This document shows positions 1 to 64,000 of a stretch of 64,000 nt of DNA, one piece after another. The stretch comes from Pseudohalioglobus sediminis (GTDB lineage: Bacteria > Pseudomonadota > Gammaproteobacteria > Pseudomonadales > Halieaceae). The position numbers and the translations under genes were made by a program. How positions within the stretch are numbered: the first letter of the stretch is position 1; each line of letters opens with the position of its first letter. Location of the stretch: the NCBI RefSeq assembly GCF_008370495.1, contig NZ_VTUX01000002.1:434001-498000 (forward strand), written 5' to 3'. Under the pieces are notes generated by a model that was not told the origin of the DNA, made no database searches, and saw only the letters and a list, made by a program, of their open reading frames with translations.

Positions 1-795
1 ATCGCAGCGAGCCTGCAACGTTGGTCCAACCATCCCATCAGCCAGGCCTTCCAGGGCATTGAGGGCGCTCCCGGCTTCGAACAGGTCAACTACCACGTCG
101 GCCAGGGCCTGAGCGGCAGGCAGGGCGGGATCGCCTACCGGATGGGCAGTGAGGCTTTCTGTCGCGCCTTCTGCCCTGCCCTGTCACCCGCCCCCGAGGC
201 GCCGCTGTACTGGGTAGCGCTGTGCACGGCAGACAGGCAGTTGGCGTGGATCGGGCTCAGCGACAAGGTGCGCGATGAGGCCGCCGAGGTGATCCGGACA
301 GCGAAGCAAGCGGAACTTGAAGTGGGGCTGCTTACCGGTGACAGTTCCGCGCAAGGTCCACTGCTGGCAGCCCAACTGGGCATAGACAGGGTGGACATCG
401 GCCTGGAGCCGCAGCAGAAAATGCAGCATGTGCAGGCTTTGCAGGCGGATGGTGCAGTGGTCGGCATGGTCGGTGATGGACTCAATGACGCCCCTGTATT
501 GAGCCTTGCCGATGCCTCTTTCGCCGTTGCCGGCGCCACTGACCTGGCGCGTACCCAGGCAGATTTCGTCATTGTAGGCGGTGATTTGAGTGCTGTGACC
601 AGCACCTGGCGCAAAGCCCGCGCCTGTCGCCGTATCATATTGCAGAATTTCGGCTGGGCCCTGGGGTACAATCTGAGCGCTATCCCGCTGGCAGCCATGG
701 GCTACGTGCCGCCGTGGGCCGCCGCAATCGGCATGTCACTGAGTTCCCTGCTGGTGGTGGCCAATTCACTGCGCCTGAATCGCGACTCAGGCTGA
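1..795 (+). CDS. ccoI: Heavy-metal P-type ATPase, C-terminal part (CcoI/FixI type)
   Basis: The reading frame is open from base 1, so the gene begins upstream; 264 residues are visible. They hold the end of the ATP-binding/P domain, with LLTGDSS near residue 115, the hinge motif GDGLNDAP at residues 158-165, and the last membrane segments (GYNLSAIPLAAMGYVPPWAAAIGMS is the start of the final pair). This is the C-terminal third of a P1B copper-transporting ATPase. The next two genes are ccoS and a TauE/SafE protein, the usual order of the ccoGHIS cbb3-oxidase maturation locus, so the likely role is copper export for cytochrome cbb3 assembly rather than detoxification. CcoI rather than CopA is inferred from neighbours only. 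Confidence 0.9.
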   Translation: MAASLQRWSNHPISQAFQGIEGAPGFEQVNYHVGQGLSGRQGGIAYRMGSEAFCRAFCPALSPAPEAPLYWVALCTADRQLAWIGLSDKVRDEAAEVIRTAKQAELEVGLLTGDSSAQGPLLAAQLGIDRVDIGLEPQQKMQHVQALQADGAVVGMVGDGLNDAPVLSLADASFAVAGATDLARTQADFVIVGGDLSAVTSTWRKARACRRIILQNFGWALGYNLSAIPLAAMGYVPPWAAAIGMSLSSLLVVANSLRLNRDSG

Positions 796-808
796 GAGGA
801 GCCAATTC

Positions 809-997
809 GTGGACAGTCTCTACCTGCTGATACCCGTTGCCCTGGTGTTTGTCGCCGTGGGCATCAAGCTGTTGCTATGGGCAATCGACAATGGCCAGTA
901 TGACGATCTCGACAAAGAGGCCTGGCGAATTATCGCCGAAGAGCAGAAACACGATGCAAAACATCAACCTGAAGAAGGCAAGCGGCAACAACCGTGA
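809..997 (+). CDS. ccoS: cbb3-type cytochrome oxidase assembly protein CcoS
   Basis: A 62-residue protein starting at GTG 809, 13 bases after the ATPase stop and preceded by GAGAGGAG. One N-terminal membrane helix (about residues 4-26) is followed by the family signature DNGQYDDLDKEAWRI and a charged tail. CcoS is needed for cofactor insertion into cbb3 oxidase; length and position directly after ccoI fit the family. The stop overlaps the start of the next gene (GTGA), indicating translational coupling. Confidence 0.93.
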   Translation: MDSLYLLIPVALVFVAVGIKLLLWAIDNGQYDDLDKEAWRIIAEEQKHDAKHQPEEGKRQQP

Positions 998-1848
998 ATG
1001 AAGTCACCCTGGTCAGCGCCTTCGCATTGGGACTCGCCGGCAGCGGTCACTGCCTGGGCATGTGCGGCGGCATCGCCGCAGCACTTAACCTCGGCGGGCA
1101 GCGCTCCCTGCCCGTCACCCTCTCCTATCACAGCGGGCGCATCCTCAGCTACACCTTGCTCGGTGGGCTGCTCGGGCTGATCGCCGGCAGTATCGACCTG
1201 GTGGCATGGACCATAGCCTTACGCTACCTGGCCGGAATCCTGCTGATCGGCATGGGCCTGTCGGTGGCCAACTGGTGGCAGGGCATGCAGTGGCTGGAAA
1301 GAGCGGGCAGCGCACTGTGGCGGCCCGTGCAGCGCTACTCTTCGCGGTTGCTGCCAATACGCAATCCTGCACAGGGGCTGGCCCTGGGGCTCTGCTGGGG
1401 ACTGATGCCCTGCGGACTGATCTACTCGGCACTGGCCTGGTCAGCCACGTCCCAGGATGCGTTGACCGCCGCCAGCCTGATGTTCTTCTTCGGCCTGGGC
1501 ACCTTGCCCGCCATGCTCGCAGTGAGCCTCGGGGCCGACAGGCTACAGGGTTTCCTGCGTCGTCGCGGCCTGAAGCTGTTCATCGCGATCATGCTGATCG
1601 TTTCCGGCGTCTGGACACTCTACCTGGTAGCCGCTCACGGTGACCACCTGCGTCACCGGGCGCCGGGAGCAGAGCCGATGATGGACCACTCCCAAATGGA
1701 CCATTCCGGCATGGGCCACGGGGCGATGGACCACTCGAAAATGAAGCACCAGAACGCCGGCGCCGAAGCTGCACAGGAGTCCGCCGCACCGGCGGACAGC
1801 ACCACAACCGGGACCGACACGGGGCACTCCTCAGGCCAGCATAACTGA
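994..1848 (+). CDS. TauE/SafE-family membrane protein with His/Met-rich tail
   Basis: A 284-residue polytopic membrane protein starting at GTG 994 and overlapping the ccoS stop. The N terminus has the GSGHCLGMCGG motif, typical of the DsbD/TauE-like proteins that follow ccoS. A second Cys-containing turn, GLMPCGLIYSAL, lies near residue 135. After the last helix the protein ends in a roughly 60-residue hydrophilic tail with repeated MDHS and MxH units (about residues 225-250), which looks like a soft-metal (copper) binding region. It probably contributes to copper handling or oxidase maturation (CcoH/SenC-like context), not sulfite export. Confidence 0.85.
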   Translation: MNEVTLVSAFALGLAGSGHCLGMCGGIAAALNLGGQRSLPVTLSYHSGRILSYTLLGGLLGLIAGSIDLVAWTIALRYLAGILLIGMGLSVANWWQGMQWLERAGSALWRPVQRYSSRLLPIRNPAQGLALGLCWGLMPCGLIYSALAWSATSQDALTAASLMFFFGLGTLPAMLAVSLGADRLQGFLRRRGLKLFIAIMLIVSGVWTLYLVAAHGDHLRHRAPGAEPMMDHSQMDHSGMGHGAMDHSKMKHQNAGAEAAQESAAPADSTTTGTDTGHSSGQHN

Positions 1849-1989
1849 ACACCGGGCGGCTGCCGCTGTGCCGCGGCGGACTATCGTTTTTAGCGCCAGA
1901 TAGTCTCTGCCCACCCCTTCAAATCACCGGGCCTTGCGGGTAAACTGAGCGCCGCGAATGAGCCCCACTATTCAAGAGGCATTGAGAGC

Positions 1990-2313
1990 ATGACATTTGT
2001 TGTAGGCGAAGATTGTATCAACTGTAAGCACACGGACTGTGTGGAAGTTTGCCCGGTAGACTGTTTCTACGAGGGCCCCAATTTTCTGGTAATTCACCCG
2101 GACGAGTGTATCGACTGCGCCCTCTGTGAGCCTGAATGCCCTATCGATGCCATTTTCTCTGAAGATGAACTCCCGGAAGACCAGCAGGTGTTCCTCGAAC
2201 TCAATGCCGAACTCGCAGAAGTATGGCCCTGTATTACCGAGATGAAAGACGCGATGCCCGATGCCGAGGAGTGGAAAGGCAAGCCCAACAAGCTGGCACT
2301 GCTGGAACGTTGA
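1990..2313 (+). CDS. fdxA: 7Fe ferredoxin FdxA
   Basis: A 107-residue ferredoxin. Cysteines C9, C17, C21 and C25 fit the [3Fe-4S]/[4Fe-4S] arrangement of the FdxA family, and [13 protein letters not shown] supplies the second cluster. The long acidic C-terminal extension is typical of Azotobacter-type 7Fe ferredoxins. It is monocistronic, with an intrinsic terminator 18 bases after the stop. It is one of only two ferredoxins in the window and so a possible electron donor for the orphan Rieske oxygenases further along; that link is speculative. Confidence 0.95.
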
Positions 2314-2330
2314 CCTGCACGCCGCAGCAA

Positions 2331-2356
2331 AGCCCCGCCATTTGCGGGGCTTTTTT
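2331..2356 (+). terminator. Rho-independent terminator after fdxA
   Basis: A GC stem (AGCCCCGC ... GCGGGGCT) with a short CATTT loop is followed by six T residues, 18 bases past the fdxA stop. Confidence 0.9.
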
Positions 2357-2452
2357 ATGCCTGCCGAAAAAGCCTGCGACCCGGCCATCTCTCTTCCCGC
2401 ACAGTTCACCCACTGGCATGAATAACATATTCCCCGGCTACGGAACGCCGGG

Positions 2453-3049
2453 ATGAGCGTCGCTGTCCTGCTCCTGGCGGGTGGTCGATCCCGGCGCTAT
2501 GGCACCGACAAACGCCGCGCAACACTGCACAACGGTGTGACACTACTCAGGCAATCGATTGACAATGCACTGGCCAGCGGCCTGGAGGTGTGGGTCTGCC
2601 TGCGCGCCGATGACACCGGGATGGCAAGCGAAATAGCCAGCCTCGGCGCCCGGGCGCTGCTGTGCGCAAGTAGTGATAAAGGCATGGCACATACTCTCGC
2701 GGAAGGCGTCAGCAAAGGCATATTGCCCCTACCGGGTAACACAGGATTACTGGTCGCGCTGGGCGACATGCCCTGCATCCGCCCAGCCACTTTCGGCGCA
2801 GTGGCGGAAAAGCTCACGCCCCACAACATCTGCCTACCGCAGTGGCGCCGGCAGAGCGGCCATCCCGTGGGTTTTGGCCGCGACTTCTATCCAGCTATCA
2901 CCGCGCTCAGTGGAGATCGCGGCGCACGCGCGATACTCGCCCGGTACAGCGAATCGGTCCAATACATCCCGGTGACAGATCCGGGCATTGTCCTCGATGT
3001 CGACCGGCCTGGCGATATGCCCGGCCAGGGGCCTGTTCAAACTACCTGA
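2453..3049 (+). CDS. MobA/MocA-like nucleotidyltransferase
   Basis: A 198-residue NTP-transferase of the MobA/MocA type (GT-A fold). The N terminus VLLLAGGRSRRYGTDK is the nucleotide-binding LAGGxSxRxGxDK signature. ALGDMPCI holds the metal-binding Asp, and QSGHPVGF corresponds to the GHPVxF loop of molybdopterin cytidylyltransferases. It would attach CMP or GMP to molybdopterin, or act on a related sugar phosphate. No molybdoenzyme gene is adjacent, so the cofactor assignment stays open. It converges on the P450 gene. Confidence 0.75.
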   Translation: MSVAVLLLAGGRSRRYGTDKRRATLHNGVTLLRQSIDNALASGLEVWVCLRADDTGMASEIASLGARALLCASSDKGMAHTLAEGVSKGILPLPGNTGLLVALGDMPCIRPATFGAVAEKLTPHNICLPQWRRQSGHPVGFGRDFYPAITALSGDRGARAILARYSESVQYIPVTDPGIVLDVDRPGDMPGQGPVQTT

Positions 3050-3060
3050 ATTGAACCTGC

Positions 3061-4305
3061 TTACAGCGGATGCAGGCGCACGGGCAGGGATTCATAGCCT
3101 TTCACGAAATTGGAATGCACACGCTGCGGTTCGCCAACGACTTCTACGAAACGGAATCGCTGCATGATTTCTTCCCACAGGATGCGCAACTGCATCTCGG
3201 CAAGGCGATTGCCCATACAGCGGTGCACGCCGAAGCCGAAAGAGATATGGTGGCGCGGATTTTCCCTGTCGATGATGAACTGGTCGGGATTGTCGATAGT
3301 GCGCTCGTCCCGGTTGCCGGACATATACCACATCACCACCTTGTCATCCTTCCTGATCTGCTGGCCGCCAAATTCCAGGTCGCGCGTTGCACGGCGGCGC
3401 ATGTGCGCCAGCGGCGTCTGCCAGCGAATAATTTCCGAGACCATGGATGGGATGAGGCCAGGGTCGGCGCGCAGTTTGTCGTATTCCGCGGGAAACTCAT
3501 TCAATGCCAGGACACCGCCGGTAGCAGAATTGCGGGTGGTATCGTTGCCGCCGACGATCAGCAGCATCAGGTTGCCGATAAACTCCATGGGCCGGTCCAC
3601 CATATCGGCGGTGTTTTCGTCCCGCTGTAACAGGCTGATCAGGTCGAAACCCTCACTTCCCGCGGCCTTGCGCTCGTGCCAGAGTTGGGTAAACGTGGCG
3701 AGACAGTCCATCAGGCCGTCATAGCGCTCCTGGGGATCGACCTGCCCGCCAGTCATCTCTGGCAGCCCGGCGGCAATATCAGACCAGTAGGTCAACTTGG
3801 CGCGGTCCTCGAAAGGAAAATCAAACAGCGTCGCCAGCATCTGGGTAGTCAGGTTTATCGAAACCGCGTCCACCCAGTCGAACGTCTCTCCCACCGGCAG
3901 GCCATCGAGAATGTTGCAGACGCGACTGCGAATCAGCACTTCCATCTCGGCGAGGTTCTTCGGCGCCACCACACCCTGCACTGCCCTGCGTTGTTCATCG
4001 TGCTTTGGCGGATCCATGGCGATGAACATCTCCGCGGGGATATCCTCACTGACGTCACCGATGAGTATGGTGGGCTCGGAAGAGAAATCTGCGAAATTAC
4101 TGTCGACGGCGACAATGTCCTCGAAACGGGTAATGGACCAGAAAGGCCCAAAAGGGCTGTCTGCCTGGTAGTGCACCGGGGATTCGTTGCGCAGACGCGC
4201 AAAATAACCGTGCCAGGTATCATCGCGCAGCAAACGCGGGTCACTGAAGTCAATCTGGTCAAGGGGCGTGTTTTCGGGGTCGGGCATGGGGGCTATCTGG
4301 TTCAT
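3061..4305 (-). CDS. Cytochrome P450, CYP153-type (alkane/fatty acid hydroxylase)
   Basis: A 414-residue soluble P450. The I-helix motif GGNDTTRNS is at 252-260, the ExxR pair is E291/R294 within SEIIRWQTPLAHMRR, and the heme loop FGFGVHRCMG places the ligand at C363. EIIRWQTPLAHMRR and the GGNDTTRNS helix are typical of bacterial CYP153 terminal alkane/fatty-acid hydroxylases. Its ferredoxin partner is encoded 25 bases upstream on the same strand and an AraC regulator lies divergently beyond, the arrangement seen around CYP153 genes in hydrocarbon-degrading marine bacteria. No ferredoxin reductase gene is present here. Confidence 0.9.
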   Translation of the reverse strand: MNQIAPMPDPENTPLDQIDFSDPRLLRDDTWHGYFARLRNESPVHYQADSPFGPFWSITRFEDIVAVDSNFADFSSEPTILIGDVSEDIPAEMFIAMDPPKHDEQRRAVQGVVAPKNLAEMEVLIRSRVCNILDGLPVGETFDWVDAVSINLTTQMLATLFDFPFEDRAKLTYWSDIAAGLPEMTGGQVDPQERYDGLMDCLATFTQLWHERKAAGSEGFDLISLLQRDENTADMVDRPMEFIGNLMLLIVGGNDTTRNSATGGVLALNEFPAEYDKLRADPGLIPSMVSEIIRWQTPLAHMRRRATRDLEFGGQQIRKDDKVVMWYMSGNRDERTIDNPDQFIIDRENPRHHISFGFGVHRCMGNRLAEMQLRILWEEIMQRFRFVEVVGEPQRVHSNFVKGYESLPVRLHPL

Positions 4306-4330
4306 TATATTTTCTCCTGCAGCGTTGCCA

Positions 4331-4651
4331 TCACATCTGGTATTCGGGCATGCGCACTACCATGCCGTCCATGTCGTCGGTCACTTCAATCTGGCAACTC
4401 AGTCGCGAGTTGTCGGCCTGGTCCGGGCGCATGGACAACATGGCGTTCTCCAGCCCGTTACTTTCACCTGAAACCGCCTGCCAGCCCGGCTCCACGAAAA
4501 CATGGCAGGTGCCGCAGGCGCAGGCGCCACCGCAGTCTGCGTCGATTCCGGGTATGCCGTTGTCGATAGCGTTAAGCATCAGTGACTTGCCTACCTCGGC
4601 ATCTATTGTATGGTCAGTCCCGTTGAACTCGACGAGAGTGATTCTGGGCAT
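4331..4651 (-). CDS. [2Fe-2S] ferredoxin, P450 redox partner
   Basis: A 106-residue ferredoxin of the adrenodoxin/putidaredoxin type. The cluster ligands are in DADCGGACACGTCHV (C-x5-C-x2-C) plus the later LSCQIEV cysteine. I start it at ATG 4651, preceded by GGAG at good spacing; the frame stays open further upstream but lacks a comparable ribosome binding site. It is the first gene of a two-gene ferredoxin-P450 operon and most likely passes electrons to the CYP153. Confidence 0.93.
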   Translation of the reverse strand: MPRITLVEFNGTDHTIDAEVGKSLMLNAIDNGIPGIDADCGGACACGTCHVFVEPGWQAVSGESNGLENAMLSMRPDQADNSRLSCQIEVTDDMDGMVVRMPEYQM

Positions 4652-4709
4652 GTCAGGTCTCCACTGGTTATGTTGTACACAGTGTAGTCGCGCCGGTTGA
4701 TTTGGGGAG

Positions 4710-4743
4710 GTCATTTTTTGACATGCAGGGGTCATTTTGTGAC
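4710..4743. promoter_or_regulatory. Paired operator between ferredoxin-P450 operon and araC gene
   Basis: Two copies of GTCA-N5-TGAC lie at 4710-4722 (spacer TTTTT) and 4731-4743 (spacer TTTTG). Their starts are 21 bp apart, two helical turns, on the same DNA face. They sit between the divergent starts at 4651 and 4774. Likely ligand: the adjacent AraC-type regulator (inference). Confidence 0.6.
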
Positions 4744-4773
4744 AATATCGTACGATCATCGACGAAAGACGCC

Positions 4774-5805
4774 ATGCCAGATTCGCTCGGCAACTACCTG
4801 ATCCCCACCAGTTACTCGCGTATTGTGGCGCGGGAACTCGGCCTGCAGGAACGCGAACTGCCACGACTACTGGAGGGCACTGGCCTGCCTCCCCATGTGT
4901 TGCTGGCCGGTGATGAGAGCCGCATTAGCGGACAGCAGCAGTTGCAGGTGATGACCAATGCCCGGCGTATCAGCAACGACCCCGCGTTTGGCCTGCGCCT
5001 CGGCAGCCAGCTGACCCCCCGCTCCCACGGCCCGATCGGTTATCTCGCCCTGTCCAGCCCAGACCTGCTGACGGCGCTGAAATCGCTGCGTGATTTCCTG
5101 CCTATCCGTATCCCGTTTGCCCAGGTCGACCTGCACGAGCAGGGCCAGTCAATGGCCTGTGACCTGACCATACTGCTGCCGGCACCGACGACGCAACTGC
5201 GCATGCTGGTCGAGTGTTTCGCGCTGGTGATTCAATCCCTGGTAGAAAGTTTCCTTGGCAGGGAACTGCGCGAGGCCAGCATACACTTCGAGTACGATCG
5301 CCCGGCCTACGGCGACCGTTACGAAAAATATATTCACTCGGAACTGCACTTTGCCCAGCCTGCCAGCCGCGTCGTATTGCCAGCACACCTGCTAACCGAG
5401 GCCAACCCGGAAGGCGATGCCAATTCCTACGCCGCCGCAAGGGACATGTGCGCTGCACTACTTGAACAGGTGCCTGTTACCGCGCTGTCGATGACCGACC
5501 GCGTGAAACGTTTCCTGCTGGCGCAACCCGCAGGCAGCGTCAATGAAGAGAATGTGGCTCGGTCACTGTATATCTCGCGTCGCACCCTCGCCCGGCGATT
5601 GCAGGCGGAAGGCTCCAGCTACCGGCGCATACGGGAAGATATGATGGCAGAAATGGCGGCCGTGCAGCTGCGCCAGGGCCAGCTCAGCGTGGAATCCATT
5701 GCCGTATTACTGGGTTACCATGACAGCGCCAACTTTCGCCGTGCCTTCCGACGCTGGTATGGCTGCTCGCCACAGTCTTTCCGCGATGGTGTAAAACCTG
5801 AGTGA
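4774..5805 (+). CDS. AraC-family transcriptional regulator
   Basis: A 343-residue regulator with an N-terminal effector domain of the Arabinose_bd type (LGLRLGSQLTPRSHGPIGYLALSS near 65-90) and a C-terminal double helix-turn-helix (VARSLYISRRTLARRLQ and SVESIAVLLGYHDSANFRRAFRRWYGCSP). The frame stays open to a TTG at 4702 and an ATG at 4723, but both would lie inside or before the paired operator, so ATG 4774 is preferred. The divergent position next to the ferredoxin-P450 operon suggests it controls alkane or fatty-acid oxidation there. Confidence 0.88.
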   Translation: MPDSLGNYLIPTSYSRIVARELGLQERELPRLLEGTGLPPHVLLAGDESRISGQQQLQVMTNARRISNDPAFGLRLGSQLTPRSHGPIGYLALSSPDLLTALKSLRDFLPIRIPFAQVDLHEQGQSMACDLTILLPAPTTQLRMLVECFALVIQSLVESFLGRELREASIHFEYDRPAYGDRYEKYIHSELHFAQPASRVVLPAHLLTEANPEGDANSYAAARDMCAALLEQVPVTALSMTDRVKRFLLAQPAGSVNEENVARSLYISRRTLARRLQAEGSSYRRIREDMMAEMAAVQLRQGQLSVESIAVLLGYHDSANFRRAFRRWYGCSPQSFRDGVKPE

Positions 5806-5850
5806 CGCGTTATAGTGTAGTGCAACGACACGAAACAGAGGCTCTGCGCC

Positions 5851-6012
5851 ATGGACAACAAACTCGTCGCCCTGATCATATCCATCCTGCTCCCGCCACT
5901 GGCTGTTTACGCCAAACGCGGTGCAGGCAAGGATCTGGTTATCAATCTGCTGCTGTGCATACTGATGTGGGTGCCCGGGGTTTTGCACGCTATCTGGCTT
6001 ACGGTGCTGTGA
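5851..6012 (+). CDS. YqaE/Pmp3-family small membrane protein
   Basis: A 53-residue protein of the UPF0057 (YqaE/Pmp3/PMP3) family, reading MDNKLVALIISILLPPLAVY at its start and then KRGAGKDLVINLLL and VPGVLHAIW. It has two hydrophobic helices separated by a short polar turn and the family signature LPPLAVY...G...INLLLxxLxxxPGxxHAxW. Such proteins affect membrane potential under stress. It stands alone between the AraC gene and the GNAT gene. Confidence 0.88.
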   Translation: MDNKLVALIISILLPPLAVYAKRGAGKDLVINLLLCILMWVPGVLHAIWLTVL

Positions 6013-6225
6013 ACGCAGGCACTGTGGTAGCGTCTACCCAAAGGCCTGATGGTTCATTGGTCGCGGACTAAATGTTTGCTGATCACCGCACAGACACTAT
6101 ACTTAGGCATGCGGGCTCAACAAAGGAACTGTTTGCGCCTCAATGCCATAAGCGTCCAGGCTCTCGATGCCGTTGGCGTATCACACGCACAACATGAGAG
6201 CTAACCTGGGGTGTGAGGTACCGAC

Positions 6226-6936
6226 ATGGATTTTTCATTATACAAAGATAACTTTTCGCGCTTTGGCCTGGCCAAAGGCAGTTATTCCCTGGCCTATGCC
6301 GGCACCAACAAACTCTTCTACTTCAAGGTCCTGCAGGGTATGACTATCACCATGGAGGACCTGGATCCGAAGTTTCTGGATATCGATGAACGTTTCTCCT
6401 GCGGCTTTCTGACCCCGGAAGAGTTGCGCCTGTTCGCTGAGGACGAATCCTGCGAGATGCCGCCAAGCTTTGTGGAAGATGCACTGTCGCGAGGTGATCA
6501 GTGCTTTGGCATCAAGGAAGGTGAGGTGCTGGCGAGTTACGGTTGGTACTCCGTCATTCCGACACCTATTTCCGATGAGTTGGAGCTTCACTTCAATGGC
6601 GATTGGACGTACATGTACAAGGGCTACACACGCTCCTCGCACCGAGGGCAGCGGCTGCACGCGGTCGGAATGGCACTGGCTCTGGAGGCGTTCACCAAAC
6701 AGGGCGCAAAGGGCCTGATTTCCTATGTAGAAACCTCAAACTATCGATCGCTGCACTCCTGCGAGAGGATGGGTTACAGGAATTTCGGCAAGGTCACCAT
6801 CGCCAAGCCGTTTGGAAAATACATCATCAGGGCGCAAAAAGCCTGCACACCCTACGGATTTTACGTCAAGCAGATCGCCGGCGAGTCAAATCATTCCGCC
6901 CCTGAACCGGGATACCGGGATAAGCAGGGCGCCTGA
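6226..6936 (+). CDS. GNAT-family acyltransferase
   Basis: A 236-residue protein. RSSHRGQRLHAVGMALA (about 135-151) is the acetyl-CoA pyrophosphate-binding loop of GNAT enzymes, followed by ETSNYRSLHSCERMGYRNFG, the usual C-terminal GNAT segment. The N-terminal 90 residues are not recognised. Its stop is 27 bases from the end of the carrier-protein gene on the other strand, so it converges on the NRPS-like mini-cluster and may act on the same product; the substrate is unknown. Confidence 0.7.
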   Translation: MDFSLYKDNFSRFGLAKGSYSLAYAGTNKLFYFKVLQGMTITMEDLDPKFLDIDERFSCGFLTPEELRLFAEDESCEMPPSFVEDALSRGDQCFGIKEGEVLASYGWYSVIPTPISDELELHFNGDWTYMYKGYTRSSHRGQRLHAVGMALALEAFTKQGAKGLISYVETSNYRSLHSCERMGYRNFGKVTIAKPFGKYIIRAQKACTPYGFYVKQIAGESNHSAPEPGYRDKQGA

Positions 6937-6962
6937 TATCAGACCGGGCGACGCTGCTACAA

Positions 6963-7208
6963 TCAGCTTGAGCGCTGTTTGACAAATTGCTCAATCGCGT
7001 TGACTGTGCGGAAGTTGTCCAGATCAATGTCCTCAAAGGCAACCGAAATATTAAACTCTCTCTCGAGATGCATTATCAGTTCCACCAGCATCAGGGAATC
7101 GATTAATCCGGTCTCGATCAGGTCCGTGTCGGAGCTCGGAACCCTTATATTCAGCTGCTGCTCAAACAGGTCCGTTATACCGTTGATGGCTTCTACGGTG
7201 ACATTCAT
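6963..7208 (-). CDS. Acyl/peptidyl carrier protein
   Basis: An 81-residue freestanding carrier protein. The phosphopantetheine attachment site is Ser38 in GLIDSLMLVEL, and the four-helix pattern and size are normal. It lies 6 bases after the stop of the adenylation gene, so the two probably form an aminoacyl-loading pair, as in DltA/DltC or freestanding NRPS modules. It is the last gene of a five-gene minus-strand cluster. Confidence 0.9.
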   Translation of the reverse strand: MNVTVEAINGITDLFEQQLNIRVPSSDTDLIETGLIDSLMLVELIMHLEREFNISVAFEDIDLDNFRTVNAIEQFVKQRSS

Positions 7209-7214
7209 GTCTCT

Positions 7215-8828
7215 CTATCTCCTATCATCTTCCCGATTCGCGTTATCAATGAAAATTTGTCTCAATCGCGGTCGGTCTATCTTCCCATTCACGTTCTTCG
7301 GCAGAACTTCGAGTCGCTCCCATTTTGACGGTAACATGTAGTTGGGAACAATCTGCATGAGATCCTGCCTGACAAGGGCATGCGAATTGGGCGGCAGCTC
7401 GTTTGATGTATAGGCACAACAGATCGTGGTACCTTCAAAGCCCTCTGCTTCTACACCCACCACTGCCAGTTCACCAAGATACTTCAGCGAATGCAGTGCG
7501 GACTCTATCTCGCCCAGCTCTATACGATAACCGCGACTCTTGACCTGGCTGTCGGCACGCCCCGAGTAATGGAACAGGCCTTCGGCATCAAACCACCCGA
7601 GATCTCCGGTCTTGTAAATGCGATCGCCGGGCACACCAAGTGCATCATTGTGCAGGAATGCTGCATTGGTCTTTTCTTCATCCCGCCAGTAACCCGGGCT
7701 TAGCCCGACACCACTGATATACAGGTCGCCTATCTCACCTTCTTTGGCGATCCGGAAACGCTCATCAAGCACCAGAAGTTGCTCGCCATCGCAGGGCGTA
7801 CCGATCGGTACGTCGTCCTGGTCACTCGCGGGACAGGCAGGCAAGGTATAGTAGCTGCTCGCTATGGTGGCCTCGGTGGGACCATAGAGATTGGTGAACT
7901 CAACATGCGGCAATCGTTGCATCCAGTACCTCAGAGTCGGCGTTGGCAGCACCTCTCCACACCAGATCAACCGTTTTAAATTCGGCAACTCCTTGTCACG
8001 TAGCGCATCAAACTTTGCCATGTAGTTCAGTATGGATGGCACGCTGAACCATTGTGTCAGCTCAGATTCCTCGATCCAGGACGCCAGCGCAGGGGCAAGC
8101 AGGTTCATTCGCGCCGGCACTGGATACAGCGTTGCACCAACACTCAGCGTGCCAAAAATATCCATCGTAGAGAGATCGAAGTGCAGCGGAGGGTGCCCTG
8201 ACATTCTATCATCGGCACTATAGCCGAAGTACTCGACCAGCCAACTCAGGAACGAACTGACGTTGCGGTGAGTGATAATTACCCCTTTGGGCACACCCGT
8301 CGATCCCGACGTAAACAGGATATGTGCCGGACCGTCCACTGACATGTCACGTGTGCTGCGCTCGGATGCATAGTTTACGAGGTCTTTGAAAGATCCAGCA
8401 TGGGTGAATGCGCCCGGCTCCGCCGGCTCACTGGAAACGGCAAATACACGAGGTTGCGCTGCCTGATCGGAGCGTAATTCAGACAATACCTTGACACTCT
8501 CAGCGCTGGCGAAAATCAATGTCGGCTCACAGGCATCAATGATCTTCTGGCTGCGCGCGGCAGGGCTATCGAGATCTAGCGGCACATACACTCCGCCTAC
8601 TTTCAGGGTGGCGAGCATGCAAATAACCGCGTCTACGCTCTTGGGCAATAGCAAGCAGGCTCGATCACCCTCGACCATGCCCATTTCTTCCAGTGCCGAT
8701 GCCAGACGATTCGATTGTGATTCTAGCTGCGCATAGGTGACAACTGCATCGTCACACACGATGGCTGCTTTATCCGGTGTTCGCTGTGCCTGCGAAGCCA
8801 CCAACATTTCCAGACGCTTCACTGTCAT
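7215..8828 (-). CDS. Freestanding amino-acid adenylation protein (NRPS A-domain)
   Basis: A 537-residue ANL-superfamily enzyme. Core motifs in order: ILFTSGSTGVPKGVI (A3), HFDLSTMDIFG (A4, containing the Asp that normally binds the alpha-amino group), NLYGPTEATI (A5), RIYKTGDLGWF (A7), GYRIELGEIE (A8), NVNGKIDR (A10 with the catalytic Lys). There is no condensation or carrier domain; the carrier protein is the next gene. It should activate an amino acid as the adenylate and load it on that carrier. The ATG overlaps the stop of the upstream monooxygenase gene (ATGA). The amino acid cannot be named from the sequence alone. Confidence 0.9.
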   Translation of the reverse strand: MTVKRLEMLVASQAQRTPDKAAIVCDDAVVTYAQLESQSNRLASALEEMGMVEGDRACLLLPKSVDAVICMLATLKVGGVYVPLDLDSPAARSQKIIDACEPTLIFASAESVKVLSELRSDQAAQPRVFAVSSEPAEPGAFTHAGSFKDLVNYASERSTRDMSVDGPAHILFTSGSTGVPKGVIITHRNVSSFLSWLVEYFGYSADDRMSGHPPLHFDLSTMDIFGTLSVGATLYPVPARMNLLAPALASWIEESELTQWFSVPSILNYMAKFDALRDKELPNLKRLIWCGEVLPTPTLRYWMQRLPHVEFTNLYGPTEATIASSYYTLPACPASDQDDVPIGTPCDGEQLLVLDERFRIAKEGEIGDLYISGVGLSPGYWRDEEKTNAAFLHNDALGVPGDRIYKTGDLGWFDAEGLFHYSGRADSQVKSRGYRIELGEIESALHSLKYLGELAVVGVEAEGFEGTTICCAYTSNELPPNSHALVRQDLMQIVPNYMLPSKWERLEVLPKNVNGKIDRPRLRQIFIDNANREDDRR

Positions 8829-9832
8829 GCCGTTGCTACCACTCTTGCCTGATCAAATACTTTCGATATGTGTTCCAACTCCTCAATAGAGTCGGGAATG
8901 TCCAATATAAACGTTTCAAAACCGAACCCGATATAACTCGCAATCAGATTGCTGACTTCATCGTAGGTGCCAACAAGATAGGGGCAGAAAGTCTTGTAGT
9001 TGTGAAACGGGCCCAGCCAGTAAGGGGATGCTGCCTGCGGGCCACCCTCCGGTCGTTCGGAAAGTTGTTTGTGCCATAAGGAATCAGAAGATTTCATCGC
9101 CATCTGGTGGGTCAGCTGCCCCTTTCTATCCTCGGGAAACCTTGCCAGCGCCACCTGCCATGCTTCTTCGTTGGTTTCTCGCGCGATGATACCCACACGC
9201 ACGCCAACAGGACCCTGGGCCTCCTCCGGCACACCGCTCTCTTCATCCGGGGGCTTGGGATAGCGAATTGCCACCGCATCAATAGCAGCGGCAGCCGCCA
9301 TGCCGGCGTCACTTGATCCGGAGATGGTTACACCGGGGACCAGATCCTCGCGGATCGGGGGCGCCATTTTCAGGTTTTTAACCGTGTAGTACTTGCCATC
9401 AACGGTGACTGGCTCGGCGTTCTGCAGAAGCTGTCTTACGATGAGAGTGTATTCTACCAATCGATCGTACCGCTCGTCGTGTGGTGTCTCGTCGCCCAAC
9501 GCCAGCAGATCGTTCACAAAACCACCCGCCACCATATTGATCCAAAGACGCCGGCCATACAAATAAGCGAAGGTGGACAACTTCTTCGCGACTGTATAGG
9601 GATGCATATAGGCGGGCTGAACAGCGACCAGTGGTGACAGGGTTTCTGTATTCTCCACGACGATCTGGGCTACTTCCCAAGGATCGACAATGCCGTTGTC
9701 AGTGTAAACAAGAATCCCCTCACAACCAAAACGCTCACTCCATTTGGCAACTTCAATCACGCGGTCTCTATAGATTGTGCTGTCTACATCCTTGGATTGC
9801 GGACAGGTTGAAAAAATCTTTATCGCGCTCAT
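8825..9832 (-). CDS. Luciferase-like (LLM class) flavin-dependent monooxygenase
   Basis: A 335-residue TIM-barrel enzyme of the bacterial luciferase/alkanesulfonate monooxygenase (SsuD) class. It has the segments FGCEGILVYTDN, LSPLVAVQPAYMHPYTVAKK, GRRLWINMVAGGF and PGVTISGSSDAGMAAA, the last being the FMN phosphate-binding loop. It needs reduced FMN from a separate reductase, not present here. In this cluster it probably oxidises a carrier-bound or released amino-acid intermediate (N- or C-hydroxylation). It overlaps the adenylation gene by four bases. Confidence 0.85.
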   Translation of the reverse strand: MSAIKIFSTCPQSKDVDSTIYRDRVIEVAKWSERFGCEGILVYTDNGIVDPWEVAQIVVENTETLSPLVAVQPAYMHPYTVAKKLSTFAYLYGRRLWINMVAGGFVNDLLALGDETPHDERYDRLVEYTLIVRQLLQNAEPVTVDGKYYTVKNLKMAPPIREDLVPGVTISGSSDAGMAAAAAIDAVAIRYPKPPDEESGVPEEAQGPVGVRVGIIARETNEEAWQVALARFPEDRKGQLTHQMAMKSSDSLWHKQLSERPEGGPQAASPYWLGPFHNYKTFCPYLVGTYDEVSNLIASYIGFGFETFILDIPDSIEELEHISKVFDQARVVATA

Positions 9833-9916
9833 TGTCTTCTCCTCGCCTTCCCTGCCGTTATCTTGGCGACCTCAAATACTACACAACGGCGTGTCATCGC
9901 CGTGGCACCGAACCTA

Positions 9917-10882
9917 TCAACTCTCACCAGAAACACTGTAATCCTCCGTCGCAGCATCACTGGCCGATTTCAATGACTGGCCCACGCTCAACACTTCACC
10001 AGCATCTACGATACGCCCCGCGACACTTAACTTTTTCAGACGCACCGTACCATCAGCCGCCGCAACCAGGGCATCACCCTCCTGGACCGCAATAACCCTG
10101 CCGCACTCGCCTGCCAGATTACCTTCCACCTGTGTCCTGAGCACACTGAACGTCTCGCCATTCAGCAGAAAACGCGGCGCGCCCCATGGCGACACAAAGG
10201 GGCCATAATCAGCCGCGCGAACGAAAGCATCAATCTTCTCGGCAGACATGTCCCAGTCGATCCAGCCCCGGTTCGGGACCTGTGAACGTTTGAAAAACCT
10301 GCGTTCCCCTTGCTGTTTCTCTCTTGGAATCAAGTCGGGTGAAGCCGTCGCCACATCAAGCAGTCTCTCTACAAGCGGTACACCGAGCGTCACGCATTTG
10401 GCGCTGACACTGAAGCCCGTATCCTGCGCCGTAAGTGGGAAGGATTCAGCGAAGACTATCGGCCCTGTATCGATTCCTTCCAGCATCCAGTGCAAGGTAA
10501 CAGCGTGCTCCCCTGCGCCAAGATAAACAGCCCAGCTTGGAGCATTAAGGCCTGCGAACCCGGGTAAGGCTCCGGGGTGAAGGTTAAAGCTGCCGATGCG
10601 CGGGGCCGAAACCACAGCGCCGGGCAGCACAGACAAGGAATGCACGTTTAGCAGCACTTCGACCTCTTCTCGCTCGATGAGGGAGACGAGGTCCCGGGCG
10701 GGCCAGGTGCCTGCGGGTATCACTCGATAGCCAAAGCTCTCGGCTACCCTGGCAACACTGAACGGCGCATCCGCTGTATCGCCGGAGGTCGTCACCACAG
10801 CAACCACATCCTCAGCGCGCTGATTCAGGGTTCGTAGGACCCGAGCGCCTGCGGCCTCTTCTGCAAACACAATCACTCGCAT
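9917..10882 (-). CDS. Formyltransferase, Fmt/ArnA-like
   Basis: A 321-residue 10-formyltetrahydrofolate-dependent formyltransferase. The catalytic region is intact: FNLHPGALPGFAG (Asn and His) and LEGIDTGPIVF (Asp), followed by a C-terminal Fmt-like beta-barrel region with GRVIAVQEGDALVAAADG. The cluster context (adenylation protein, carrier protein, flavin monooxygenase) argues against initiator-tRNA formylation and for formylation of an amino or hydroxylamino group on a small metabolite. Its start overlaps the stop of the upstream GNAT-like gene (ATGA). Confidence 0.85.
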   Translation of the reverse strand: MRVIVFAEEAAGARVLRTLNQRAEDVVAVVTTSGDTADAPFSVARVAESFGYRVIPAGTWPARDLVSLIEREEVEVLLNVHSLSVLPGAVVSAPRIGSFNLHPGALPGFAGLNAPSWAVYLGAGEHAVTLHWMLEGIDTGPIVFAESFPLTAQDTGFSVSAKCVTLGVPLVERLLDVATASPDLIPREKQQGERRFFKRSQVPNRGWIDWDMSAEKIDAFVRAADYGPFVSPWGAPRFLLNGETFSVLRTQVEGNLAGECGRVIAVQEGDALVAAADGTVRLKKLSVAGRIVDAGEVLSVGQSLKSASDAATEDYSVSGES

Positions 10883-11907
10883 CAGTACAAGGTCGCGTTA
10901 TCAGCGTCCAGATAGCTAAGTCCAGACATACTTTCGTGGGGCATGGAGGCCGTGTCCTGGTAAAAGGCAAAGAACGGTAAATGCCGGGTCTTGCTGAAGC
11001 CTGCTTGATCAAGTGCCTGGCAAAGCACTTGCTCCTGACTGGATGCCAGCACTTTTACGGAGTCCGCTTTGTGCCGCAGGGCAAAATCGATCACGTCGCG
11101 CAATACGGATAACAAATCGTCGCTGCTGCCCCCCTGGGAAAACAGGGCCAGTCGCCACTCACTCTCTGCCTGACGGGGATAGTCAGCTCTGGGGTGCCAC
11201 AGTAAGGCCGACGCATTGTTCGCCACATGGCAGGAATGGAACACAATGTCGGGGTTCCGACAGAACCACTCGACATGCTGGGTATCGTATGCGGGATGAA
11301 ACTGACTGGCATAGCGACACTCGGCAAACGTCTCCAGCACAGTTTCTGTCAGGCTGGCTGAGCAAGCGGCAGATGAAGACTGTTCGCTGCGCTTCGATAC
11401 CAACGGTATATTCCTGGCCAGGTTCAAAGGCAGGTGACCCAGCCAGGGCTGGCGTTGGGCCGCCCGTTTCAGCAGGTAACCAGCACGCAGGGCAATCCGG
11501 TACTCCTGTATCGCATCGTCCTGCGACACGGTCGCGAGACGCCCAAACAGGCGTTTGGTTACATCCCCACCGCCGGTGTGATAAACGGCGTTGTAAGAAG
11601 ATGTGACAGCTTTTAGCAGGGCAATCCCCGTCGCTCCTGATGCTTTTTCAGCATCGACAAACCAATCGCAGGTCCAGGCAGTGTCAACCAACTCACCGTT
11701 CACGCTGTGCTGGAAAGGAATAAGCCCCAGCATACCGACGATGATGTCGTCCTGGAGAGCGACATAACCTCTCGGGCGACCTGAATTGAAAGCCTCATCG
11801 AAATATTTCCACCTGGTGTGAGTGGCGGGGGCACCCTGTTGTTGCTCAAGGAAGCTCACGAGTGCTTCCTGATGAACTGAAACTAAAGGCTTGATCTGCG
11901 TGCCCAC
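10882..11907 (-). CDS. GNAT-like acyltransferase, first gene of NRPS-like cluster
   Basis: A 341-residue protein with a GNAT-type N-terminal half: GYVALQDDIIVGMLGLIPF, then DWFVDAEKASGATGIALLKAV, which resembles the acyl-CoA-binding strand-loop-helix. A second half (about 195-330) may be a degenerate GNAT repeat. Proteins of this build occur beside polysaccharide and NRPS-like genes. It is the promoter-proximal gene of the minus-strand set 11907-6963. Confidence 0.55.
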   Translation of the reverse strand: MGTQIKPLVSVHQEALVSFLEQQQGAPATHTRWKYFDEAFNSGRPRGYVALQDDIIVGMLGLIPFQHSVNGELVDTAWTCDWFVDAEKASGATGIALLKAVTSSYNAVYHTGGGDVTKRLFGRLATVSQDDAIQEYRIALRAGYLLKRAAQRQPWLGHLPLNLARNIPLVSKRSEQSSSAACSASLTETVLETFAECRYASQFHPAYDTQHVEWFCRNPDIVFHSCHVANNASALLWHPRADYPRQAESEWRLALFSQGGSSDDLLSVLRDVIDFALRHKADSVKVLASSQEQVLCQALDQAGFSKTRHLPFFAFYQDTASMPHESMSGLSYLDADNATLY

Positions 11908-12298
11908 CCAACGTCCTCCTCTGCCGACTTCTGATTAGTGTCATTATAGGCACAATCTCTACGGCTACATGATGACATGACGCAATGCAGTGCTTGTTAT
12001 CTAAAGTGTGATGTAGTTGGCAGTTTTAGCGAGATTACCGGGCCAGTGCACCCTGTTGTGGCAAGCGGGCAGGAAATTAGCCGGTGTGCAGCACATAACG
12101 GGGTCGGCCTTGAGGCCGTTTGACAGGTGAAGTCTCCCGCAGGAGCTACTTTGGCTGCCTGGCGGATTGCCGGTTCCTCGTCTGTTACTTTCGGGTACAG
12201 TTCACGAAATCGGGCATCTGAAGGCATGGTCGACACCTGACAGGTGCTGATCCATGCCGTCAAGCCTCGCCCCTACTGGGGCATAGCTAGAGACTTGC
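11908..12298. other. 391-bp region without a supported gene
   Basis: A TATAAT-like -10 on the minus strand (forward ATTATA at 11943-11948) lies 36 bp before the GNAT gene start and is its likely promoter. A CGGCCTNNAGGCCG hairpin is near 12110. A minus-strand frame (12263-11997) contains a coding-looking stretch, ARFRELYPKVTDEE, but then becomes low-complexity with many Cys, Thr and Pro. It may be a decayed gene end; I do not call it as a CDS. Confidence 0.4.
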
Positions 12299-12724
12299 CT
12301 ATTTGAAGCTCATTTCACGCAACATGATGCTGCTCTTGATGGTGCGGAGGTCGCCGCGCTTCACGTTTGCTTTCTGGCCTTTGTCCATGGAACCCCAGAG
12401 CTTCTCGGCGTGTTTTTCCCAGTAGTCGAACGGCAGGTCATAGGCTGAGCCAGCGGACTTGTGCTCAACGAACAGCCACAGGTCTGGCTCGCCCTCGCGA
12501 GCGTTCACGTTGCTGAACATGCGGTAGCTGAGCACGTGGCCTTCCGCTTTCTGCATCTCCAGCGACTTCTGCCAGTTCGCCTTGAGGTCGGCGATGTAAT
12601 CATCGAAATGCCCGGGCTTGGTCTCTACCGACGTGACCGTCCAGTAACTGCCCCATGAATAGTCTTCCTGGGCAAACAGGCTTACAGGTAACAACAGCAG
12701 TACTGCAAAGATGAATCTTTTCAT
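12299..12724 (-). CDS. Secreted protein of unknown function
   Basis: A 141-residue protein with a clear signal peptide (residues 1-19, cleavage after LFAQ). The mature part is small, with many Trp and Tyr residues, and has the look of a dimeric alpha/beta-barrel (YSWGSYWTVTSVETKPGHFDDYIADL), similar in feel to NIPSNAP/ABM-fold proteins. It stands alone, upstream of nothing on its strand, and is followed by the TonB-receptor gene in the same direction 288 bases away. Function not recognised. Confidence 0.75.
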   Translation of the reverse strand: MKRFIFAVLLLLPVSLFAQEDYSWGSYWTVTSVETKPGHFDDYIADLKANWQKSLEMQKAEGHVLSYRMFSNVNAREGEPDLWLFVEHKSAGSAYDLPFDYWEKHAEKLWGSMDKGQKANVKRGDLRTIKSSIMLREMSFK

Positions 12725-12967
12725 TGTAATTTTCCTTTCATAAATGAAGTGGTTTTCACGTCAGTGCTCTCACCGATTCAAAGACGCCTTTCAAATATAG
12801 TACATACTAGAAAATACACAGCGGAAAGCCCTGGCATTTTTCTGCGCTGGAAGCCATTGACGACAATGCCGGTTGCGAGGGGGCCCGGCCGGGGCCCCTT
12901 CGCCTTACCCGATAAAGCGGGGTAGGCTCTCCCGCCTCTCGGGAACATACCGCCCATCCATGGGCAT

Positions 12968-12994
12968 AAAAAAGCCGGGCCCAGGGGCCCGGCT
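12968..12994 (-). terminator. Terminator after the TonB-receptor gene
   Basis: On the minus strand, AGCCGGGCCC-CTG-GGCCCGGCT is followed by TTTTTT, 19 bases beyond the receptor stop codon. This is a strong intrinsic terminator. Confidence 0.88.
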
Positions 12995-13012
12995 GTTGGC
13001 GGCGCGATAGCC

Positions 13013-15514
13013 CTAGAAGCGGTAGGAGAAGTCCAGTCCGTAGCTGCGTTGCGCTGACTGGTGATTGAAGCTGCCACCGAATTCGGGCGCAGGAATGACC
13101 TCTTGCAGGTAATCCTCATCCGTCAGGTTACGGCCCCAGGCTGTAATCATCCAATGCTCCGACTCGAGGCCGATGCGCAGGTCCAGCGTGTCGTAGGCGT
13201 CACGTGACGAGCGCGAGAAGTTCTGGTTGAAGCCGGGGCCGAAGAACGCATTCCATATGGTCGGCGTCTCTTCACCCTGCAGGGTGTGGAACCAGGTTTC
13301 CCCGACATATTGCCAGTCCAGTCGGCTGACCAGGTCAAAGCTGCCCAGGGGCAGGACCCACTCCACGCCCAGGTTTCCGGTGGTATCCGGCGCCTGCGGC
13401 ACGTCATTGCCTTCCGACAGGGGCCTGTTCCTGTTTTCCTCGATCTCCGAGTCAAGCAGGCCTATGCCGCCGTAAAAGCTGAGACCGTCCGTCACCAGGA
13501 AAGTGAAATCAGCCTCGAAGCCCTGCACGTACATCTCGTCGATGGTGGTCACCGAGCGCAGCAGGCCGAACGGTCCGGCAAAGAATTCAAAGAACTGGTT
13601 ATCTTCGACGTCGGTGCGGAAGATGGCTGCGTTGAGCCGCAGACGATTGTCGAACAGTTCTGACTTCAGGCCAATTTCGTAGGCTGTGGACACTTCCTTG
13701 TCGTACTCGTCGGTTACCAGCAACTGCGCATCGACAGCCTCACCGGCACCGCCGAAGCCTGCGTTGAACCAGAAATTCAGCAGGTCTTCCGTGCCCACGG
13801 AGTTGAAGCCGCCGCTGCGGAAGCCCACGCCATAACTGGCGTAAAGATTGACGTTGTCTGAAGCGGCCCAGTTCAGGGTTGCCTTGGGCTGGAAGTGGCT
13901 GAAGCTGTCATCCCGATCGGGGATGCCGGCGGGGTTGCTCTCGAGAGCCGGGTTGATCTTGCCGGGCAGGTTGATATTGAGACCCGAGCCGTTAACGTTG
14001 GGGACCTTATTACTGACCTCGCGGTCCTCGTAATCGTAGCGTGCGGCGAGCGCAAGCTCGAGCGTATCGGTCAGGTCGAACTCAAGTTGCCCGTAGGCTG
14101 CGTACACCGTGGTATCAAAATCGTCCCAGAACAGCAGGTCGGTCGGGTTGGGACCATCCGCGGCGACGTAGGGTTGCCGGCGGAAGCCCTGGCCCTGGTC
14201 GGCGCCATAGGCCACCACGACCTCGCGTTCGATTTCGGCCACGTAGATACCGGCGATCCAGCGCATACCTTCATCGCCCGGTGAGACCAGTCGGGCATCG
14301 AGGCTCAGGTCTTCCTGGTTACGTTCCTGGTACTGGTAACCATCACAGCTGGTTGCGGTGTAGGGCCCATAAACACCCTGGAAGTCGGTATCCGCGCCGG
14401 GCGGCAGCACGCCGAAGGGATCAAACAGCGGGCCGAACAGGTCCTCGCGATTGAAGCTATTGAGCGTCTCGCGATCGGACTGACAGGCCGGCGTGACTTC
14501 ATAGCCGTAAAAGGTGGCGCTGGTGCCGTCGGAGAGCAGGTATTCTTCCAGGTCATTGTAGGCGACACTGGCAACCAGGTCGGCGAAACCGAGGTCCCAG
14601 TCCATTTTAACCGAGAAATCCAGCGTCTCCTGCTCGTTCTCACCCGGGGTGTTGAAGGTGTAGCGGAAATCCATTTCGTTCACGTCCTGGAAGTAGCTCT
14701 GGGCGCCGAACACCTCGACAAACTGGGGGATCGCAAAGGCGGCATTGAAGTTGATCGCGCCGCCTTTCACCTCGGAGTAGCCGCCGCGAAAGTCCAGCGT
14801 CATGGCGTCGCTGACGTTCCAGATTACCCGGGCGCGGGCGCTGGTATCTTCGAGGTAATCCACGGCGTCATCTTCGCCGGTGAAGATATTCTTGTAGAAG
14901 CCATCGGTCTCGCGGGTCGAGATGGCAAAGCGCCCCAGCAGCGTGTCGTCGATAATGGGACCGCTCACCATGGCATTGACCTTGTAGGCATCGTTGTTGG
15001 CGATGCCACCGCCAATCCTGGCCTCGAATTCGTTGGTCGGCGCCTTGGTGGTGACCAGTACAGCCCCCGCTACTGCGTTACGGCCATACAGCGCGCCCTG
15101 TGGGCCTTTCAGGACTTCTATCTGTTGCACGTCGAACAGCTCTTCATTGAAGCTGTTGGGGTTAGTACTGAGCACGCCGTCGACGACGTAGGCGAACGTG
15201 GATTCGGCGTCACGCGTTGATACCACACCGCGGATACTGACCTGGGTATCACCGACGTTGGCGGCATCAACGATGGTAACGTTAGGCACCAGCCCGATAT
15301 AATCAGCCGCCCGTTCAATGCCCGCACGCTGGATGGTGGTTTCGTCTATGGCGCTGATGGCAATCGGCACATCCTGCAGGTTTTCCGTGCGCTTCCGCGC
15401 CGTGACGACCACCTCTTCCAGGGCTACTTCCTGGGCGAAAGTCATCGGTGCGGGCATGAAACTGGCAACAGCTGCGGCCAGGCCCAGCGCTATGGGGGTT
15501 TTGGTGGGGGTCAT
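13013..15514 (-). CDS. TonB-dependent outer-membrane receptor
   Basis: An 833-residue receptor starting at ATG 15514 with GGAGAAG upstream; the longer open frame is not preferred. The signal peptide ends near FAQEVALEE. The TonB box/plug region reads EEVVVTARKRTENLQDVPIAI, and QIEVLKGPQGALYGRNAVAG is the standard plug signature. The protein ends in the aromatic outer-membrane signal SYGLDFSYRF. It belongs to the large marine gammaproteobacterial receptor group used for varied organic substrates; the ligand is unknown. It has its own promoter and terminator. Confidence 0.92.
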   Translation of the reverse strand: MTPTKTPIALGLAAAVASFMPAPMTFAQEVALEEVVVTARKRTENLQDVPIAISAIDETTIQRAGIERAADYIGLVPNVTIVDAANVGDTQVSIRGVVSTRDAESTFAYVVDGVLSTNPNSFNEELFDVQQIEVLKGPQGALYGRNAVAGAVLVTTKAPTNEFEARIGGGIANNDAYKVNAMVSGPIIDDTLLGRFAISTRETDGFYKNIFTGEDDAVDYLEDTSARARVIWNVSDAMTLDFRGGYSEVKGGAINFNAAFAIPQFVEVFGAQSYFQDVNEMDFRYTFNTPGENEQETLDFSVKMDWDLGFADLVASVAYNDLEEYLLSDGTSATFYGYEVTPACQSDRETLNSFNREDLFGPLFDPFGVLPPGADTDFQGVYGPYTATSCDGYQYQERNQEDLSLDARLVSPGDEGMRWIAGIYVAEIEREVVVAYGADQGQGFRRQPYVAADGPNPTDLLFWDDFDTTVYAAYGQLEFDLTDTLELALAARYDYEDREVSNKVPNVNGSGLNINLPGKINPALESNPAGIPDRDDSFSHFQPKATLNWAASDNVNLYASYGVGFRSGGFNSVGTEDLLNFWFNAGFGGAGEAVDAQLLVTDEYDKEVSTAYEIGLKSELFDNRLRLNAAIFRTDVEDNQFFEFFAGPFGLLRSVTTIDEMYVQGFEADFTFLVTDGLSFYGGIGLLDSEIEENRNRPLSEGNDVPQAPDTTGNLGVEWVLPLGSFDLVSRLDWQYVGETWFHTLQGEETPTIWNAFFGPGFNQNFSRSSRDAYDTLDLRIGLESEHWMITAWGRNLTDEDYLQEVIPAPEFGGSFNHQSAQRSYGLDFSYRF

Positions 15515-15538
15515 CGGGGCTTCTCCATGGGTATTATC

Positions 15539-15567
15539 GTTATAGTGTCTACGGTTGTGCGCTGTAA
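15539..15567 (-). promoter_or_regulatory. Sigma-70-type promoter of the TonB-receptor gene
   Basis: Minus-strand -35 TTACAG (15567-15562), 17-bp spacer, -10 TATAAC (15544-15539). It lies 25 bp upstream of the receptor start codon at 15514. Confidence 0.6.
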
Positions 15568-15699
15568 TCAGTTTAGGCCTAGTTTGCCATTGTAACTGTG
15601 AAATATTCCCGAAACGACCCTCGTCCACGGAGGGGATGGGCCGGGCTGCCCCGACTCGCCGTGGCGCAGCTCTGCACCGCGCCACGTTGACCGCGAAGC

Positions 15700-18378
15700 T
15701 TAGCGCAATGCAGGATCAGGCTTAGACGCATCTACACCGAGTTCATCAATCTGACTTCGCAGTGTGGTCTCGTCTATAGCGCCTCCGCGATAAAGCGACA
15801 CCAGACCCGCCTGCACGATATGCCTGGCACTGACTTCAAAGTGATCCCTCAGCGTGGGCCGCGATTCACTGACCCCGAAACCATCTGTGCCGAGAACGGT
15901 GAACTGCGGGGGCATCCAGCGCGCTATCATGCCGGCCAGGCTCTTCTGGTAGTCGCTGACGGCGATAATCGGCGCGGTCTCGCCCGCAAACAGGCTCTCG
16001 ATATAGGGACGCCGGCCCTCGCCGAAAGGCTGCAGCCGGCCCTCGCGCTCACACTGTTCCGCTTCGCGGGCGAGTTCGATATAACTGGTGACACTCCAAA
16101 TTGTCGGTGCGTAGCCGAGAGCCTCGAGTACATCCGCCGCCTCCATGGCCTGCTGCATCATCGATCCGCTGGCCAGCAAATGTACGGCCTCTCCCGCGGC
16201 GGCAGCCGGTCGCGCGCAATAGGCCCCCTTGATGATACCCTCCTCCACTTGTGGTCCCTCAGGCATGGGTGGCATCGAGTAGTTCTCGTTGTACAGGGTG
16301 ATGTAGTAGAAAATATTCTCGCCCTCCTGGTACATGCGCCGGATGCCATCGCGAACAATCACCGCCAGCTCATAGGCAAATGCAGGGTCGTAACTCTTGA
16401 GATTGGGAAAGGTACTGGCCAGCACATGTGAGTGCCCGTCCTCGTGCTGCAGACCCTCACCGTTCAGGGTGGTCCTGCCGGCGGTACCACCGAGCAGGAA
16501 GCCCCTGGCCATCATGTCGGCACAGGCCCAGACCATGTCGCCGACCCGCTGAAACCCGAACATGGAGTAGAAGATGTAGAACGGGATCGTCGGCACGCCG
16601 TGTACCGAATACGCGGTGCCGGCCGCCATAAACGACGCCATGGCCCCGGTTTCACAAATGCCCTCCTGCAATATCTGTCCGTCGACGGCCTCGCGGTAGG
16701 ACATCAGTGACTCCGCATCGACGGGCGTATAGTTCTGTCCCGCGGGGGAATAGATTCCCGCCACCTTGAACAGCGCATCCATGCCAAACGTACGCGCCTC
16801 ATCGGGCACGATGGGGACCACGTAGCGGCCGATGGATTTATCCTTCATCAACTGTGCCAGCATCCGTACCATGACCATCGTGGTTGACGCCTCGCGTTCA
16901 CCGCTGCCTTCAACTGCGCTCCTGAACAGCGACAACTCGGGCGCCTCCAACACCGGGCACTCCACGCTGCGTGCAGGCAGGTATCCCCCCAGTCGCTGGC
17001 GGTGCTCGCGCAGGTAGCGCATTTCCGCGCTGTCTTCCGGCGGGCGGTAGAACTCCGCGCGCGCTATGGCTGCATCGTCCAGCGGTATCCCGTAGGCGCG
17101 GGCGCAGGCCAGGCGCTCCTCGGCGTTGAGGTCCTTCTTCTGGTGCGCGGTGTTACGACCCTGGGCCGCCGGCCCCATACCGTCGCCCTTCACCGTTTTC
17201 ACCAGTATCACCGTGGGTTTATCTGTAGTCTGCGCCGCGCGCTGGAAGGCAGCGTAGATCTTCTTGGGGTCCTGTCCGCCGCGCTTGATCTGCTTCAGCT
17301 CGTCGTCGGTCAGCGCGTTCATCATTCGCTCCAGTTCGGGGTCACCATGCACCCAGTGCTCCCGTTGCGCGTCACCCTCGAGAATGGAATAGCGCTGGTA
17401 ATCACCATCCACGCACTCTTCCATGCGATTGCGCAACACGCCGTGCTTGTCCATAGCCAGCAGGGCGTCCCAGCCGCCGCCCCAGATGACCTTGATCACG
17501 TTCCAGTCCGCGCCGCGGAAAGAGCGCTCCAGTTCCTGGATAATCTTGCCGTTGCCGCGCACCGGACCGTCCAGGCGTTGCAGGTTGCAGTTAACCACCA
17601 GGATCAGGTTGTCCAATTTCTCGCGGGCAGCAATATTTATCGTGCCCATCACCTCGGGTTCATCGGACTCGCCATCGCCGATAAAGCACCAGAACTTGCC
17701 ACCGGTCCGCGGCTTCAGCCCACGATTTTCCAGATACTTGGCGTAGCGCGCCTGATAGATCGCCGAAGGGGTCGACAGCCCCATGGAGGCATTGGGCATC
17801 TGCCAGAATTCCGGCATCGAACGCGGGTGGGGATAGGAGCAGAGCCCGCCACCCGGCGCGAGTTCACGCCTGAAATTCTGCAGTTGCTGTTCACTGAGGC
17901 GCCCTTCAATGAAAGCGCGGGCGTAGATACCCGGCGCCGCATGCGGCTGCGGCATAACCATGTCGCCGCCGTACTCGGCACTGCGAGCCCGGAAAAAGTG
18001 CTGGAAACCCACTTCCAGCATGGTCGCCGCAGAAGCGTAGGTAGCAATATGCCCACCCACCCCGGTGCCCTCGTCCTGGGCGCGCAGCACCATGGCCATG
18101 GCGTTCCAGCGCACGATATTCTCGATACGGTTCTCCATATCGATGTCGCCCGGATAAATAGGCTGCTCCGACAGGGGGATGGTGTTGATGTAAGGGGTGT
18201 TCAGAGTGGCCTCACTGAGTACCACACCGCGGGACAGGGCGTGGTTCTGCAGGGAACGCAGGATCTCGCGGGCACCGGCGTCGCCGAACTGGTGCAGGAT
18301 CGCATCCAATGAGTCAGCCCACTCCTGGCGGTCATCGGCCAGTTCATCAATCAGTGTTGTACTTTGTCGATCAACCAT
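15700..18378 (-). CDS. aceE: Pyruvate dehydrogenase E1 component, homodimeric type
   Basis: An 892-residue E1 of the AceE type, full length. The thiamine-diphosphate motif runs from GDGESDEPEV to NCNLQRLDGPV, and the family sequences SYPHPRSMPEFWQMPN and GGTAGRTTLNGEGLQH are present. It decarboxylates pyruvate to feed the E2 lipoyl domain. No aceF (E2) or lpd (E3) gene follows: the gene is flanked by a TonB receptor and a divergent aldehyde dehydrogenase. It is either a stand-alone second copy using E2/E3 from elsewhere or a relative acting on another 2-oxoacid. Confidence 0.93.
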   Translation of the reverse strand: MVDRQSTTLIDELADDRQEWADSLDAILHQFGDAGAREILRSLQNHALSRGVVLSEATLNTPYINTIPLSEQPIYPGDIDMENRIENIVRWNAMAMVLRAQDEGTGVGGHIATYASAATMLEVGFQHFFRARSAEYGGDMVMPQPHAAPGIYARAFIEGRLSEQQLQNFRRELAPGGGLCSYPHPRSMPEFWQMPNASMGLSTPSAIYQARYAKYLENRGLKPRTGGKFWCFIGDGESDEPEVMGTINIAAREKLDNLILVVNCNLQRLDGPVRGNGKIIQELERSFRGADWNVIKVIWGGGWDALLAMDKHGVLRNRMEECVDGDYQRYSILEGDAQREHWVHGDPELERMMNALTDDELKQIKRGGQDPKKIYAAFQRAAQTTDKPTVILVKTVKGDGMGPAAQGRNTAHQKKDLNAEERLACARAYGIPLDDAAIARAEFYRPPEDSAEMRYLREHRQRLGGYLPARSVECPVLEAPELSLFRSAVEGSGEREASTTMVMVRMLAQLMKDKSIGRYVVPIVPDEARTFGMDALFKVAGIYSPAGQNYTPVDAESLMSYREAVDGQILQEGICETGAMASFMAAGTAYSVHGVPTIPFYIFYSMFGFQRVGDMVWACADMMARGFLLGGTAGRTTLNGEGLQHEDGHSHVLASTFPNLKSYDPAFAYELAVIVRDGIRRMYQEGENIFYYITLYNENYSMPPMPEGPQVEEGIIKGAYCARPAAAAGEAVHLLASGSMMQQAMEAADVLEALGYAPTIWSVTSYIELAREAEQCEREGRLQPFGEGRRPYIESLFAGETAPIIAVSDYQKSLAGMIARWMPPQFTVLGTDGFGVSESRPTLRDHFEVSARHIVQAGLVSLYRGGAIDETTLRSQIDELGVDASKPDPALR

Positions 18379-18742
18379 CGTTCACTTGCTCCAGCGCTCT
18401 ACCGGCCCGCGGCCGTTCCACGGCAGCCGTCTCCACGGCGACCGCACTCAATATACCCGCCTGCGCGCGGGAACCCCAGCGGGTGTAACACAGGCACACA
18501 GACTCGCCGGCAGTTACCGGCGGCGTCGCACCAGCGTGGTGATAACAATAGCCCCGCCAGGCGACAATGATAAAAATCAAGCGAGTACGCAGGTTGAGAG
18601 CCTACTCCCCCGGCAACGACACGTAGCGATGGGCCACCAACTTCCCTACGCGCGACAGCACCCGGTCAAAATTGACATTACGCAAAGCAGCGACATGTCG
18701 GTTGCATGACACTGCCATGAAACTTGGAAATCAAACCAGAAC
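18379..18742. other. 364-bp divergent intergenic region
   Basis: It separates aceE (minus) from an aldehyde dehydrogenase gene (plus). No coding signal was seen. A near-palindrome GTCAAAATTGAC at 18665-18676 contains a TTGACA (-35-like) and may be an operator for the plus-strand gene. Nothing else stands out. Confidence 0.4.
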
Positions 18743-20239
18743 GTGCCCAAGCCACTAACAGAAAATACCGCTGTGCATAAAAGCACGCTGCCCGAGCCGC
18801 TCGCGTATATCGATGATCGTGCAAGCAGGCCGGCGCAGGTGCGCAAGCAAACCCTGCGCAACCCGAATACGCTGGAGCCACTGCAGCCCTTGCATGCCTG
18901 TGACGATGCGCAGGCCGAGTCCGCGCTGGCCGCAGCCGCAAGAGCTCACGAGACCGCGGTGTGGGAGAACACTCCCACCAGCGAGCGGGCGGCCCTGCTG
19001 GAAGCGGTCGCCGATGCGCTGGACGCGCCCGAAGTCCAGGAAACCATTGCCGAGGTCGATGCACTGACGACGGGTGCGGTAATCAGTTTGACCCGCAACA
19101 TGGCACGACTTGCACCGCTGAGCTTCCGCGCCGCAGCGCAGTATCTTCGCGAGGGAAATCTCGAACAGCGCCTGCCCGGCAGGCACGGTGAGGTCGAATA
19201 CTTCCGGCGCCCCTGGGGCCCGGCCATGCTGATCAGCCCCTGGAACGGTCCCACCGCCATAGGCTGTCACAAAATTGCCAGCGCGCTGGCGGCGGGAGCC
19301 CCATGCATCGCCAAACCCTCGGAGTGGACCCCGCACTCAAGCGTGGTAGTTGCCGAAGCGATTGCCCGTGCCGGCCTGCCCCCGGGCACTTTCCAGTTAC
19401 TGCTCGGCAACCGGGAGACGGCGGGAAAGCTGCTGGGTGACCCACGCATCAAGGCCATCTCTTTCACCGGAGGCACCGAGGGGGGGCGCGCAGTGAGCGC
19501 CGCCAGCGTTAACTCGTTCCGCCCCCTGCAACTGGAACTGGGCGGCAACAACCCGCTGGTGGTGTTTGCTGATGCCGATCTAGACCAGGCTGCAGCCGGT
19601 ATCGCGTTTGGACTGAGCAACCTTAATGCCCAGTGGTGTCGCGCCCTCGGCCGCGTGATCGTGCATCGGGAAGTAAAGCAGGCCTTGCTGGAAAAAGTAC
19701 AGCACGCGCTTGCAGGCATTCGCATGGGACACTCGCTGGACCCGGACGCGGAGATGGGGCCTCAAATCCACCGCCAGCAGTTCGACTCCGTGCAACGTCA
19801 CATACAGCGCCTGCGGGCGGCGGGCGGCGAACTACTGCAGTCCACGACACTGCCTGACCTGCCGGGATACTTCATACCTCCCACGCTGGTAGACGGCTGC
19901 GATCCCGGGCAGACCCGGGTGGAAATGTTTGGCCCCGTAGCCGCCGTGCACAGTTTTGATACCAGCGCGGAGGCGCTGGCGCTGGCCAACGGCACTGACT
20001 ACGGTCTCGCTGCCTATGTCTACAGCGGCGATGAACAGGCCGCCTTCGACTTCTCCCGCAAGTTGCGCACCGGAGGCGTGAAAATAAACGGCTACGACCT
20101 GCTCTCACTCAGCCCCACCGCACCGCGCGCAGCCTGGGGCATGTCAGGCCTGGGAGAGGAAGGCACCGGCCACAGCATTGAATTTTTCACCGGAGCCCGC
20201 GTCGTCGGACTCGTCGCCAGAGGCCCCGCTCAGAACTAG
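18743..20239 (+). CDS. NAD(P)-dependent aldehyde dehydrogenase
   Basis: A 498-residue member of the ALDH superfamily. The fold motifs are present: SPWNGPTAIGCHKIASAL, the cofactor loop SFTGGTEGGRAV, the general-base Glu in LELGGNN, and the catalytic Cys in NAQWCRALGR. The GTG at 18743 is the best available start; no upstream ATG exists and the ribosome binding site is weak. The substrate is unknown. Together with the second ALDH at 33331 it could oxidise aldehydes from side-chain or phytyl catabolism. Confidence 0.88.
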   Translation: MPKPLTENTAVHKSTLPEPLAYIDDRASRPAQVRKQTLRNPNTLEPLQPLHACDDAQAESALAAAARAHETAVWENTPTSERAALLEAVADALDAPEVQETIAEVDALTTGAVISLTRNMARLAPLSFRAAAQYLREGNLEQRLPGRHGEVEYFRRPWGPAMLISPWNGPTAIGCHKIASALAAGAPCIAKPSEWTPHSSVVVAEAIARAGLPPGTFQLLLGNRETAGKLLGDPRIKAISFTGGTEGGRAVSAASVNSFRPLQLELGGNNPLVVFADADLDQAAAGIAFGLSNLNAQWCRALGRVIVHREVKQALLEKVQHALAGIRMGHSLDPDAEMGPQIHRQQFDSVQRHIQRLRAAGGELLQSTTLPDLPGYFIPPTLVDGCDPGQTRVEMFGPVAAVHSFDTSAEALALANGTDYGLAAYVYSGDEQAAFDFSRKLRTGGVKINGYDLLSLSPTAPRAAWGMSGLGEEGTGHSIEFFTGARVVGLVARGPAQN

Positions 20240-20284
20240 CCCCGGACCTGCGCGGCAAAAGTATGTGGTGGCGTCGCGCACGCC

Positions 20285-20719
20285 TCAGATTGACTCGATC
20301 GCTATCTGCTGGGTCAAACCTGCTTCCGTGAGTGTGAACAGCGCGTCCTCATATTTCGGCGGGCCAAAGCTGGGCTTGGCATTATTGGACAGCGCCACCG
20401 GTTCCTTGGGGATTCCGATAAAATTGGTATCGAGTTTACCGTTGCCATTCTTGTCGTAAAAAATGGACACCGCATAATCCCCTGGCGCGAGCAACAGTTC
20501 GGCAATCACCAGTTCGCCCTCGCGCGCAGCGTCGATGTCCACGGCAAGTGCGGCTGCCTTGTCATCGCCCAGCCAGGCTTCCTCGTTGTCATAAACCGAG
20601 ATGTGCAACTCACCAGACACGTCATTGAGACCCGAGACCTCCACCCGCAGAACGCTCTGTGCGGCCGCATTGATGCCGACCAACAGCAGCAGCACCGCCA
20701 CCCATCTGTACAATTTCAT
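20285..20719 (-). CDS. DUF2141-family secreted protein
   Basis: A 144-residue protein starting at ATG 20719 with an N-terminal signal peptide ending near NAAAQ. The DUF2141 signature is plain: YDKNGNGKLDTNFIGIPKEP, then NNAKPSFGPPKYEDA. Such proteins are small periplasmic or outer-membrane-associated beta-sandwiches of unknown role. The start overlaps the stop of the preceding gene (ATGA), so it is the last gene of the operon running from the tandem nitrilase. Members of this family also occur beside carotenoid and TonB-receptor genes. Confidence 0.88.
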   Translation of the reverse strand: MKLYRWVAVLLLLVGINAAAQSVLRVEVSGLNDVSGELHISVYDNEEAWLGDDKAAALAVDIDAAREGELVIAELLLAPGDYAVSIFYDKNGNGKLDTNFIGIPKEPVALSNNAKPSFGPPKYEDALFTLTEAGLTQQIAIESI

Positions 20720-21387
20720 ATACTCTCTCCTTCGATCAATGACACTTCCCATAAGCTATCCGGCGCCTGACGCCAGCTGTATCGCTGCAGTAGACCGCGG
20801 TCATCCAGCCAGAAACTGGCATCGACAGTATATGGCCCGCCCACAAATCGCCACAGCTCCCAGGGCGATTCCGTATCCGCTTCCCGCTCACACCAGGCGC
20901 GTCGCTTACTCACCTCAGGCAGCAACAGCGCTTCACGTGTCGTGTGCGCTGCAATGCGCGGCACCAGCACTGAGCCGCGGCCTCCCTGTGCGCACAAGGA
21001 GCGCATCACGGGCCCGGTGAACAGCCGCATGAGGGGGTAGAACAGCGGCGAAGCAGTGCCCGCCTCCCAGGCCTGCGACTGTGGCTCCGCACCAGCACCG
21101 GTACGCTGCAACTCCTGCTTATCAGCGCCAACCCGGTAGTCCAGCGTCACGGGCTCATCACCCTGTCGCTCCCAGAGCAGCCTGCAGTGATGCAACAGTC
21201 CGTCAGTCACACTCGCTTCCAGCCGGCACTGTAGTCCGGGCGCGCTGCGCTTGCAGTGCACATCCAACGCCGCGGGGGCGCCTGCAGGACGGACCGACCA
21301 GGATTCGATCACCCCGGTTTCACCTCCATTGTGCAGGTAGCGATACTGCCCCTGCCCCGGCTCGAGCTGTATCCGAAGCGCGCTCAC
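20716..21387 (-). CDS. Lipocalin-like protein of unknown function
   Basis: About 223 residues if started at GTG 21387 (a TTG at 21459 would add 24). The sequence is mostly predicted beta strands, with LSPL-type aromatic turns, CRLEASVTDGLLHHCRLLWER and a terminal segment FWLDDRGLLQRYSW. In size and strand order it resembles the protein at 57836 (both have a middle segment about a parent structure and a C-terminal D-A-x-F/H-x-F element), so the two may be distant paralogues. It lies between the tandem nitrilase and the DUF2141 gene. No enzyme motif seen. Confidence 0.6.
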   Translation of the reverse strand: MSALRIQLEPGQGQYRYLHNGGETGVIESWSVRPAGAPAALDVHCKRSAPGLQCRLEASVTDGLLHHCRLLWERQGDEPVTLDYRVGADKQELQRTGAGAEPQSQAWEAGTASPLFYPLMRLFTGPVMRSLCAQGGRGSVLVPRIAAHTTREALLLPEVSKRRAWCEREADTESPWELWRFVGGPYTVDASFWLDDRGLLQRYSWRQAPDSLWEVSLIEGESI

Positions 21388-21471
21388 CTGGCCGCCATCA
21401 CCTGCATGCGTTGCGCACTCGCAACCCCAGCAAGAGCGCTGGATTACGTGCCGGGGCAACGCGGAGCAAAC

Positions 21472-23175
21472 TCACGGCGACGCGGCGGTGATGCCGGCGC
21501 AGAGATGACGGGGTCGATGCGCCAGCAGGTCGGTATCGGTTGACATCAGCTTGTTGAGTGACGCCACCGGGTTCACCGTAGCCACTGTGCAGTTGCTTCC
21601 GGGTTCCTGGGGAGTCAGCAGCGGCTGGTTGATATGACCATCGAATGCGCGTTCCCGCCACGGGGTCATGAGCGTGAAATCCTCGTGCAGCGTGGCGATC
21701 ACACCGGCCCGGCCCTGCAATGGCCGCGCGCTGTAGACCAGTGACAGGCGATTCTCCGCTGCTCGACTGGGCAGGGCCAGTGTAGCCTCCCAGGGTTCAA
21801 GCAGCCGCCCCGGTACGGCAATTACCTGGGCCCCGGCCAACGCCGCCAGCTTGGCCGTTTCCGGATAGCGCAGGTCATCTGCGGACAGCAGTGCCAGCCG
21901 GCACCAGGGCAGGTCTACAGTACGCAGACGCTGCGCTTTGACGAGGCCGGGAAAGCGCGCGCTGTCATGCAGCTGGTCCTGGCTGGCGATGACCCCGGCG
22001 TCGGAAACCAACACCACGCTCAGGGTGTAAGCATCCTCGACCGGTTGCACCATGTCCGCGCACAGGGCCAGGCCAGGACGGCGACGGCAGGCGTCGAGCA
22101 TGGCATCTATGACGGCTTGGGCAGATATGTTGCCGGTGTCGACGCCGTCCTGCGGCCACGTTTGCGCGAACAATTCGGGCAGCACCGCCAGGCGGGTCGT
22201 GGCAGGCAGTTCCGCGACCAGCTGCGGCAAGGCATCCAGCGCAGCCTCTGCATCTGCATCTGCTGGCGGCAGCAGACAGGCCACCAGCGCGGTCTCGCCG
22301 GCATTAGGCACCGCTTCGCACTCAGGCTGGTTAACTAGCGGCCCGTACAACTCGGGTCGCCGATTCTGGAAGATATGGCTGCCGTCTGCCCGTAGTTTGC
22401 AATCGGCATCGTCGACGTCGATATCGGCCCACACGAAGCACTCCCCTTCGCGGGGCGCACGGGCGAGAATGTCACCTTGCGGCGATACAATCTGGCTTTC
22501 TCCAGCGCCGTTAAGGAAGCGCCGGGGAATACCCGTCTCGGCGCTCACCTGATCGAGCTGGTCAAGAGGGATCAAGGGGCCCACCTTGTTGGCTGCGGCG
22601 AGAAAACAGCGGTTCTCCGGTGCCCGCGCCGGCACATGCAGCGAGGCTTCATCCAGCGCGAATGAATTCAGCGAATCACAGAACAGTTGTGCGCCGCGCA
22701 GGGCCAGGCCGCGTGGCGTTTCGAAGGTGACACCGTCGCGGCAGGGAAACATGGCCAGGCGTCCAACCGGCGTATTCACGACCTCGCTGACACGGTCCGC
22801 GCGCTCAAACCAGAGGTTCTCATGCCCCATCAGCGTCTGCTTGTCCGCCTGCGCCAGCAAGGCACCCGCCGGGCTGTACAACAGCGAGGTGACCGTGAGC
22901 CCGCAGCTGCGGCGCAGGCTGACGTTGATCACGATGTAGCAGTTATGGCGCCTGGCACGGCCGGCTATCTCTTCCAGGAAGCTGCCATCCAGCGCCAGTG
23001 CTACCGTGCGCGCATGTTCTGCGTTGTCATACCAGGAAATGTGGTTGCAGAACTCCGGCAGTACCATCACGTCCGGGCAGCACTCTGCCGCCGCGTCGAT
23101 CACGCGCAGGCAGGTGACCAGGTTCTCACCAACGTCGTCGCCGGAGGCGAACTGCAGGGCTGCTACGCGAGTCAT
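21472..23175 (-). CDS. Tandem nitrilase-superfamily amidase, second domain degenerate
   Basis: A 567-residue protein made of two carbon-nitrogen hydrolase domains. Domain 1 (1-285) keeps the Glu-Lys-Cys triad: E41 in VLPEFCNH, K112 in ADKQTLMGHE, C145 in MFPCRDG. Domain 2 (295-540) keeps E334 in VLPELFAQ, but the Lys position is Gln (QDQLHD) and the Cys position is Ser431 (LLSADDLRYPE), so it should be inactive. A paralogue with the same layout is at 36938. It probably hydrolyses a C-N bond of an amide or lactam intermediate. It sits 7 bases after the TonB-receptor stop, in one operon. Confidence 0.82.
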   Translation of the reverse strand: MTRVAALQFASGDDVGENLVTCLRVIDAAAECCPDVMVLPEFCNHISWYDNAEHARTVALALDGSFLEEIAGRARRHNCYIVINVSLRRSCGLTVTSLLYSPAGALLAQADKQTLMGHENLWFERADRVSEVVNTPVGRLAMFPCRDGVTFETPRGLALRGAQLFCDSLNSFALDEASLHVPARAPENRCFLAAANKVGPLIPLDQLDQVSAETGIPRRFLNGAGESQIVSPQGDILARAPREGECFVWADIDVDDADCKLRADGSHIFQNRRPELYGPLVNQPECEAVPNAGETALVACLLPPADADAEAALDALPQLVAELPATTRLAVLPELFAQTWPQDGVDTGNISAQAVIDAMLDACRRRPGLALCADMVQPVEDAYTLSVVLVSDAGVIASQDQLHDSARFPGLVKAQRLRTVDLPWCRLALLSADDLRYPETAKLAALAGAQVIAVPGRLLEPWEATLALPSRAAENRLSLVYSARPLQGRAGVIATLHEDFTLMTPWRERAFDGHINQPLLTPQEPGSNCTVATVNPVASLNKLMSTDTDLLAHRPRHLCAGITAASP

Positions 23176-23181
23176 GCGGAC

Positions 23182-25833
23182 CTAGAAACTGTAGCGGAAG
23201 CGAGCACCGAAAGTACGCGGGTTGGGTAACATCAGGTTAACTGCGAACGGCGTGACCTGTCCGGTCGGCATATAGCCAAAGTTGACATTGCCCAGCCCGG
23301 TGGTTGCCTGGTCCTCGTCGGCCAGGTTGTTGACATAGGCCACCAATGACCAGTTCTCCCCGTTCAGCCCGGCAGTAAAGTCGGCAATCCAGACTGAGCC
23401 AAGGTAACTCATGTTGCCAGAGTCCATGTACTGCTTGGAGCGGTAGTTACCAAACAACTCGGTGAAGTAACCCCAGCCATTGCTGAAGTCGCCCTCGTAG
23501 CGAATGGAGGCAACCGCCACATCCTCCGGCGTATTGATAAAGGCCGCGCCGGTGAAGTCGCCCTCGACATTGCCGGACTGGATCTTGTCGTAGGTACCCG
23601 GCTCGCCGGATTCACTGATATTGAAATCGGTATACTCCGTCTCCACGTGCGTGTAACCAACGAAGAAGATCCAGTTTTCGGAAGGCCGGTAGGTGGCTTC
23701 TATCTCGGCACCATATATCTCGCTCTCGCCGGCATTGGTAATGGATACCTTGGTGATACCCAGCTCGTTGCGCACGAAGTACGGCACCTGCTGGTCGGTG
23801 TAATCGTTGTAGAAAATGGCGCCGTTGAGGCGCAGCCTGTTGCCGAGCAGATCGGTCTTTACACCGATTTCATAGGCCCACAGAACCTCGGGGTCGTAGT
23901 GGCCGGTGGTGATGTCACCGTTGCCATCGGTGGTGGCTATTCCGCCGGGCTTGAAACCCTTACCCACGGACGCGTAGGCAAATACATCGTCGCTGGCCTG
24001 CCAGTCTGCGCTGAAACGGGGCACGAAAGCGGTTTCGTCCACGCTCTCTTTTTGCATCACCGGATCCACCACCTCCAGGTCTGCGTTGAAGTACGGCATG
24101 TTCAACAGACCATTGAGATAGGTGTCCTTGGGCAAACCCTCGTAATCGATATTTTCCTCGAGGTAGCGCCCCTCTGCCGTGAAACGCCAGGACTCACCCA
24201 GGTTGTACACGAGTGACCCCGCCACCGACCAGTGCTGGGTGTCGCGGTTGATGGGGATGCGATTGGGCACCATCTCGGTTTGCACGCCCGTAAACAGTTC
24301 ACAGGTAGTCACGTCGCCGGGAATCGTGCAGGTCGGATCAGCAACACGTGATAGCGCGGAGTTGTAGTAATCGGTGTCCACCTGTGAATTGACCCACCAC
24401 ATCTGGTTCATTACCGAATCCATATCCTCCGCCCAGTACAGCAGGTCCGCCATCCACTCGAAATTACCCGCCACGCCACTAAAGCGGAATTCCTGGGAGA
24501 ACTGGTCATAGTCAAAACTGGTATCCGAATTCGTCTCCACCCCGAACTGCGTGAGCGTCGCCAGGGGCGGGCCGATGTAATTGGGGTCGAAGTTGGCGGA
24601 ACCGGGAAAGAAAGAATCGAGTTCGTAGGCGGTCTTGTCGAAATCTTCGACGATAGAGGTCTCGTTGTGCGTATAGCCGGTCAATGACAGCACGTCGACC
24701 TCACCCATCTGCCACTCCAACTCCAGTGACAGGCGGGTATTCTCGATTTCTGTTCCACGGTAATCCCTGCCCGTATTGGGGTTGGGAGACAGGTTGATAT
24801 CCTCCTCGCCCACATCGCTGATATCGCCTACCAGCATGGTCGCGCAGGCTGGCGGCAGGCCCACGGTATAACGCCACGCAGGCTGTTCTGCGCACTCTTC
24901 CGGCGTCGCCTCCGGCAGGCCCCTGGCACCGCCGGGGATAGGCATTTTTTCAGCATTCTCGCCCACGCTGCCGAGCAGGAAGAAGTCATTCTCCGCGCTG
25001 CCCAGTGGCAGGGCCGAAGCCGCCATCACTACTGGCAGTGGTGTGGATTCGTCCTTGACGTACTCGCCGCGCAAATAGGCGGTGAAGCTGCCCTCACTGA
25101 GAAAGTTGAGGGCAATGCTGCCGCCGTTCTGCGTGTTGCCACCAAGGTCGCCGCCGGTGATCGGGTTTTCATAGTAGCCGTCGAAGTCCGAACTCAGGGC
25201 GGACAGGCTCATGGCCAGTTGTTCGTTGACGGAGAATGACACACTGCCCAGGCCGCGCCAGTAGCCGTGTTCATTCGCCTCGCCCTCAACATAACCGTAC
25301 ACGCCCTCACCAGGCTGCGGCCTTTTGGTCACATAATTTATCGCACCGGCGAAGGCTGAGCGGCCGTAAGTCACGCTTTGCGGCCCCTTGATCACCTCAA
25401 CCCGCTCCAGTTCCAACAGGCCCATATTGGCGTAGGCACCGCCGCCGGCTACGGTCAGCGTCTCGGATGAGATGTCGATACCGTCCACCAGGATTCCCAC
25501 GTTGGGTCTGCCCCTGGTGATATTCACGCCACGAATGCTGGGCCGGGTGTCATTGGGCAGCACACCGGTCTGGAAGGTCAGGCTGGAGGAATACTTGGCC
25601 ACGTCCGCAAGCGAACTTATGGCCTTTTCATCCAGTTGCGCCTGGCCAATCGCGTCAATGGACACCGGCACCGACTGCAGGTTTTCGACTTTTTTGCGCG
25701 CGGTGACCAGTATCTCCTCGAGCTGGAAATCATCGCCGCGCAGGGCTTCGACCTCACGTGCGTGCACAGATACTGAGCCTGAGACAACCGTGGTAACGGC
25801 AACGGCCAGCGCCAACTTGTATTTCACACTCAT
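23182..25833 (-). CDS. TonB-dependent receptor, candidate tetrapyrrole importer
   Basis: An 883-residue receptor with a signal peptide (cleavage near VSVHA), TonB-box/plug segment LEEILVTARKKVENLQSVPV, plug signature VEVIKGPQSVTYGRSAFAG, and C-terminal PRTFGARFRYSF. It sits between a racemase-fold gene and the tandem nitrilase in one operon whose promoter carries a Crp/Fnr-type box. A large hydrophobic substrate such as a chlorophyll derivative or bilin would need such a receptor. The ligand is inferred from context only. Confidence 0.9.
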   Translation of the reverse strand: MSVKYKLALAVAVTTVVSGSVSVHAREVEALRGDDFQLEEILVTARKKVENLQSVPVSIDAIGQAQLDEKAISSLADVAKYSSSLTFQTGVLPNDTRPSIRGVNITRGRPNVGILVDGIDISSETLTVAGGGAYANMGLLELERVEVIKGPQSVTYGRSAFAGAINYVTKRPQPGEGVYGYVEGEANEHGYWRGLGSVSFSVNEQLAMSLSALSSDFDGYYENPITGGDLGGNTQNGGSIALNFLSEGSFTAYLRGEYVKDESTPLPVVMAASALPLGSAENDFFLLGSVGENAEKMPIPGGARGLPEATPEECAEQPAWRYTVGLPPACATMLVGDISDVGEEDINLSPNPNTGRDYRGTEIENTRLSLELEWQMGEVDVLSLTGYTHNETSIVEDFDKTAYELDSFFPGSANFDPNYIGPPLATLTQFGVETNSDTSFDYDQFSQEFRFSGVAGNFEWMADLLYWAEDMDSVMNQMWWVNSQVDTDYYNSALSRVADPTCTIPGDVTTCELFTGVQTEMVPNRIPINRDTQHWSVAGSLVYNLGESWRFTAEGRYLEENIDYEGLPKDTYLNGLLNMPYFNADLEVVDPVMQKESVDETAFVPRFSADWQASDDVFAYASVGKGFKPGGIATTDGNGDITTGHYDPEVLWAYEIGVKTDLLGNRLRLNGAIFYNDYTDQQVPYFVRNELGITKVSITNAGESEIYGAEIEATYRPSENWIFFVGYTHVETEYTDFNISESGEPGTYDKIQSGNVEGDFTGAAFINTPEDVAVASIRYEGDFSNGWGYFTELFGNYRSKQYMDSGNMSYLGSVWIADFTAGLNGENWSLVAYVNNLADEDQATTGLGNVNFGYMPTGQVTPFAVNLMLPNPRTFGARFRYSF

Positions 25834-25904
25834 ATCCGACCCCTTTGTTATTATCAGTCAGTTACTGGCTCGAGCTGGTGCGCTGCCGTCCAGCCGGGTT
25901 ATCA

Positions 25905-26681
25905 CTAAAATTCTTCCATCAGGCGTCCCCTGCCCGTCACCTTGTCATCAATCCCACAGGCACGCAATGCATGCCAGACAGTCGCCACGTTAATCGGCAA
26001 TAGGGGCTTTTCCAGCACATGCTCAAGTGTAGGGAAAAGGTCCAAAGTCGACAGGTTGGTACCCGCCTGCACGATCGCGTCCACATTATCACCATCGGCC
26101 CGACGCACCGCGGCGAGTACTTCGTCAATACGGGTTTCAGCGATTGCGGTAGCGGACGGCCGATCGAGGCCGACCACCTGCTCCACCTCGTAGCCAAGCT
26201 CTTCGAAATACTGTCGCACATTGGCGTCACCGACAGGGGGATAGGGTGTTATCACCGAGATCCGCCGGGCGCCAAAGCACTCAAGGGCCTGCTTTACCGC
26301 CTCGGCGCCCGTAGTCAGGCCCAGGTCGCCGATGTGCTCGCGGATACCCTCTTCAAAACGAACACTACCCTCGACACCGCCCCAGAACGTCTCGGCAGAC
26401 ATGCCGAGCATAATATGGCTGACTTTTGCCGATATCACATTGCGCAGTGCGATGGGAATCTCACCGCGCATAATCTCCAGGAAACGCTCGAACACGGTGT
26501 TGCTGTCATCACCGCTGGTCTCCACCTCGTCGGCCCAGTTACGCAACTCGATCCAGAAGCGGGACGGGTGCCAGGTAACGCCGTCCAGATGAAACTTCTG
26601 CAGGTCGTACTCGACCCCGGTATTGGTGGAGGGAATAACCACGCCGATCTGCGCTCTGTTCGCTATCTGGTAATTCTGCAT
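25905..26681 (-). CDS. Asp/Glu racemase-fold (maleate isomerase/AMDase-like) protein without the catalytic cysteines
   Basis: A 258-residue protein starting at ATG 26681. It has the two-domain fold of maleate cis-trans isomerase and arylmalonate decarboxylase: IGVVIPSTNTGVEYD, MLGMSAETFWGG, GLTTGAEAVKQAL, ISVITPYPPVGDANVRQYFEELGYEV and QAGTNLSTLDLFP. In those enzymes a Cys sits at each of two mirrored positions; here they read Ser95 (GMSAE) and Thr208 (AGTNLS). A paralogue (29839) has the same replacements. It could isomerise, rearrange or bind alkylmaleate-like diacids by another mechanism. First gene of the operon down to 20285. Confidence 0.75.
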   Translation of the reverse strand: MQNYQIANRAQIGVVIPSTNTGVEYDLQKFHLDGVTWHPSRFWIELRNWADEVETSGDDSNTVFERFLEIMRGEIPIALRNVISAKVSHIMLGMSAETFWGGVEGSVRFEEGIREHIGDLGLTTGAEAVKQALECFGARRISVITPYPPVGDANVRQYFEELGYEVEQVVGLDRPSATAIAETRIDEVLAAVRRADGDNVDAIVQAGTNLSTLDLFPTLEHVLEKPLLPINVATVWHALRACGIDDKVTGRGRLMEEF

Positions 26682-26781
26682 AGTACTCTGTTTATTGCGC
26701 TTCGGCGCCCCGCGGGCAGCCCGCCAGCCATTCATAAACTGGCGAAAACAGGGTCATGCACGCCGCCAGCAACCACGCTTA

Positions 26782-26823
26782 CTTATAGCTCGCGCACTCA
26801 TCCATGGGCATGACATTTGTCAA
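26782..26823 (-). promoter_or_regulatory. Crp/Fnr-type box (site A) and -10 of the racemase/TonB operon
   Basis: TGACATTTGTCA lies at 26811-26822 (TGAC-N4-GTCA). On the minus strand a -10 TATAAG occupies 26787-26782. The box centre is 41.5 bp upstream of the predicted transcription start, the class II activator position. It serves the gene starting at 26681. Confidence 0.7.
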
Positions 26824-26826
26824 ATT

Positions 26827-27534
26827 TCAGGGCTGCGCAGGCAGGCTGTCCAGCGGTACCTGACCGCGGGTCAGCGCCTCGATATAAGCTGGATTGGCCA
26901 GGTGGCAATAATAGTTACCCAAAAAGCGCCCGGGCATGGGTATCCACCATGCATAAGGCACATACAGCGCCCTGGTGTGGAGATGCAGGCGCCCCGCGCC
27001 GTCTCGCGTAACTGGCTGAAACGGCCAGGGGTCGATCCAGCGAGGCCCGATGAAGGTCAGCTGCTCTTCTTCCACCACCCAGTCAGCAGGTGAGAGCCGC
27101 CGCTGAACCGACGGAACCCCTGCCATGACCTCATCGAGCACGCGCCGGTGTACCGCGTCGCAGCTACTCTCGGTACCGGCGGGTGCGGAACCGCTGCCAT
27201 CTTCGGCGCCATGGATGGCGTTGATGCGCTCAGCTGTGCGCATTTTGCAGGAAATGACGGTAGCCAGCGGCAATTGCGCCGAGACCGGCAGTGCCGCCAT
27301 TTGCGTGACCAAAAACGGGTCGTCTGTGGGTTTCGACTGGATAAACGCCTCGCGGTCGTCGTAGATATCAACCCTGGGCACCAGCGCCGTTTCGGCGATG
27401 ACCGACTGGGCAAACGCGCAGAAGTCGTCCGGGGTAGCCGGCAGCGACCGGGCCGCCGCTAGGACGGGAAAGCAGCCCGCCCACAACAGTGAGCCCAACA
27501 GCGCACCGAGCAGTCGCAGGCCGTCAGTATTCAA
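26827..27534 (-). CDS. Secreted Trp-rich protein of unknown function
   Basis: About 235 residues from a TTG at 27534, placed 5 bases after the Rieske stop with GGGAG upstream; the longer open frame would run through the Rieske gene. A hydrophobic signal segment (LLGALLGSLLWAGCF) is followed by a mature part with five or more Cys and a C-terminal aromatic block (PRWIDPWPFQ, YVPYAWWIPMPGRFLGNYYC). It is co-transcribed with the Rieske oxygenase. I do not recognise a family; an outer-membrane or periplasmic accessory role is possible. Confidence 0.6.
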   Translation of the reverse strand: MNTDGLRLLGALLGSLLWAGCFPVLAAARSLPATPDDFCAFAQSVIAETALVPRVDIYDDREAFIQSKPTDDPFLVTQMAALPVSAQLPLATVISCKMRTAERINAIHGAEDGSGSAPAGTESSCDAVHRRVLDEVMAGVPSVQRRLSPADWVVEEEQLTFIGPRWIDPWPFQPVTRDGAGRLHLHTRALYVPYAWWIPMPGRFLGNYYCHLANPAYIEALTRGQVPLDSLPAQP

Positions 27535-27538
27535 TACG

Positions 27539-28681
27539 CTAGCTCCCGGTGGCACGCACCGGCTGGCGCACCGGGGCGAGCAGTGGCACCGTGTCGATGA
27601 CCCACTGCAGGTCCTGCCGCTCGCGGCGCAGGGGAGAAGGAATGGCCAGTGCTTTCTTGCCGGTAAAACGCGCGGCCTCGTCGGTGTCGATTTTCCAGCC
27701 GAATTCCTCCACACAGCGCCGCCGCGCGGCGCGGAAACTGCTCATGAACTTGTCATCCTTGACCGACATTTCATTGGCGAGATTGTCCGGCAGGTAGTTC
27801 GGCGACGCCGCGTTGACGATCACCGCGTCCTCATTCAGGATGCGGCGAAGCCGCTTGCGCGAACCCTTGTCAAACAGCGAACTCTTGAAGAAGTTGCGGA
27901 ACTGCAGCGCGAACGTGCGCGTGGTGTGTTCGTCCACGGGCGTGTTGGCATCAAACATGATGATCGACATCTTCGGATTGATATCGATCTGGATCCGCAC
28001 CGTCATGCCCGACAGGTCGTAGTAAGGTTTGGTTACCGTCGGCTGGCGTTCCTTGCGCATGCGGCGACGCAGGAAGTTTTCCTTGAACTGCGGCGGATAC
28101 TGCAGGTTCTCGGAGTAGCCCCAGTGCTCGCCCTTTTCAATTTTTACAATATGGTTTTCCTCCGCTGTTTCCGGCATCCCGAAAACCGGGTGTACGAAGG
28201 ATGCGTGGGCGATATCGATGCCGTTCTCAACCACGCGCGCCGCTTCGGCCTGCCAGGTAAACTCGTCGGTAATAAGGCGCCATTCGGGATCATCGAATTC
28301 CGGCAGCGGTGGAATCGGGTAGCGCTCTGATTCCGGCAGGTCACCGAGGAAAACCCAGATCAAACCGTAGCGCTCCTCCACCGGGTAGGCATCGATGCGC
28401 GCGCGATCGGGAATCTTGAAGTCCTTGCCTTCGGAGGGTATGAACTCGACCTTGCCCTGACCGCTGAACTGCCAGCCGTGATAAGGGCAGGCCACGCAGT
28501 CACCCTTGGTCCAGCCACCACTCAATGAACCACCCCGGTGCAGGCAGACGTCACTCAGGCATTGCACAACACCATCAGTGTCGCGAAACAGCACGAAATC
28601 GCGCCCCAGCAACCTTGCCTTAACGGGTTTATCGGTGACCACGTGTGACCATTCAGCCACGTACCACAGGTTGATCAACAC
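27539..28681 (-). CDS. Rieske non-heme iron oxygenase, PaO/VanA type (copy 1)
   Basis: A 380-residue oxygenase alpha subunit. Start is GTG 28681, with GGAGGT 7 bases upstream and an N terminus aligning with copy 2 (LINLWYVAEW). Rieske cluster: C46-x-H48 and C65-x2-H68 (CLHRGG ... CPYHGW). Mononuclear iron site: N153/D156/H159/H164 in ENGIDIAHASFVH. Such enzymes open or hydroxylate aromatic rings; the subgroup includes pheophorbide a oxygenase and vanillate demethylase. No reductase gene is nearby, so it depends on a shared electron donor, like plant PAO. Promoter site B is shared with the divergent hydrolase gene. Confidence 0.88.
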   Translation of the reverse strand: MLINLWYVAEWSHVVTDKPVKARLLGRDFVLFRDTDGVVQCLSDVCLHRGGSLSGGWTKGDCVACPYHGWQFSGQGKVEFIPSEGKDFKIPDRARIDAYPVEERYGLIWVFLGDLPESERYPIPPLPEFDDPEWRLITDEFTWQAEAARVVENGIDIAHASFVHPVFGMPETAEENHIVKIEKGEHWGYSENLQYPPQFKENFLRRRMRKERQPTVTKPYYDLSGMTVRIQIDINPKMSIIMFDANTPVDEHTTRTFALQFRNFFKSSLFDKGSRKRLRRILNEDAVIVNAASPNYLPDNLANEMSVKDDKFMSSFRAARRRCVEEFGWKIDTDEAARFTGKKALAIPSPLRRERQDLQWVIDTVPLLAPVRQPVRATGS

Positions 28682-28747
28682 CGCTATTACCTCCTGTCCT
28701 GTCAGAATAAGTTGGCTCACTTTAGCGCCGATCGATGCGTGGGATTA

Positions 28748-28790
28748 CTGACAAAAGTCAAGAATTGCGTGCTTCAGACACGCCTATACT
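28748..28790. promoter_or_regulatory. Crp/Fnr-type box (site B) between Rieske and chlorophyllase-like genes
   Basis: TGACAAAAGTCA at 28749-28760, in the form CTGAC-AAAA-GTCAA. For the plus-strand gene a -10 TATACT lies at 28785-28790, placing the box at about -42. For the minus-strand Rieske gene a TAAAGT lies near 28722-28717 at a similar distance. One box may activate both directions. Confidence 0.7.
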
Positions 28791-28837
28791 CACAGCTTAC
28801 GCGCAGCGTCGCGAGGGCAGCATGATTCGAGGTCTAC

Positions 28838-29821
28838 ATGGCAAACCTGGTTAGGGCTTTATACCGCGCAGCCTGCGTACCGGGGGCTCCGGCCCCCTAC
28901 GACAGGGTCACACTGAAAGTCCATTATCCGGCTGCATACCAGGGTAGTGAGGCAGAGCGCAACTCAGGCTTACTGCCGGCGGCTGGGGATGCCGCCCCCT
29001 ACCCCGTAGTCATACTCCTGCCGGGCATCAATCTCGGGGCCGAAGGCAGCGGCTGGTTGTGCCAGCAACTGGCCGAGGCAGGGTTCGTCACCGTGGCGGT
29101 CACCATGATCTCTGAGGAAATGCCGGGCTATATCAGCATCACGCCGGGGCTGCGCATGGACCGGCTCACGCCGGAGGGTTTCGGTTCCGGGCCCAGCTGC
29201 CAGCTGCTGGCACCGGTGTTGACTTGTTTACAGTCACTGCAGGATGACTCGGTGCTCGCCGGCCTGCTGGACCTCGACAGGCTGGTCCTCGCGGGGCACT
29301 CTGCGGGGGGCACCGCCGCGCTCATCAACGCCGACCCACGGTGGCTACCCGGTCTGTGCGCGGTATTCACCTACGGCGCGCACACCGGTGCTGCCACGGC
29401 GCTGGGCTGGCCTGAACAAACCCTGCTGCCGATGCCGGCGGCGCTGCCGACGCTGCTACTTGGCGGAGATCGCGACGGCGTCATCGCGGCGAGCGGACAT
29501 CGCTACGGGGGGCGTGAAGCGGACCCGATTCACAGCCTTGAGCGCACCTTTGTTGATGCCGTCAGGGAGGAAGACGGCAACGCCTACCTGTGTATCCTGG
29601 AGGGCGCCAACCACTTCAGTTTCGCACATCCCGTCGATGGCACCACCGGGCGGGATTTTCTCGACTGGGACACCGGCGCTGACCCGGCCGTCACACGCCA
29701 GCGCATCGCCGAACTGATAGTGGCGTTCCTGGGGGCCTCGGTGCACGCAGATCCCGGCGCTGCGGCGGCGCTGCGAACCTTACTGCAGGCTGACTGGTTG
29801 CGGCTGGTGAGGACAAAATAG
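28838..29821 (+). CDS. Alpha/beta hydrolase, chlorophyllase-like
   Basis: A 327-residue cytoplasmic hydrolase. The nucleophile elbow is AGHSAGGTA with Ser155; the strand YPVVILLPGINLGAEGSGWLCQ and the following GFVTVAVTM match the layout of the chlorophyllase/dienelactone-hydrolase group (plant chlorophyllase has GHSRGG). Asp is probably in LGGDRDGV and His in EGANHFSF, completing the triad. In this setting it is a candidate for removing phytol or a methyl ester from a chlorophyll derivative. Divergent from the Rieske gene with a shared activator box; its end converges on racemase copy 2. Confidence 0.65.
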   Translation: MANLVRALYRAACVPGAPAPYDRVTLKVHYPAAYQGSEAERNSGLLPAAGDAAPYPVVILLPGINLGAEGSGWLCQQLAEAGFVTVAVTMISEEMPGYISITPGLRMDRLTPEGFGSGPSCQLLAPVLTCLQSLQDDSVLAGLLDLDRLVLAGHSAGGTAALINADPRWLPGLCAVFTYGAHTGAATALGWPEQTLLPMPAALPTLLLGGDRDGVIAASGHRYGGREADPIHSLERTFVDAVREEDGNAYLCILEGANHFSFAHPVDGTTGRDFLDWDTGADPAVTRQRIAELIVAFLGASVHADPGAAAALRTLLQADWLRLVRTK

Positions 29822-29838
29822 CGCCGTGCGACGCCCGT

Positions 29839-30675
29839 TCAGTGCTCCTCGAACAGACGGCCGAGGTGGTCGTACTGGTCGCGTATGCCACAGCTGCGCA
29901 GGGCATGCCACGCAGTGGCGACATTGATAGGCAGCACCGGCTTACCCAGCCATTTTTCCAGAACCGGGAAAGTGCTGGCGGTGGACAGGTTGGTGCCGAC
30001 CTGAATGATGGCGTCGACGTCATCACCATCGACCTGGCGCACTACCTCCATTACCTGGTGATCGGGTACCAGGGCAATCGCATCATGGGCGTTCTCACAG
30101 CGCAATCCCGCCACGTGTTTGACGCTGTAGCCCGCGTCCTCGAAAAACAGGCGCACGTTCTTGTCCCCTATCGGCTGATAGGGCGTGATCACGGCGATGG
30201 TCCTGCCATCGGCGCCGGAAACGCCCAATGCATCAAGGGCTGAGATCACCGCGTTGGCACCCGTGGTCAGGCCGGTGTCGTGGCCCACCATTTCCTGAAT
30301 GCGGTCAACAAAACCGTCATTGCCCTTGATACCACCCCAGAAAGTCTCCGCAGACATACCCATCATCACGTGGTCGGGTTTGCAGGTCATCAGACTGGCG
30401 ATGGAATCACCAATAGTCTGGCGCAGCATGTCCAGGAAGCGCATGAAATTGTCGTCGTCGCTGAGATCAGCATGTTCGATCATAAAGCGACTGAAGTGCC
30501 AGGTGACGCCACGCGGGATGATGCGCTGGCAGTCATACTCTACCGAGGTATTGGTGGATGGGATAATGACGCCGATCCTGGCCCGGTGGCCGACATAGTT
30601 GTCCAGGTGGCCCTGTGTGCGCTGGTCGCGGTCGCGCGTCCGCGACAGGTCAATTGTGGAGTGGAATGTTGTCAT
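29839..30675 (-). CDS. Asp/Glu racemase-fold protein without catalytic cysteines (copy 2)
   Basis: A 278-residue paralogue of the protein at 25905: IGVIIPSTNTSVEYD, MMGMSAETFWGG, GLTTGANAVISAL, QVGTNLSTASTFP and the C-terminal LPINVATAWHALRSCGI. Again Ser and Thr replace the two cysteines expected in maleate isomerase. It has a longer, charged N terminus. ATG 30675 has GGAG nine bases upstream; a GTG at 30693 is an alternative. It is the last gene of the minus-strand operon that begins with the tandem nitrilase at 38623. Confidence 0.75.
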   Translation of the reverse strand: MTTFHSTIDLSRTRDRDQRTQGHLDNYVGHRARIGVIIPSTNTSVEYDCQRIIPRGVTWHFSRFMIEHADLSDDDNFMRFLDMLRQTIGDSIASLMTCKPDHVMMGMSAETFWGGIKGNDGFVDRIQEMVGHDTGLTTGANAVISALDALGVSGADGRTIAVITPYQPIGDKNVRLFFEDAGYSVKHVAGLRCENAHDAIALVPDHQVMEVVRQVDGDDVDAIIQVGTNLSTASTFPVLEKWLGKPVLPINVATAWHALRSCGIRDQYDHLGRLFEEH

Positions 30676-30693
30676 GTTTTGTGTCTCCGTCAC

Positions 30694-31905
30694 TCAGGCC
30701 ACGGCCAGGCTGTCGCGCACGCAGTTGATCATGGCGCGCTCCATGAGGAATTGGCGCGCCCGCACCGGGTCGCCGGCGGCCTGCATCAACATCTGCTGCC
30801 TTGCTGTCTGCGTGGCCGCGTCCGTCGCTTCCATCAGTTTCTTGTTGGCAATGGTATGGTCCTGGACGAAGCGCACCGCCAGGTCACGTCGTTGCCGGTT
30901 ATATAAATCAAACAGGGGCTGGTGGGCCGCACCGTCACGCAGTACGCGCACCAGTTTCTCGCCCAGGTTATCGGCATCGTGAATGCCGCCATTCATGCCC
31001 ATGCCGCCCAGCGGATTGTTGATATGGCAGGCGTCTCCGGCCAACAGTACCCTGCCCCGGTAGTACGTTTCCGCCACCCGCTGGTTGACGTTATAGAGCG
31101 TGCGGTGACCGATTTCGTAATCGCCCGACTTGTTCCACAGATGGTGCAGGCGCGCCTGCACGAAGTCGTCGGACAGCAGGTAGGCCTCGTCATCTGCCGA
31201 CTCCGGACGGGTTGGGAACAGCACCCGCCAGATCTTCTCGGTGCGCAGTATCACGCACCACTCTTCCGGATCAGCGATATAGTTGACCCAGGCCAGGTCG
31301 TCGAACACCTCCTCGAATGGGAACGGCGTGCTGACGACGAGGAATTTCTCATCGTACGTGAATCCGAGATAGTCGATGCCCGCGGACTTGCGCACGCGGC
31401 TGCGCGCGCCCTCCGCGCTAACCAGGAAACTACCCCGCAGTTGCATGCTGTCGCCGTGGTGCTCAACCGTCACCTCCACATGCTCGTCAGTTTGGGTAAA
31501 GCTCACCAGTTCGGTGGCAAAGCGTATATCCGCACAGGGCATCTGCTGCAGCGCCGCCACGGCCATGCGGGTGTATTCGTATTGTTCCAGCTGCAGGCGA
31601 AAGGGGAAGCGGGTGTCGTCACTGAGCAGGGACATATCGAAATTGGCCACATCGCCGCTGCTGCGGTCGCGGTACTGGTAGCGCCCGACCACCAGGCCCT
31701 TGGCGAGCATCTGCTCGATAATGCCGCAACCCAGGTCGGCGATCATTTCCAGGCTGGGTGGGTGAAAGGTCGAAGCGCGCAGGTCCACAGGCAGTTCCGG
31801 CTCTTTTTCCAGCAGCACCACCGGCACGTCATGACAAGCGAGATACAGGGCCAGATGGCAGCCGACGGGGCCTGCCCCGGCTATGATCACAGGTGCGGTC
31901 GCCAT
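30694..31905 (-). CDS. FAD-dependent aromatic-type monooxygenase
   Basis: A 403-residue class A flavoprotein monooxygenase (PHBH/UbiH type). The FAD dinucleotide loop is IIAGAGPVGCHLALYLA at residues 7-23, RASTFHPPSLEMIADLG follows near 40-60, and the second FAD motif is VLLAGDACHINNPLGGMGMN. It would hydroxylate an aromatic or pyrrolic ring using NAD(P)H and oxygen. Its start overlaps the stop of the isochorismatase gene (ATGA). The arrangement FAD monooxygenase, amidase, alpha/beta hydrolase recalls the nicotinate (nicC-nicF-nicD) set, but the neighbours point to a different substrate. Confidence 0.85.
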   Translation of the reverse strand: MATAPVIIAGAGPVGCHLALYLACHDVPVVLLEKEPELPVDLRASTFHPPSLEMIADLGCGIIEQMLAKGLVVGRYQYRDRSSGDVANFDMSLLSDDTRFPFRLQLEQYEYTRMAVAALQQMPCADIRFATELVSFTQTDEHVEVTVEHHGDSMQLRGSFLVSAEGARSRVRKSAGIDYLGFTYDEKFLVVSTPFPFEEVFDDLAWVNYIADPEEWCVILRTEKIWRVLFPTRPESADDEAYLLSDDFVQARLHHLWNKSGDYEIGHRTLYNVNQRVAETYYRGRVLLAGDACHINNPLGGMGMNGGIHDADNLGEKLVRVLRDGAAHQPLFDLYNRQRRDLAVRFVQDHTIANKKLMEATDAATQTARQQMLMQAAGDPVRARQFLMERAMINCVRDSLAVA

Positions 31906-32510
31906 CAGCCCTGACCTCCTGCAGCAGACACCGCAGCCAATACCGCCTCCAGCGGCCACACATCAGCGTACTTGGCATGCATGTCGAATAGATTGGCCTG
32001 GTGCGCGTCCGCGTTGCGATCTCCCACCGCCTCCCGCGGCACCACCACCCGGTAATCGTGCTGCAGCCCGTCTACTACCGTGGCACGGACGCAGCCGCTG
32101 GTGGTGAGCCCGGTCACTACCAGCGAATCCACGTCGCCAGCACGCAACAGCGCATCTAGATCGGTACCGTGGAAGGCGCTGGCCCACTGCTTTTCCACCA
32201 GCGTTTCACCGGCCTGGGGCGCCAGGCGTGTATCGACCTGCACCCACCGTGAACCCGGTTCCAGCACGTTCAGCGCGGGCACGCGCTGGCGAAACACACG
32301 CGCCTGTTCCGGGCCGTGAAAAACTACCGTGGTGAAAAATACCGGCAAGCCAGCCGCGCGAAACGCCTGCAACAAGCACGCATTGGCAGCCACCACCTCG
32401 GGGCAGTCACAGCCCAGCGGGCAATCCGGGTTGGTGAATCCCTCGATCATATCCACCAGTATCAGGGCGGGCCTGGCGCCCAGGCCCAGGCTTTCTCGTT
32501 CCAGGTCCAT
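31905..32510 (-). CDS. Isochorismatase-family amidohydrolase (maleamate amidase-like)
   Basis: A 201-residue cysteine hydrolase with a complete triad: D20 in ILVDMIEGF, K107 in VEKQWASAF, C140 in TTSGCVRATVVDG. The cis-peptide segment VTGLTTSGC is typical. Family members hydrolyse N-carbamoylsarcosine, nicotinamide and maleamate; the operon suggests an amide made from a heterocycle. A second, diverged copy is at 49153 in the GntR module. Two bases separate it from the next gene's stop. Confidence 0.85.
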   Translation of the reverse strand: MDLERESLGLGARPALILVDMIEGFTNPDCPLGCDCPEVVAANACLLQAFRAAGLPVFFTTVVFHGPEQARVFRQRVPALNVLEPGSRWVQVDTRLAPQAGETLVEKQWASAFHGTDLDALLRAGDVDSLVVTGLTTSGCVRATVVDGLQHDYRVVVPREAVGDRNADAHQANLFDMHAKYADVWPLEAVLAAVSAAGGQG

Positions 32511-32512
32511 GC

Positions 32513-33334
32513 TTATCCTTTTGCGGCGCTAATCGCCATGGGCTCATTGTCAAAGAATTCCGACAGCTGCGCGGCGAGCGCTGGCGTGTGACGCTCGCAG
32601 GCATAGGTTCCCGCCCCCGCCGGCAGTGTGCCCTGCCGTCCCTGTGGCAACAGGGCCAGGGTACCCGCCACAGCGCCGTGCAACGGGTCGGCATCGCCGG
32701 CGAGAACCAGTACCGGGCAGGATATCCCGGGCAGTAGTGCGGCAAAATCCTGTGCGCATACTGCGCGATACGTACCCTGGTAGGTGTCGCCGGCGGACAG
32801 CGCGCTTAACAGTTCACGCTGGATCAGTGCGGGCGGTGCGTCCTCTTCCTTGGCCTGGAATCGCTGCCACCACTCTTGCAGGTGACTGCCGTCGGCAGCG
32901 AAAGGAAACGCTTCCACCTGCGCAGGCAGCGACGCGCGCTGTGCTGCCGTGAGCAGCGGCGGGCCGCATAGTGCCAGCGCGTCGCAGCGTCCCGGCTGCT
33001 CCGCCGCCAACTGCACGGCGACGGCGGCGCCGGTATGGTGGCCGAACATCTTGCAGCGCTCTATGCCCAGAACATCCAGCAGCGCTGTTATCGCCGCTGC
33101 GAATCCGGCGATATCGGCACCATCGGGCAGTCCATCGGAGCCGCCGAAACCGGGCAGATCCGGCGCCAGCATGCGGTAGCGAGGGGCGAGGGCCGACATC
33201 AGCGGCAGGTACATGGCCGAGGTACTCGGGGCCTGGTGCAGCAACAGCAGCCAGGGTCCGTCGGTGCCCCCTGCTATTCGATAGTGCAACTGACGTCCGT
33301 CGACCTCCGCATAGGCTCGCGTGACTGCAGTCAT
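32513..33334 (-). CDS. Alpha/beta hydrolase with His at the nucleophile position
   Basis: A 273-residue alpha/beta-fold protein starting at ATG 33334 (overlapping the ALDH stop, ATGA). HQAPSTSAMYLPLM is the oxyanion region and APDLPGFGGSDG the usual first crossover. The nucleophile elbow reads FGHHTGAAV, with His100 where Ser or Cys is expected. A possible acid is in LAGDADPLHG; the C-terminal His is in ERHTPALA. It may be a non-hydrolytic lyase or dioxygenase-like member, or the elbow may use a different residue. It lies between ALDH and amidase genes in one operon. Confidence 0.78.
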   Translation of the reverse strand: MTAVTRAYAEVDGRQLHYRIAGGTDGPWLLLLHQAPSTSAMYLPLMSALAPRYRMLAPDLPGFGGSDGLPDGADIAGFAAAITALLDVLGIERCKMFGHHTGAAVAVQLAAEQPGRCDALALCGPPLLTAAQRASLPAQVEAFPFAADGSHLQEWWQRFQAKEEDAPPALIQRELLSALSAGDTYQGTYRAVCAQDFAALLPGISCPVLVLAGDADPLHGAVAGTLALLPQGRQGTLPAGAGTYACERHTPALAAQLSEFFDNEPMAISAAKG

Positions 33335-34767
33335 GGTGTCTCCAGTGCCAGACTGACCCACTTGAGCTCGGTAAACTCTTCCGTGCTGTACTTGCCGCCA
33401 CTGCGGCCGATACCCGATAGACCCCTGCCGCCGATGGGCGCCAGCGCGTTGCTCTGAAAGGCATGCATGCCAATATGCACGCTGCCGGCGCGGATGTCGC
33501 GGGCGGCGCGAAACCCCCACTGCAGATTGTCGGTCAGTACGGCGGCCGACAGGCCAAATACGCTGTCGTTGGCGGCGGCGATGGCCCCATCGAGATCATC
33601 CACGAGCACCACACTCGCCAGGGGACCGAAACTTTCCTCGCGCCAGACCGCGCTGTCTCGCGACGGCTCCAGCAGCACCGTCGGCGCCAGCGTCAGCTCG
33701 CGCACAACCTTGCCACCGGTGAGCAGGCTGGCACCGCCGGCCAGTGCTTCGTCGATATGCGCCAGAACCTTGTCGAGCGCGCTGCGATTGATCAGTGGAC
33801 CATAGCAGGTGGCGTCATCCCTGAGGTCACCCAGGTGCATGGCCTCGCAATGTTGTTTCAAGGCGTCGAGAAACGGCCCGGCGATTTCCCGCTCCACTAC
33901 AACGCGGGAGTTGGCCATGCAAATCTGCCCGGCGTGCGTGAATATTCCCGCGGCTACTGTCGCCGCAGCCAGGGCGGGATCGGCATCGCGCAGCACCAGT
34001 ACGGCACTCTTGCCCCCGAGTTCCAGCTGGCAACGGCGCATGTGCTGCATGGATTGCGCGCCCACGGCGATGCCGGTGCCGGTAGACCCGGTCAGGGCAA
34101 CACAATCCACATCGGGGCTGGCCACCAGCGGCGCACCGCACTCTGCCCCGTAGCCCGTCAGTACGCTGACCGCCTCCGGCGGGATACCCGACTCCAGCAG
34201 CACCTCGGCAAAAGCCAGTGCAGTCAGCGGAGTTTCCTCGGAGGGCTTGATGACAACGCTGTTGCCGGCGGCCAGGGGGAAGGCTGTCATTTTGACCAGC
34301 AGGGACAGAGGTGCATTATAGGGAGAGATCACCGCCACCACGCCCAGGGGCTCCCGAAACACCATGGACAGGCGCTGCGGGTTATCGTTGGGGAAGGTAT
34401 CGCCGTAGAGTCGACGTGACTCCCCCGCTGCCGTGCGCAGCAGATCCACCGCGTAGGCAATCTCCGCCCTCGCCTTGGTGATCACGCTGCCACTTTCGTC
34501 GATCAGGTTATCGAGGAATCGGCTTTCGCCCTCAGCGGCAATCAGTTCAGCAGCGCGTAGCAGGCAGGCCTCGCGCGCGGCGGGAGCAAGGCCGGACCAG
34601 GCGTCAAAGCCCTTGCGCGCACAGGACAGCGCCGCTAATACATCGGCCACATCAGCGCGTGCCACCCGGGCGAGTACGCGCCCGTCCGCAGGCGCCAGCA
34701 CATCAAAGCAGGCACCCGACTGTGAGGCCTTGCGCTGCCCCCCGATAATAAGTTCGTATTCTCGCAT
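33331..34767 (-). CDS. NAD(P)-dependent aldehyde dehydrogenase (copy 2)
   Basis: A 478-residue ALDH with SPYNAPLSLLVKM, cofactor loop ALTGSTGTGIAVG, general-base Glu in LELGGKSAV and catalytic Cys in HAGQICMANSR. The closest functional groups by feel are benzaldehyde/salicylaldehyde and vanillin dehydrogenases. It lies in the middle of the nitrilase-to-racemase operon, so its aldehyde is probably produced by the FAD monooxygenase or Rieske step. It is only distantly similar to the ALDH at 18743. Confidence 0.88.
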   Translation of the reverse strand: MREYELIIGGQRKASQSGACFDVLAPADGRVLARVARADVADVLAALSCARKGFDAWSGLAPAAREACLLRAAELIAAEGESRFLDNLIDESGSVITKARAEIAYAVDLLRTAAGESRRLYGDTFPNDNPQRLSMVFREPLGVVAVISPYNAPLSLLVKMTAFPLAAGNSVVIKPSEETPLTALAFAEVLLESGIPPEAVSVLTGYGAECGAPLVASPDVDCVALTGSTGTGIAVGAQSMQHMRRCQLELGGKSAVLVLRDADPALAAATVAAGIFTHAGQICMANSRVVVEREIAGPFLDALKQHCEAMHLGDLRDDATCYGPLINRSALDKVLAHIDEALAGGASLLTGGKVVRELTLAPTVLLEPSRDSAVWREESFGPLASVVLVDDLDGAIAAANDSVFGLSAAVLTDNLQWGFRAARDIRAGSVHIGMHAFQSNALAPIGGRGLSGIGRSGGKYSTEEFTELKWVSLALETP

Positions 34768-34778
34768 ACTGGCTGGAG

Positions 34779-36050
34779 TTACCGCGTACCGAACTGCGCC
34801 TGTTCACTGCCCTCGATTTCCATCTGCGCTGCCATCAGCCTGCCGCGCTCGGCAGGGAAGGCCTGCACCAGGCCCATGCACAGATCCCTGAGTGACCGCG
34901 CCGGGACACCGTGATTCCCGGTACCACCGCCGGTACCACCGGCCTTGACGCAATATGTGCCCAGGCGAAACGCGGCCTCCGCCACCACACCCTTGCACAG
35001 TCGCCAGCGCTTGACGACCTCATCCTTGGGCAGCAGGGGCGGCTCACTGCATTCCAACTCTACCTGTCGGCGCAACCAGATGGTAGCGGTTTCCAGCTCC
35101 ACCAGCATGTGGCCGATCAACTCCTGCTGGTAGGGCGCCGTGCCCACCGGTTTGTCACTGTCGGCGAATTTCTTGCTGCGTAACTGACCAATGGTGTACT
35201 GGTAAAGGCTGTGCGCGGCGCCAAGGTAGCAGGCTATGCCGGCAACCTGGTTGCCGACGAAGCTGCCCCGGCTCATCTGCATGCACCGCGTGAACGCACC
35301 GGGAATGGCCAGTGCATCGGCATCGGCAACGAAAACATTCTCCAGCACAATACCGTGGGTCGCCGTACCGCGCATGCCGATAGCATCCCAGTGCTCTCGC
35401 TCACTGACACCTTCGGCATCGCGATCGACAAAAAAGGTGCACAGGCCGGCCGCAGTATCCTCGCCGTCCAGCGACGCCGTCACCAGGTAGCGATCAGCCA
35501 CACCGGTGGCACAGCCAAAGGACTTGACCCCAGTGAGACGATAGCCGCCCTCTACCGGGGTGGCGCGGGTACCAATGGTGATGGCCGCTTTTTCCGATTT
35601 CACCGATTCGCTGGCAAAATTGGCCAGCCATTTACCCTCGGTACCCATGGTGTGCAGGAGTTTCTCGGCGAAGGCGCGCACGCGCAGCGCTTCTTCGTCG
35701 TCGAACAAGCCTGCCTCCAGGGCCTCCAGCGCCAGCAGGCCCCGGGATGCCGAACTGCAGTGAAAGAAATAGGTCAGCGCGGTGGACGGGCAGGCCGTGC
35801 CGAGGGCGAAAGTGGCAGCGCACAGGTCACGCAGGCCACCGCCAAGGCCACCGTAAGTTTCCGGGACTACCATTCCCAACAGCCCGGCGTCGCTCAAGGT
35901 GCGGATATGCGGCACGTGGAATTCGCCGCGCGCATCCACTTCTGCGGCCTGCGCCGCCAGCGCCGGCAGCACTTTTTCCACGCGCTCTGCCCTGGCCACT
36001 TCGGCGGCCGTCATGTCAGTGATAAAAAATTGTCCGGTCATTGTCTGCAT
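34779..36050 (-). CDS. Acyl-CoA dehydrogenase-family flavoprotein
   Basis: A 423-residue protein with the three-part ACAD fold: N-terminal helices (LSDAGLLGMVVPETYGGLGGG), the middle beta domain (YRLTGVKSFGCATGVADRYLV, EHWDAIGMRGTATHGIVLENVFV), and C-terminal helices ending in GGTGGGTGNHGVPARSLRDL. The last motif resembles the FAD-binding loop of ACADs and of flavin-dependent group D monooxygenases (DszC/HpaB relatives). It may therefore desaturate a side chain or oxygenate a ring; sequence alone does not decide. Start ATG 36050; 11 bases before ALDH. Confidence 0.8.
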   Translation of the reverse strand: MQTMTGQFFITDMTAAEVARAERVEKVLPALAAQAAEVDARGEFHVPHIRTLSDAGLLGMVVPETYGGLGGGLRDLCAATFALGTACPSTALTYFFHCSSASRGLLALEALEAGLFDDEEALRVRAFAEKLLHTMGTEGKWLANFASESVKSEKAAITIGTRATPVEGGYRLTGVKSFGCATGVADRYLVTASLDGEDTAAGLCTFFVDRDAEGVSEREHWDAIGMRGTATHGIVLENVFVADADALAIPGAFTRCMQMSRGSFVGNQVAGIACYLGAAHSLYQYTIGQLRSKKFADSDKPVGTAPYQQELIGHMLVELETATIWLRRQVELECSEPPLLPKDEVVKRWRLCKGVVAEAAFRLGTYCVKAGGTGGGTGNHGVPARSLRDLCMGLVQAFPAERGRLMAAQMEIEGSEQAQFGTR

Positions 36051-36058
36051 ATCGCTAC

Positions 36059-36814
36059 CTATACCTCGTCTTCGCCAATCAACAACGCACGCTGCGCCGC
36101 CACCGCCTCGGCGCCAATCAGTGGCGTGATGCGCCCCCAGACCGGATCCACGTCGGGATCAAATATGATCTTCTTGTTGGCCAGGTTGCGCGCTCGCAGT
36201 TGCGCAGCGCTGACACCGGCCAGTGCCTGTGCCGAAACACCATTGCGCAGCAGGTTGAACCAATGGTCGCGGTAGGCCGCGACGGTTGCCTCGATGGCGC
36301 CAAAGGCGGACTCGTTGGCGCGGCGCGCCAGCATCCAGGGTGACATAACGGCATTCTGTCGAGGCGACAGGTGCGCCATGCTCAAACCATCGATAGCGGC
36401 GCCCTGTTCGCAAGCGTCGGTAAGCGGCGTGAAGACCTCGTCCATGTAGCCAAGGTGGCAGCCCAGGTCCAGGCGCGGAATCAGGTCCAGGTGGAAAGCA
36501 AAATGCTCGCCGGCCGCCACAGAGTCCAGGGTAAAGTGCGGCACGGCACTGTCTCCCGGGGTAAAGGCAAACAGCATATGGCTGTCGAGCTGCATCGGCG
36601 CCACCGCCAGGGAACAGGTCACCAGCCGGAACAGCGGCCCGCCGCTGAACAGGCGCACGTTGCCGATTTCGCCCTCCACCATGGGCAACTGGCTCACCAG
36701 GGACATCCATGGACCGCCCGACTCATCGTGCTGCTCCTCCAGCCCCAACTCGCTGGTGATAGCCTGCAAGGTGTTGTGGAACAGCGTTGCCGGTAGCGAC
36801 AGCTTTGCATTCAT
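36059..36814 (-). CDS. Bilin-reductase-superfamily protein (FDBR/RCCR-like), copy 2
   Basis: A 251-residue protein (ATG 36814; ATG 36826 adds four residues). Segments in order match the ferredoxin-dependent bilin reductase fold: DSHMLFAFTPGDSAVPHFTLD (75-97), FHLDLIPRLDLGCHLGYMDEVF (107-128), a helical stretch with YRDHWFNLL (181-189), and the C-terminal RARNLANKKIIFDPDVDPVW (207-226). The IPRLDL and D-rich C-terminal blocks parallel those of the clearer RCCR homologue at 42891. It would reduce a tetrapyrrole double bond using reduced ferredoxin. It is placed between the tandem nitrilase and the ACAD gene. Confidence 0.6.
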   Translation of the reverse strand: MNAKLSLPATLFHNTLQAITSELGLEEQHDESGGPWMSLVSQLPMVEGEIGNVRLFSGGPLFRLVTCSLAVAPMQLDSHMLFAFTPGDSAVPHFTLDSVAAGEHFAFHLDLIPRLDLGCHLGYMDEVFTPLTDACEQGAAIDGLSMAHLSPRQNAVMSPWMLARRANESAFGAIEATVAAYRDHWFNLLRNGVSAQALAGVSAAQLRARNLANKKIIFDPDVDPVWGRITPLIGAEAVAAQRALLIGEDEV

Positions 36815-36892
36815 ATTATTTTCCATCCTGCGCGCATCGGCGCCTGTTTACTGTGCTGAGGTGAAGTCTGCAACCGGCGCCGCGGTGAGGCC

Positions 36893-36906
36893 TTGATAAA
36901 TCTCAA
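36893..36906 (-). promoter_or_regulatory. Weak Crp/Fnr-type box (site E) upstream of FDBR-like gene
   Basis: TTGAT-AAAT-CTCAA, close to the FNR consensus in its left half and with one mismatch on the right. No good -10 was seen at the class II distance, so this is the weakest of five candidate boxes. Confidence 0.35.
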
Positions 36907-36937
36907 ATAGCGCGAGCTCAGCGCGCGCCGAACGCAA

Positions 36938-38623
36938 TCATCGCGCGATAGCGGAGGAGAGATCCCAGGGCCGGTTGGCCAACAGATCGGTATTGCGCGA
37001 CACTTCCTTGTGCGCAGCATTGGCCGGTCGCAGGTTCGCCAGCATGATGCCGGGATCCGGCGGGCAACGATGCCAGACCGGCTGGCTGAGCAGGCCATCG
37101 AACTTGCGCTCGGCCCACGGCGTCATCACCGTGAAGTCGGTCTGCAACTCGGTCGCAAAGCCCACACCGCAGTGCGTATCGTCTACGGCCACCAGCAGAT
37201 TGATTCGGTTTTCCGCCGAGCGCTCCAGCAGCCCTGTCTCCAGTTCCCAGTTCTCCAGTGGCGACAACGGCACTGTACACACTTCTACCCCGGCGAGTGC
37301 CAGCAGCCTGAAAGTTTCCGGGTAGATCGAGTCGTCCGAGGTCACCACCGCCAGCCGCCCGAATGGCAGTTCCACAGACAGGAATTCCGCTGCCGGCGTA
37401 CTCCAGTCAAAGCGATTGGATGGATGCACCTGCCCCTGTTGCAGCAGCAATCCAGACTTGCCGACCACCACAGCGCTGTGCTGCCATGCGGCAGTCTCGC
37501 CCAGTACCAGTGCTGTCGTCACCACGGCATCGCCGCAGGCGCTCGCCAGCGCCGGTATCGCCTCCAGCGCGAAAGCCGCGCTGGCTGCGGGATCGTCGGC
37601 AGCGGGCACCAGCGGTGGCAGCGCTATCAATTGCGCGCCCTGCTCTACCGCGGTGGCGACCTGCGCACAGGCCTCCTGCAGATCGTCGGTGTCAGCCAGG
37701 GTGACCACCGCAGCGACCATCTCCGTGGCACCGCGCATCGACGGCAGCACCTGCGCTGTCGGGTCGCTCGCAATAGGACGGTACAGCCCCGGGCGCCGGC
37801 TGCGGAACACGTCCGTGCCATCGGGTCGGGTCTTGTCATCGGCGTCAGCGGGACAAATGTCGGCGTAGACGTATTCGGCCTGATCGCGTGAGGCCATCGC
37901 CAGCACGGTCCCGTCAGGCGCCACGATCTGGCTCTCGCCGGCACCGTCGAGAAAGCGTCGCGGAATGCCGGTAGCGGCGCTGATACCGTCTGCCAGCTCC
38001 TCCGGGACCAGTGCGCCGACCTTGTTGGCGGCGATCACGAAGGCCTTGTTTTCGGCCGCACGCACCGGGATGTGCAGCGAGGCTTCGTCACTGGCAAAAG
38101 AATTCAGGCTGTTGAGCAGCAATTGCGCGCCGTTCAGCGCCAGGCAGCGCGGCGTTTCATTAATGACCCCATCCATACAGGCATAGAGCCCCAGCCTGCC
38201 CAGGGGTGTCTCCACTACGGGACCTTCACAGGACGCCCTGGCCAGGAAATCATTCTCGTGACCGATGTAGATCTGCTTGGTGTTATCCGCCAGCAGCTCG
38301 CCGGTATTGGAGTACAGCAGGCTGGAGCCGGTCGCCTCGCCACTATCCCTCTGCACGGTACAGTTCACCACTACATGCAGATCCAGTTCGCGCGCCCTGG
38401 CCGCGATTGCCGCCAGGAAGGGTCCGTCCAGGCGCACGGACACCGCGAAGCAATGCGCCTTGTCCTCGTACCAGGAGAGATGATTACAGAACTCAGGCAG
38501 CACCAGCAGCGCTGGCTGGCAGGCACTCGCCCGCTCCATCCAGTGCAGACAGGTTTGTAAATTTTTTTCCACATCCGCGCCAATCTGGAACTGGGCAACC
38601 GCCACGCGCACTGTCGCTGACAT
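36938..38623 (-). CDS. Tandem nitrilase-superfamily amidase, second domain degenerate (copy 2)
   Basis: A 561-residue paralogue of the protein at 21472. Domain 1 keeps the triad: E44 in VLPEFCNH, K116 in NTKQIYIGHE, C149 in YACMDGVINE. Domain 2 has lost all three: PPLVP in place of the Glu segment, QGQVHP for Lys, VTSDDSIYPE for Cys. The signature LNSFASDEASLHIPVRAAEN is shared with copy 1. ATG 38623 has AGGAAA at good spacing; ATG 38632 is possible. It is the first gene of the minus-strand operon reaching 29839 and is controlled from site C. Confidence 0.82.
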   Translation of the reverse strand: MSATVRVAVAQFQIGADVEKNLQTCLHWMERASACQPALLVLPEFCNHLSWYEDKAHCFAVSVRLDGPFLAAIAARARELDLHVVVNCTVQRDSGEATGSSLLYSNTGELLADNTKQIYIGHENDFLARASCEGPVVETPLGRLGLYACMDGVINETPRCLALNGAQLLLNSLNSFASDEASLHIPVRAAENKAFVIAANKVGALVPEELADGISAATGIPRRFLDGAGESQIVAPDGTVLAMASRDQAEYVYADICPADADDKTRPDGTDVFRSRRPGLYRPIASDPTAQVLPSMRGATEMVAAVVTLADTDDLQEACAQVATAVEQGAQLIALPPLVPAADDPAASAAFALEAIPALASACGDAVVTTALVLGETAAWQHSAVVVGKSGLLLQQGQVHPSNRFDWSTPAAEFLSVELPFGRLAVVTSDDSIYPETFRLLALAGVEVCTVPLSPLENWELETGLLERSAENRINLLVAVDDTHCGVGFATELQTDFTVMTPWAERKFDGLLSQPVWHRCPPDPGIMLANLRPANAAHKEVSRNTDLLANRPWDLSSAIAR

Positions 38624-38691
38624 CTTGGGCATTTTCCTATTGCATTGTATTGTGACTGGGCACAGCTTAATGGCGCACCCGTACCCCGCTG

Positions 38692-38732
38692 ATGACAAAA
38701 GTCAAAAGGCCGCCGGCCATGCTGTCTATAAT
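38692..38732. promoter_or_regulatory. Crp/Fnr-type box (site C) between tandem nitrilase and membrane-protein genes
   Basis: TGACAAAAGTCA at 38693-38704, identical to site B. On the plus strand a perfect -10 TATAAT lies at 38727-38732, putting the box centre near -40.5. On the minus strand TAAGCT (38669-38664) lies at the mirrored distance for the nitrilase operon. Confidence 0.72.
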
Positions 38733-38777
38733 CACAGACATCCTCTCGCGACAGGGCGCTAACCGCCACGTGCTTCG

Positions 38778-39440
38778 ATGAACGAATACCTGCTGCTCAA
38801 GTTCGCCCATCTGCTGGCGTTTGTCTACTGGCTGGGCGGCGACCTGGGTACATTCCTGGCCAGCCGCGAGGTCATCAATCGCCAGCATTCGGTGCCCGCG
38901 CGCCAGGTCGCGCTGAAAATCATGCTTGCCTGCGATATGGGGCCGAAGCTGGCGATGCCGCTGATCATGCCGCTGGGGGTGCAGCTGGCCGCACTCGGCG
39001 GCTGGCTCGCAGTGGACAGATCCGTACTGATATTGCTGTGGCTGCTCTGCATCTACTGGTTCATCGTGGTGCTGGTGCTGTTCCTCAATGAGGGCAAGGC
39101 TTTCACGACAAAGCTGGCGCGGGCCGATTTCTGGTTTCGCATTATTTTTGCGAGCGGACTCGGCCTCTGGGGCATCTACCTGTTAGTCGCATCCTCATCG
39201 GCGCCGTCATGGCTGGCTTGGAAGTTACTGGTATTCGTGGCCATGGTGTTCTGCGGGATCATGATTCGCATCAACCTGGCACCGTTCGCGCCGGCCTTCG
39301 TTGAGTTGATCAGCGAGGGGCCGAGCGACCGGGTCAACACAACACTGGAACGCATCGTCGGACGCTGCCGTCCCTGGGTATGGGCTATCTGGAGCGGCCT
39401 GTTCCTGAATGCTGCCCTCGGCCTGCACCTGTGGACCTGA
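38778..39440 (+). CDS. Polytopic membrane protein (CopD/DUF2269-like)
   Basis: A 220-residue integral membrane protein with about six helices. It carries an early FAHLLAFVYWLGGD motif in helix 1, LACDMGPKLAMPLIMPLGVQLA, and a late PWVWAIWSGLFLNAALGLHLW. Conserved-looking His residues in helices 1 and 6 would suit heme or tetrapyrrole contact, as in the CopD/DUF2269 type. It shares its promoter region with the tandem nitrilase and is followed by an MFS transporter. Role unknown; electron transfer or substrate handling in the membrane are options. Confidence 0.7.
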   Translation: MNEYLLLKFAHLLAFVYWLGGDLGTFLASREVINRQHSVPARQVALKIMLACDMGPKLAMPLIMPLGVQLAALGGWLAVDRSVLILLWLLCIYWFIVVLVLFLNEGKAFTTKLARADFWFRIIFASGLGLWGIYLLVASSSAPSWLAWKLLVFVAMVFCGIMIRINLAPFAPAFVELISEGPSDRVNTTLERIVGRCRPWVWAIWSGLFLNAALGLHLWT

Positions 39441-39500
39441 TCCACTTCGCGTCGGCGCAGCGTATGCATCGGCATAACTACATAACTACGGAATGACATC

Positions 39501-40814
39501 ATGAACTCCACTTCTGCCGCGCAATCGGTGTTTCTCGGTATTCGCCTCAACAACGGCGTCAACCGCCAGCACATGATCACGTTCTATCTGTCGTGCTACG
39601 CCACCATCATGCTCGCCACCTTCGTGCCCCAGGTGCAACCATTCATTCTCGAGGAGGTGTTGCAACTGGAAGCCTCGCGCCAGGGTGTGGTCAGCGGCAA
39701 CCTGAATTTCTGGGGCGAAATTGTCATTATCGCCAGCGTGGGGTTCTGGGGCGGCCTCTCCGACCGTATCGGACGGCGCACCGTCACCACCATGGGCTTC
39801 CTGCTCGCAGCGGCCGGCATCCTGCTCTACGGCCTGGTGCGCGAGCTCAACGGCCTGTGGCTGGCAAGGGGGGTGTACGCGCTGGGTATCGCCGCCGTCA
39901 CCACCATGCTTATTACGTTGATGGCGGACTACGCCGACGACGCCAGTCGCGGCAAGGCCACGGGCTTTCTCGGAGTGATGAACGGACTGGGAGCAATGAC
40001 GGCGGCACTGTTCCTGCTCAAGCTGCCGGCGATATTCCAGGCACGCGGCCTGAGCATTAACGAATCGGCGATCGCCACCTACGGCAGTATGGCCGGCGTC
40101 ACGCTGTTGGTGGGTATCGCCATGTACCTCGGCCTGAAGCCAGGGAACAACCGCGATTTCTCCGACCGCACGCCGCTGCTGCAACAGATGCGCGAAGGCC
40201 TGGCTGAGGGGCGTCGTCCGCTGGTGGCCCTGGCCTATGTCTCATCCTTTGTGGCGCGCGGCAACCTCGCCGTCGTGGGCACCTTCTTCACCCTGTGGGC
40301 ATCTCTGTATGGCACCCGGGAACTGGGCATGAGCACCGCAGACGCCCTCAGCAAGGGCGGCGCCGTGCTCGCGATAAGTTACGCTGCTTCGCTGTTTTCC
40401 GCACCGATATTCGGCATTATGACCGACCGCCTGGATCGCACCACCGCGTTGGCCGTGACCCTCGCCATCGGTGCGGTGGGTTATGGCAGTACCCTGTTTC
40501 TTTCCGATCCATTCGGGGTACCCGCCATCATATGTCTGATCCTTATCGGCATGGCCGAGGTGGGTTGCATCATCACCAGCGGGGTACTGATTGCGGAACA
40601 AGCCCCGGAAAAGTTACGCGGGTCTGTGGTGGGCTTGTTTACTCTCAGCGGCGCCGTGGGCATCCTGATCGCCAGCGTGGTGGGCGGCTACCTGTTCGAC
40701 CACTGGCTGAAGACAGGGCCATTCGTGTTCTTCGGTGCGATTTCGGCGATGGTATGTGTCTGGGCGTTGATGCTGCGACTGTCTATCCGCCGTCAACAGG
40801 CGGATACGGCCTGA
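39501..40814 (+). CDS. MFS transporter
   Basis: A 437-residue twelve-helix transporter. The MFS loop 2-3 signature is GGLSDRIGRRTVTTMGF, with a second copy-like loop GIMTDRLDRTTALAVTL between helices 8 and 9. Helix 5 has GFLGVMNGLGAM. Drug:H+ antiporter or organic-acid type cannot be separated by eye. Placed 60 bases after the membrane-protein gene and under the same Crp/Fnr-type promoter, it probably moves a pathway substrate, intermediate or product across the inner membrane. Confidence 0.87.
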   Translation: MNSTSAAQSVFLGIRLNNGVNRQHMITFYLSCYATIMLATFVPQVQPFILEEVLQLEASRQGVVSGNLNFWGEIVIIASVGFWGGLSDRIGRRTVTTMGFLLAAAGILLYGLVRELNGLWLARGVYALGIAAVTTMLITLMADYADDASRGKATGFLGVMNGLGAMTAALFLLKLPAIFQARGLSINESAIATYGSMAGVTLLVGIAMYLGLKPGNNRDFSDRTPLLQQMREGLAEGRRPLVALAYVSSFVARGNLAVVGTFFTLWASLYGTRELGMSTADALSKGGAVLAISYAASLFSAPIFGIMTDRLDRTTALAVTLAIGAVGYGSTLFLSDPFGVPAIICLILIGMAEVGCIITSGVLIAEQAPEKLRGSVVGLFTLSGAVGILIASVVGGYLFDHWLKTGPFVFFGAISAMVCVWALMLRLSIRRQQADTA

Positions 40815-40848
40815 GGCGCCTGACGAGAAACTGACCGCGCTGAAGCGG

Positions 40849-41208
40849 TCAGTTCAATACCAGATAGCCGCGGCCACGCAGGCACTGCTTGACCACATCG
40901 ACCTCATCACGCTCGCCCTGGCTGATGCCCCTGGCGCCGCCACTGACTGCGCCCACGCCGGCACCGCGCGCCGCGTCACTGCTGTTGCCGGCGATAGCGC
41001 CGATAAGGCCGCCTACGACGGCACCCGAGGCTGCGCCCTTGGCCGCTTTCTCACCGCTTTTAACTTCCTGGCTGTAGGTGCGACACTCGGCGAGATCCTG
41101 TGCGTAGCGAGCCTCGTCCACCCCTTTGCGATCGATGATGATTTCGTCGGTGGTGGTGCAGGCAGTCACCAGCCAAAGACTCAGCAGAACCGCCATACTG
41201 TGCTTCAT
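40849..41208 (-). CDS. Glycine-zipper lipoprotein
   Basis: A 119-residue protein starting at ATG 41208. The signal peptide ends in a lipobox (LWLVTAC). The mature part contains a glycine-zipper segment, GAASGAVVGGLIGAIAGNSS then GAGVGAVSGGARG (about residues 57-90), and a C-terminal CLRGRGYLVLN. It resembles small outer-membrane lipoproteins of the Gly-zipper (YMGG/SlyB-like) type. Probably a housekeeping envelope gene unrelated to the catabolic set around it. Confidence 0.85.
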   Translation of the reverse strand: MKHSMAVLLSLWLVTACTTTDEIIIDRKGVDEARYAQDLAECRTYSQEVKSGEKAAKGAASGAVVGGLIGAIAGNSSDAARGAGVGAVSGGARGISQGERDEVDVVKQCLRGRGYLVLN

Positions 41209-41296
41209 GTGTTTCTCCGGACCAGCCATAACCCATGTGTCATGGTTTACCAGATAGCGGCGAATGGCAAGCAGCCCCCTGGCGCTTGCTCTTTGC

Positions 41297-42085
41297 TCAG
41301 CTGAACAGGTCACGACTACTGAAAGGAGCCGCCATGAAACGCGCGAAGGCCTTGCCGCCAGTCAGCCAGGCTACTTTGGCGCCACTGCGCTCCGCTTTGA
41401 GGATACCGTCAACCAGGAATGGCGTGACGGTTTCCACCCTGTCACCCAGTATGTTGAAAATCTTCTTTGCCTTTTCCCACTCCGGCGAGTCGGTATCATA
41501 GTCGCCGACCAGCAGTTCGGTGACCACGATACCCGGGCTCAGTGTACACACCTGCACGCCGGTACCCGCCACTTCTTTCTGCAGCGACCTGTTGATGTAG
41601 TTCACCGCTCGTTTCGTGGCGCCATAGGCGCACATCCCGGGCTGCACCTGGTTGCCGCTGCCGAAACCCTCCATGTTCCAGATCTGCCCGCCACCCTGGG
41701 CGAGCATGCCCCGCAGGGCCACGCGGTTGGCCTGCAGCAAGCCGGTCAGGTTCACAGCGACGATCTGGTCCAGTGCCTCGGCATCGCTCTCGGCCAAGGG
41801 CTTGCGCGCAATACTCATACCCGCGTTGTTCACCCATACATCCACCTGGCCAAAAGCATCGCAGGCTGTATCCCAAAGTGACTGCAGCTGTGCAGCGTCG
41901 GTAATATCACAGGCCACAGCCCGCACCAGGGAGGCATCACCTCCGCTGGCCAATTCCGCTGCGGCCGCATCGGCCGAAGACTGAGCGCGACCGGATACCA
42001 CCACACGACAACCGCGCGCGAGAAATTCCTGCGCCAGGCCTTTGCCGATTCCACGCGTACTGCCTGTCACCACCACTGTTTTCAT
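41297..42085 (-). CDS. Short-chain dehydrogenase, NYC1/NOL (chlorophyll b reductase)-like
   Basis: A 262-residue SDR. Cofactor loop VVVTGSTRGIGKGLAQEFLA (4-23), NNAG at 86-89, active site S143, Y154 and K158 in YGATK. Two stretches are close to the plant chlorophyll b reductases NYC1/NOL: GSTRGIGKxLAxEFL at the N terminus (plant GSTRGLGKALAREFL), and WNMEGFGSG (137-144) where the plant enzymes have FNMDGAGSG, followed by VCTLSPGIVVTELL (plant HTASPGMVLTDLL). Plant enzymes reduce the 7-formyl group of chlorophyll b. That match, next to RCCR- and PaO-like genes, is the basis for the call. ATG 42085 follows AGGGTG. Confidence 0.72.
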   Translation of the reverse strand: MKTVVVTGSTRGIGKGLAQEFLARGCRVVVSGRAQSSADAAAAELASGGDASLVRAVACDITDAAQLQSLWDTACDAFGQVDVWVNNAGMSIARKPLAESDAEALDQIVAVNLTGLLQANRVALRGMLAQGGGQIWNMEGFGSGNQVQPGMCAYGATKRAVNYINRSLQKEVAGTGVQVCTLSPGIVVTELLVGDYDTDSPEWEKAKKIFNILGDRVETVTPFLVDGILKAERSGAKVAWLTGGKAFARFMAAPFSSRDLFS

Positions 42086-42177
42086 AATTATCACCCTGTT
42101 ATTACGATTAGCCGCCTGAGCGCCCGCAAGAAACTGTTATGATCGCCGGGCTCAACTCAACAGCGGAGATGACTGTC

Positions 42178-42792
42178 ATGCCAAACCCCTACCCTGTGTT
42201 CCCCGTCGGCTCGGTCGGCTACAACCTGATGCAGCTGCGTGGTACCTGGCATGACCATATCGAACTGTACAATCTCGATGGCACGCCACTGGACGACGAT
42301 TCCGCATCGGGCAGCGGCTCTCCCGGGCCGGGGCCCTTCGACAACCTTGTTTACATCGACTTTGACGGCAGTCGCTTCGCCCTCACCAATGTACACATTC
42401 GCGGTCGCGAGCCCGCCGCGAAAACCTTTACCGGCGAGTTGCGGGACAACCTGCTGGTTTTCGACCCACTCGGTCCCGGTGCTTTCGAGAACGTGGGTGT
42501 TTCCGGCGGCCCCGGCATCCTCACCTTCAACGCGCGCCAGCTCGATGCCGCCACCGGCGTCTACATGGAGCCGGATTTCATTATTCTCACTGCCCCGGGA
42601 GAGCGCATCCGCCACACCATGCTGTACCGCAACGGCAGGGCAACACGCACGCTGACGGCGCGAGGTACCCGCCTGCTACCGACCTGCGACTCCCGCCACG
42701 CCCTGGATCCGCGCGGCACTGACGGGCCGGTACACGAGGCACCATTCCGCTCACCGATATGGCAGCACCTTGTCGACAATGTAGAGGATTGA
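42178..42792 (+). CDS. Lipocalin-like protein of unknown function
   Basis: A 204-residue protein from ATG 42178 (GGAG nine bases upstream). It opens with LRGTWHDHIELYNLDGTP, a beta-strand and Trp pattern similar to DUF3598/calycin-type lipocalin proteins, and is mostly beta throughout (VYIDFDGSRFALTNVHI, PGILTFNARQLD, MEPDFIILTAPGERIRHTMLYR). Lipocalins include bilin-binding proteins. It starts a plus-strand run with the RCCR-like, duplicated-lipocalin and Crp/Fnr genes. No catalytic motif seen. Confidence 0.62.
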   Translation: MPNPYPVFPVGSVGYNLMQLRGTWHDHIELYNLDGTPLDDDSASGSGSPGPGPFDNLVYIDFDGSRFALTNVHIRGREPAAKTFTGELRDNLLVFDPLGPGAFENVGVSGGPGILTFNARQLDAATGVYMEPDFIILTAPGERIRHTMLYRNGRATRTLTARGTRLLPTCDSRHALDPRGTDGPVHEAPFRSPIWQHLVDNVED

Positions 42793-42805
42793 GATCGCCG
42801 GCAAT

Positions 42806-42847
42806 TTGATATTAGTCAAGCCCGCGAGCTGAGCCCTCACCTATGAT
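42806..42847 (+). promoter_or_regulatory. Crp/Fnr-type box (site D) and -10 of the RCCR-like gene
   Basis: TTGAT-ATTA-GTCAA at 42806-42819 matches the FNR consensus TTGAT-N4-ATCAA at 9 of 10 positions. A -10 TATGAT lies at 42842-42847; the box centre is 41.5 bp upstream of the predicted start. Confidence 0.72.
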
Positions 42848-42890
42848 CCGCTGACCACGATAACATGGCGCAACAGGCGCGGAGCATGTC

Positions 42891-43712
42891 ATGAGCGAAC
42901 GCATTCTCACCCCCATCATTGATCTGGTCGAGGCCTCACCGGATGTCGACAACCGAGCTGTCTTCGAGCAGCTGTGGCAGATACTCGGTGAGATGAACGA
43001 GCGCATACAGCAGCGCTTCGAACTCACTCGCGATCCTTGCAGCGAACGATTTGATGATTACAGCAAACTGGGCGGCGACGGCACAGGCGCAGAAGGCTCG
43101 CTGAAAACCTATTCAGGACCCGAGATCGACTGGTATGTGCACTCCTATATCGGTTCTCCGGAGTCGTCCTTTACCAATATGCACATTACTATCAGTCTGG
43201 GTCCCCAGTACCTGGTGCCCAATTTCGGCTTTGCCCTGGGCACCGTGCCCGACCTGTTCATGTACATGGATTACATACCCCGCGTCGAGTTGATGGCCAA
43301 CGCCGAGTACATGGACCAGTACTACACAGAGGTCAATGAGGAGTTCCTCGATCTGCAGGCAGACTCCCGCTTCAACCCCTTCATCAGCCGCGACCTCTAC
43401 ACCCGGGTGGCGATGACGCCGACTGCCGTGGGTTACACCGCGAAGGCAGAAGCGGCAGTGCTGGACAAGGTACGCGGTATTGCGCTGTCGCGGCTCGACC
43501 GTTGGCTGGGCTGGGTTGACGCAGCGGAGCTTACTCCGGCCGAGCAACGCCCGGCGGTTGCCGCGCGCGACGAGTTGATACGCAAGACCATCTGCGAACG
43601 CGATCCCGCCAACAACCTGGGTGACAAACTGTTTGGTGAGGAGGCCGCCGCGGCAATGGTGGCCACGCTCTGGGGTGGGACCCGCACACTGCCTCGCCCC
43701 ACCGGCGACTGA
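42891..43712 (+). CDS. Red chlorophyll catabolite reductase-like protein
   Basis: A 273-residue protein that lines up in order with plant RCCR (ACD2), a bilin-reductase-superfamily enzyme reducing red chlorophyll catabolite with ferredoxin. Matching blocks: VPNFGFAL (109-116; plant APNFVVEL), MDYIPRVELMANAEYMDQYY (126-145; plant LDLPHRKDLVLNPDYLKEYY), NPFISRDLYTRVAMTPTA (162-179; plant NPYVSPSLFVRSAFSPTA), and ARDELIRKTICERD...KLFGEEA (225-252; plant RRDKSFRRKSIEDD...MFGEEV). An Asp in the last block is retained; the plant Glu in FVVEL is Ala here. Start ATG 42891 with GGAG; promoter site D. Confidence 0.8.
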   Translation: MSERILTPIIDLVEASPDVDNRAVFEQLWQILGEMNERIQQRFELTRDPCSERFDDYSKLGGDGTGAEGSLKTYSGPEIDWYVHSYIGSPESSFTNMHITISLGPQYLVPNFGFALGTVPDLFMYMDYIPRVELMANAEYMDQYYTEVNEEFLDLQADSRFNPFISRDLYTRVAMTPTAVGYTAKAEAAVLDKVRGIALSRLDRWLGWVDAAELTPAEQRPAVAARDELIRKTICERDPANNLGDKLFGEEAAAAMVATLWGGTRTLPRPTGD

Positions 43713-43761
43713 GCAAGCAACAGACGCACACCACTCACCCACCATTCCCGGGGAAACTGCA

Positions 43762-44730
43762 ATGTCGGAGAAAACACCCAGCAACTGGCAACAGGCCATA
43801 GAAGGCGAGTGGCACGGCTGCCCCTCGCTGTTCGAACACGATGGCACCTGGGTCGGCACCAACAAGGTCAGTCGCGCTAGTGAATTCAAGGACGGGCGCA
43901 CTACTTACTGGATGGATACCCGCTTTGATGCCAGCGGGCCACTGATGGACCGCTTTGAAATCGGGGCGCGAATGGAGTTTGGCGTCATCGACTCCGACCA
44001 GGACCGTATCTATACCGGGCCTGACTTTGTCGGCTCGGGGCGTCCCTATGGCTTGCTGGTAGACTCCAATTACTACTCACCCGGCTGGAACGTTAACCTG
44101 CGCACCGTGAATCACGTGGTGCCCGAACTGGGCATGCAGGTGTACAGTTCCCAGTTATTCGAGGCCGATACGCTAGTTGGGGTATTCAACGGCCTTTACG
44201 TGGTAACCCAGGATCACGACAGCAACCCGGACACTCAGCGCCGGGTCGCCGACTGGATCAGCAAGGAAAAACTGGACGGCAAGAAACCTTTCAACCTGCC
44301 GGTCAAGCACGAGGGCGTCTATCGCGGTGAGTTTGAAGTGTATGACGCGAACCAGCAGTTGGTTGGCAGCAACCGCGTTACCGTGCACCATCGTCCGGTC
44401 AACCTGCTGCATTCAGAGCAGACCATCGAGCTTGAAGGCGTGATCAATCGCAAGTGGACAGCGCTGCGCACGCGCACTGGCAACCAGCAGCAATTCCACG
44501 GTCCGGACCTGTTTGGCAACGGCAAGTCCTATGGACGCTACCTCTACTCAGTGCGCCATGTCTATGGCGAGGCGCTGAAGATATGGTCGCGGGAGACCGT
44601 GGTCGACGACGATCACACTCTGGTCTGCGTATGGCAGTTCCTGGCGTCGCAGCGGGAGCAGTACACCACCTTTGGCGTGCTGCGCTTCGAGCCGGGCGAA
44701 AACGTGCTCGCCGCCACCTACGTCGAGTAA
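43762..44730 (+). CDS. Duplicated lipocalin-like protein
   Basis: A 322-residue soluble protein built of two related beta-rich halves. Both carry a Thr/Ser-Asn-x-Val strand (GTNKVSRASEF and GSNRVTVHHRP), then IYTGPDFVGSGRPYG (94-108) and QFHGPDLFGNGKSYG in the second half, the shared core being GPD-x-x-G-x-G-x-x-YG, each followed by a similar beta segment. The protein starts EGEWHGCPSLFEHDG, the Trp pattern of lipocalin-like families. It directly follows the RCCR-like gene (50 bases) and precedes the Crp/Fnr gene. A tetrapyrrole-binding or chaperone role would fit; unproven. Confidence 0.65.
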   Translation: MSEKTPSNWQQAIEGEWHGCPSLFEHDGTWVGTNKVSRASEFKDGRTTYWMDTRFDASGPLMDRFEIGARMEFGVIDSDQDRIYTGPDFVGSGRPYGLLVDSNYYSPGWNVNLRTVNHVVPELGMQVYSSQLFEADTLVGVFNGLYVVTQDHDSNPDTQRRVADWISKEKLDGKKPFNLPVKHEGVYRGEFEVYDANQQLVGSNRVTVHHRPVNLLHSEQTIELEGVINRKWTALRTRTGNQQQFHGPDLFGNGKSYGRYLYSVRHVYGEALKIWSRETVVDDDHTLVCVWQFLASQREQYTTFGVLRFEPGENVLAATYVE

Positions 44731-44811
44731 GCGCCAGCGCCGCGAAAGCGGGCTGGCCAGCGCCCCTGCAAGTGATTACTATGGCCTGCTCAGCTACCAG
44801 GGAAGCGCAAC

Positions 44812-45483
44812 GTGAGCCCGCATTCAGCCCAGCCTCTGACCATTTTTTCCGGCCTGACCGCTGCCGAACGCAAACGTCTGGACGGCTTGGCCAGCAGCCG
44901 CCTGTTGGACGCTGGAAATTACCTGTTCCACCAGCACACGCCTTCACAAAACGTTTACGTATTGGAAAGCGGCATACTGATGATGGAGCGCTCTTCTTCC
45001 ACGGGCCGGCGCCAGGTGATGGCTTTCATGCAGCCTGGCAATTTCATCGGCATTCCCCACAACCAACACTACGACTATACCGTCTCGGCACTGACCGCCT
45101 CGCGCGTCCGCGAAATGCCACTCAAGGCCTTCGTGCAATTACAGGACGAGATACCCACGCTGAAGGAAAATGTCCGCGGCATCGGCGGCAACATCCTCGC
45201 CCATACCCTGGACCAGGTGTTTGCCCTGGGCCAGAAGAAGGCCCACGAGCGCGTTTGCTTCCTGCTCAAACAGCTTTCGGATCGCGCCGCGATTCCCGGC
45301 GCCAGCACCATCGAACTGGTAATGACGCGCCAGGATATCGCCGACTACCTGGGCCTGACCATCGAAACCGTCAGCCGTGCCTTTGGCAAGTTGAAGCGCG
45401 AGGGCGTAATCGCAATCTACTCGGCGCACAAGGTCGAAATTCTCGACACCGAGGCTGTAGAGGAAATGGCGCTGGCAGACTGA
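44812..45483 (+). CDS. Crp/Fnr-family regulator lacking the FNR iron-sulfur cysteines
   Basis: A 223-residue regulator starting at GTG 44812: N-terminal cyclic-nucleotide-binding-type beta-roll (15-110), dimer helix (115-140) and a C-terminal winged HTH, TRQDIADYLGLTIETVSRAF (172-191). The recognition helix has E185, S188 and R189, the E-x-x-S-R of FNR-type proteins, which read TTGAT/TTGAC half-sites. Only one Cys (C149) exists, so it cannot hold an FNR iron-sulfur cluster; a small-molecule or heme/tetrapyrrole effector is likely. It is the natural candidate for binding sites A-D. Expressed behind the RCCR-like and lipocalin-like genes. Confidence 0.88.
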   Translation: MSPHSAQPLTIFSGLTAAERKRLDGLASSRLLDAGNYLFHQHTPSQNVYVLESGILMMERSSSTGRRQVMAFMQPGNFIGIPHNQHYDYTVSALTASRVREMPLKAFVQLQDEIPTLKENVRGIGGNILAHTLDQVFALGQKKAHERVCFLLKQLSDRAAIPGASTIELVMTRQDIADYLGLTIETVSRAFGKLKREGVIAIYSAHKVEILDTEAVEEMALAD

Positions 45484-45491
45484 GCCATGCC

Positions 45492-46139
45492 CTAGGGGCC
45501 GAGAAATGCGCGCACTGCTGCGCCCATCTCGCGGCTGGTTGCGGCCACGGCTGCATCCCCCTGCACCCAGTCATACCAGCCTTGCGCCAGCGGATACGCC
45601 TGCAGTGGGTTCTCCTCGCCGAACAGCGGACCGAGCATGCCGACAAAATCCATCTGCGGTGCCAGGGCGATGTCGCCAAGGTGCAGCCCGCGCCCGCGGA
45701 AATCGGGCAGCGTGTCAAGCAGGCGTTCAAAGCGCGCCAGTTCCTGGTGCAGCCCCGCCATCGCCTGCGCTGCCGACTCCGGGTCCGTCTCGCCCGGCGT
45801 AGTAATCAGCTGGAACAGCGGGAACAGTCCGCCGGGCGACAGACAGGTGTCGCCGTAGCGCACCAGCAACTGCATCTGCGCGCGGGCCAGGGGCGTGTCC
45901 GGACTCAGTCCGGCACCGGCGACAGCGTCGAGGTACTCCATGATCACCCAGGAATCGGGTATCTGGGTGCCGTCGTCCAGTTCCAGCACTGGAATCTTGC
46001 CCATGGGATAGCGTTGCAGGAAGGCCTCGGTGCGCAGCGCCGCTTCCGGGGCCACAATCGCCACGTCAAGTTGCGCCTTGCGAATCAGGGCGCGCACGCG
46101 ACTGGCGTAGGGGGAGTGATTGAGATTGTGCAGCTTCAT
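45492..46139 (-). CDS. Glutathione S-transferase-family protein
   Basis: A 215-residue GST: thioredoxin-like N-terminal domain (KLHNLNHSPYASRVRALIRKA, the Ser10/Tyr11 region at the glutathione site; MGKIPVLELDDGTQIPDSWVIMEYLD) and an all-helical C-terminal domain. ATG 46139 aligns with the family start; the longer open frame does not. The group includes LigE/LigF, maleylpyruvate isomerase and GstA-type enzymes. In this setting it could act in a glutathione-dependent isomerisation or cleavage. It is convergent with the Crp/Fnr gene (9 bases apart). Confidence 0.88.
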   Translation of the reverse strand: MKLHNLNHSPYASRVRALIRKAQLDVAIVAPEAALRTEAFLQRYPMGKIPVLELDDGTQIPDSWVIMEYLDAVAGAGLSPDTPLARAQMQLLVRYGDTCLSPGGLFPLFQLITTPGETDPESAAQAMAGLHQELARFERLLDTLPDFRGRGLHLGDIALAPQMDFVGMLGPLFGEENPLQAYPLAQGWYDWVQGDAAVAATSREMGAAVRAFLGP

Positions 46140-46194
46140 ATACTGTCTCCGGACAGGATTGCAAACAGGTTGACGAGCATAAGTGGATCCCGAC

Positions 46195-47103
46195 ATGGAT
46201 AACAAGACGAAGCAGGAAAACAGCACCAATAAGCACGCGTTCACGCTACGGGAACGACTGGCCACGCCGGAACTGCTCCCGGTTCCCGGCATCTACGACG
46301 GCCTGTCGGCACTGTTGGTGGAACAGGCGGGCTTCGAGGCTGCCTTCCTGTCCGGCGCCTGCCTCGCCTTCGCCCGCTTCGGGCGACCGGATATGGGACT
46401 GGTGAGCGCGAGCGAATTGCGCGACACGGTTGCCATCATTCGGGACCGCATTGCCATTCCACTTATCGTCGACATAGATACCGGTTTTGGCAACGCACTC
46501 AACGTACAGCGCACTGTTCGCGAACTCGAGCGCGCCGGTGCCAGTGCCATGCAACTGGAGGACCAGTGCGCGCCCAAACGCTGCGGGCACATGGCAGGCA
46601 AAACAGTGATCAGCCGTGACGAAATGGTTGGCAAGATAAAGGCTGCGCTGGACGCGCGCACCTCCGAGGCAACGCTGCTGATTGCACGCACGGATGCGCT
46701 CGGCGTCAACGGCTTCGACGAGGCCCTGGACCGGGCAGAGCACTATCTCGAGGCGGGTGCGGACGCGCTGTTCATCGAGGCGCCTGCCAGCGTCGGGGAA
46801 ATGCGCACTATCGGCGAGCGCTTCTGCAAGCGTTGCCCGCTGGTACATAATCTGGTCGAGGGCAGCAACACGCCAATTGAGTCCCCGCAGGAACTGGCGG
46901 CGCTTGGCTATCGTGTGGCCCTGTATCCCGCAGCAATGCTGCATCGCACCACGCCAGTGGCCAGGCAGTTACTGACCCACTTGCGCGCGTCCGGTACCAC
47001 CCTGGCGCTGCGCGATACGATGTATAGCCTGGACGACATGAATCACTTGCTCGGCGCACCGGAACTGTTGGCCGCCGGCAAATATTATGACGCTGGTGAG
47101 TGA
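46195..47103 (+). CDS. Isocitrate lyase/PEP-mutase-superfamily lyase (2,3-dimethylmalate lyase-like)
   Basis: A 302-residue TIM-barrel enzyme from ATG 46195 (GTG 46183 is an alternative). Family markers: VPGIYDGLSALLVEQAGFEA, DIDTGFGNALNVQRTVRELE, QLEDQCAPKRCGHMAGK, ARTDALGVNGFDEALDR. The mobile loop KRCGH contains the catalytic Cys of the C-C lyases (isocitrate, methylisocitrate and 2,3-dimethylmalate lyases), which phosphonopyruvate mutases lack. It should split a substituted malate into pyruvate or glyoxylate plus a carboxylic acid. Fits cleavage of alkyl-malates from alkyl-maleimide rings. Confidence 0.85.
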   Translation: MDNKTKQENSTNKHAFTLRERLATPELLPVPGIYDGLSALLVEQAGFEAAFLSGACLAFARFGRPDMGLVSASELRDTVAIIRDRIAIPLIVDIDTGFGNALNVQRTVRELERAGASAMQLEDQCAPKRCGHMAGKTVISRDEMVGKIKAALDARTSEATLLIARTDALGVNGFDEALDRAEHYLEAGADALFIEAPASVGEMRTIGERFCKRCPLVHNLVEGSNTPIESPQELAALGYRVALYPAAMLHRTTPVARQLLTHLRASGTTLALRDTMYSLDDMNHLLGAPELLAAGKYYDAGE

Positions 47104-47209
47104 TCGGCAATCACAAGGCTGCCGCGAAAGCTGACTGGCGGTGCCTGCTGCCACGATACTGCGGGGGTACCCCGCCCCCGGGAAAGGGAAAAGCGAGGTG
47201 GCCCCCGCC

Positions 47210-48376
47210 TCAGGCAGACTTATCATCAGCGTTTACCACATTGAGGCCCTTACGTGTGGGCGGCACCAGCGGCACCGTGTCCAGTGCCCAGCGCAGGTCC
47301 GGGTTGGTGCGACGGGCCGGTGACGGAATGGTGAAGACCTTTTCCTGCAGGTATGGCTGCATGGCGACACTGTCGATTTTCCAGCCCTTTTCTTCAACAT
47401 GCACCTTGCGCACCTTGCGCCAGGCGCCCATGAACTTGTCCTGCTCCACCGACACCTCACTTTCCAGCGACTCCGGCAGGTAGTGTGGCGACAGAGCCTC
47501 GACGATCTCGGCGTCTTCCTGGAAGACCTTCTGTGTGCGCTTCACCGAGCCCTTGTCGAAGATACCCCACTTGAAGAAATTGCGAACCTGCACCACAAAG
47601 GAACGTGTGGTGTGCTCGTCCACGGGGGTGTTGGCATCAAAGATGATCATCTCCATCCACGAGTTCACCTGGATGTGCAGGCGAACGGTGTGGCCGGAGA
47701 GGAAAAAGCCGGGATGCACGTGGGTTTCCGCCTTGTCGCGCCGGGCGAAGCGCATCAACCCGAGATTGCCCTCCGGCGGGGGCGGATACAGCACGCAGGA
47801 GGACGAGCCGGAAATGTCTGTGCGCTCCATCGTGGCGATGTGGTTCTTGGCGGCCATTTCTCGATAGCCAAAGCCAGGATGAACGAATGAGGTGTGCGCT
47901 ATGTCGATACCATTCTCAACCACCCGACTGACATCGGCGTTCCAGTTGAACTCCGTATAGATCGGCCGCCAGTTATCGCGATCATCGTATTCCGGAAACG
48001 GCGGGATGGGATAGCGCTCGGATTCTTCGAGGTCGCCCATAAACACCCAGATCATGCCGTAGCGCTCCTCGGTGGGATAGGCATCGATACGGGCGCGTTC
48101 GGGTGTTTCGGCACCCTCGCCACGCGAGGGTATGAACTGCACCTTGCCTTCCGGATCAAACTCCCAGCCGTGATAGGGACAGGCCACGCAATCGCGCTCG
48201 GTGGTCCAGCCATTGGATAGGGAACCACCGCGATGGATGCAGATATCTGACAGGCAATGCACCTTGCCCTTGCTGTCGCGAAACAGCACGAAGTTCTGGC
48301 CAAGCAGCCGCGTCCGCACCGGCTTGTCCTTGACCGCCTCAGACCACTCAGCCACGTACCACAGGTTAATAAGCAC
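47210..48376 (-). CDS. Rieske non-heme iron oxygenase, PaO/VanA type (copy 2)
   Basis: A 388-residue paralogue of the protein at 27539, colinear from the first residue (GTG 48376, GGAGGG nine bases upstream). Rieske ligands C46-x-H48 and C66-x2-H69; iron site N155/D158/H161/H166 in ENGIDIAHTSFVH. DANTPVDEHTTRSF and the QEDAEIVEALSPHYLP stretch correspond to the C-terminal helices of the pheophorbide-oxygenase group (plant PAO: EQDMGFLSSQNEVL). It stands alone on its strand between the lyase and DUF-protein genes and has no adjacent reductase. Copy 1 and copy 2 probably act on different intermediates. Confidence 0.88.
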   Translation of the reverse strand: MLINLWYVAEWSEAVKDKPVRTRLLGQNFVLFRDSKGKVHCLSDICIHRGGSLSNGWTTERDCVACPYHGWEFDPEGKVQFIPSRGEGAETPERARIDAYPTEERYGMIWVFMGDLEESERYPIPPFPEYDDRDNWRPIYTEFNWNADVSRVVENGIDIAHTSFVHPGFGYREMAAKNHIATMERTDISGSSSCVLYPPPPEGNLGLMRFARRDKAETHVHPGFFLSGHTVRLHIQVNSWMEMIIFDANTPVDEHTTRSFVVQVRNFFKWGIFDKGSVKRTQKVFQEDAEIVEALSPHYLPESLESEVSVEQDKFMGAWRKVRKVHVEEKGWKIDSVAMQPYLQEKVFTIPSPARRTNPDLRWALDTVPLVPPTRKGLNVVNADDKSA

Positions 48377-48538
48377 CTATAAACCCTCCATTTAAACTTA
48401 TGCTTTACATGGTGTTACGCCGTGCCGGTTTAAACGGATCAGCGGCGTGCGAAATTACTCTTTTTTTTTGTCGGTCGGTGAACCGTGCGCTACAGCTTCG
48501 CCGTATATTCTGGCAAATCACCTGCTGGAGAAAAAACC

Positions 48539-48946
48539 ATGTTCCGTTACTTCATCCCTGCACTGGCTGCGTTCGCTATGACTCTGGGCCTGCCCAACCT
48601 CGCACGCGCTGAAGCGTCTGCTGAAACTGCGACCCTGATTGTGTACCGCGCTGAGGAGTCCTTCGATACTGAACGCCTGCGCTTTGACCTGCACGCCAAC
48701 GATCACTTCATGGGCCGCATGAAGGCGGAAGGCGCCACCGTGCTCACCGCTCCTGCAGGCTCTTACACGCTCGACACATCCTTGCCGGGCGCAGAGCCCA
48801 TCACGGTTGAGCTGAAGCCGGGCGCTACCCACTACGTGCATTCGCGTCTTGACCTGCGCGGGAACACAGTGAAAGTGGAAATGGTGGAAGTGGCTGAGCA
48901 GGTGGCGCGCACCCACGGCGCCGCAGACCGCGCTGGCACCATCTAA
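48539..48946 (+). CDS. Small secreted DUF2846-like protein
   Basis: A 135-residue protein from ATG 48539 (GGAG 11-14 bases upstream). The signal peptide ends at LARA/EAS. The mature part is a compact beta domain: ATLIVYRAEESFDTERLRFDLHAND, then FMGRMKAEGATVLTAPAG and AGSYTLDTSLPG, ending in EMVEVAEQVARTHG. This layout matches the DUF2846 group of periplasmic proteins. A terminator follows. No link to the catabolic genes beyond location. Confidence 0.7.
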   Translation: MFRYFIPALAAFAMTLGLPNLARAEASAETATLIVYRAEESFDTERLRFDLHANDHFMGRMKAEGATVLTAPAGSYTLDTSLPGAEPITVELKPGATHYVHSRLDLRGNTVKVEMVEVAEQVARTHGAADRAGTI

Positions 48947-48975
48947 CCTACCGTATTCCAGGTCCCCTCCCCTCC

Positions 48976-48998
48976 GGGCGCTTCGGCGCCCTTTTTTA
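48976..48998 (+). terminator. Rho-independent terminator after the DUF2846-like gene
   Basis: GGGCGC-TTCG-GCGCCC stem with tetraloop followed by TTTTTTATT, 30 bases past the stop at 48946. Confidence 0.92.
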
Positions 48999-49097
48999 TT
49001 CCCCCCAGGCATTGCAGCCACACACAAACCTGTTCACAAACACATTTCGGCCTGGCCGCTGCACAGGCCCTGGCATCCGTACTGTTTTCGGCTATTG

Positions 49098-49121
49098 GAT
49101 ATAATGACATAATGTTATATC
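49098..49121. promoter_or_regulatory. 24-bp GntR-type operator 1, upstream of isochorismatase operon
   Basis: Inverted repeat GATATAA-N10-TTATATC. It contains TATAAT (49100-49105), probably the -10, so a bound repressor would block it. Outer arms CTATTGG (49092-49098) and CCAATAG (49127-49133) flank it. Closely related copies at 53503 and 56916 suggest one regulator. Confidence 0.72.
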
Positions 49122-49152
49122 TTTTCCCAATAGGCAATATCAGGAGCCAGTT

Positions 49153-49818
49153 GTGCAGACATCGAGCAAGACCGCCCGGGAGATATATCAGGACGTTATC
49201 AACAATCCAGCCCGCAAACGCTTTGGCTTTGGCAACAAGGCGGTGCTGGTGAATATCGACCTGCAAAAGGCCTATACCCGCACCGACCTGTTTGCCACCG
49301 CCTATGAAACGGACCCGGGGCAACTGCAATACGTCAATGAACTTACCGCCGAATTTCGCCGCCTTGGCTGGCCAGTGGTGTGGACACATGTCGCCTATAT
49401 GGATTCGGCAGAGGATGCTGGCATCTGGGGCACGCGCACTGATACGCCCGATTCACTGCAGAATATCAAGTTCGGCTCGGAGCGCAGCGAGTTCGATGAG
49501 CGCCTGGATATCGACTGTGAGCGGGATGTCATTTACCTGAAAAAAATGCCGTCCGCGTTCTTTGAGACCCAATTGCAATCCCTGCTGGTCTGGCACCAGG
49601 TCGACACCGTGGTGCTGACCGGAGGCTCGACGTCGGGCTGCATCCGCGCCACCGCTGTAGACAGCCTCTCGCGCGGTTACCGCACTATCGTGCCGGAGGA
49701 GTGCGTTGCCGACAAGCACGAGAGCTACCACTTCGCCAATCTCACCGACCTGGCGCTGAAGTACGCCGATGTACTGGGCGTGGAAGAGGTCAAGGCATGG
49801 CTGGCGGCGCAACAATGA
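49153..49818 (+). CDS. Isochorismatase-family amidohydrolase (copy 2)
   Basis: A 221-residue cysteine hydrolase starting at GTG 49153 with AGGAG seven bases upstream. Triad: D36 in LVNIDLQKAY, a Lys in YLKKMPSAFF (130/131), C163 in GSTSGCIRATAVD. First gene of the operon isochorismatase, CE4 hydrolase, CE4 hydrolase, gntR. The likely reaction is hydrolysis of a maleamate-type half-amide to a dicarboxylate and ammonia. It is clearly diverged from copy 1 (31905). Confidence 0.86.
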   Translation: MQTSSKTAREIYQDVINNPARKRFGFGNKAVLVNIDLQKAYTRTDLFATAYETDPGQLQYVNELTAEFRRLGWPVVWTHVAYMDSAEDAGIWGTRTDTPDSLQNIKFGSERSEFDERLDIDCERDVIYLKKMPSAFFETQLQSLLVWHQVDTVVLTGGSTSGCIRATAVDSLSRGYRTIVPEECVADKHESYHFANLTDLALKYADVLGVEEVKAWLAAQQ

Positions 49819-50756
49819 AGGCAGATCCCGGTTTTTACGACTACTGGCCCTACGACAAGCGGCCCAAACTAAACTGGCCCGGGGGCGCGCGCGTGGCGTT
49901 CTGGGTGGCGCCCAACATAGAGTTTTACGAACTGGACCCGCCGGCCAACCCCCACCGCAAGGCCTGGCCACAACCCTACCCCGCGATACCCGGCTACAGC
50001 ATTCGCGACTACGGCAATCGGGTGGGCCATGCCCGGCAGATGTCCGTGCTGGACCGCTACGGTATCCGCGGCTCCATTTCCCTGTCCACGGCGCTGTGCG
50101 ACCATCACCCGGAGATCATTGCCCAGTGCGCGGAACGCGACTGGGAATTTTTCAGCCACGGCATCTACAACACCCGCTACACCTACGGCATGAGCGAGAC
50201 GCAGGAGCGCGACATGATTCACGACGCCATGGTCAGCATCAAGCAGCATACCGGCCAGGACTGCGCCGGCTATCTCGCACCGGCCCTGTCTCACTCGGAA
50301 CTGACGCTGGACCTGTTCGCCGAGGTCGGCACCGAACTGGCTGGCGACAGTGCCGGTTTCTACACCTGCGACCTGTTTCACGACGACCAGCCCACGCCGA
50401 TAAACCTGCGCAGCGGCAAGCGTTTCGCATCCATACCCTACTCGCTGGAGATGAATGACACCATCGCTTACGTGGTCAACAAGATCGAACCGCGTCGCTA
50501 TGGCCAGATGCTGAAGGAGAATTTCGACCGGCTTTACCAGGAAGGCGCGGACTCCGGTACAGTGATGTGCATTCCCACCCACAACTACCAGGTCAGCTGT
50601 CCGCATCGCCTGAAGGCATTCGAAGAAGCGCTGGAATACATCACCGGACACAGCGACGTATGGGTAACGACCGGCCGTGAAATCGCCCGGTATTTCATCG
50701 ACAACCATTACGACACGGCGCAGGCCTCAATTGCCGCGCCGAGCGGAGAGTACTGA
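49815..50756 (+). CDS. CE4/PuuE-like polysaccharide-deacetylase-fold hydrolase (copy 1)
   Basis: A 313-residue protein, start ATG 49815 overlapping the previous stop (ATGA). It has the PuuE (allantoinase)/cyclic-imide-hydrolase layout: SIRDYGNRVGHARQMSVLDRYGI (entry strand), EFFSHGIYNTRY (metal His), DCAGYLAPALSHSELTLDLF and CDLFHDDQPTPI. PuuE relatives open cyclic amides such as allantoin; bacterial cyclic-imidases of this fold open succinimide- and maleimide-like rings. It is paired with the isochorismatase-type amidase, which would then remove the amide nitrogen. Confidence 0.78.
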   Translation: MKADPGFYDYWPYDKRPKLNWPGGARVAFWVAPNIEFYELDPPANPHRKAWPQPYPAIPGYSIRDYGNRVGHARQMSVLDRYGIRGSISLSTALCDHHPEIIAQCAERDWEFFSHGIYNTRYTYGMSETQERDMIHDAMVSIKQHTGQDCAGYLAPALSHSELTLDLFAEVGTELAGDSAGFYTCDLFHDDQPTPINLRSGKRFASIPYSLEMNDTIAYVVNKIEPRRYGQMLKENFDRLYQEGADSGTVMCIPTHNYQVSCPHRLKAFEEALEYITGHSDVWVTTGREIARYFIDNHYDTAQASIAAPSGEY

Positions 50757-50759
50757 GCC

Positions 50760-51692
50760 ATGGCGCTGGACAAGGAGCACCTGGAATATCCCCATCGCCG
50801 CTACGGCATGGACCATGATCGCTACGACTGGAGCATGCTCAGCGAGCGCCGGGCTGTCACCTGGCCAGAGGGCAAACGGCTGGCGCTGTGGATCAACGTG
50901 GGATTGCAGTTCTATCCCCTCAACCAGCGCGGCACACCCTTCGCGGTTCCCGGCGGCATGACCATGCCCTACCCCGATCTGCGTCACTATTCGCTGCGCG
51001 ACTATGGCAACCGTGTCGGCATCTATCGCTTTCTCCAGGCCTTTGATCGCTTCGGCGTGAAAGCGACCTTTGCCATGAATACCGAGTTGGCCGAGCGCAC
51101 TCCCCAACTGCTGGCACGCATCTGCGACCGCGGTGACGAAATTCTCTGCCATGGCTGGAACATGGACAGCCTGCACTATGGCGGGCAGGACCCGGCAGAG
51201 GAAGCCAGCCTGATACAACGCTCGCTTGATCGACTGCGGGCGCTTTCCGGCCAAGACATCACGGGCTGGATCAGCCCGGCCCGCAACGAGAGCGCAAAAA
51301 CACCCGACTTACTGGCGCAACACGGCGTGCGCTACTTCTGCGACTGGGTCAATGACGATATGCCCTATCGTTTTCGCACCGAACAGGGCGAACTGGTGGC
51401 CATGCCGCTGTCCAACGAACTGGAAGATCGCTTCGTACTGATGAACAACCTGCACTCCGAGCAGTCGTGGCTGGAGCAGGTCTGTGATGCCGCAGACTTT
51501 CTGCTGGCCGAAGCGCAGTCCGGCGGCGGGCGTATTCTGGGCCTCAATATCCACCCCTGGATGCTAGGACAGCCCCACCGCATCGGCAAACTGGAAGCGG
51601 CGCTGGAGTACATCAGCGCATTGCCCGGCGTCTGGAACGCGTCGGCCAGCGATATTCTGACCTGTTGGCAGCACCAGCAGGCGACACACTAA
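50760..51692 (+). CDS. CE4/PuuE-like hydrolase (copy 2)
   Basis: A 310-residue paralogue of the preceding gene, ATG 50760 three bases after its stop. Same order of elements: YSLRDYGNRVGIYRFLQAFDRFGV, EILCHGWNMDSLHYG, TGWISPARNESAKTPDLL, CDWVNDDMPYRF and NIHPWMLGQPHRIG near the C terminus. Two consecutive copies are common for heteromeric or sequentially acting CE4 imidases/allantoinases. It may form a hetero-complex with copy 1 or act on a differently substituted imide. Confidence 0.78.
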   Translation: MALDKEHLEYPHRRYGMDHDRYDWSMLSERRAVTWPEGKRLALWINVGLQFYPLNQRGTPFAVPGGMTMPYPDLRHYSLRDYGNRVGIYRFLQAFDRFGVKATFAMNTELAERTPQLLARICDRGDEILCHGWNMDSLHYGGQDPAEEASLIQRSLDRLRALSGQDITGWISPARNESAKTPDLLAQHGVRYFCDWVNDDMPYRFRTEQGELVAMPLSNELEDRFVLMNNLHSEQSWLEQVCDAADFLLAEAQSGGGRILGLNIHPWMLGQPHRIGKLEAALEYISALPGVWNASASDILTCWQHQQATH

Positions 51693-51710
51693 CGGCAGGA
51701 ATCAGCAACC

Positions 51711-52496
51711 ATGGAATCCATTTCGGATCTGTTTGGCGAAGCACAGCTGGCGGCCCTCAACCAGGACGCGCCAACCCCCTTATATTTCCGGCTGTACCGC
51801 CTGCTCAAGGACGCCATTCTCAACGGCACCATGGCACACGGTGCGCAGATGCCGACCGAGCAACAGTTGGCAGAAAATTTTGCTGTCTCACGCATCACCG
51901 CCAAACGCGCCATGGACGAACTGGCCGCGGAAGGCCTGGTGGAGCGACGGCGAGGCAAGGGCACTCACGTCATTTACGAATACGAGCCGCAGCCGCTAAA
52001 AGCCCCCCTGGTGGGCATGCTGCAGGAAATCGAGAGCATGGCGCGGCGCTCGGAAGTGAAAGTACTGGAGTGCCAACGCTCGCGCCCTCCAGCCAGCGTC
52101 CGCGATATGCTCGGGCTGGATGAGAAAGACAAGGCCCTGCACCTGCTGCGTGTGCGCTCGCGTGAAGGCCTGCCCTTCGGCTACTACGCCAGTTGGACAA
52201 GCCGCCTGGATAAACCCGTCAGCAAGCGCGATTTCGCCCGCGCGCCACGGCTACAGATCTTTCGCAAGCAGGGTCTGGAACTGTCCCATGTTATTCAGAC
52301 CATCGGCGCGGTAGCGGCCACGCAGGAACTGGCGCAGCACCTCGACACCAGTCCGGGCGCACCGCTACTCAGCCTGGTGCGCCAGTCCTTTATCAGCGAG
52401 GACGACGAGGAAAAGCTGGTCGACTACCTGGAAGTGTTCTACCACCCGGATCGTTTCCAGTACCGCATGGACCTCAATCTGGATGACACCGAGTGA
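51711..52496 (+). CDS. GntR-family (HutC/UTRA) transcriptional repressor
   Basis: A 261-residue regulator. N-terminal winged HTH: YFRLYRLLKDAILNGTMAHG, PTEQQLAENFAVSRITAKRA and GLVERRRGKGTHVI (about residues 22-90). C-terminal UTRA effector domain with LHLLRVRSREGLPFGYYASW. HutC-type proteins are usually repressors released by a pathway intermediate. Fourth gene of the 49153 operon; the three 24-bp operators (49098, 53503, 56916) are its likely sites, which would make the regulon this operon, the CoA-transferase, LeuCD and the VOC/lipocalin genes. Confidence 0.88.
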   Translation: MESISDLFGEAQLAALNQDAPTPLYFRLYRLLKDAILNGTMAHGAQMPTEQQLAENFAVSRITAKRAMDELAAEGLVERRRGKGTHVIYEYEPQPLKAPLVGMLQEIESMARRSEVKVLECQRSRPPASVRDMLGLDEKDKALHLLRVRSREGLPFGYYASWTSRLDKPVSKRDFARAPRLQIFRKQGLELSHVIQTIGAVAATQELAQHLDTSPGAPLLSLVRQSFISEDDEEKLVDYLEVFYHPDRFQYRMDLNLDDTE

Positions 52497-52511
52497 GGCC
52501 TATGCACCTGC

Positions 52512-53456
52512 TTACTGTGCCGTTGCCGGGCGGAACCCTTTCGGCAGCCCCGCTTCCGGCGTAAAGCCATACAACTCCACTTCCGGTAGTGCCCCGGCCA
52601 GCACCTGCCTCGCTGCGAACAGGCGCGCAAAATTGATGCCGGTGCGCAGACCCATACTCTCAAGCAGGAACACCAGGTCTTCGGTGACGATGTTGCCACT
52701 GGCGCCGGGGGCGAAGGGGCAACCGCCGATGCCACCCATGCTGGCGTCGATGGTGGTCAGCCCGGCATCCAGCGCTGCCATGACATTGGCGAAACCCTGG
52801 CCACGGGTATTGTGCAGGTGCACGCCGGTGAGCTTGTCCCTGCCGAGCAGTCGGTGAATTGCCCGGATGTAGTCACGCACTTGCGTGGGGCTGGCGAAGC
52901 CCGTGGTATCAGACAGGCCCACTTCGTCGCAGCCTGCTGCCACCAGTTTCTCCGCCATCTCCATCACCTTGCGCTCGGGGACCTCTCCCTCCAGGGTGCA
53001 GCCAAAGGCGGTGGACAGCGAACCTTCCAGCTTCGGGCGCTGGCCCGCCGGCAAGGCGTCGATGGCGGCACGAATGTCGCGCACTTCCTGCAGCACCTGT
53101 GCATGCGTGCACCGCAGGTTCTTCAGGCTGTGGGTCTCGCTCACAGAGAGCGGCACGGTCATCTTGTCCGGGCCCACCGCAAGGGCATCCTGTGCACCGC
53201 GCAGGTTGGGCACCAGTACCGCCACCGCCAGCCCGTCGATGGAACTGGCGTGTGCCACCAGCTCGGCAGTGTCCGCCAGTTGCGGCAGCACCCTGGCCGG
53301 CACGAATGAACCCACCTCGATCTCCGGTATGCCCGCCGCCGCCAGTGCGGAAATCCAGTCTTTCTTGGCCGTGGTGGACATAATCGGGCGGATACTCTGC
53401 AGGCCGTCCCGGGGACCCACCTCACTGATTTCTATGTCGATAGCAGGCAATTGCAC
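52512..53456 (-). CDS. HMG-CoA-lyase-like enzyme
   Basis: A 314-residue TIM-barrel enzyme of the HMGL family. Active-site features: ISEVGPRDGLQSIRP (metal and catalytic Arg-Asp), GVHLHNTRGQGFAN (metal His-x-His), and the signature loop MGGIGGCPFAPGASGN with the catalytic Cys. It should split a 3-hydroxy-3-alkyl-acyl-CoA. With LeuCD and a CoA-transferase beside it, an alkyl-citramalyl-CoA (giving pyruvate plus acyl-CoA) is a plausible substrate. The GTG at 53456 is as annotated; TTG 53450 has a better spaced GGGAG. Confidence 0.87.
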   Translation of the reverse strand: MQLPAIDIEISEVGPRDGLQSIRPIMSTTAKKDWISALAAAGIPEIEVGSFVPARVLPQLADTAELVAHASSIDGLAVAVLVPNLRGAQDALAVGPDKMTVPLSVSETHSLKNLRCTHAQVLQEVRDIRAAIDALPAGQRPKLEGSLSTAFGCTLEGEVPERKVMEMAEKLVAAGCDEVGLSDTTGFASPTQVRDYIRAIHRLLGRDKLTGVHLHNTRGQGFANVMAALDAGLTTIDASMGGIGGCPFAPGASGNIVTEDLVFLLESMGLRTGINFARLFAARQVLAGALPEVELYGFTPEAGLPKGFRPATAQ

Positions 53457-53502
53457 GCTCCCGAAGCAGCGGCTGCGGTGCCGGCCGGCGCTTCATTGAT
53501 TT

Positions 53503-53526
53503 GATATAATGATATATCATATTATC
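53503..53526. promoter_or_regulatory. 24-bp GntR-type operator 2, between lyase and CoA-transferase genes
   Basis: Shares its first ten bases, GATATAATGA, with operator 1 and ends TATTATC. Its core ATGATATATCAT is a perfect palindrome. TATAAT (53505-53510) could be the -10 for the CoA-transferase gene; the site also lies 47 bp from the divergent lyase gene. Confidence 0.72.
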
Positions 53527-53564
53527 ATTTAAAGTTTCACTCGATTCAAGGAAACCAAGCACCC

Positions 53565-54749
53565 ATGACAGAGCGCGCCCAGCCCCTCGCGGGCCTCAAG
53601 GTTGTCGAATTTACCCACATGGTAATGGGCCCCACCGCCGGCCTGATCCTCGCCGACCTCGGTGCCGACGTCATCAAGGTGGAACCGCTGAAGGGTGACA
53701 ATACGCGTCGGCTCAAGGGTTCCGGCGGCGGTTACTTCGCCATGTACAACCGCAATAAAAGCAGCCTGTGCCTGGACCTCAAATCCGCTGACGGCCTGGC
53801 AGCGGCGCAGGACATCGTCAGCCGCAGCGATATCGTCATCGAGAATTTTCGTCCCGGGGCCATGGACAAGATCGGGCTTGGCTATGAAGCCCTGTGTGCG
53901 GACAACCCGGGCCTGATCTATTTGTCCCTCAAGGGTTTTCTCTCCGGCCCCTATGCACACCGCACGGCACTGGACGAGGTTGCGCAGATGATGGGCGGGC
54001 TGGCATACATGACCGGGCTGCCCGATCGCCCCATGCGCGCCGGCAGCTCAGTCATCGACATCACCGGCGGCATGTTCGGCGTGATCGCAATTCTGTCCGC
54101 CCTGGAGGAGCGCCATCGCACCGGGAAGGGGCGCCACGTGACCAGTTCCCTGTTCGAAACCACCGCCTTCATGGTTGGGCAACACATCGCCCAGCAAGGT
54201 GTGCTTGGCGAAGAGCCGCCACCGATGACGGTGCGGCGCAGCGCCTGGTCGGTGTATGACATTTTCTACACGAGGGACGGCAGCAGGGTGTTCGTGGGCG
54301 TGGTCAGCGACAGCCTGTGGCAGCGTTTCTGCGAGGAGTTTGGCTTTGACGAATGGGCAGCGGACCGCAGGCTGGATAGCAATAACGAGCGCGTACAGCA
54401 TCGGGATACGCTGATTCCCGGCATCCAGGCTTTGTTCGACACAATGACCCGGGAACAGTTAATGGAACGCCTGGACCGGGCCGGCGTACCTTTCGCCCCG
54501 ATCAACAAACCCATCGACCTGGTGGACGACCCGCACATGAACGCCGGCGCGCTGCTGGAGGTGACGCTCAACAATGGCGACAGCATCAAACTGCCGGCGC
54601 TGCCGGTGGAGTTTGACGGCGCCAGGACCGGACTCTACCGTGACATACCCACACCGGGCGCAGGCGCCCGCGAGCACCTGCGCAAGCTCGGACTGGCCGA
54701 GGAACAGGTACAGCAACTTATCAACAGCGGCGCCATGATCGCCGAGTGA
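53565..54749 (+). CDS. CaiB/BaiF (class III) CoA-transferase
   Basis: A 394-residue class III CoA-transferase. Start LAGLKVVEFTHMVMGPTAGL and LADLGADVIKVEPLKGDNTR are the conserved N-terminal strand and CoA loop; SDIVIENFRPGAMDKIGLGYE follows. The catalytic Asp is probably in RAGSSVIDITGGMFG. It would move CoA (for example from succinyl- or acetyl-CoA) onto a dicarboxylic acid, priming it for the HMG-CoA-lyase-like enzyme encoded divergently. Its 5' region carries GntR operator 2. Confidence 0.88.
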   Translation: MTERAQPLAGLKVVEFTHMVMGPTAGLILADLGADVIKVEPLKGDNTRRLKGSGGGYFAMYNRNKSSLCLDLKSADGLAAAQDIVSRSDIVIENFRPGAMDKIGLGYEALCADNPGLIYLSLKGFLSGPYAHRTALDEVAQMMGGLAYMTGLPDRPMRAGSSVIDITGGMFGVIAILSALEERHRTGKGRHVTSSLFETTAFMVGQHIAQQGVLGEEPPPMTVRRSAWSVYDIFYTRDGSRVFVGVVSDSLWQRFCEEFGFDEWAADRRLDSNNERVQHRDTLIPGIQALFDTMTREQLMERLDRAGVPFAPINKPIDLVDDPHMNAGALLEVTLNNGDSIKLPALPVEFDGARTGLYRDIPTPGAGAREHLRKLGLAEEQVQQLINSGAMIAE

Positions 54750-54762
54750 GTCGCCCCGGACG

Positions 54763-55377
54763 CTAGTAGAGCCAGGGGCGTTGGCGGCGGCGCGCCTCGT
54801 GAAAAGCCTCGATGACCGGCTGGCGCGTCTGCGTCAGGGCGATGGCATCCAACCCTTCCACCAGCATCTGCCTGGCGCCGGCCTCGATGTCGAAAGCGTA
54901 GTGTTGCCCATCAGCTGTCACGCGCTGCGCAGGCAAATCGATCAACACCCGGTTAACCGCAGGATTCTGCTCTACCCAGCGGGCAATGGTCTCGATCTGT
55001 GACGCATCCAGCACCAGTGGCAGCAGACCGTTGCGCACACAGTTATTTGCGAATATGGCGCCAAAACCGGGGGCGATAATGGCGCGGATACCAAATTCCC
55101 TGAGCGCCCACACCGCGTGTTCCCGCGAGGAGCCGCAACCGAAGTTGGGCCCGGAAAGAATAATGCTGGCGCCCCGGTACTCCGGCCGGTTGAGGACGAA
55201 TGCCGGCGCCTCCTCACGTGTGCCTTCTCCGATGTAACGCCAACCGGCGAATAAACCTTCCCCCAGCCCCTGTTTGGAAACGCGTTTCATCTCCCGCGAT
55301 GGAATAATGGCGTCGGTATCCACATTGGCGCGCAACAACGGCGCAGCCACGCCGTGGAGTTGTTCGAACTTTTCCAT
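54763..55377 (-). CDS. LeuD/aconitase small subunit-like protein
   Basis: A 204-residue swivel subunit. RANVDTDAIIPSREMK (N-terminal), GPNFGCGSSREHAVWAL (substrate-binding loop) and GFGAIFANNCVRNGLLP are typical of isopropylmalate isomerase and its relatives. ATG 55377 overlaps the leuC-like stop (TGATG). With the LeuC-like subunit it would add or shift water on an alkylmaleate or alkylmalate, as dimethylmaleate hydratase and citraconate hydratase do. There is no leuB or leuA beside it, arguing against leucine synthesis. Confidence 0.87.
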   Translation of the reverse strand: MEKFEQLHGVAAPLLRANVDTDAIIPSREMKRVSKQGLGEGLFAGWRYIGEGTREEAPAFVLNRPEYRGASIILSGPNFGCGSSREHAVWALREFGIRAIIAPGFGAIFANNCVRNGLLPLVLDASQIETIARWVEQNPAVNRVLIDLPAQRVTADGQHYAFDIEAGARQMLVEGLDAIALTQTRQPVIEAFHEARRRQRPWLY

Positions 55378-56843
55378 CACTGCGACAACATCTCCCGTGG
55401 GTCGGTGATCACGCCGGTTACCGCGGAGGCGGCCACCGTAGCCGGGCTGGCAAGATGGGTACGCGTTTGCGGCCCCTGCCGCGACTCAAAATTGCGGTTG
55501 GTCGTGCTCACCACACGCTGCTGGAACCCGAAGTGTTCACCGCCGGCATAAAAACACATGGAGCAGCCCGATGCTCGCCACTCGAAGCCGGCGGCTCTGA
55601 ACACCTGGTCCAGGCCTTCTCGCTCCGCCTGCGCCCTGACCTGCATGGAACCGGGCACGCAGATGGCGCGCAGACCAGGACGCACACGGCGACCGCGCAA
55701 AACGGCGGCGGCGAGACGCAGGTCGCTGATGCGGGCGTTGGTGCAGGAACCGATAAAGGCGCAGTCAATGGGCGTTCCTGCGATGGCCGCACCCGCCTCC
55801 AGCCCCATGTAGTCGAGGGCCCTGGCGCGACCGGCAGCATCACCTGCGTCCGTGCTGGCGTCGTCCGCGCTTACGGCGTCCGTGCTTACGGCGTCCGTGC
55901 TTACGACGTCCGTGCTTACGGCAGCCGGCACGCGAGCGGTCACATCCACGACATGCTGCGGGCTGGTGCCCCAGGTCACCTGCGGCTGGATATTGCCGCA
56001 GTCCACCTCCAGTTCGGCATCGAACACGGCGTCAGCGTCGCTGTACAGTGTGCGCCAGTAGGCCTCGGCAGCCGTCCAGTGCTCACCCCGGGGGGCGTAG
56101 GGCCTGCCCTGCAGATAAGCCAGCGTAGCCGCGTCGGGAGCGATCAGCCCCGTGAAGGCGGAAAACTCTACCGCCATGTTGCACAGGGTCATACGCGCTT
56201 CCATATCCAGCGCCTGCACAGCCGGCCCCGAGAACTCGACGGCGCAGCCGCTACCACCAGCGGCGCCATGGCGACCGATGAGGTAGAGGATCATATCCTT
56301 GGCGGTGACGCCGGGCTGTAGTTCGCCGGTAAAACGCACGCGCATACTGCGTGGACGCTTCACGCGCAGTGTCTTGGTCACCAGGGCATGCTCTGCTTCA
56401 CTGGAGCCGATACCCCAGGCCAGCGCACCCAGGGCGCCCTGGGTACAGGTGTGACTGTCGGGACACACCAGCGTCAACCCCGGCTGGGCAATACCCTGCT
56501 CCGGTGACACCACGTGCACAATTCCCTGGCGCGGGTCATCGAGGTCGAACAGGTTGAGCCCCGCTGCCTGCGCACCCTCCCGCGTGGCGACGATGAAGTC
56601 GCGGCCGCTGGGCATGGTGGTGTCGTCGCTGCGATCCGGGTAGGTGTCAACGATATGGTCCATGCAGCAGAACACCTGCTGCGGGCAAAACACGCGGCGT
56701 CCCGCAGCGGCGAGGCTGGACAGCGCGATAGAGCCGGTGCGTTCATGCAGGAAGACGCGATCAATATAGATCAGGTCAGTGCCATCCGGTTGCTGCTCCA
56801 CCAGGTGTTCCTGCCAGAGTTTGTCAAACAGGGTAAGTCCCAT
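55377..56843 (-). CDS. LeuC/aconitase large subunit-like protein with repeat insertion
   Basis: A 488-residue large subunit from ATG 56843. DSHTCTQGALGALAWGIGSSE near 125-145, the cluster-ligand Cys in GSCTNARISDL and SGCSMCFYAGGE, and the C-terminal TNRNFESRQG are typical of the LeuC family. The last motif region differs from biosynthetic LeuC (GCSMCLGMNPD). Between about residues 307 and 332 is a low-complexity insertion of STDAV-type repeats encoded by 15-bp tandem units. Probably a dimethylmaleate- or citraconate-type hydratase. Confidence 0.87.
   Translation of the reverse strand: MGLTLFDKLWQEHLVEQQPDGTDLIYIDRVFLHERTGSIALSSLAAAGRRVFCPQQVFCCMDHIVDTYPDRSDDTTMPSGRDFIVATREGAQAAGLNLFDLDDPRQGIVHVVSPEQGIAQPGLTLVCPDSHTCTQGALGALAWGIGSSEAEHALVTKTLRVKRPRSMRVRFTGELQPGVTAKDMILYLIGRHGAAGGSGCAVEFSGPAVQALDMEARMTLCNMAVEFSAFTGLIAPDAATLAYLQGRPYAPRGEHWTAAEAYWRTLYSDADAVFDAELEVDCGNIQPQVTWGTSPQHVVDVTARVPAAVSTDVVSTDAVSTDAVSADDASTDAGDAAGRARALDYMGLEAGAAIAGTPIDCAFIGSCTNARISDLRLAAAVLRGRRVRPGLRAICVPGSMQVRAQAEREGLDQVFRAAGFEWRASGCSMCFYAGGEHFGFQQRVVSTTNRNFESRQGPQTRTHLASPATVAASAVTGVITDPREMLSQ
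55846..55922. repeat. 15-bp tandem repeat in the leuC-like gene
   Basis: About five copies of GCGTCCGTGCTTACG (plus-strand sense; variants GCGTCGTCCGCGCTTA and ACGTCCGTGCTTACG). In the protein they encode a Ser-Thr-Asp-Ala/Val-Val repeat on the surface between domains; in frame, so copy number may vary without breaking the gene. Confidence 0.82.
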
Positions 56844-56915
56844 GAGTCCTGTACTTCTATGCTTCTGTGCTGCGGAGCTTGAACGGGGCGGCCACATTGC
56901 CGCACCCGCCTAATT

Positions 56916-56939
56916 GTTATATAAATATAGCATTATATC
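56916..56939. promoter_or_regulatory. 24-bp GntR-type operator 3, between leuC-like and VOC genes
   Basis: On the minus strand it begins GATATAATGC and ends ATATAAC, like operators 1 and 2. TATAAT (56938-56933, minus) is a likely -10 for the leuC-like gene. On the plus strand the site ends 20 bp before ATG 56960. Confidence 0.7.
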
Positions 56940-56959
56940 TTAAGCCATTGAATGCACTC

Positions 56960-57823
56960 ATGCGCACGCCTCCCCTGCTCGGCCCGGTAGCCCTCTGTAC
57001 CATCGTCGCCAACGAAGGCAAGGCGGCCTGTGCGGCTTATACCCGCTGGATGCACCAGAGTGTGGTGGAACAGGGGGTACTGGATCACGACACAGCCGCG
57101 GCCCTTGGCCTCCGCACACTGGCTGGCAATCCCTGTTGGCTGCTGGCCAACGCCACAGGGCGCGCCTGGCTGCTGATTGTGGAAGCGCCGGAAGCACCGG
57201 AGCGCGACCCCCTGCACAGCTTCGGCTGGATGGCCATGGAGGTACTGGTCGCCGACGTGGACGACCTCGCCGCCAGCCTGTCCGGATCGCCCTTTACCCT
57301 GCTGCGAGCGCCGGCGGACCTCGACGTATCTGACAGCATTCGCGCCTGCCAGGTGCGCGGACCGGCCGGCGAGGTCCTCTACCTGACCCGGATCAGCGGC
57401 GAAGTCGCCCCCTTTGACCTGCCCCGCTGCGAAGCCGCGGTCGATCACCTGTTTATACCAGTACTGTCGACGCCATCGCGGGACTGCAGCCTCGCGGACT
57501 ACGCCGCCATCAGCGGCAACGAGGGGCTGCGCTTTGACACGCGCATCACCGTGGTCAACCAGGCCAGAAGCTTTGAGCTGAATCGACGCCATGCCGTCGC
57601 CACATTGCAGTTGGCTGGCCAGGCGCTGATCGAGATCGATCAGATCGCCGGCACCAGGGACGCCGGTGCCGGCCCTCATACCGGTGTCGCCAATATCGCG
57701 TTTTTCTGCCAGCTGGCAGCGGATGCAGCAGCCCATTCACACACCAGCGGCCCCTTCGCCGGCTATCGCACCAGCGCCCGCGCCGGCAGCGGCGGCGAAG
57801 ACTTTACCCTGGTCCACCGTTAG
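56960..57823 (+). CDS. Tandem VOC-superfamily (glyoxalase/bleomycin-resistance-like) protein
   Basis: A 287-residue protein (ATG 56960; the frame is open upstream but runs through operator 3). Two VOC modules: PVALCTIVANEGKAACAAYTRW to about residue 145 with HSFGWMAMEVLVADVDDLAAS and GPAGEVLYLTRI; then DHLFIPVLSTPSRDCSLADYA to the end with a similar strand order. VOC proteins include glyoxalases, extradiol dioxygenases and isomerases. The metal ligands are not all obvious, so an isomerase, ring-cleaving or binding role is left open. Followed 12 bases later by the lipocalin-like gene. Confidence 0.68.
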   Translation: MRTPPLLGPVALCTIVANEGKAACAAYTRWMHQSVVEQGVLDHDTAAALGLRTLAGNPCWLLANATGRAWLLIVEAPEAPERDPLHSFGWMAMEVLVADVDDLAASLSGSPFTLLRAPADLDVSDSIRACQVRGPAGEVLYLTRISGEVAPFDLPRCEAAVDHLFIPVLSTPSRDCSLADYAAISGNEGLRFDTRITVVNQARSFELNRRHAVATLQLAGQALIEIDQIAGTRDAGAGPHTGVANIAFFCQLAADAAAHSHTSGPFAGYRTSARAGSGGEDFTLVHR

Positions 57824-57835
57824 GAACGCATAATC

Positions 57836-58558
57836 ATGGCCTACCGAACCCTGCGCGGCACCATCTGCTACACCAGCAAACAGCCACAGCGCATGGACGT
57901 GGAGCGCGGGCGTGAGTACTTCACCCTGACCCGACAGCCGGATGGTACCGACCTGCTGCACGCCCATTGCGAAATCGACGACGAACCGATGGTCGTGCGC
58001 GATGTCGTCCAGGCGATGGAGCATGCCACCTCGAAACCACTGGACTGCCATGTGCGCCTCACTGTGGGAAACCGCTTCGAGGGCAGCGGCTGGTTCCGCT
58101 TTACCGATCACCACGCCGAGTGTGAAACCTGGAATCGCAAGGACGGCCGCATCAGCCAGCGCATCGAGCTGGCATCGCCGGTAGAGTGGATGCAATGCCA
58201 TCCCATCGTTGGCGACGCCCTGTTGATGAAAGCCTACGATCGCAGCCAGGGCCCGGGGAAACGCCGTCTGGATCACGTGATGCTCTCATCTCCGGACCAT
58301 CGCGGTGCTACCGGCCCCATGCTGTTTGCGCTGGGTTTCAGCATCCAGTACGTGGGCGAAGAACGCGTCAGCGTGGGCGCCGGCAAATTCGATGCCTACC
58401 ATTTCCAGGTCACCGACACGGCCGGAGAACTCCCGGAGGAACATCCGCCGTACAACGTCTGGTGCACCGCGGACGAGGATTACATCCTGCTCAAGGCCTG
58501 CGCCGAGGGTTACATGATGACGCATTACGAATTGATGGAGCTGGAAATCACCGGGTAG
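57836..58558 (+). CDS. Lipocalin-like protein of unknown function
   Basis: A 240-residue beta-rich protein. YRTLRGTICYTSKQPQRMDVERG opens it; then HVRLTVGNRFEGSGWFRF, HPIVGDALLMKAYDRSQG, VGEERVSVGAGKFDAYHFQV and YNVWCTADEDYILLKACAEG. The order of strands and the GKFDAYHFQV element resemble DUF3108-type and calycin proteins and the protein at 20716. Last gene of the GntR-regulated plus-strand pair. No catalytic residues recognised. Confidence 0.62.
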   Translation: MAYRTLRGTICYTSKQPQRMDVERGREYFTLTRQPDGTDLLHAHCEIDDEPMVVRDVVQAMEHATSKPLDCHVRLTVGNRFEGSGWFRFTDHHAECETWNRKDGRISQRIELASPVEWMQCHPIVGDALLMKAYDRSQGPGKRRLDHVMLSSPDHRGATGPMLFALGFSIQYVGEERVSVGAGKFDAYHFQVTDTAGELPEEHPPYNVWCTADEDYILLKACAEGYMMTHYELMELEITG

Positions 58559-58717
58559 CAGGGCTTCTGCGACAGTGCCGAGTTGACTGCGGCCGACGGA
58601 CGGGCAGCTTCCGGCTCAAAAGAAACGCCGGGGGCCAGACATCCGTGACGACCACTAGCGACCAGAAAAGGGCTAAAAACTCTGTCAGCCCGCGATTGGC
58701 AACTGACAATTCAGCCC

Positions 58718-59116
58718 TTACAAGTTGTCCTTTTTGACCAGTGTTGCAGTGCCCACCACTTCCAATGCTTCGTTGGCAACGATGCCCGTCATCACCGTCT
58801 CCTGGCGATCGACGGTAAAGACCCCGGTCACATCCTGCCCAAGAGTCCGGAACGAGACTTCCAACGTGCACGTAGGCTTGTGGAGATCTACGCGTGAGCG
58901 ACTGAGCGGCCGCGCGTCACCAAAGTCATCAGTGCAAACACTATCGGAAAGCAGTCTCGTTCCCTTTATTGCGACTGTACAAATACCGACAAAGCCAATC
59001 GTTGGATAATTGAATGTTCCCTGCCATATCCCATTCACTTGATTGGTCTTGCACGAGGCATTGGCGGCGGGAACAAAGATGGCCATCAATATTGCAGCGA
59101 TAAGTGTGTACTTCAT
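58718..59116 (-). CDS. Secreted Cys-containing protein of unknown function
   Basis: A 132-residue protein with signal peptide (cleavage near PAANASC). The mature part carries four or five Cys (SCKTNQVNGIWQGTF, GICTVAIKG, SVCTDDFG, PTCTLEVSF) and is beta-rich. Its AT content and codon use look a little higher in A/T than the main cluster. Together with the 62-residue gene behind it, it makes a small pair of exported proteins. Confidence 0.65.
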   Translation of the reverse strand: MKYTLIAAILMAIFVPAANASCKTNQVNGIWQGTFNYPTIGFVGICTVAIKGTRLLSDSVCTDDFGDARPLSRSRVDLHKPTCTLEVSFRTLGQDVTGVFTVDRQETVMTGIVANEALEVVGTATLVKKDNL

Positions 59117-59119
59117 CTG

Positions 59120-59308
59120 CTAACCCTCCTGGTCTGAAGGTGATTCGGAGCGAATAGGAACCCAGCCAAAAGGACAGTTCTCACCCGCAAAGACCTTCAC
59201 GTTGGTTGGCTCAACAATGCTTTTACAAGTGATATGGTTGCTCTCCTGAGCAGAGGCATAAGTTGCCAACATGAGGGACATCGAAACGACGATTGAGAAG
59301 ATTTTCAT
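59120..59308 (-). CDS. Small secreted protein of unknown function
   Basis: A 62-residue protein from ATG 59308 (the longer open frame is not supported by a ribosome binding site) with a signal peptide ending at TYASAQ. The mature 40 residues contain two Cys (HITCKSIVEP, GENCPFGWVP), enough for one disulfide. Its stop is 3 bases before the next gene's start on the same strand, so the two are co-transcribed. Confidence 0.6.
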   Translation of the reverse strand: MKIFSIVVSMSLMLATYASAQESNHITCKSIVEPTNVKVFAGENCPFGWVPIRSESPSDQEG

Positions 59309-59679
59309 AACCAAACTCCTCTTAACTATGGCTGTACTCTTTAAACGTGACCCAAACCTGAAGTGGCGAATCACAGTCCATTAGTAATCGTAGTTCACAT
59401 ATGTCATTCCGCAATGAAAGCAAAGCATTTGTAACGTTCAAGAGACGCTACCCTCGGTTCAGCGGAGACGTGTTTCTACCCGCGAACCAGCCCCGGCCAG
59501 CGACGAGCCCATACGGTGCGTGTGCAGCATTCTCTCAACAAGTTTTCTCAGCCGGACACGCCAGTCTTATCTCCGGGGACGAGTCAAAGATGGCCGATCA
59601 ACTTGTGCCGGCAGCCAACGCGTGGTCTATGCTTGGTAGGCATCAACACTGACACACCTTAAGCAGACAAGGAGCCAAC
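59309..59679. other. 371-bp region without a supported gene
   Basis: An 83-codon open frame (59401-59652, plus) has no ribosome binding site and no recognisable protein features. The minus-strand promoter of the small secreted pair should lie near 59330-59400. Base composition is visibly more AT-rich than the rest of the window; no repeat or RNA gene was seen. Confidence 0.4.
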
Positions 59680-60048
59680 ATGATCGGATACGTCACCCTG
59701 GGTACCAATGATATGGATCGTGCCTGCGCGTTCTATGACACACTGCTCGCGGAAGTGGGCGCAACCCGTATGATGGAAGAGGAGAACTTTATCGCCTGGA
59801 GCAATCCTGGACCTGGTGGCGCCCTGTCGGTAACAAAGCCCTGGAATGGCCAGCCCGCCACTGTCGGCAACGGCGTGATGGCGGCAATCGAGGCGGATAG
59901 CAAGGCGCAGGTCGACCGGGTCTATGCCAGGGCGCTGGAACTGGGTGCCGCCGACGAGGGCGCTGCAGGGCCGCGCAGCGAAAACTTTTACGCCGGCTAC
60001 TTCCGTGACCCGGACGGGAATAAACTCGCCGTGTTCTTTATAGGGTAG
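59680..60048 (+). CDS. VOC-family (glyoxalase-like) protein
   Basis: A 122-residue single-module VOC protein: MIGYVTLGTNDMDRACAFYDTLL and the C-terminal NFYAGYFRDPDGNKLAVFF are the hallmark first and last strands. Proteins of this length are frequently annotated as glyoxalase/bleomycin-resistance type; glyoxalase I activity is unlikely because the metal-ligand pattern is incomplete. It is not obviously linked to the neighbouring genes. Confidence 0.85.
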   Translation: MIGYVTLGTNDMDRACAFYDTLLAEVGATRMMEEENFIAWSNPGPGGALSVTKPWNGQPATVGNGVMAAIEADSKAQVDRVYARALELGAADEGAAGPRSENFYAGYFRDPDGNKLAVFFIG

Positions 60049-60076
60049 CCGGGCGCGAGGCCCGGCCGGTGCATAC

Positions 60077-60844
60077 CTAGGGCTTGCGCGCGCCCTCCGC
60101 CTTATAGCGTTGGTCCCACTTGTCGACAATCGCCTTGTGGCTGCCGTCTGCCCTGGCTGCAGCCAGCGCTTTGTTGAAGGCGCCGATCACCTGCTGGTGA
60201 TTGGCAAGGCTGCGGCTGACGGCCACATGGCGGGCAACCGGTGGCAGCGTCACCTCGGATACGGTGAACAGGGAAATCTTGTCGCGCAGGTACTCGTGTA
60301 ACTGCTGGTTGATGGTGCGCTCGTCACCGACTACCAGGTCGACGCGGCCATTCAGCAGGTTCAACAGATTCTGGATAAGGTGGTTTTCCTCTACCAGCCT
60401 GATGCCCTCGATCGACGCGAACTCCACACCGTAGGCATACTCTGCACGCACTCCCAGTCGCTGGCCTGCCAGGTCATCCAGGCTATTAAAGCGGCGCGGG
60501 TCATCGCGACGCTGGAGCATGATCAAACGGCTGCTCAGATAGGGCTCGCTGAACAGCAGGTCCTGAGCGCGTTCGTCAGAATACCAGGCCGCGGCGAGGC
60601 CGTCGTAGACGCCGATACGGGCACCCTCCAGGGCGCGGGACCAGCTCTCGATCACGATCTCCGGTTTGACATCAGTAGCGACAAACACGTGCTCTACCAG
60701 CTCCAGGGCCAGACCTCGCTCGGGTAGTTTTGCGTCCGCATAGGGTGGCGATGTGTTGGCCATCAGCCGCAACGGCTGCTGCGCAAGCGCCACCGCACTG
60801 CCAAGCGTCATAGACACCATTAGAATCAGTGCAGATCTGAACAT
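60077..60844 (-). CDS. Family 3 extracellular solute-binding protein
   Basis: A 255-residue periplasmic protein from ATG 60844: signal peptide ending near VALAQQ, then RLMANTSPPYADAKLPERGLALELVEHVF, the standard SBP_bac_3 opening with a two-lobed fold. The middle FSEPYLSSRLIMLQRRDD and the RVDLVVGDE element match this family. No ABC permease or ATPase gene is beside it; it may be a stand-alone sensor-type or transport-partner protein. The long upstream open frame crosses the divergent hydrolase gene and is not used. Confidence 0.85.
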   Translation of the reverse strand: MFRSALILMVSMTLGSAVALAQQPLRLMANTSPPYADAKLPERGLALELVEHVFVATDVKPEIVIESWSRALEGARIGVYDGLAAAWYSDERAQDLLFSEPYLSSRLIMLQRRDDPRRFNSLDDLAGQRLGVRAEYAYGVEFASIEGIRLVEENHLIQNLLNLLNGRVDLVVGDERTINQQLHEYLRDKISLFTVSEVTLPPVARHVAVSRSLANHQQVIGAFNKALAAARADGSHKAIVDKWDQRYKAEGARKP

Positions 60845-61013
60845 AGTCGCTCCTTGGTCGATAATCAGGCTGTTGTGGGCGGGGAGCATAAACCGCATCA
60901 CGGGAAAATACCACGACCACCGTGCAGGTTTACCATGCCGCTGGGCTTTCCGGCGCACATGGGCTATAACGGCGAATGCGCGGCCGGTGAGGCCAGTCTG
61001 AGGGAGCATCGCC

Positions 61014-61901
61014 ATGAGCCGTACTACTACCATCGACTTCGACAGCCAGGGCACGATCTGCCGCGGCCGCCTGTTCCTGCCCGCGAGCGCCGAACCTGCG
61101 CCGATCGTGGTAATGGGGCACGGCCTTGGAGCCCAGCAGGACTTTCGCCTGCCGCAGTTCGCAGAGCGCTTCGTTGCACGCGGGCTCGCGGTGTTCACTT
61201 TTGACTACCGCCACTGGGGCGAAAGTGCGGGTGAACCCCGACAATTGCTGATTCCGAACAAGCAGAAGCAGGACTGGCACGCTGCCCTCGCCTGCGTTCG
61301 CGGCCTGCAGCAGGTGGATGCCTCGCGCCTGGCAATCTGGGGCTCCTCCTTTGCCGGAGCCCATGTGATCAAGGTGGCAGCGGAAGATCACCGTATCAGT
61401 GCCGTGGTTGCGCAAGTGCTGGCGGCTGACACGGCCAGTTCTGCGCGCCATTTCGGCCTGGGCTACATGTTGAAAACCACCGCGTTGGGGCTCACTGATT
61501 CACTGCGCGGACTGTTGCGACTCACGCCGCTGTACCTGCCACTCGTCGGCAAGCCGGGGGAAACCGCGGTGATGAATACGCAGGAGTGCTGGGATGGTTA
61601 TCTCGGCCTGGTCCCGGACGGCTCACTATGGCGCAACGCGGTCACCGCCCGCTCGGTGTTGCGCCTGGTGTCCTACCGGGCTATCAGCGTGGCCCAACGG
61701 GTAAAGGCACCTACCCTGCTGATGGGTGCCCGCGAAGATTCCCTGGTGGCTATCGAGGATATCCGCAAAATGGCCGCAAAGATGCCGCACGCGCGGCTGG
61801 AAGAGTACGACTGCAACCATTTTCAGCCCTACTATCCGCCCTACTTCGAAACCTTCGTCAGTACCCAGGCGGACTTCCTGGTGCACCAACTACAACCCTG
61901 A
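61014..61901 (+). CDS. Alpha/beta hydrolase
   Basis: A 295-residue serine hydrolase of the dienelactone/BAAT-like type. GHGLGAQQDFRLPQFAERF is the oxyanion strand-loop, the nucleophile elbow is IWGSSFAGAHVI (Ser in G-x-S-x-x-G), Asp probably in MGAREDSLV, and His in YDCNHFQPYYPP. It is divergent from the solute-binding protein gene and converges on hyuB. Ester or lactone hydrolysis is likely; substrate unknown. Confidence 0.85.
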   Translation: MSRTTTIDFDSQGTICRGRLFLPASAEPAPIVVMGHGLGAQQDFRLPQFAERFVARGLAVFTFDYRHWGESAGEPRQLLIPNKQKQDWHAALACVRGLQQVDASRLAIWGSSFAGAHVIKVAAEDHRISAVVAQVLAADTASSARHFGLGYMLKTTALGLTDSLRGLLRLTPLYLPLVGKPGETAVMNTQECWDGYLGLVPDGSLWRNAVTARSVLRLVSYRAISVAQRVKAPTLLMGAREDSLVAIEDIRKMAAKMPHARLEEYDCNHFQPYYPPYFETFVSTQADFLVHQLQP

Positions 61902-63773
61902 TCATCTCGCTTTCTGGAAAGTCGGCTTCACCGGCGCCGGCATGTGCGTTTCCGCCTCGCAGCGCTGGCGCAGGCTCTCGACATCGCCACCAAAGTTGAA
62001 GGTGGGCAGGTCTTCGCCGCGCTGTGCGACGAGCTCAGCGCGCAGGGACTCGGTAGCCGCCATGTCCACACTGCCATCACTGGCAATCACCACGCCATAA
62101 CGGCGCGCGCCCTCCGCGGTTACCAGCTTGCGTTCCACGTCGGCGCGCACCAGCTCGGGGTCGCGAGCGTAGGGGTCGCCCCAACCGCCGCCACCCCAGG
62201 TATTGAAGTACAGCAGGTCACCGGTCTTTACCTTGATACCCTCGACCTTGGCCGGCAGCCACTCCTCGGAGCCGTCGACGCGCACCAGACGCTTGGTTGA
62301 GCGCATGCCGGTCTCACCGCCGAGCACACCCCAGGGGTAGGTCAGCCAGCGCTCGTCGTGTATACCGATCTCGCCGTCACAGAGGAAACGGTAGGCTACC
62401 GAGAGGCCGTTTCCGCCGCGGTGCAGGCCGGCGCCGCCGGAATCGGGAATGGTCTCATAACGCTCGATACGCAATGGAAAATAGGACTCGATAAATTCAT
62501 TGGGCACGTTGGTAAAGCCCGGCCACAGCGAGTGACCATCGGGCCCATCGCCCACCGGACGCCCGGGGATACCACCAAAGCCGATCTGGAACAGCTGGAA
62601 CCACTCACCCTGCTGGTCATAACCGGAATAGAACAGGTGCGGTGAATCCGAAAAGCCTGCCGCATTGAGCATTTGTTCCGGTGCTCCCATACCCAGGAGC
62701 GCACCGAGCACGTCGAAGATCCGCCCCAGGGCGTGGGTCCGCCCCGACAGGGCGGCGGGAAAGTTGGGTTTCAGCAGCGTGCCCGCGGGAATGCGCACAT
62801 CCACCAGGTCATAGAAACCGTCATTGAAGACGATCTGCGGGTCCACCACGTTGATGGTGAAGGAGCCGAAGAACATCTTGAACATATCTTCGTTGAGGAA
62901 AAAGTTAACCGAACTCTGGGCCTGCGGATCGGTGCCTTCAAAATCAAAAATGGCCTTGTCGCCCTCGCGCCACATCTTGCAGGCGATCTTGTAGGGGCCC
63001 ATACCCATGCCATCGTCGCAGATATAATCTTCGAAGTAGCGCGGCTCTTCCGGCACCACCATGTTGATGATGGCCGTCATCGCGGCCTTGTTGCGGTCCA
63101 GCATGATGCCCATTGTGGTGTGCAGCACATCATCGGAAAAGCGCTCGGTAAGCTCAAGCACCCGCCTGGCGGCGGTATTACACGCGGCCACCAGCGCATT
63201 CAGGTCGAAGCGGTTCCATTGCTGGGTACGCACGTTGTGCAGTATCAGTTCCAACACATCGGCTTGCAGTTCACCCTTCTTGTACAGCTTGATCGGCGGG
63301 ATACGGATACCTTCCTGGTAGATCGTGGTCGCTTCGATGGGAATGGAACCCGGCACCATGCCGCCGTTGTCTGACATGTGGCCGAACATGGCCGTCCAGG
63401 CAATATGGCGGCCGTTCTTGAATACGGGTTTCAGCACCAGCCAGTCCGGCAGGTGCGAAACCGCTGCGTTACACATATAGGGATCGTTGGTGAGAATCAT
63501 GTCACCCTCTTCGATCTCGCCGTCGAACACTTCCAGGAAGGGCCCGATGAAGGAGCCGAACTGACCCACGACCATCTTGCCCTCGACGTTGGCGATCATC
63601 GGGAAACAGTCGCCCTGCTCGCGAATACCCGGCGACATGGCGGTGCGAAACAGCACCGCGTCCATTTCCTCGCGCGCATTGCGCAGGGCGTTCTCGATGA
63701 TGTCGACGGTCACGCCCTCCACCGCAACGGTTTGCAGGGGCTGGTCATTGGTTTGCAGAATGGTTGCTGGCAT
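61902..63773 (-). CDS. hyuB: Hydantoinase B/oxoprolinase-type subunit (HyuB)
   Basis: A 623-residue HyuB-family protein, complete. Conserved stretches: VTVDIIENALRNAREEMDAVLFRTAMSPGIREQGDCF, GDMILTNDPYMCNAAVSHLPDW, GHMSDNGGMVPGS, GDKAIFDFEGTDPQ, PDSGGAGLHRGGNGLSVAYRF and WGGGGWGDPYARDP. HyuAB enzymes use ATP to open hydantoin or 5-oxoproline-type lactams or to carboxylate ketones. The companion HyuA begins immediately upstream on the same strand (63785). ATP-driven lactam opening would suit pyrrolinone intermediates, but this is only contextual. Confidence 0.92.
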   Translation of the reverse strand: MPATILQTNDQPLQTVAVEGVTVDIIENALRNAREEMDAVLFRTAMSPGIREQGDCFPMIANVEGKMVVGQFGSFIGPFLEVFDGEIEEGDMILTNDPYMCNAAVSHLPDWLVLKPVFKNGRHIAWTAMFGHMSDNGGMVPGSIPIEATTIYQEGIRIPPIKLYKKGELQADVLELILHNVRTQQWNRFDLNALVAACNTAARRVLELTERFSDDVLHTTMGIMLDRNKAAMTAIINMVVPEEPRYFEDYICDDGMGMGPYKIACKMWREGDKAIFDFEGTDPQAQSSVNFFLNEDMFKMFFGSFTINVVDPQIVFNDGFYDLVDVRIPAGTLLKPNFPAALSGRTHALGRIFDVLGALLGMGAPEQMLNAAGFSDSPHLFYSGYDQQGEWFQLFQIGFGGIPGRPVGDGPDGHSLWPGFTNVPNEFIESYFPLRIERYETIPDSGGAGLHRGGNGLSVAYRFLCDGEIGIHDERWLTYPWGVLGGETGMRSTKRLVRVDGSEEWLPAKVEGIKVKTGDLLYFNTWGGGGWGDPYARDPELVRADVERKLVTAEGARRYGVVIASDGSVDMAATESLRAELVAQRGEDLPTFNFGGDVESLRQRCEAETHMPAPVKPTFQKAR

Positions 63774-63784
63774 TGTCGTATCCC

Positions 63785-64000
63785 CTAAGCTGCCGGTTCG
63801 ATGAGCAGGTTGCCCACGGCGTCCACACGGGCGCGGTGGCCCGGCAGGACCACGGTGGTTGAGTCCATCTCGCTGACGATAGCCGGCCCCGGCACCTCCA
63901 GCCCCTCGTGCAGTTTGTTGCGATCGTAGATGATCGCGTCGTGGTAGCTGCCCTCGTAATAAAAACGGGTGTCGTGCAACTTGCAGTCGTCCAGCGATGT
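63785..64000 (-). CDS. hyuA: Hydantoinase A/oxoprolinase-type subunit (HyuA), C-terminal part
   Basis: The last 71 residues of a HyuA-type protein; the gene continues beyond the window. GSYHDAIIYDRNKLHEGLEVPGPAIVSEMDSTTVV and the terminal AxVDxxGNLLIEPAA are typical of the HyuA C terminus. It is 11 bases before hyuB on the same strand, forming one operon. Confidence 0.88.
   Translation of the reverse strand, partial: TSLDDCKLHDTRFYYEGSYHDAIIYDRNKLHEGLEVPGPAIVSEMDSTTVVLPGHRARVDAVGNLLIEPAA

Follow-up and report, generated by a model that had tools for sequence, protein, structure and literature searches.

A conserved gene block in Pseudohalioglobus sediminis resembling a pathway for the import and breakdown of an opened chlorophyll-like pigment

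Closest described systems

Each year chlorophyll is synthesised and broken down in amounts of the order of 10^12 kg (PMC7318184, available part). Breakdown of such pigments has so far been described mainly in plants, and incompletely there; as far as the sources at hand go, the known enzymatic chlorophyll route ends at plant phyllobilins. Opening of the macrocycle in the manner of PaO leaves a formyl group (PMC4950323, available part). Homologs of the plant RCC reductase (RCCR) occur in the cyanobacteria Nostoc and Anabaena (PMC2716323, available part). Heterotrophs carry the pre-PcyA clusters pre-1 and pre-3, typically with heme oxygenase, an Fe-S protein, V4R proteins and globins (PMC10151467, available part). 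Among the papers listed by the literature search there was no description of a bacterial cluster like the one below, and there were no bacterial genes for carrying the chlorophyll macrocycle to central metabolites.

The window analysed here is a stretch of 64,000 nt of Pseudohalioglobus sediminis (NZ_VTUX01000002.1), in which a conserved gene block of about 38 kb occupies positions 20285-58558. The block is real. Its genes look like a pathway that takes up an opened chlorophyll-like pigment and degrades it to common metabolites. A sequence-only reading had called it a tetrapyrrole catabolic supercluster, and this central call stands. The observation is confirmed in part and its interpretation partly supported: conservation, co-occurrence and a lower pathway suiting pyrrole-derived maleimides speak for it.

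The block is similar to the plant PaO/phyllobilin pathway in that a Rieske-type oxygenase and an RCCR-family protein occur together, with an SDR and hydrolases nearby. A formyl-oxobilin of the PaO type could also feed its aldehyde dehydrogenase (PMC4950323, available part). Unlike the plant pathway, which in the available sources stops at phyllobilins, the block as proposed does not stop there: it has in addition a TonB receptor and an MFS carrier, and a lower half that would assimilate carbon. The cyanobacterial homologs belong to the same family; in 6 of 9 loci they stand beside one CN_hydrolase and one aldehyde dehydrogenase, against a 38-kb block here. This cassette of the Nostocales is not mentioned in the available part of PMC2716323. 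In contrast to the pre-PcyA clusters (as given in the available part of PMC10151467), no profiled block gene scored as heme oxygenase, Fe-S protein, V4R protein or globin.

RCCR-family proteins

42891..43712, plus strand: RCC reductase-family protein, group A (PF06405)
36059..36826, minus strand: distant RCCR/bilin-reductase homolog, group C (predicted structure, Foldseek and VIA, hhalign)

Protein 42891 scores 57.3 bits with Pfam RCC_reductase PF06405 (gathering cut-off 24.9), and the profile of its group matches plant RCCR 3agb with E 2e-19; it is an RCCR-superfamily protein, as had been claimed. The cyanobacterial homologs of Nostoc and Anabaena share 40-47% identity with it. At the column of plant Glu154, which we take to be the catalytic residue, all 21 gammaproteobacterial A-type rows of the alignment have Ala, and all 33 B-type rows have Val or Ile. 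Because of this Ala, which also distinguishes the block from the plant pathway, 42891 may not reduce RCC in the plant-enzyme manner, and the missing Glu places it in the sequence family PF06405 and not among RCC reductase enzymes. The second catalytic Asp (Asp-205 in PebA, Asp-219 in GtPEBB) is present as Asp238, which is invariant in 17 alignment rows and lines up with the Asp in the motifs ERDP of PebA and EKDP of HY2.

Protein 36059 has no Pfam match above cut-off (10.7 bits, RCC_reductase or Fe_bilin_red). With these two models, four and three of the eight members of its group reach E<=1 (best 0.0036 and 0.019), and hhalign to the RCCR group gives prob 96, E 2e-9. Its predicted structure (pLDDT 94.5) matches only RCCR and ferredoxin-dependent bilin reductases at Foldseek E<=0.001, the closest including PebB, HY2 and PcyA. 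By predicted fold and profile-profile match, 36059 belongs to the RCCR/bilin-reductase superfamily, in spite of its Pfam score. The best matches of both proteins thus fall clearly inside the superfamily in which they had been placed. An Asp stands at the Glu154 column of 36059. No ferredoxin-like motif was found in any credible gene of the block.

Oxygenases, dehydrogenase and hydrolase compared with the plant enzymes

27539..28720, minus strand: Rieske oxygenase, VanA type (PF00355 72 bits, PF19112 69 bits)
47210..48376, minus strand: second Rieske oxygenase, VanA type (PF00355 78 bits, PF19112 76 bits)
41297..42094, minus strand: SDR adjoining the RCCR gene (PF00106 148.7 bits)
28838..29821, plus strand: alpha/beta hydrolase, PETase/chlorophyllase-like (PF12740 21.3 bits, cut-off 28; PF07224 16.2 bits, cut-off 26)

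The Rieske oxygenases had been described as PaO/VanA type. The VanA half of this assignment holds, VanA_C being present in both. The PaO half fails, in distinction from plants: the PaO C-terminal domain (PF08417) was absent from both at E<=0.1, and only Rieske, VanA_C and KshA_C were found, with Rieske_2 added in 47210. Among solved structures 47210, the one of the two compared with the PDB, is closest to NdmA, a methylxanthine demethylase (E 2e-27), and not to PaO; the pair therefore groups in part with demethylases of small aromatics. Of the 22 A-type RCCR loci, 16 hold a homolog of 27539 and 18 one of hydrolase 28838. SDR 41297, which we take to resemble NYC1/NOL in its motifs, has an SDR as best PDB match (E 2e-25), with no NYC1/NOL reference among the best 60 of 114 matches. 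Its homologs were counted in 14/22 A-type and 16/21 B-type loci, figures that may include unrelated SDRs. The chlorophyllase assignment of 28838 falls with its PF07224 score. With PaO absent by profile, chlorophyllase below cut-off and the NYC1/NOL likeness one of motifs, it would be overstated to speak of a bacterial PAO pathway. Staygreen (Mg-dechelatase, PF12638), a further plant component, is found in 0/7 RCCR+ genomes, but likewise in 0/14 controls.

Other genes of the block

18743..20239, plus strand: aldehyde dehydrogenase at the block edge, possible member (PF00171 381 bits)
20285..20752, minus strand: DUF2141 protein (PF09912 103 bits; conserved 47-61%)
20716..21459, minus strand: lipocalin-like by eye only, no Pfam match
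21472..23175, minus strand: CN_hydrolase, nitrilase-superfamily amidase (PF00795 132 bits)
23182..25833, minus strand: TonB-dependent outer-membrane receptor (PF00593 132 bits, PF07715 65 bits)
25905..26735, minus strand: arylmalonate decarboxylase/maleate isomerase-fold protein (PF17645 58.7 bits)
26827..27714, minus strand: conserved protein, no Pfam match; ORF overlaps the Rieske gene
29839..30693, minus strand: second arylmalonate decarboxylase/maleate isomerase-fold protein (PF17645 53.4 bits)
30694..31959, minus strand: FAD-dependent aromatic monooxygenase family (PF01494 194 bits)
32513..33520, minus strand: alpha/beta hydrolase (PF00561 68 bits, from residue 89); overlaps 33331
33331..34767, minus strand: aldehyde dehydrogenase (PF00171 464 bits)
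34779..36050, minus strand: acyl-CoA dehydrogenase-fold flavoprotein (PF02771 48 bits)
36938..38698, minus strand: second CN_hydrolase amidase (PF00795 140.7 bits)
38778..39440, plus strand: small membrane protein (by eye), no Pfam match; conserved 55-68%
39501..40814, plus strand: MFS transporter (PF07690 151 bits)
42139..42792, plus strand: conserved protein without assigned family, no Pfam match; 54-84% identity in 15 relatives
43762..44730, plus strand: tandem lipocalin-like (calycin) protein, fold like DUF3598 and BFA1
44812..45483, plus strand: Crp/FNR-family regulator (PF13545 65 bits, PF00027 53 bits)
45492..46139, minus strand: glutathione S-transferase-like protein (PF13417 49 bits)
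48485..48946, plus strand: DUF2846-like protein (PF11008 23.3 bits, cut-off 34.3; 38-53% in 5 relatives)
57836..58558, plus strand: DUF3108-like protein (PF11306 20.2 bits, cut-off 26)

Pfam scores agree with the families first named for the TonB receptor, FAD monooxygenase, amidases and racemase-fold proteins. Of the lipocalin-like proteins, 43762 has a calycin-like fold, and 20716 keeps the label by eye only. Homologs of 20716 lie near RCCR in several loci (23-37%) and those of 57836 in three Microbulbifer loci (68%); several relatives keep aldehyde dehydrogenase 18743 next to the block (60-67%). Protein 26827 shows 30-54% identity over about 65-71% in four relatives. Its true start is probably later than that of its ORF, as is probably that of 32513, for which the nearest NCBIfam models are PcaD-type and below cut-off. 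CN_hydrolase 21472 has two domains by eye, the second degenerate.

Of the racemase-fold proteins, 25905 contains the motifs SAETFW and GTNL, and 29839 has maleate isomerase 2xed as best PDB match (E 9e-12). The two Cys of maleate isomerase are presumably catalytic. The first column is Met in both proteins and Met or Tyr in 20/20 relatives; the second is Ala/Val in both and Cys in five relatives of 25905. Maleate isomerase was rejected for both, as neither Cys is present in them. Neither has a step in the pathway proposed below.

Lower half of the block

31905..32510, minus strand: isochorismatase-family amidohydrolase, candidate maleamate amidase (PF00857 138 bits; D-K-C triad by eye)
46183..47103, plus strand: PrpB/dimethylmalate-lyase-type C-C lyase (PF13714 144 bits; KRCGH motif)
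49701..50756, plus strand: PuuE-like cyclic imide hydrolase candidate (PF01522 31 bits)
50760..51692, plus strand: second PuuE-like cyclic imide hydrolase candidate (PF01522 50 bits)
51711..52496, plus strand: GntR/UTRA regulator (PF07702 72 bits, PF00392 71 bits)
52512..53456, minus strand: HMG-CoA-lyase-family C-C lyase (PF00682 154 bits)
53565..54749, plus strand: class III CoA-transferase (PF02515 374 bits)
54763..55380, minus strand: LeuD-type hydratase small subunit, second genome copy (PF00694 114 bits)
55377..56897, minus strand: LeuC-type hydratase large subunit, second genome copy (PF00330 514 bits)

The PuuE-like pair, isochorismatase hydrolase, second LeuCD, PrpB-like lyase and HMG-CoA-lyase/CoA-transferase pair were absent from the sequence-only reading. 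These genes suit the conversion of pyrrole-derived maleimides into pyruvate and an acid. Pathways of the nicotinate/dimethylmaleate type proceed through imidase, amidase, hydratase and dimethylmalate lyase, and the block shares this logic. The PDB relatives of 46183 include PrpB, petal death protein and 2,3-dimethylmalate lyase. Its KRCGH aligns with KKCGH in 4iqd and 1zlp, which we take to be the active-site motif of the methylisocitrate/dimethylmalate lyase superfamily, and 46183 belongs to that superfamily. The equivalog TIGR02317 gives 264.7 bits, below its cut-off of 354.4, so 46183 is placed at the level of the superfamily; the genome has no other full-length match to it. In distinction from the nicotinate/dimethylmaleate pathways, several block enzymes stay below equivalog cut-offs, the block is linked to RCCR and Rieske genes, and there are the extra racemase-fold proteins without maleate isomerase cysteines.

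PuuE allantoinase was rejected for 49701 and 50760 (TIGR03212 102 and 105 bits, equivalog cut-off 424.6); 50760 matches a PuuE allantoinase structure with E 3e-22. The PuuE family includes cyclic imide hydrolases (PMC9304392, available part), and imide hydrolysis is the activity proposed for the two proteins. Lyase 52512 passes the subfamily model PRK05692 (279.5 bits, cut-off 246). For 53565 the nearest NCBIfam model is succinate-glutarate CoA-transferase NF052585 (234 bits, below the cut-off of 750). The other LeuCD of the genome (C11:29834) is 52% identical in LeuC and 45% in LeuD, and the LeuD loops differ. Isopropylmalate activity is possible for the block LeuCD, since 54763 scores 204 bits with TIGR00171, the standard leuD model, over its cut-off of 116.

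Conservation and co-occurrence

Conservation across Halieaceae was borne out, with long stretches of the block keeping gene order. PF06405 is found in 10 of 140 family genomes, the same 10 that have a full-length 36059 ortholog (10/10 vs 0/130). A PrpB-like ortholog of at least 59% occurs in 8/10 RCCR+ genomes vs 1/130 others, and a PuuE-like one of at least 63% in 9/10 vs 5/130. The PuuE-like pair is thus present also in some family genomes without RCCR; G047 is a family genome without the PrpB-like ortholog. Some lower-set genes are located elsewhere or missing in G047 and in Parahaliea maris (G134).

In the phylum sample, RCCR was found in 1/398 genomes, that one being the source genome itself. 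Other gammaproteobacteria carry rearranged versions of the block, and in other families PrpB-like, LeuCD, HMGL or racemase-fold genes lie near RCCR. Most relatives hold three types of RCCR-superfamily protein, and this block two divergent ones. In the Nostocales an RCCR-CN_hydrolase-aldehyde dehydrogenase cassette occurs in 6/9 cyanobacterial loci and was not found in the fetched stretch of the other three. Actinobacterial RCCR loci contain almost no block genes.

Proposed pathway and alternatives

Gene families, the RCCR/bilin-reductase fold of both proteins, conservation, co-occurrence and the second LeuCD are observations; the pathway as a whole we infer. With a probability of roughly 0.55, the block serves to take up and degrade an open-chain tetrapyrrole, the likeliest being a formyl-oxobilin of the chlorophyll type or its parent macrocycle. 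The TonB receptor and MFS carrier would bring the pigment in, hydrolases 28838 and 32513 would remove esters and SDR 41297 would modify a carbonyl. The Rieske oxygenases may then either cleave the macrocycle or oxidise the bilin, while 42891 and 36059 would bind the bilin and reduce its bridges, with calycin protein 43762 as putative carrier. Where PaO-type opening has left a formyl end, an aldehyde dehydrogenase would oxidise it, the CN_hydrolases would open lactams, and the FAD monooxygenase and flavoprotein would cleave the bridges to 3-methyl-4-R-maleimides. These could be opened by the imidases 49701 and 50760, and the isochorismatase or an amidase would take off ammonia to give 2-methyl-3-R-maleate. 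Hydration by LeuCD would yield 2-methyl-3-R-malate, which the PrpB-like lyase would cut into pyruvate and R-CH2-COOH; alternatively, the CoA-transferase and HMG-CoA-lyase-type enzyme would give pyruvate and R-CH2-CO-SCoA. Each pyrrole ring of chlorophyll a and heme bears a beta-methyl, so pyruvate would be the common product of the rings. Glutarate would arise from a ring that bears methyl and propionate. Rings D and C of chlorophyll would need extra steps, as D is reduced and C bears the fifth ring.

It is unlikely that the block degrades some other compound (a nitrogen heterocycle, pyrrolic natural product or aromatic acid) with RCCR-fold proteins recruited as binders or enzymes for a non-tetrapyrrole. 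The Rieske oxygenases do resemble methylxanthine and vanillate demethylases, and the catalytic Glu of the plant enzyme is missing from the A-type RCCRs. Isochorismatase and FAD monooxygenase recall nicotinate pathways, as does the imidase (PMC9304392, available part). However, a large pigment is indicated by the two divergent RCCR-superfamily proteins (three types in most relatives), together with the TonB receptor and the calycin protein. Solved structures that match strongly, namely RCCR, bilin reductases and coproporphyrinogen oxidase, presumably all act on tetrapyrroles.

Marginally less likely still is a heme-type bilin (biliverdin, bilirubin, algal phycobilin) or heme as substrate, with the RCCR-family proteins as bilin reductases starting carbon and nitrogen use and chlorophyll uninvolved. 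The proposed lower pathway suits heme pyrroles equally, and the nearest structures of 36059 include bilin reductases. Its Asp at the plant Glu column recalls their essential central Asp (PMC6755814, available part). Against this, heme oxygenase PF01126, that family alone, is found in 0/7 RCCR+ genomes vs 3/14 controls, and aldehyde dehydrogenases accompany RCCR in gammaproteobacteria and Nostocales, although heme-oxygenase products are not known to carry a formyl group. A chlorophyll-type bilin is preferred because PF01126 is missing from the seven genomes and the RCCR-linked aldehyde dehydrogenases suit a formyl-bilin.

Detoxification of phototoxic algal chlorophyll derivatives without growth use, the lower genes being an unrelated adjoining dicarboxylic acid pathway, would agree with the conserved RCCR-amidase-aldehyde dehydrogenase set of the Nostocales, the incomplete or relocated lower set of G047 and Parahaliea maris and the PuuE pair found without RCCR, but is improbable given that several families repeatedly have PrpB-like, LeuCD, HMGL and racemase-fold genes close to RCCR, in differing orders, and that the PrpB-like ortholog follows RCCR.

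Significance

The pigment-dismantling reading supplies candidate genes. It predicts formyl-bilins, maleimides and 2-methyl-3-alkylmaleates as intermediates, with pyruvate, glutarate and butyrate as products; each step is therefore open to assay. Genes 36059 and 43762 are possible markers for pigment turnover in algal blooms. The block also gives the plant enzyme RCCR a bacterial setting. More tentatively, marine heterotrophs may co-inherit a pathway mineralising chlorophyll-derived tetrapyrroles through divergent RCCR-family reductases, VanA-type Rieske oxygenases and a maleimide route to pyruvate and an acid. If this mineralisation takes place, the RCCRs of plants and cyanobacteria would be branches within a broader bacterial family devoted to pigment catabolism.

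Gene content of the block

The block of about 38 kb at 20285-58558 is probably, with a rough probability of 0.55 as judged from the sequence, a conserved and co-inherited catabolic supercluster built around proteins of the RCCR/bilin-reductase fold and directed at chlorophyll-type open-chain tetrapyrroles. The literature searched, in which subscription journals were thinly covered, yielded no account of a cluster of this kind. The six ORFs named in the sequence-only reading were all found at their coordinates, and the assignment of 42891 (+) to the RCCR/bilin-reductase superfamily was upheld by the RCC_reductase model PF06405 (57.3 bits against a cut-off of 24.9).

Genes of the window (Pfam/NCBIfam scans unless otherwise marked; "added" marks genes absent from the sequence-only reading)
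18743, +, aldehyde dehydrogenase
21472, -, CN_hydrolase
23182, -, TonB receptor
25905-26735, -, arylmalonate-decarboxylase fold
27539, -, Rieske with VanA_C
28838, +, alpha/beta hydrolase (fold by eye; PETase and Chlorophyllase scores both below cut-off)
29839-30693, -, arylmalonate-decarboxylase fold
30694, -, FAD monooxygenase
31905, -, isochorismatase
32513, -, alpha/beta hydrolase
33331, -, aldehyde dehydrogenase
34779, -, acyl-CoA-dehydrogenase fold
36938, -, CN_hydrolase
39501, +, MFS
41297, -, SDR
46183, +, PrpB-like lyase (added)
47210, -, Rieske with VanA_C
49701 and 50760 (49701-51692), both +, PuuE-like pair (added)
51711, +, GntR/UTRA (added)
52512, -, HMG-CoA lyase type (added)
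53565, +, class III CoA-transferase (added)
54763 and 55377, both -, LeuD and LeuC (added)

The reading of 28838 (+) as chlorophyllase-like was not borne out by its Chlorophyllase score. The two proteins proposed as PaO/VanA-type oxygenases are indeed Rieske oxygenases carrying VanA_C, and by profile they are not PaO; among solved structures 47210 comes closest to a methylxanthine demethylase, which goes part of the way towards the grouping with demethylases of small aromatics that the sequence-only reading had held to count against itself. Scanning the window for ferredoxin motifs turned up unconvincing frames only, and no redox partner came to light within the block. Staygreen was not found in a search whose control set also gave no match.

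The proteins 25905 and 29839 were rejected as maleate isomerases on their cysteine columns. The motif SAETFW is invariant at the place of the first maleate isomerase cysteine in both proteins and in 20 relatives from 16 loci, and the second cysteine is kept in only five of these relatives, all of them relatives of 25905. Genes of this subfamily often adjoin a PrpB-like lyase gene. The ORF 44454-46202 (+) is spurious, a Crp/FNR regulator gene and a GST being read there in other frames. The protein encoded at 42139-42792, next to the RCCR gene, has no Pfam family. It is highly conserved (54-84% identity across 15 relatives), and a large number of its polar residues are invariant. Its apparent fusion to another protein in L073/L076 (507 aa) was discarded: the N-terminal part overlaps the MFS gene by position, and the fused protein has no Pfam match.

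Distribution and synteny

PF06405 was found in 10 of 140 family genomes; a sample of 398 genomes from across the phylum gave a single match, in the genome of the window itself. Orthologs of 36059, the distant RCCR/bilin-reductase homolog, taken at 56% identity or more over almost the whole length, are confined to those ten family genomes; the remaining 130 have none, and one of them (G010) shows a partial 35% match. The PrpB-like ortholog (at least 59%) is present in 8 of the 10 RCCR+ genomes against 1 of 130 others, and the PuuE-like ortholog (at least 63%) in 9 of 10 against 5 of 130; these thresholds of 56%, 59% and 63% were chosen after gaps in the match lists were seen, and the ten genomes, spanning six genera, are kin to each other, so that the counts cannot be read as independent events. 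In the window's own genus, five genomes have neither RCCR nor 36059, nor any close PrpB-like or PuuE-like ortholog. PuuE-like genes about 50% identical to those at 49701-51692 are common in g21, a genus-level group of the family that has no RCCR; the PuuE module is therefore wider than the block, and in g21 these genes serve another or wider purpose.

When the window proteins were compared with stretches from nine other RCCR+ family genomes, most of the block was found at about 50-88% identity and in long conserved order in G028 (HTCC2148), G027, Parahaliea maris (G134), G047, Halioglobus japonicus BC5_1 (G128) and G126; in G047, G126, G128 and G134 parts are inverted, located elsewhere or outside the stretch compared. 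Only pieces of the block were seen in G033, G119 and G040. A second, paralogous RCCR (B type, about 33% identity) occurs in eight of the nine relatives (e.g., L098, L103, L100), accompanied by an SDR of 40-43% identity in seven relatives and an MFS gene of 32-34% identity in four. The window genome has RCCRs of the A (42891) and C (36059) types only.

Scanning genome contigs with a 17-row profile gave at least 72 RCCR loci in Gammaproteobacteria, Nostocales and Actinobacteria, an incomplete set since only loci with one of two peptide patterns were taken. Of these, 69 were grouped by hand from a quick RCCR tree, L129, L130 and L131 being omitted as fragments. An ORF was counted for the window protein that it matched best, provided that E was below 1e-12 and coverage above one half; all loci reach 10 kb or less to either side. 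Among the 22 A-type loci (L070 and L082, two halves of one gene in a metagenome bin, being counted as two), homologs were found of the tandem lipocalin-like protein 43762 in 21, the hydrolase in 18, the Rieske protein in 16, and the SDR, 42139 and the MFS carrier in 14 each. The 21 B-type loci gave SDR (16), MFS (12), a racemase-fold gene (10), a PrpB-like gene (8) and LeuC (6); SDR and MFS counts of both types may include unrelated SDRs and carriers. Lower-pathway genes in variable order surround RCCR in loci of Thalassomonas, Rheinheimera, Thalassotalea, Paraglaciecola, Microbulbifer, Alkalimonas and Nevskiaceae. Actinobacterial and Chromatiales loci hold few block genes within the 10 kb or less covered on each side, a span in which absences prove little; CoA-transferase was matched weakly in four of nine actinobacterial loci and SDR in five of eight loci of the Chromatiales group. 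The actinobacterial homologs (L094, L109, L115, L116, L120, L125-L128) come from Nocardioides, Mumia and others, with other block genes nearly absent nearby. RCCR fragments L129 and L130 lie in contigs titled Bifidobacterium breve MAGs, which are possibly mis-binned from another actinobacterium.

RCCR family and active-site columns

The link between 36059 and RCCR comes from comparing profiles with profiles, from a mixed alignment and from structure; when a profile was built from just six group-C sequences, it matched only two unrelated PDB chains (E 0.048 and 0.87). In the quick tree the plant row had an end branch of 4.6, making its placement uninformative, and it was omitted from the careful tree.

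Active-site columns were read from an 86-row alignment. The column of plant RCCR Glu154, a residue which we take to be catalytic, holds Asp in all eight group-C rows, 36059 included, Ala in all 21 gammaproteobacterial A-type rows, 42891 included, and in all five A-prime rows, Val or Ile in all 33 B-type rows and Val in all nine actinobacterial rows; the nine cyanobacterial rows have Ala in seven and Glu in two. Bilin reductases have a second catalytic Asp, whose counterparts are Asp238 in 42891, which is invariant, and Asp227 in 36059, the plant row being off by one residue at this column. Judged by the residues in these two columns, group C has the closest resemblance to a functional bilin reductase, and groups A and B may carry out different chemistry. 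The second Asp is described as not essential in PebA (Asp-205) and essential in GtPEBB (Asp-219) (PMC6755814), and Pre-1 PcyA proteins are likewise described as lacking PcyA residues, the one tested protein seeming to yield small amounts of product (PMC10151467).

Nostocales cassette and substrate type

In six of nine cyanobacterial loci (L080:10001-13459, L079, L085, L087, L088, L114) RCCR is followed by CN_hydrolase and then aldehyde dehydrogenase, the latter two being 82-93% identical to the L080 copies; the other three gave no cassette match within the stretch around RCCR. A VanA-type Rieske gene lies about 4 kb upstream in L080. This independent linkage of RCCR to the two enzymes suggests that the substrate carries an aldehyde as well as an amide or lactam. 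To our knowledge, heme-oxygenase bilins carry no formyl group. RCC and type-I phyllobilins are 1-formyl-19-oxobilins (PMC4950323). From the cassette linkage and this formyl group, which together form the main argument, we infer a chlorophyll-type substrate; chlorophyll-type open-chain tetrapyrroles are the most likely candidates on sequence grounds.

Lower half: a proposed route from maleimides to pyruvate

Members of the PuuE family include HxnM from Aspergillus and a Pseudomonas putida enzyme that hydrolyses cyclic imides (PMC9304392). Oxidative breakdown of chlorophyll is reported to give hematinic acid and is also linked with maleimides (PMC7318184); in the leaf samples of that study, hematinic acid was detected and maleimides were not. 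Derived from structure, a 3-methyl-4-R-maleimide would undergo opening, deamidation, hydration and retro-aldol cleavage into pyruvate and R-CH2-COOH, the latter being butyrate from the methyl-ethyl ring and glutarate from hematinic acid. In chlorophyll, ring D, being reduced, and ring C, bearing the fifth ring, would require steps beyond this scheme.

The predicted lower-half enzymes match this proposed route. The block LeuCD is a second copy (LeuC 52% and LeuD 45% identical to the other LeuCD of the genome), and its loops are altered (KQFL to SREM in LeuD), although this LeuD nonetheless passes the ordinary leuD model. The lyase 46183, the sole full-length PrpB-like one found in the genome, has petal death protein and 2,3-dimethylmalate lyase among its relatives. 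The nearest model for CoA-transferase 53565 is succinate-glutarate CoA-transferase, with a score below cut-off; together with the HMG-CoA-lyase-type enzyme it would bring about this cleavage on the CoA ester. In G047 there is no PrpB-like ortholog, but the genome retains the LeuCD, CoA-transferase and HMGL homologs, as expected if the PrpB-like and CoA-level cleavages are alternatives. Mineralisation of chlorophyll pyrroles by the block is a more tentative proposal, somewhat short of even odds. The lower half lends itself to testing one enzyme at a time.
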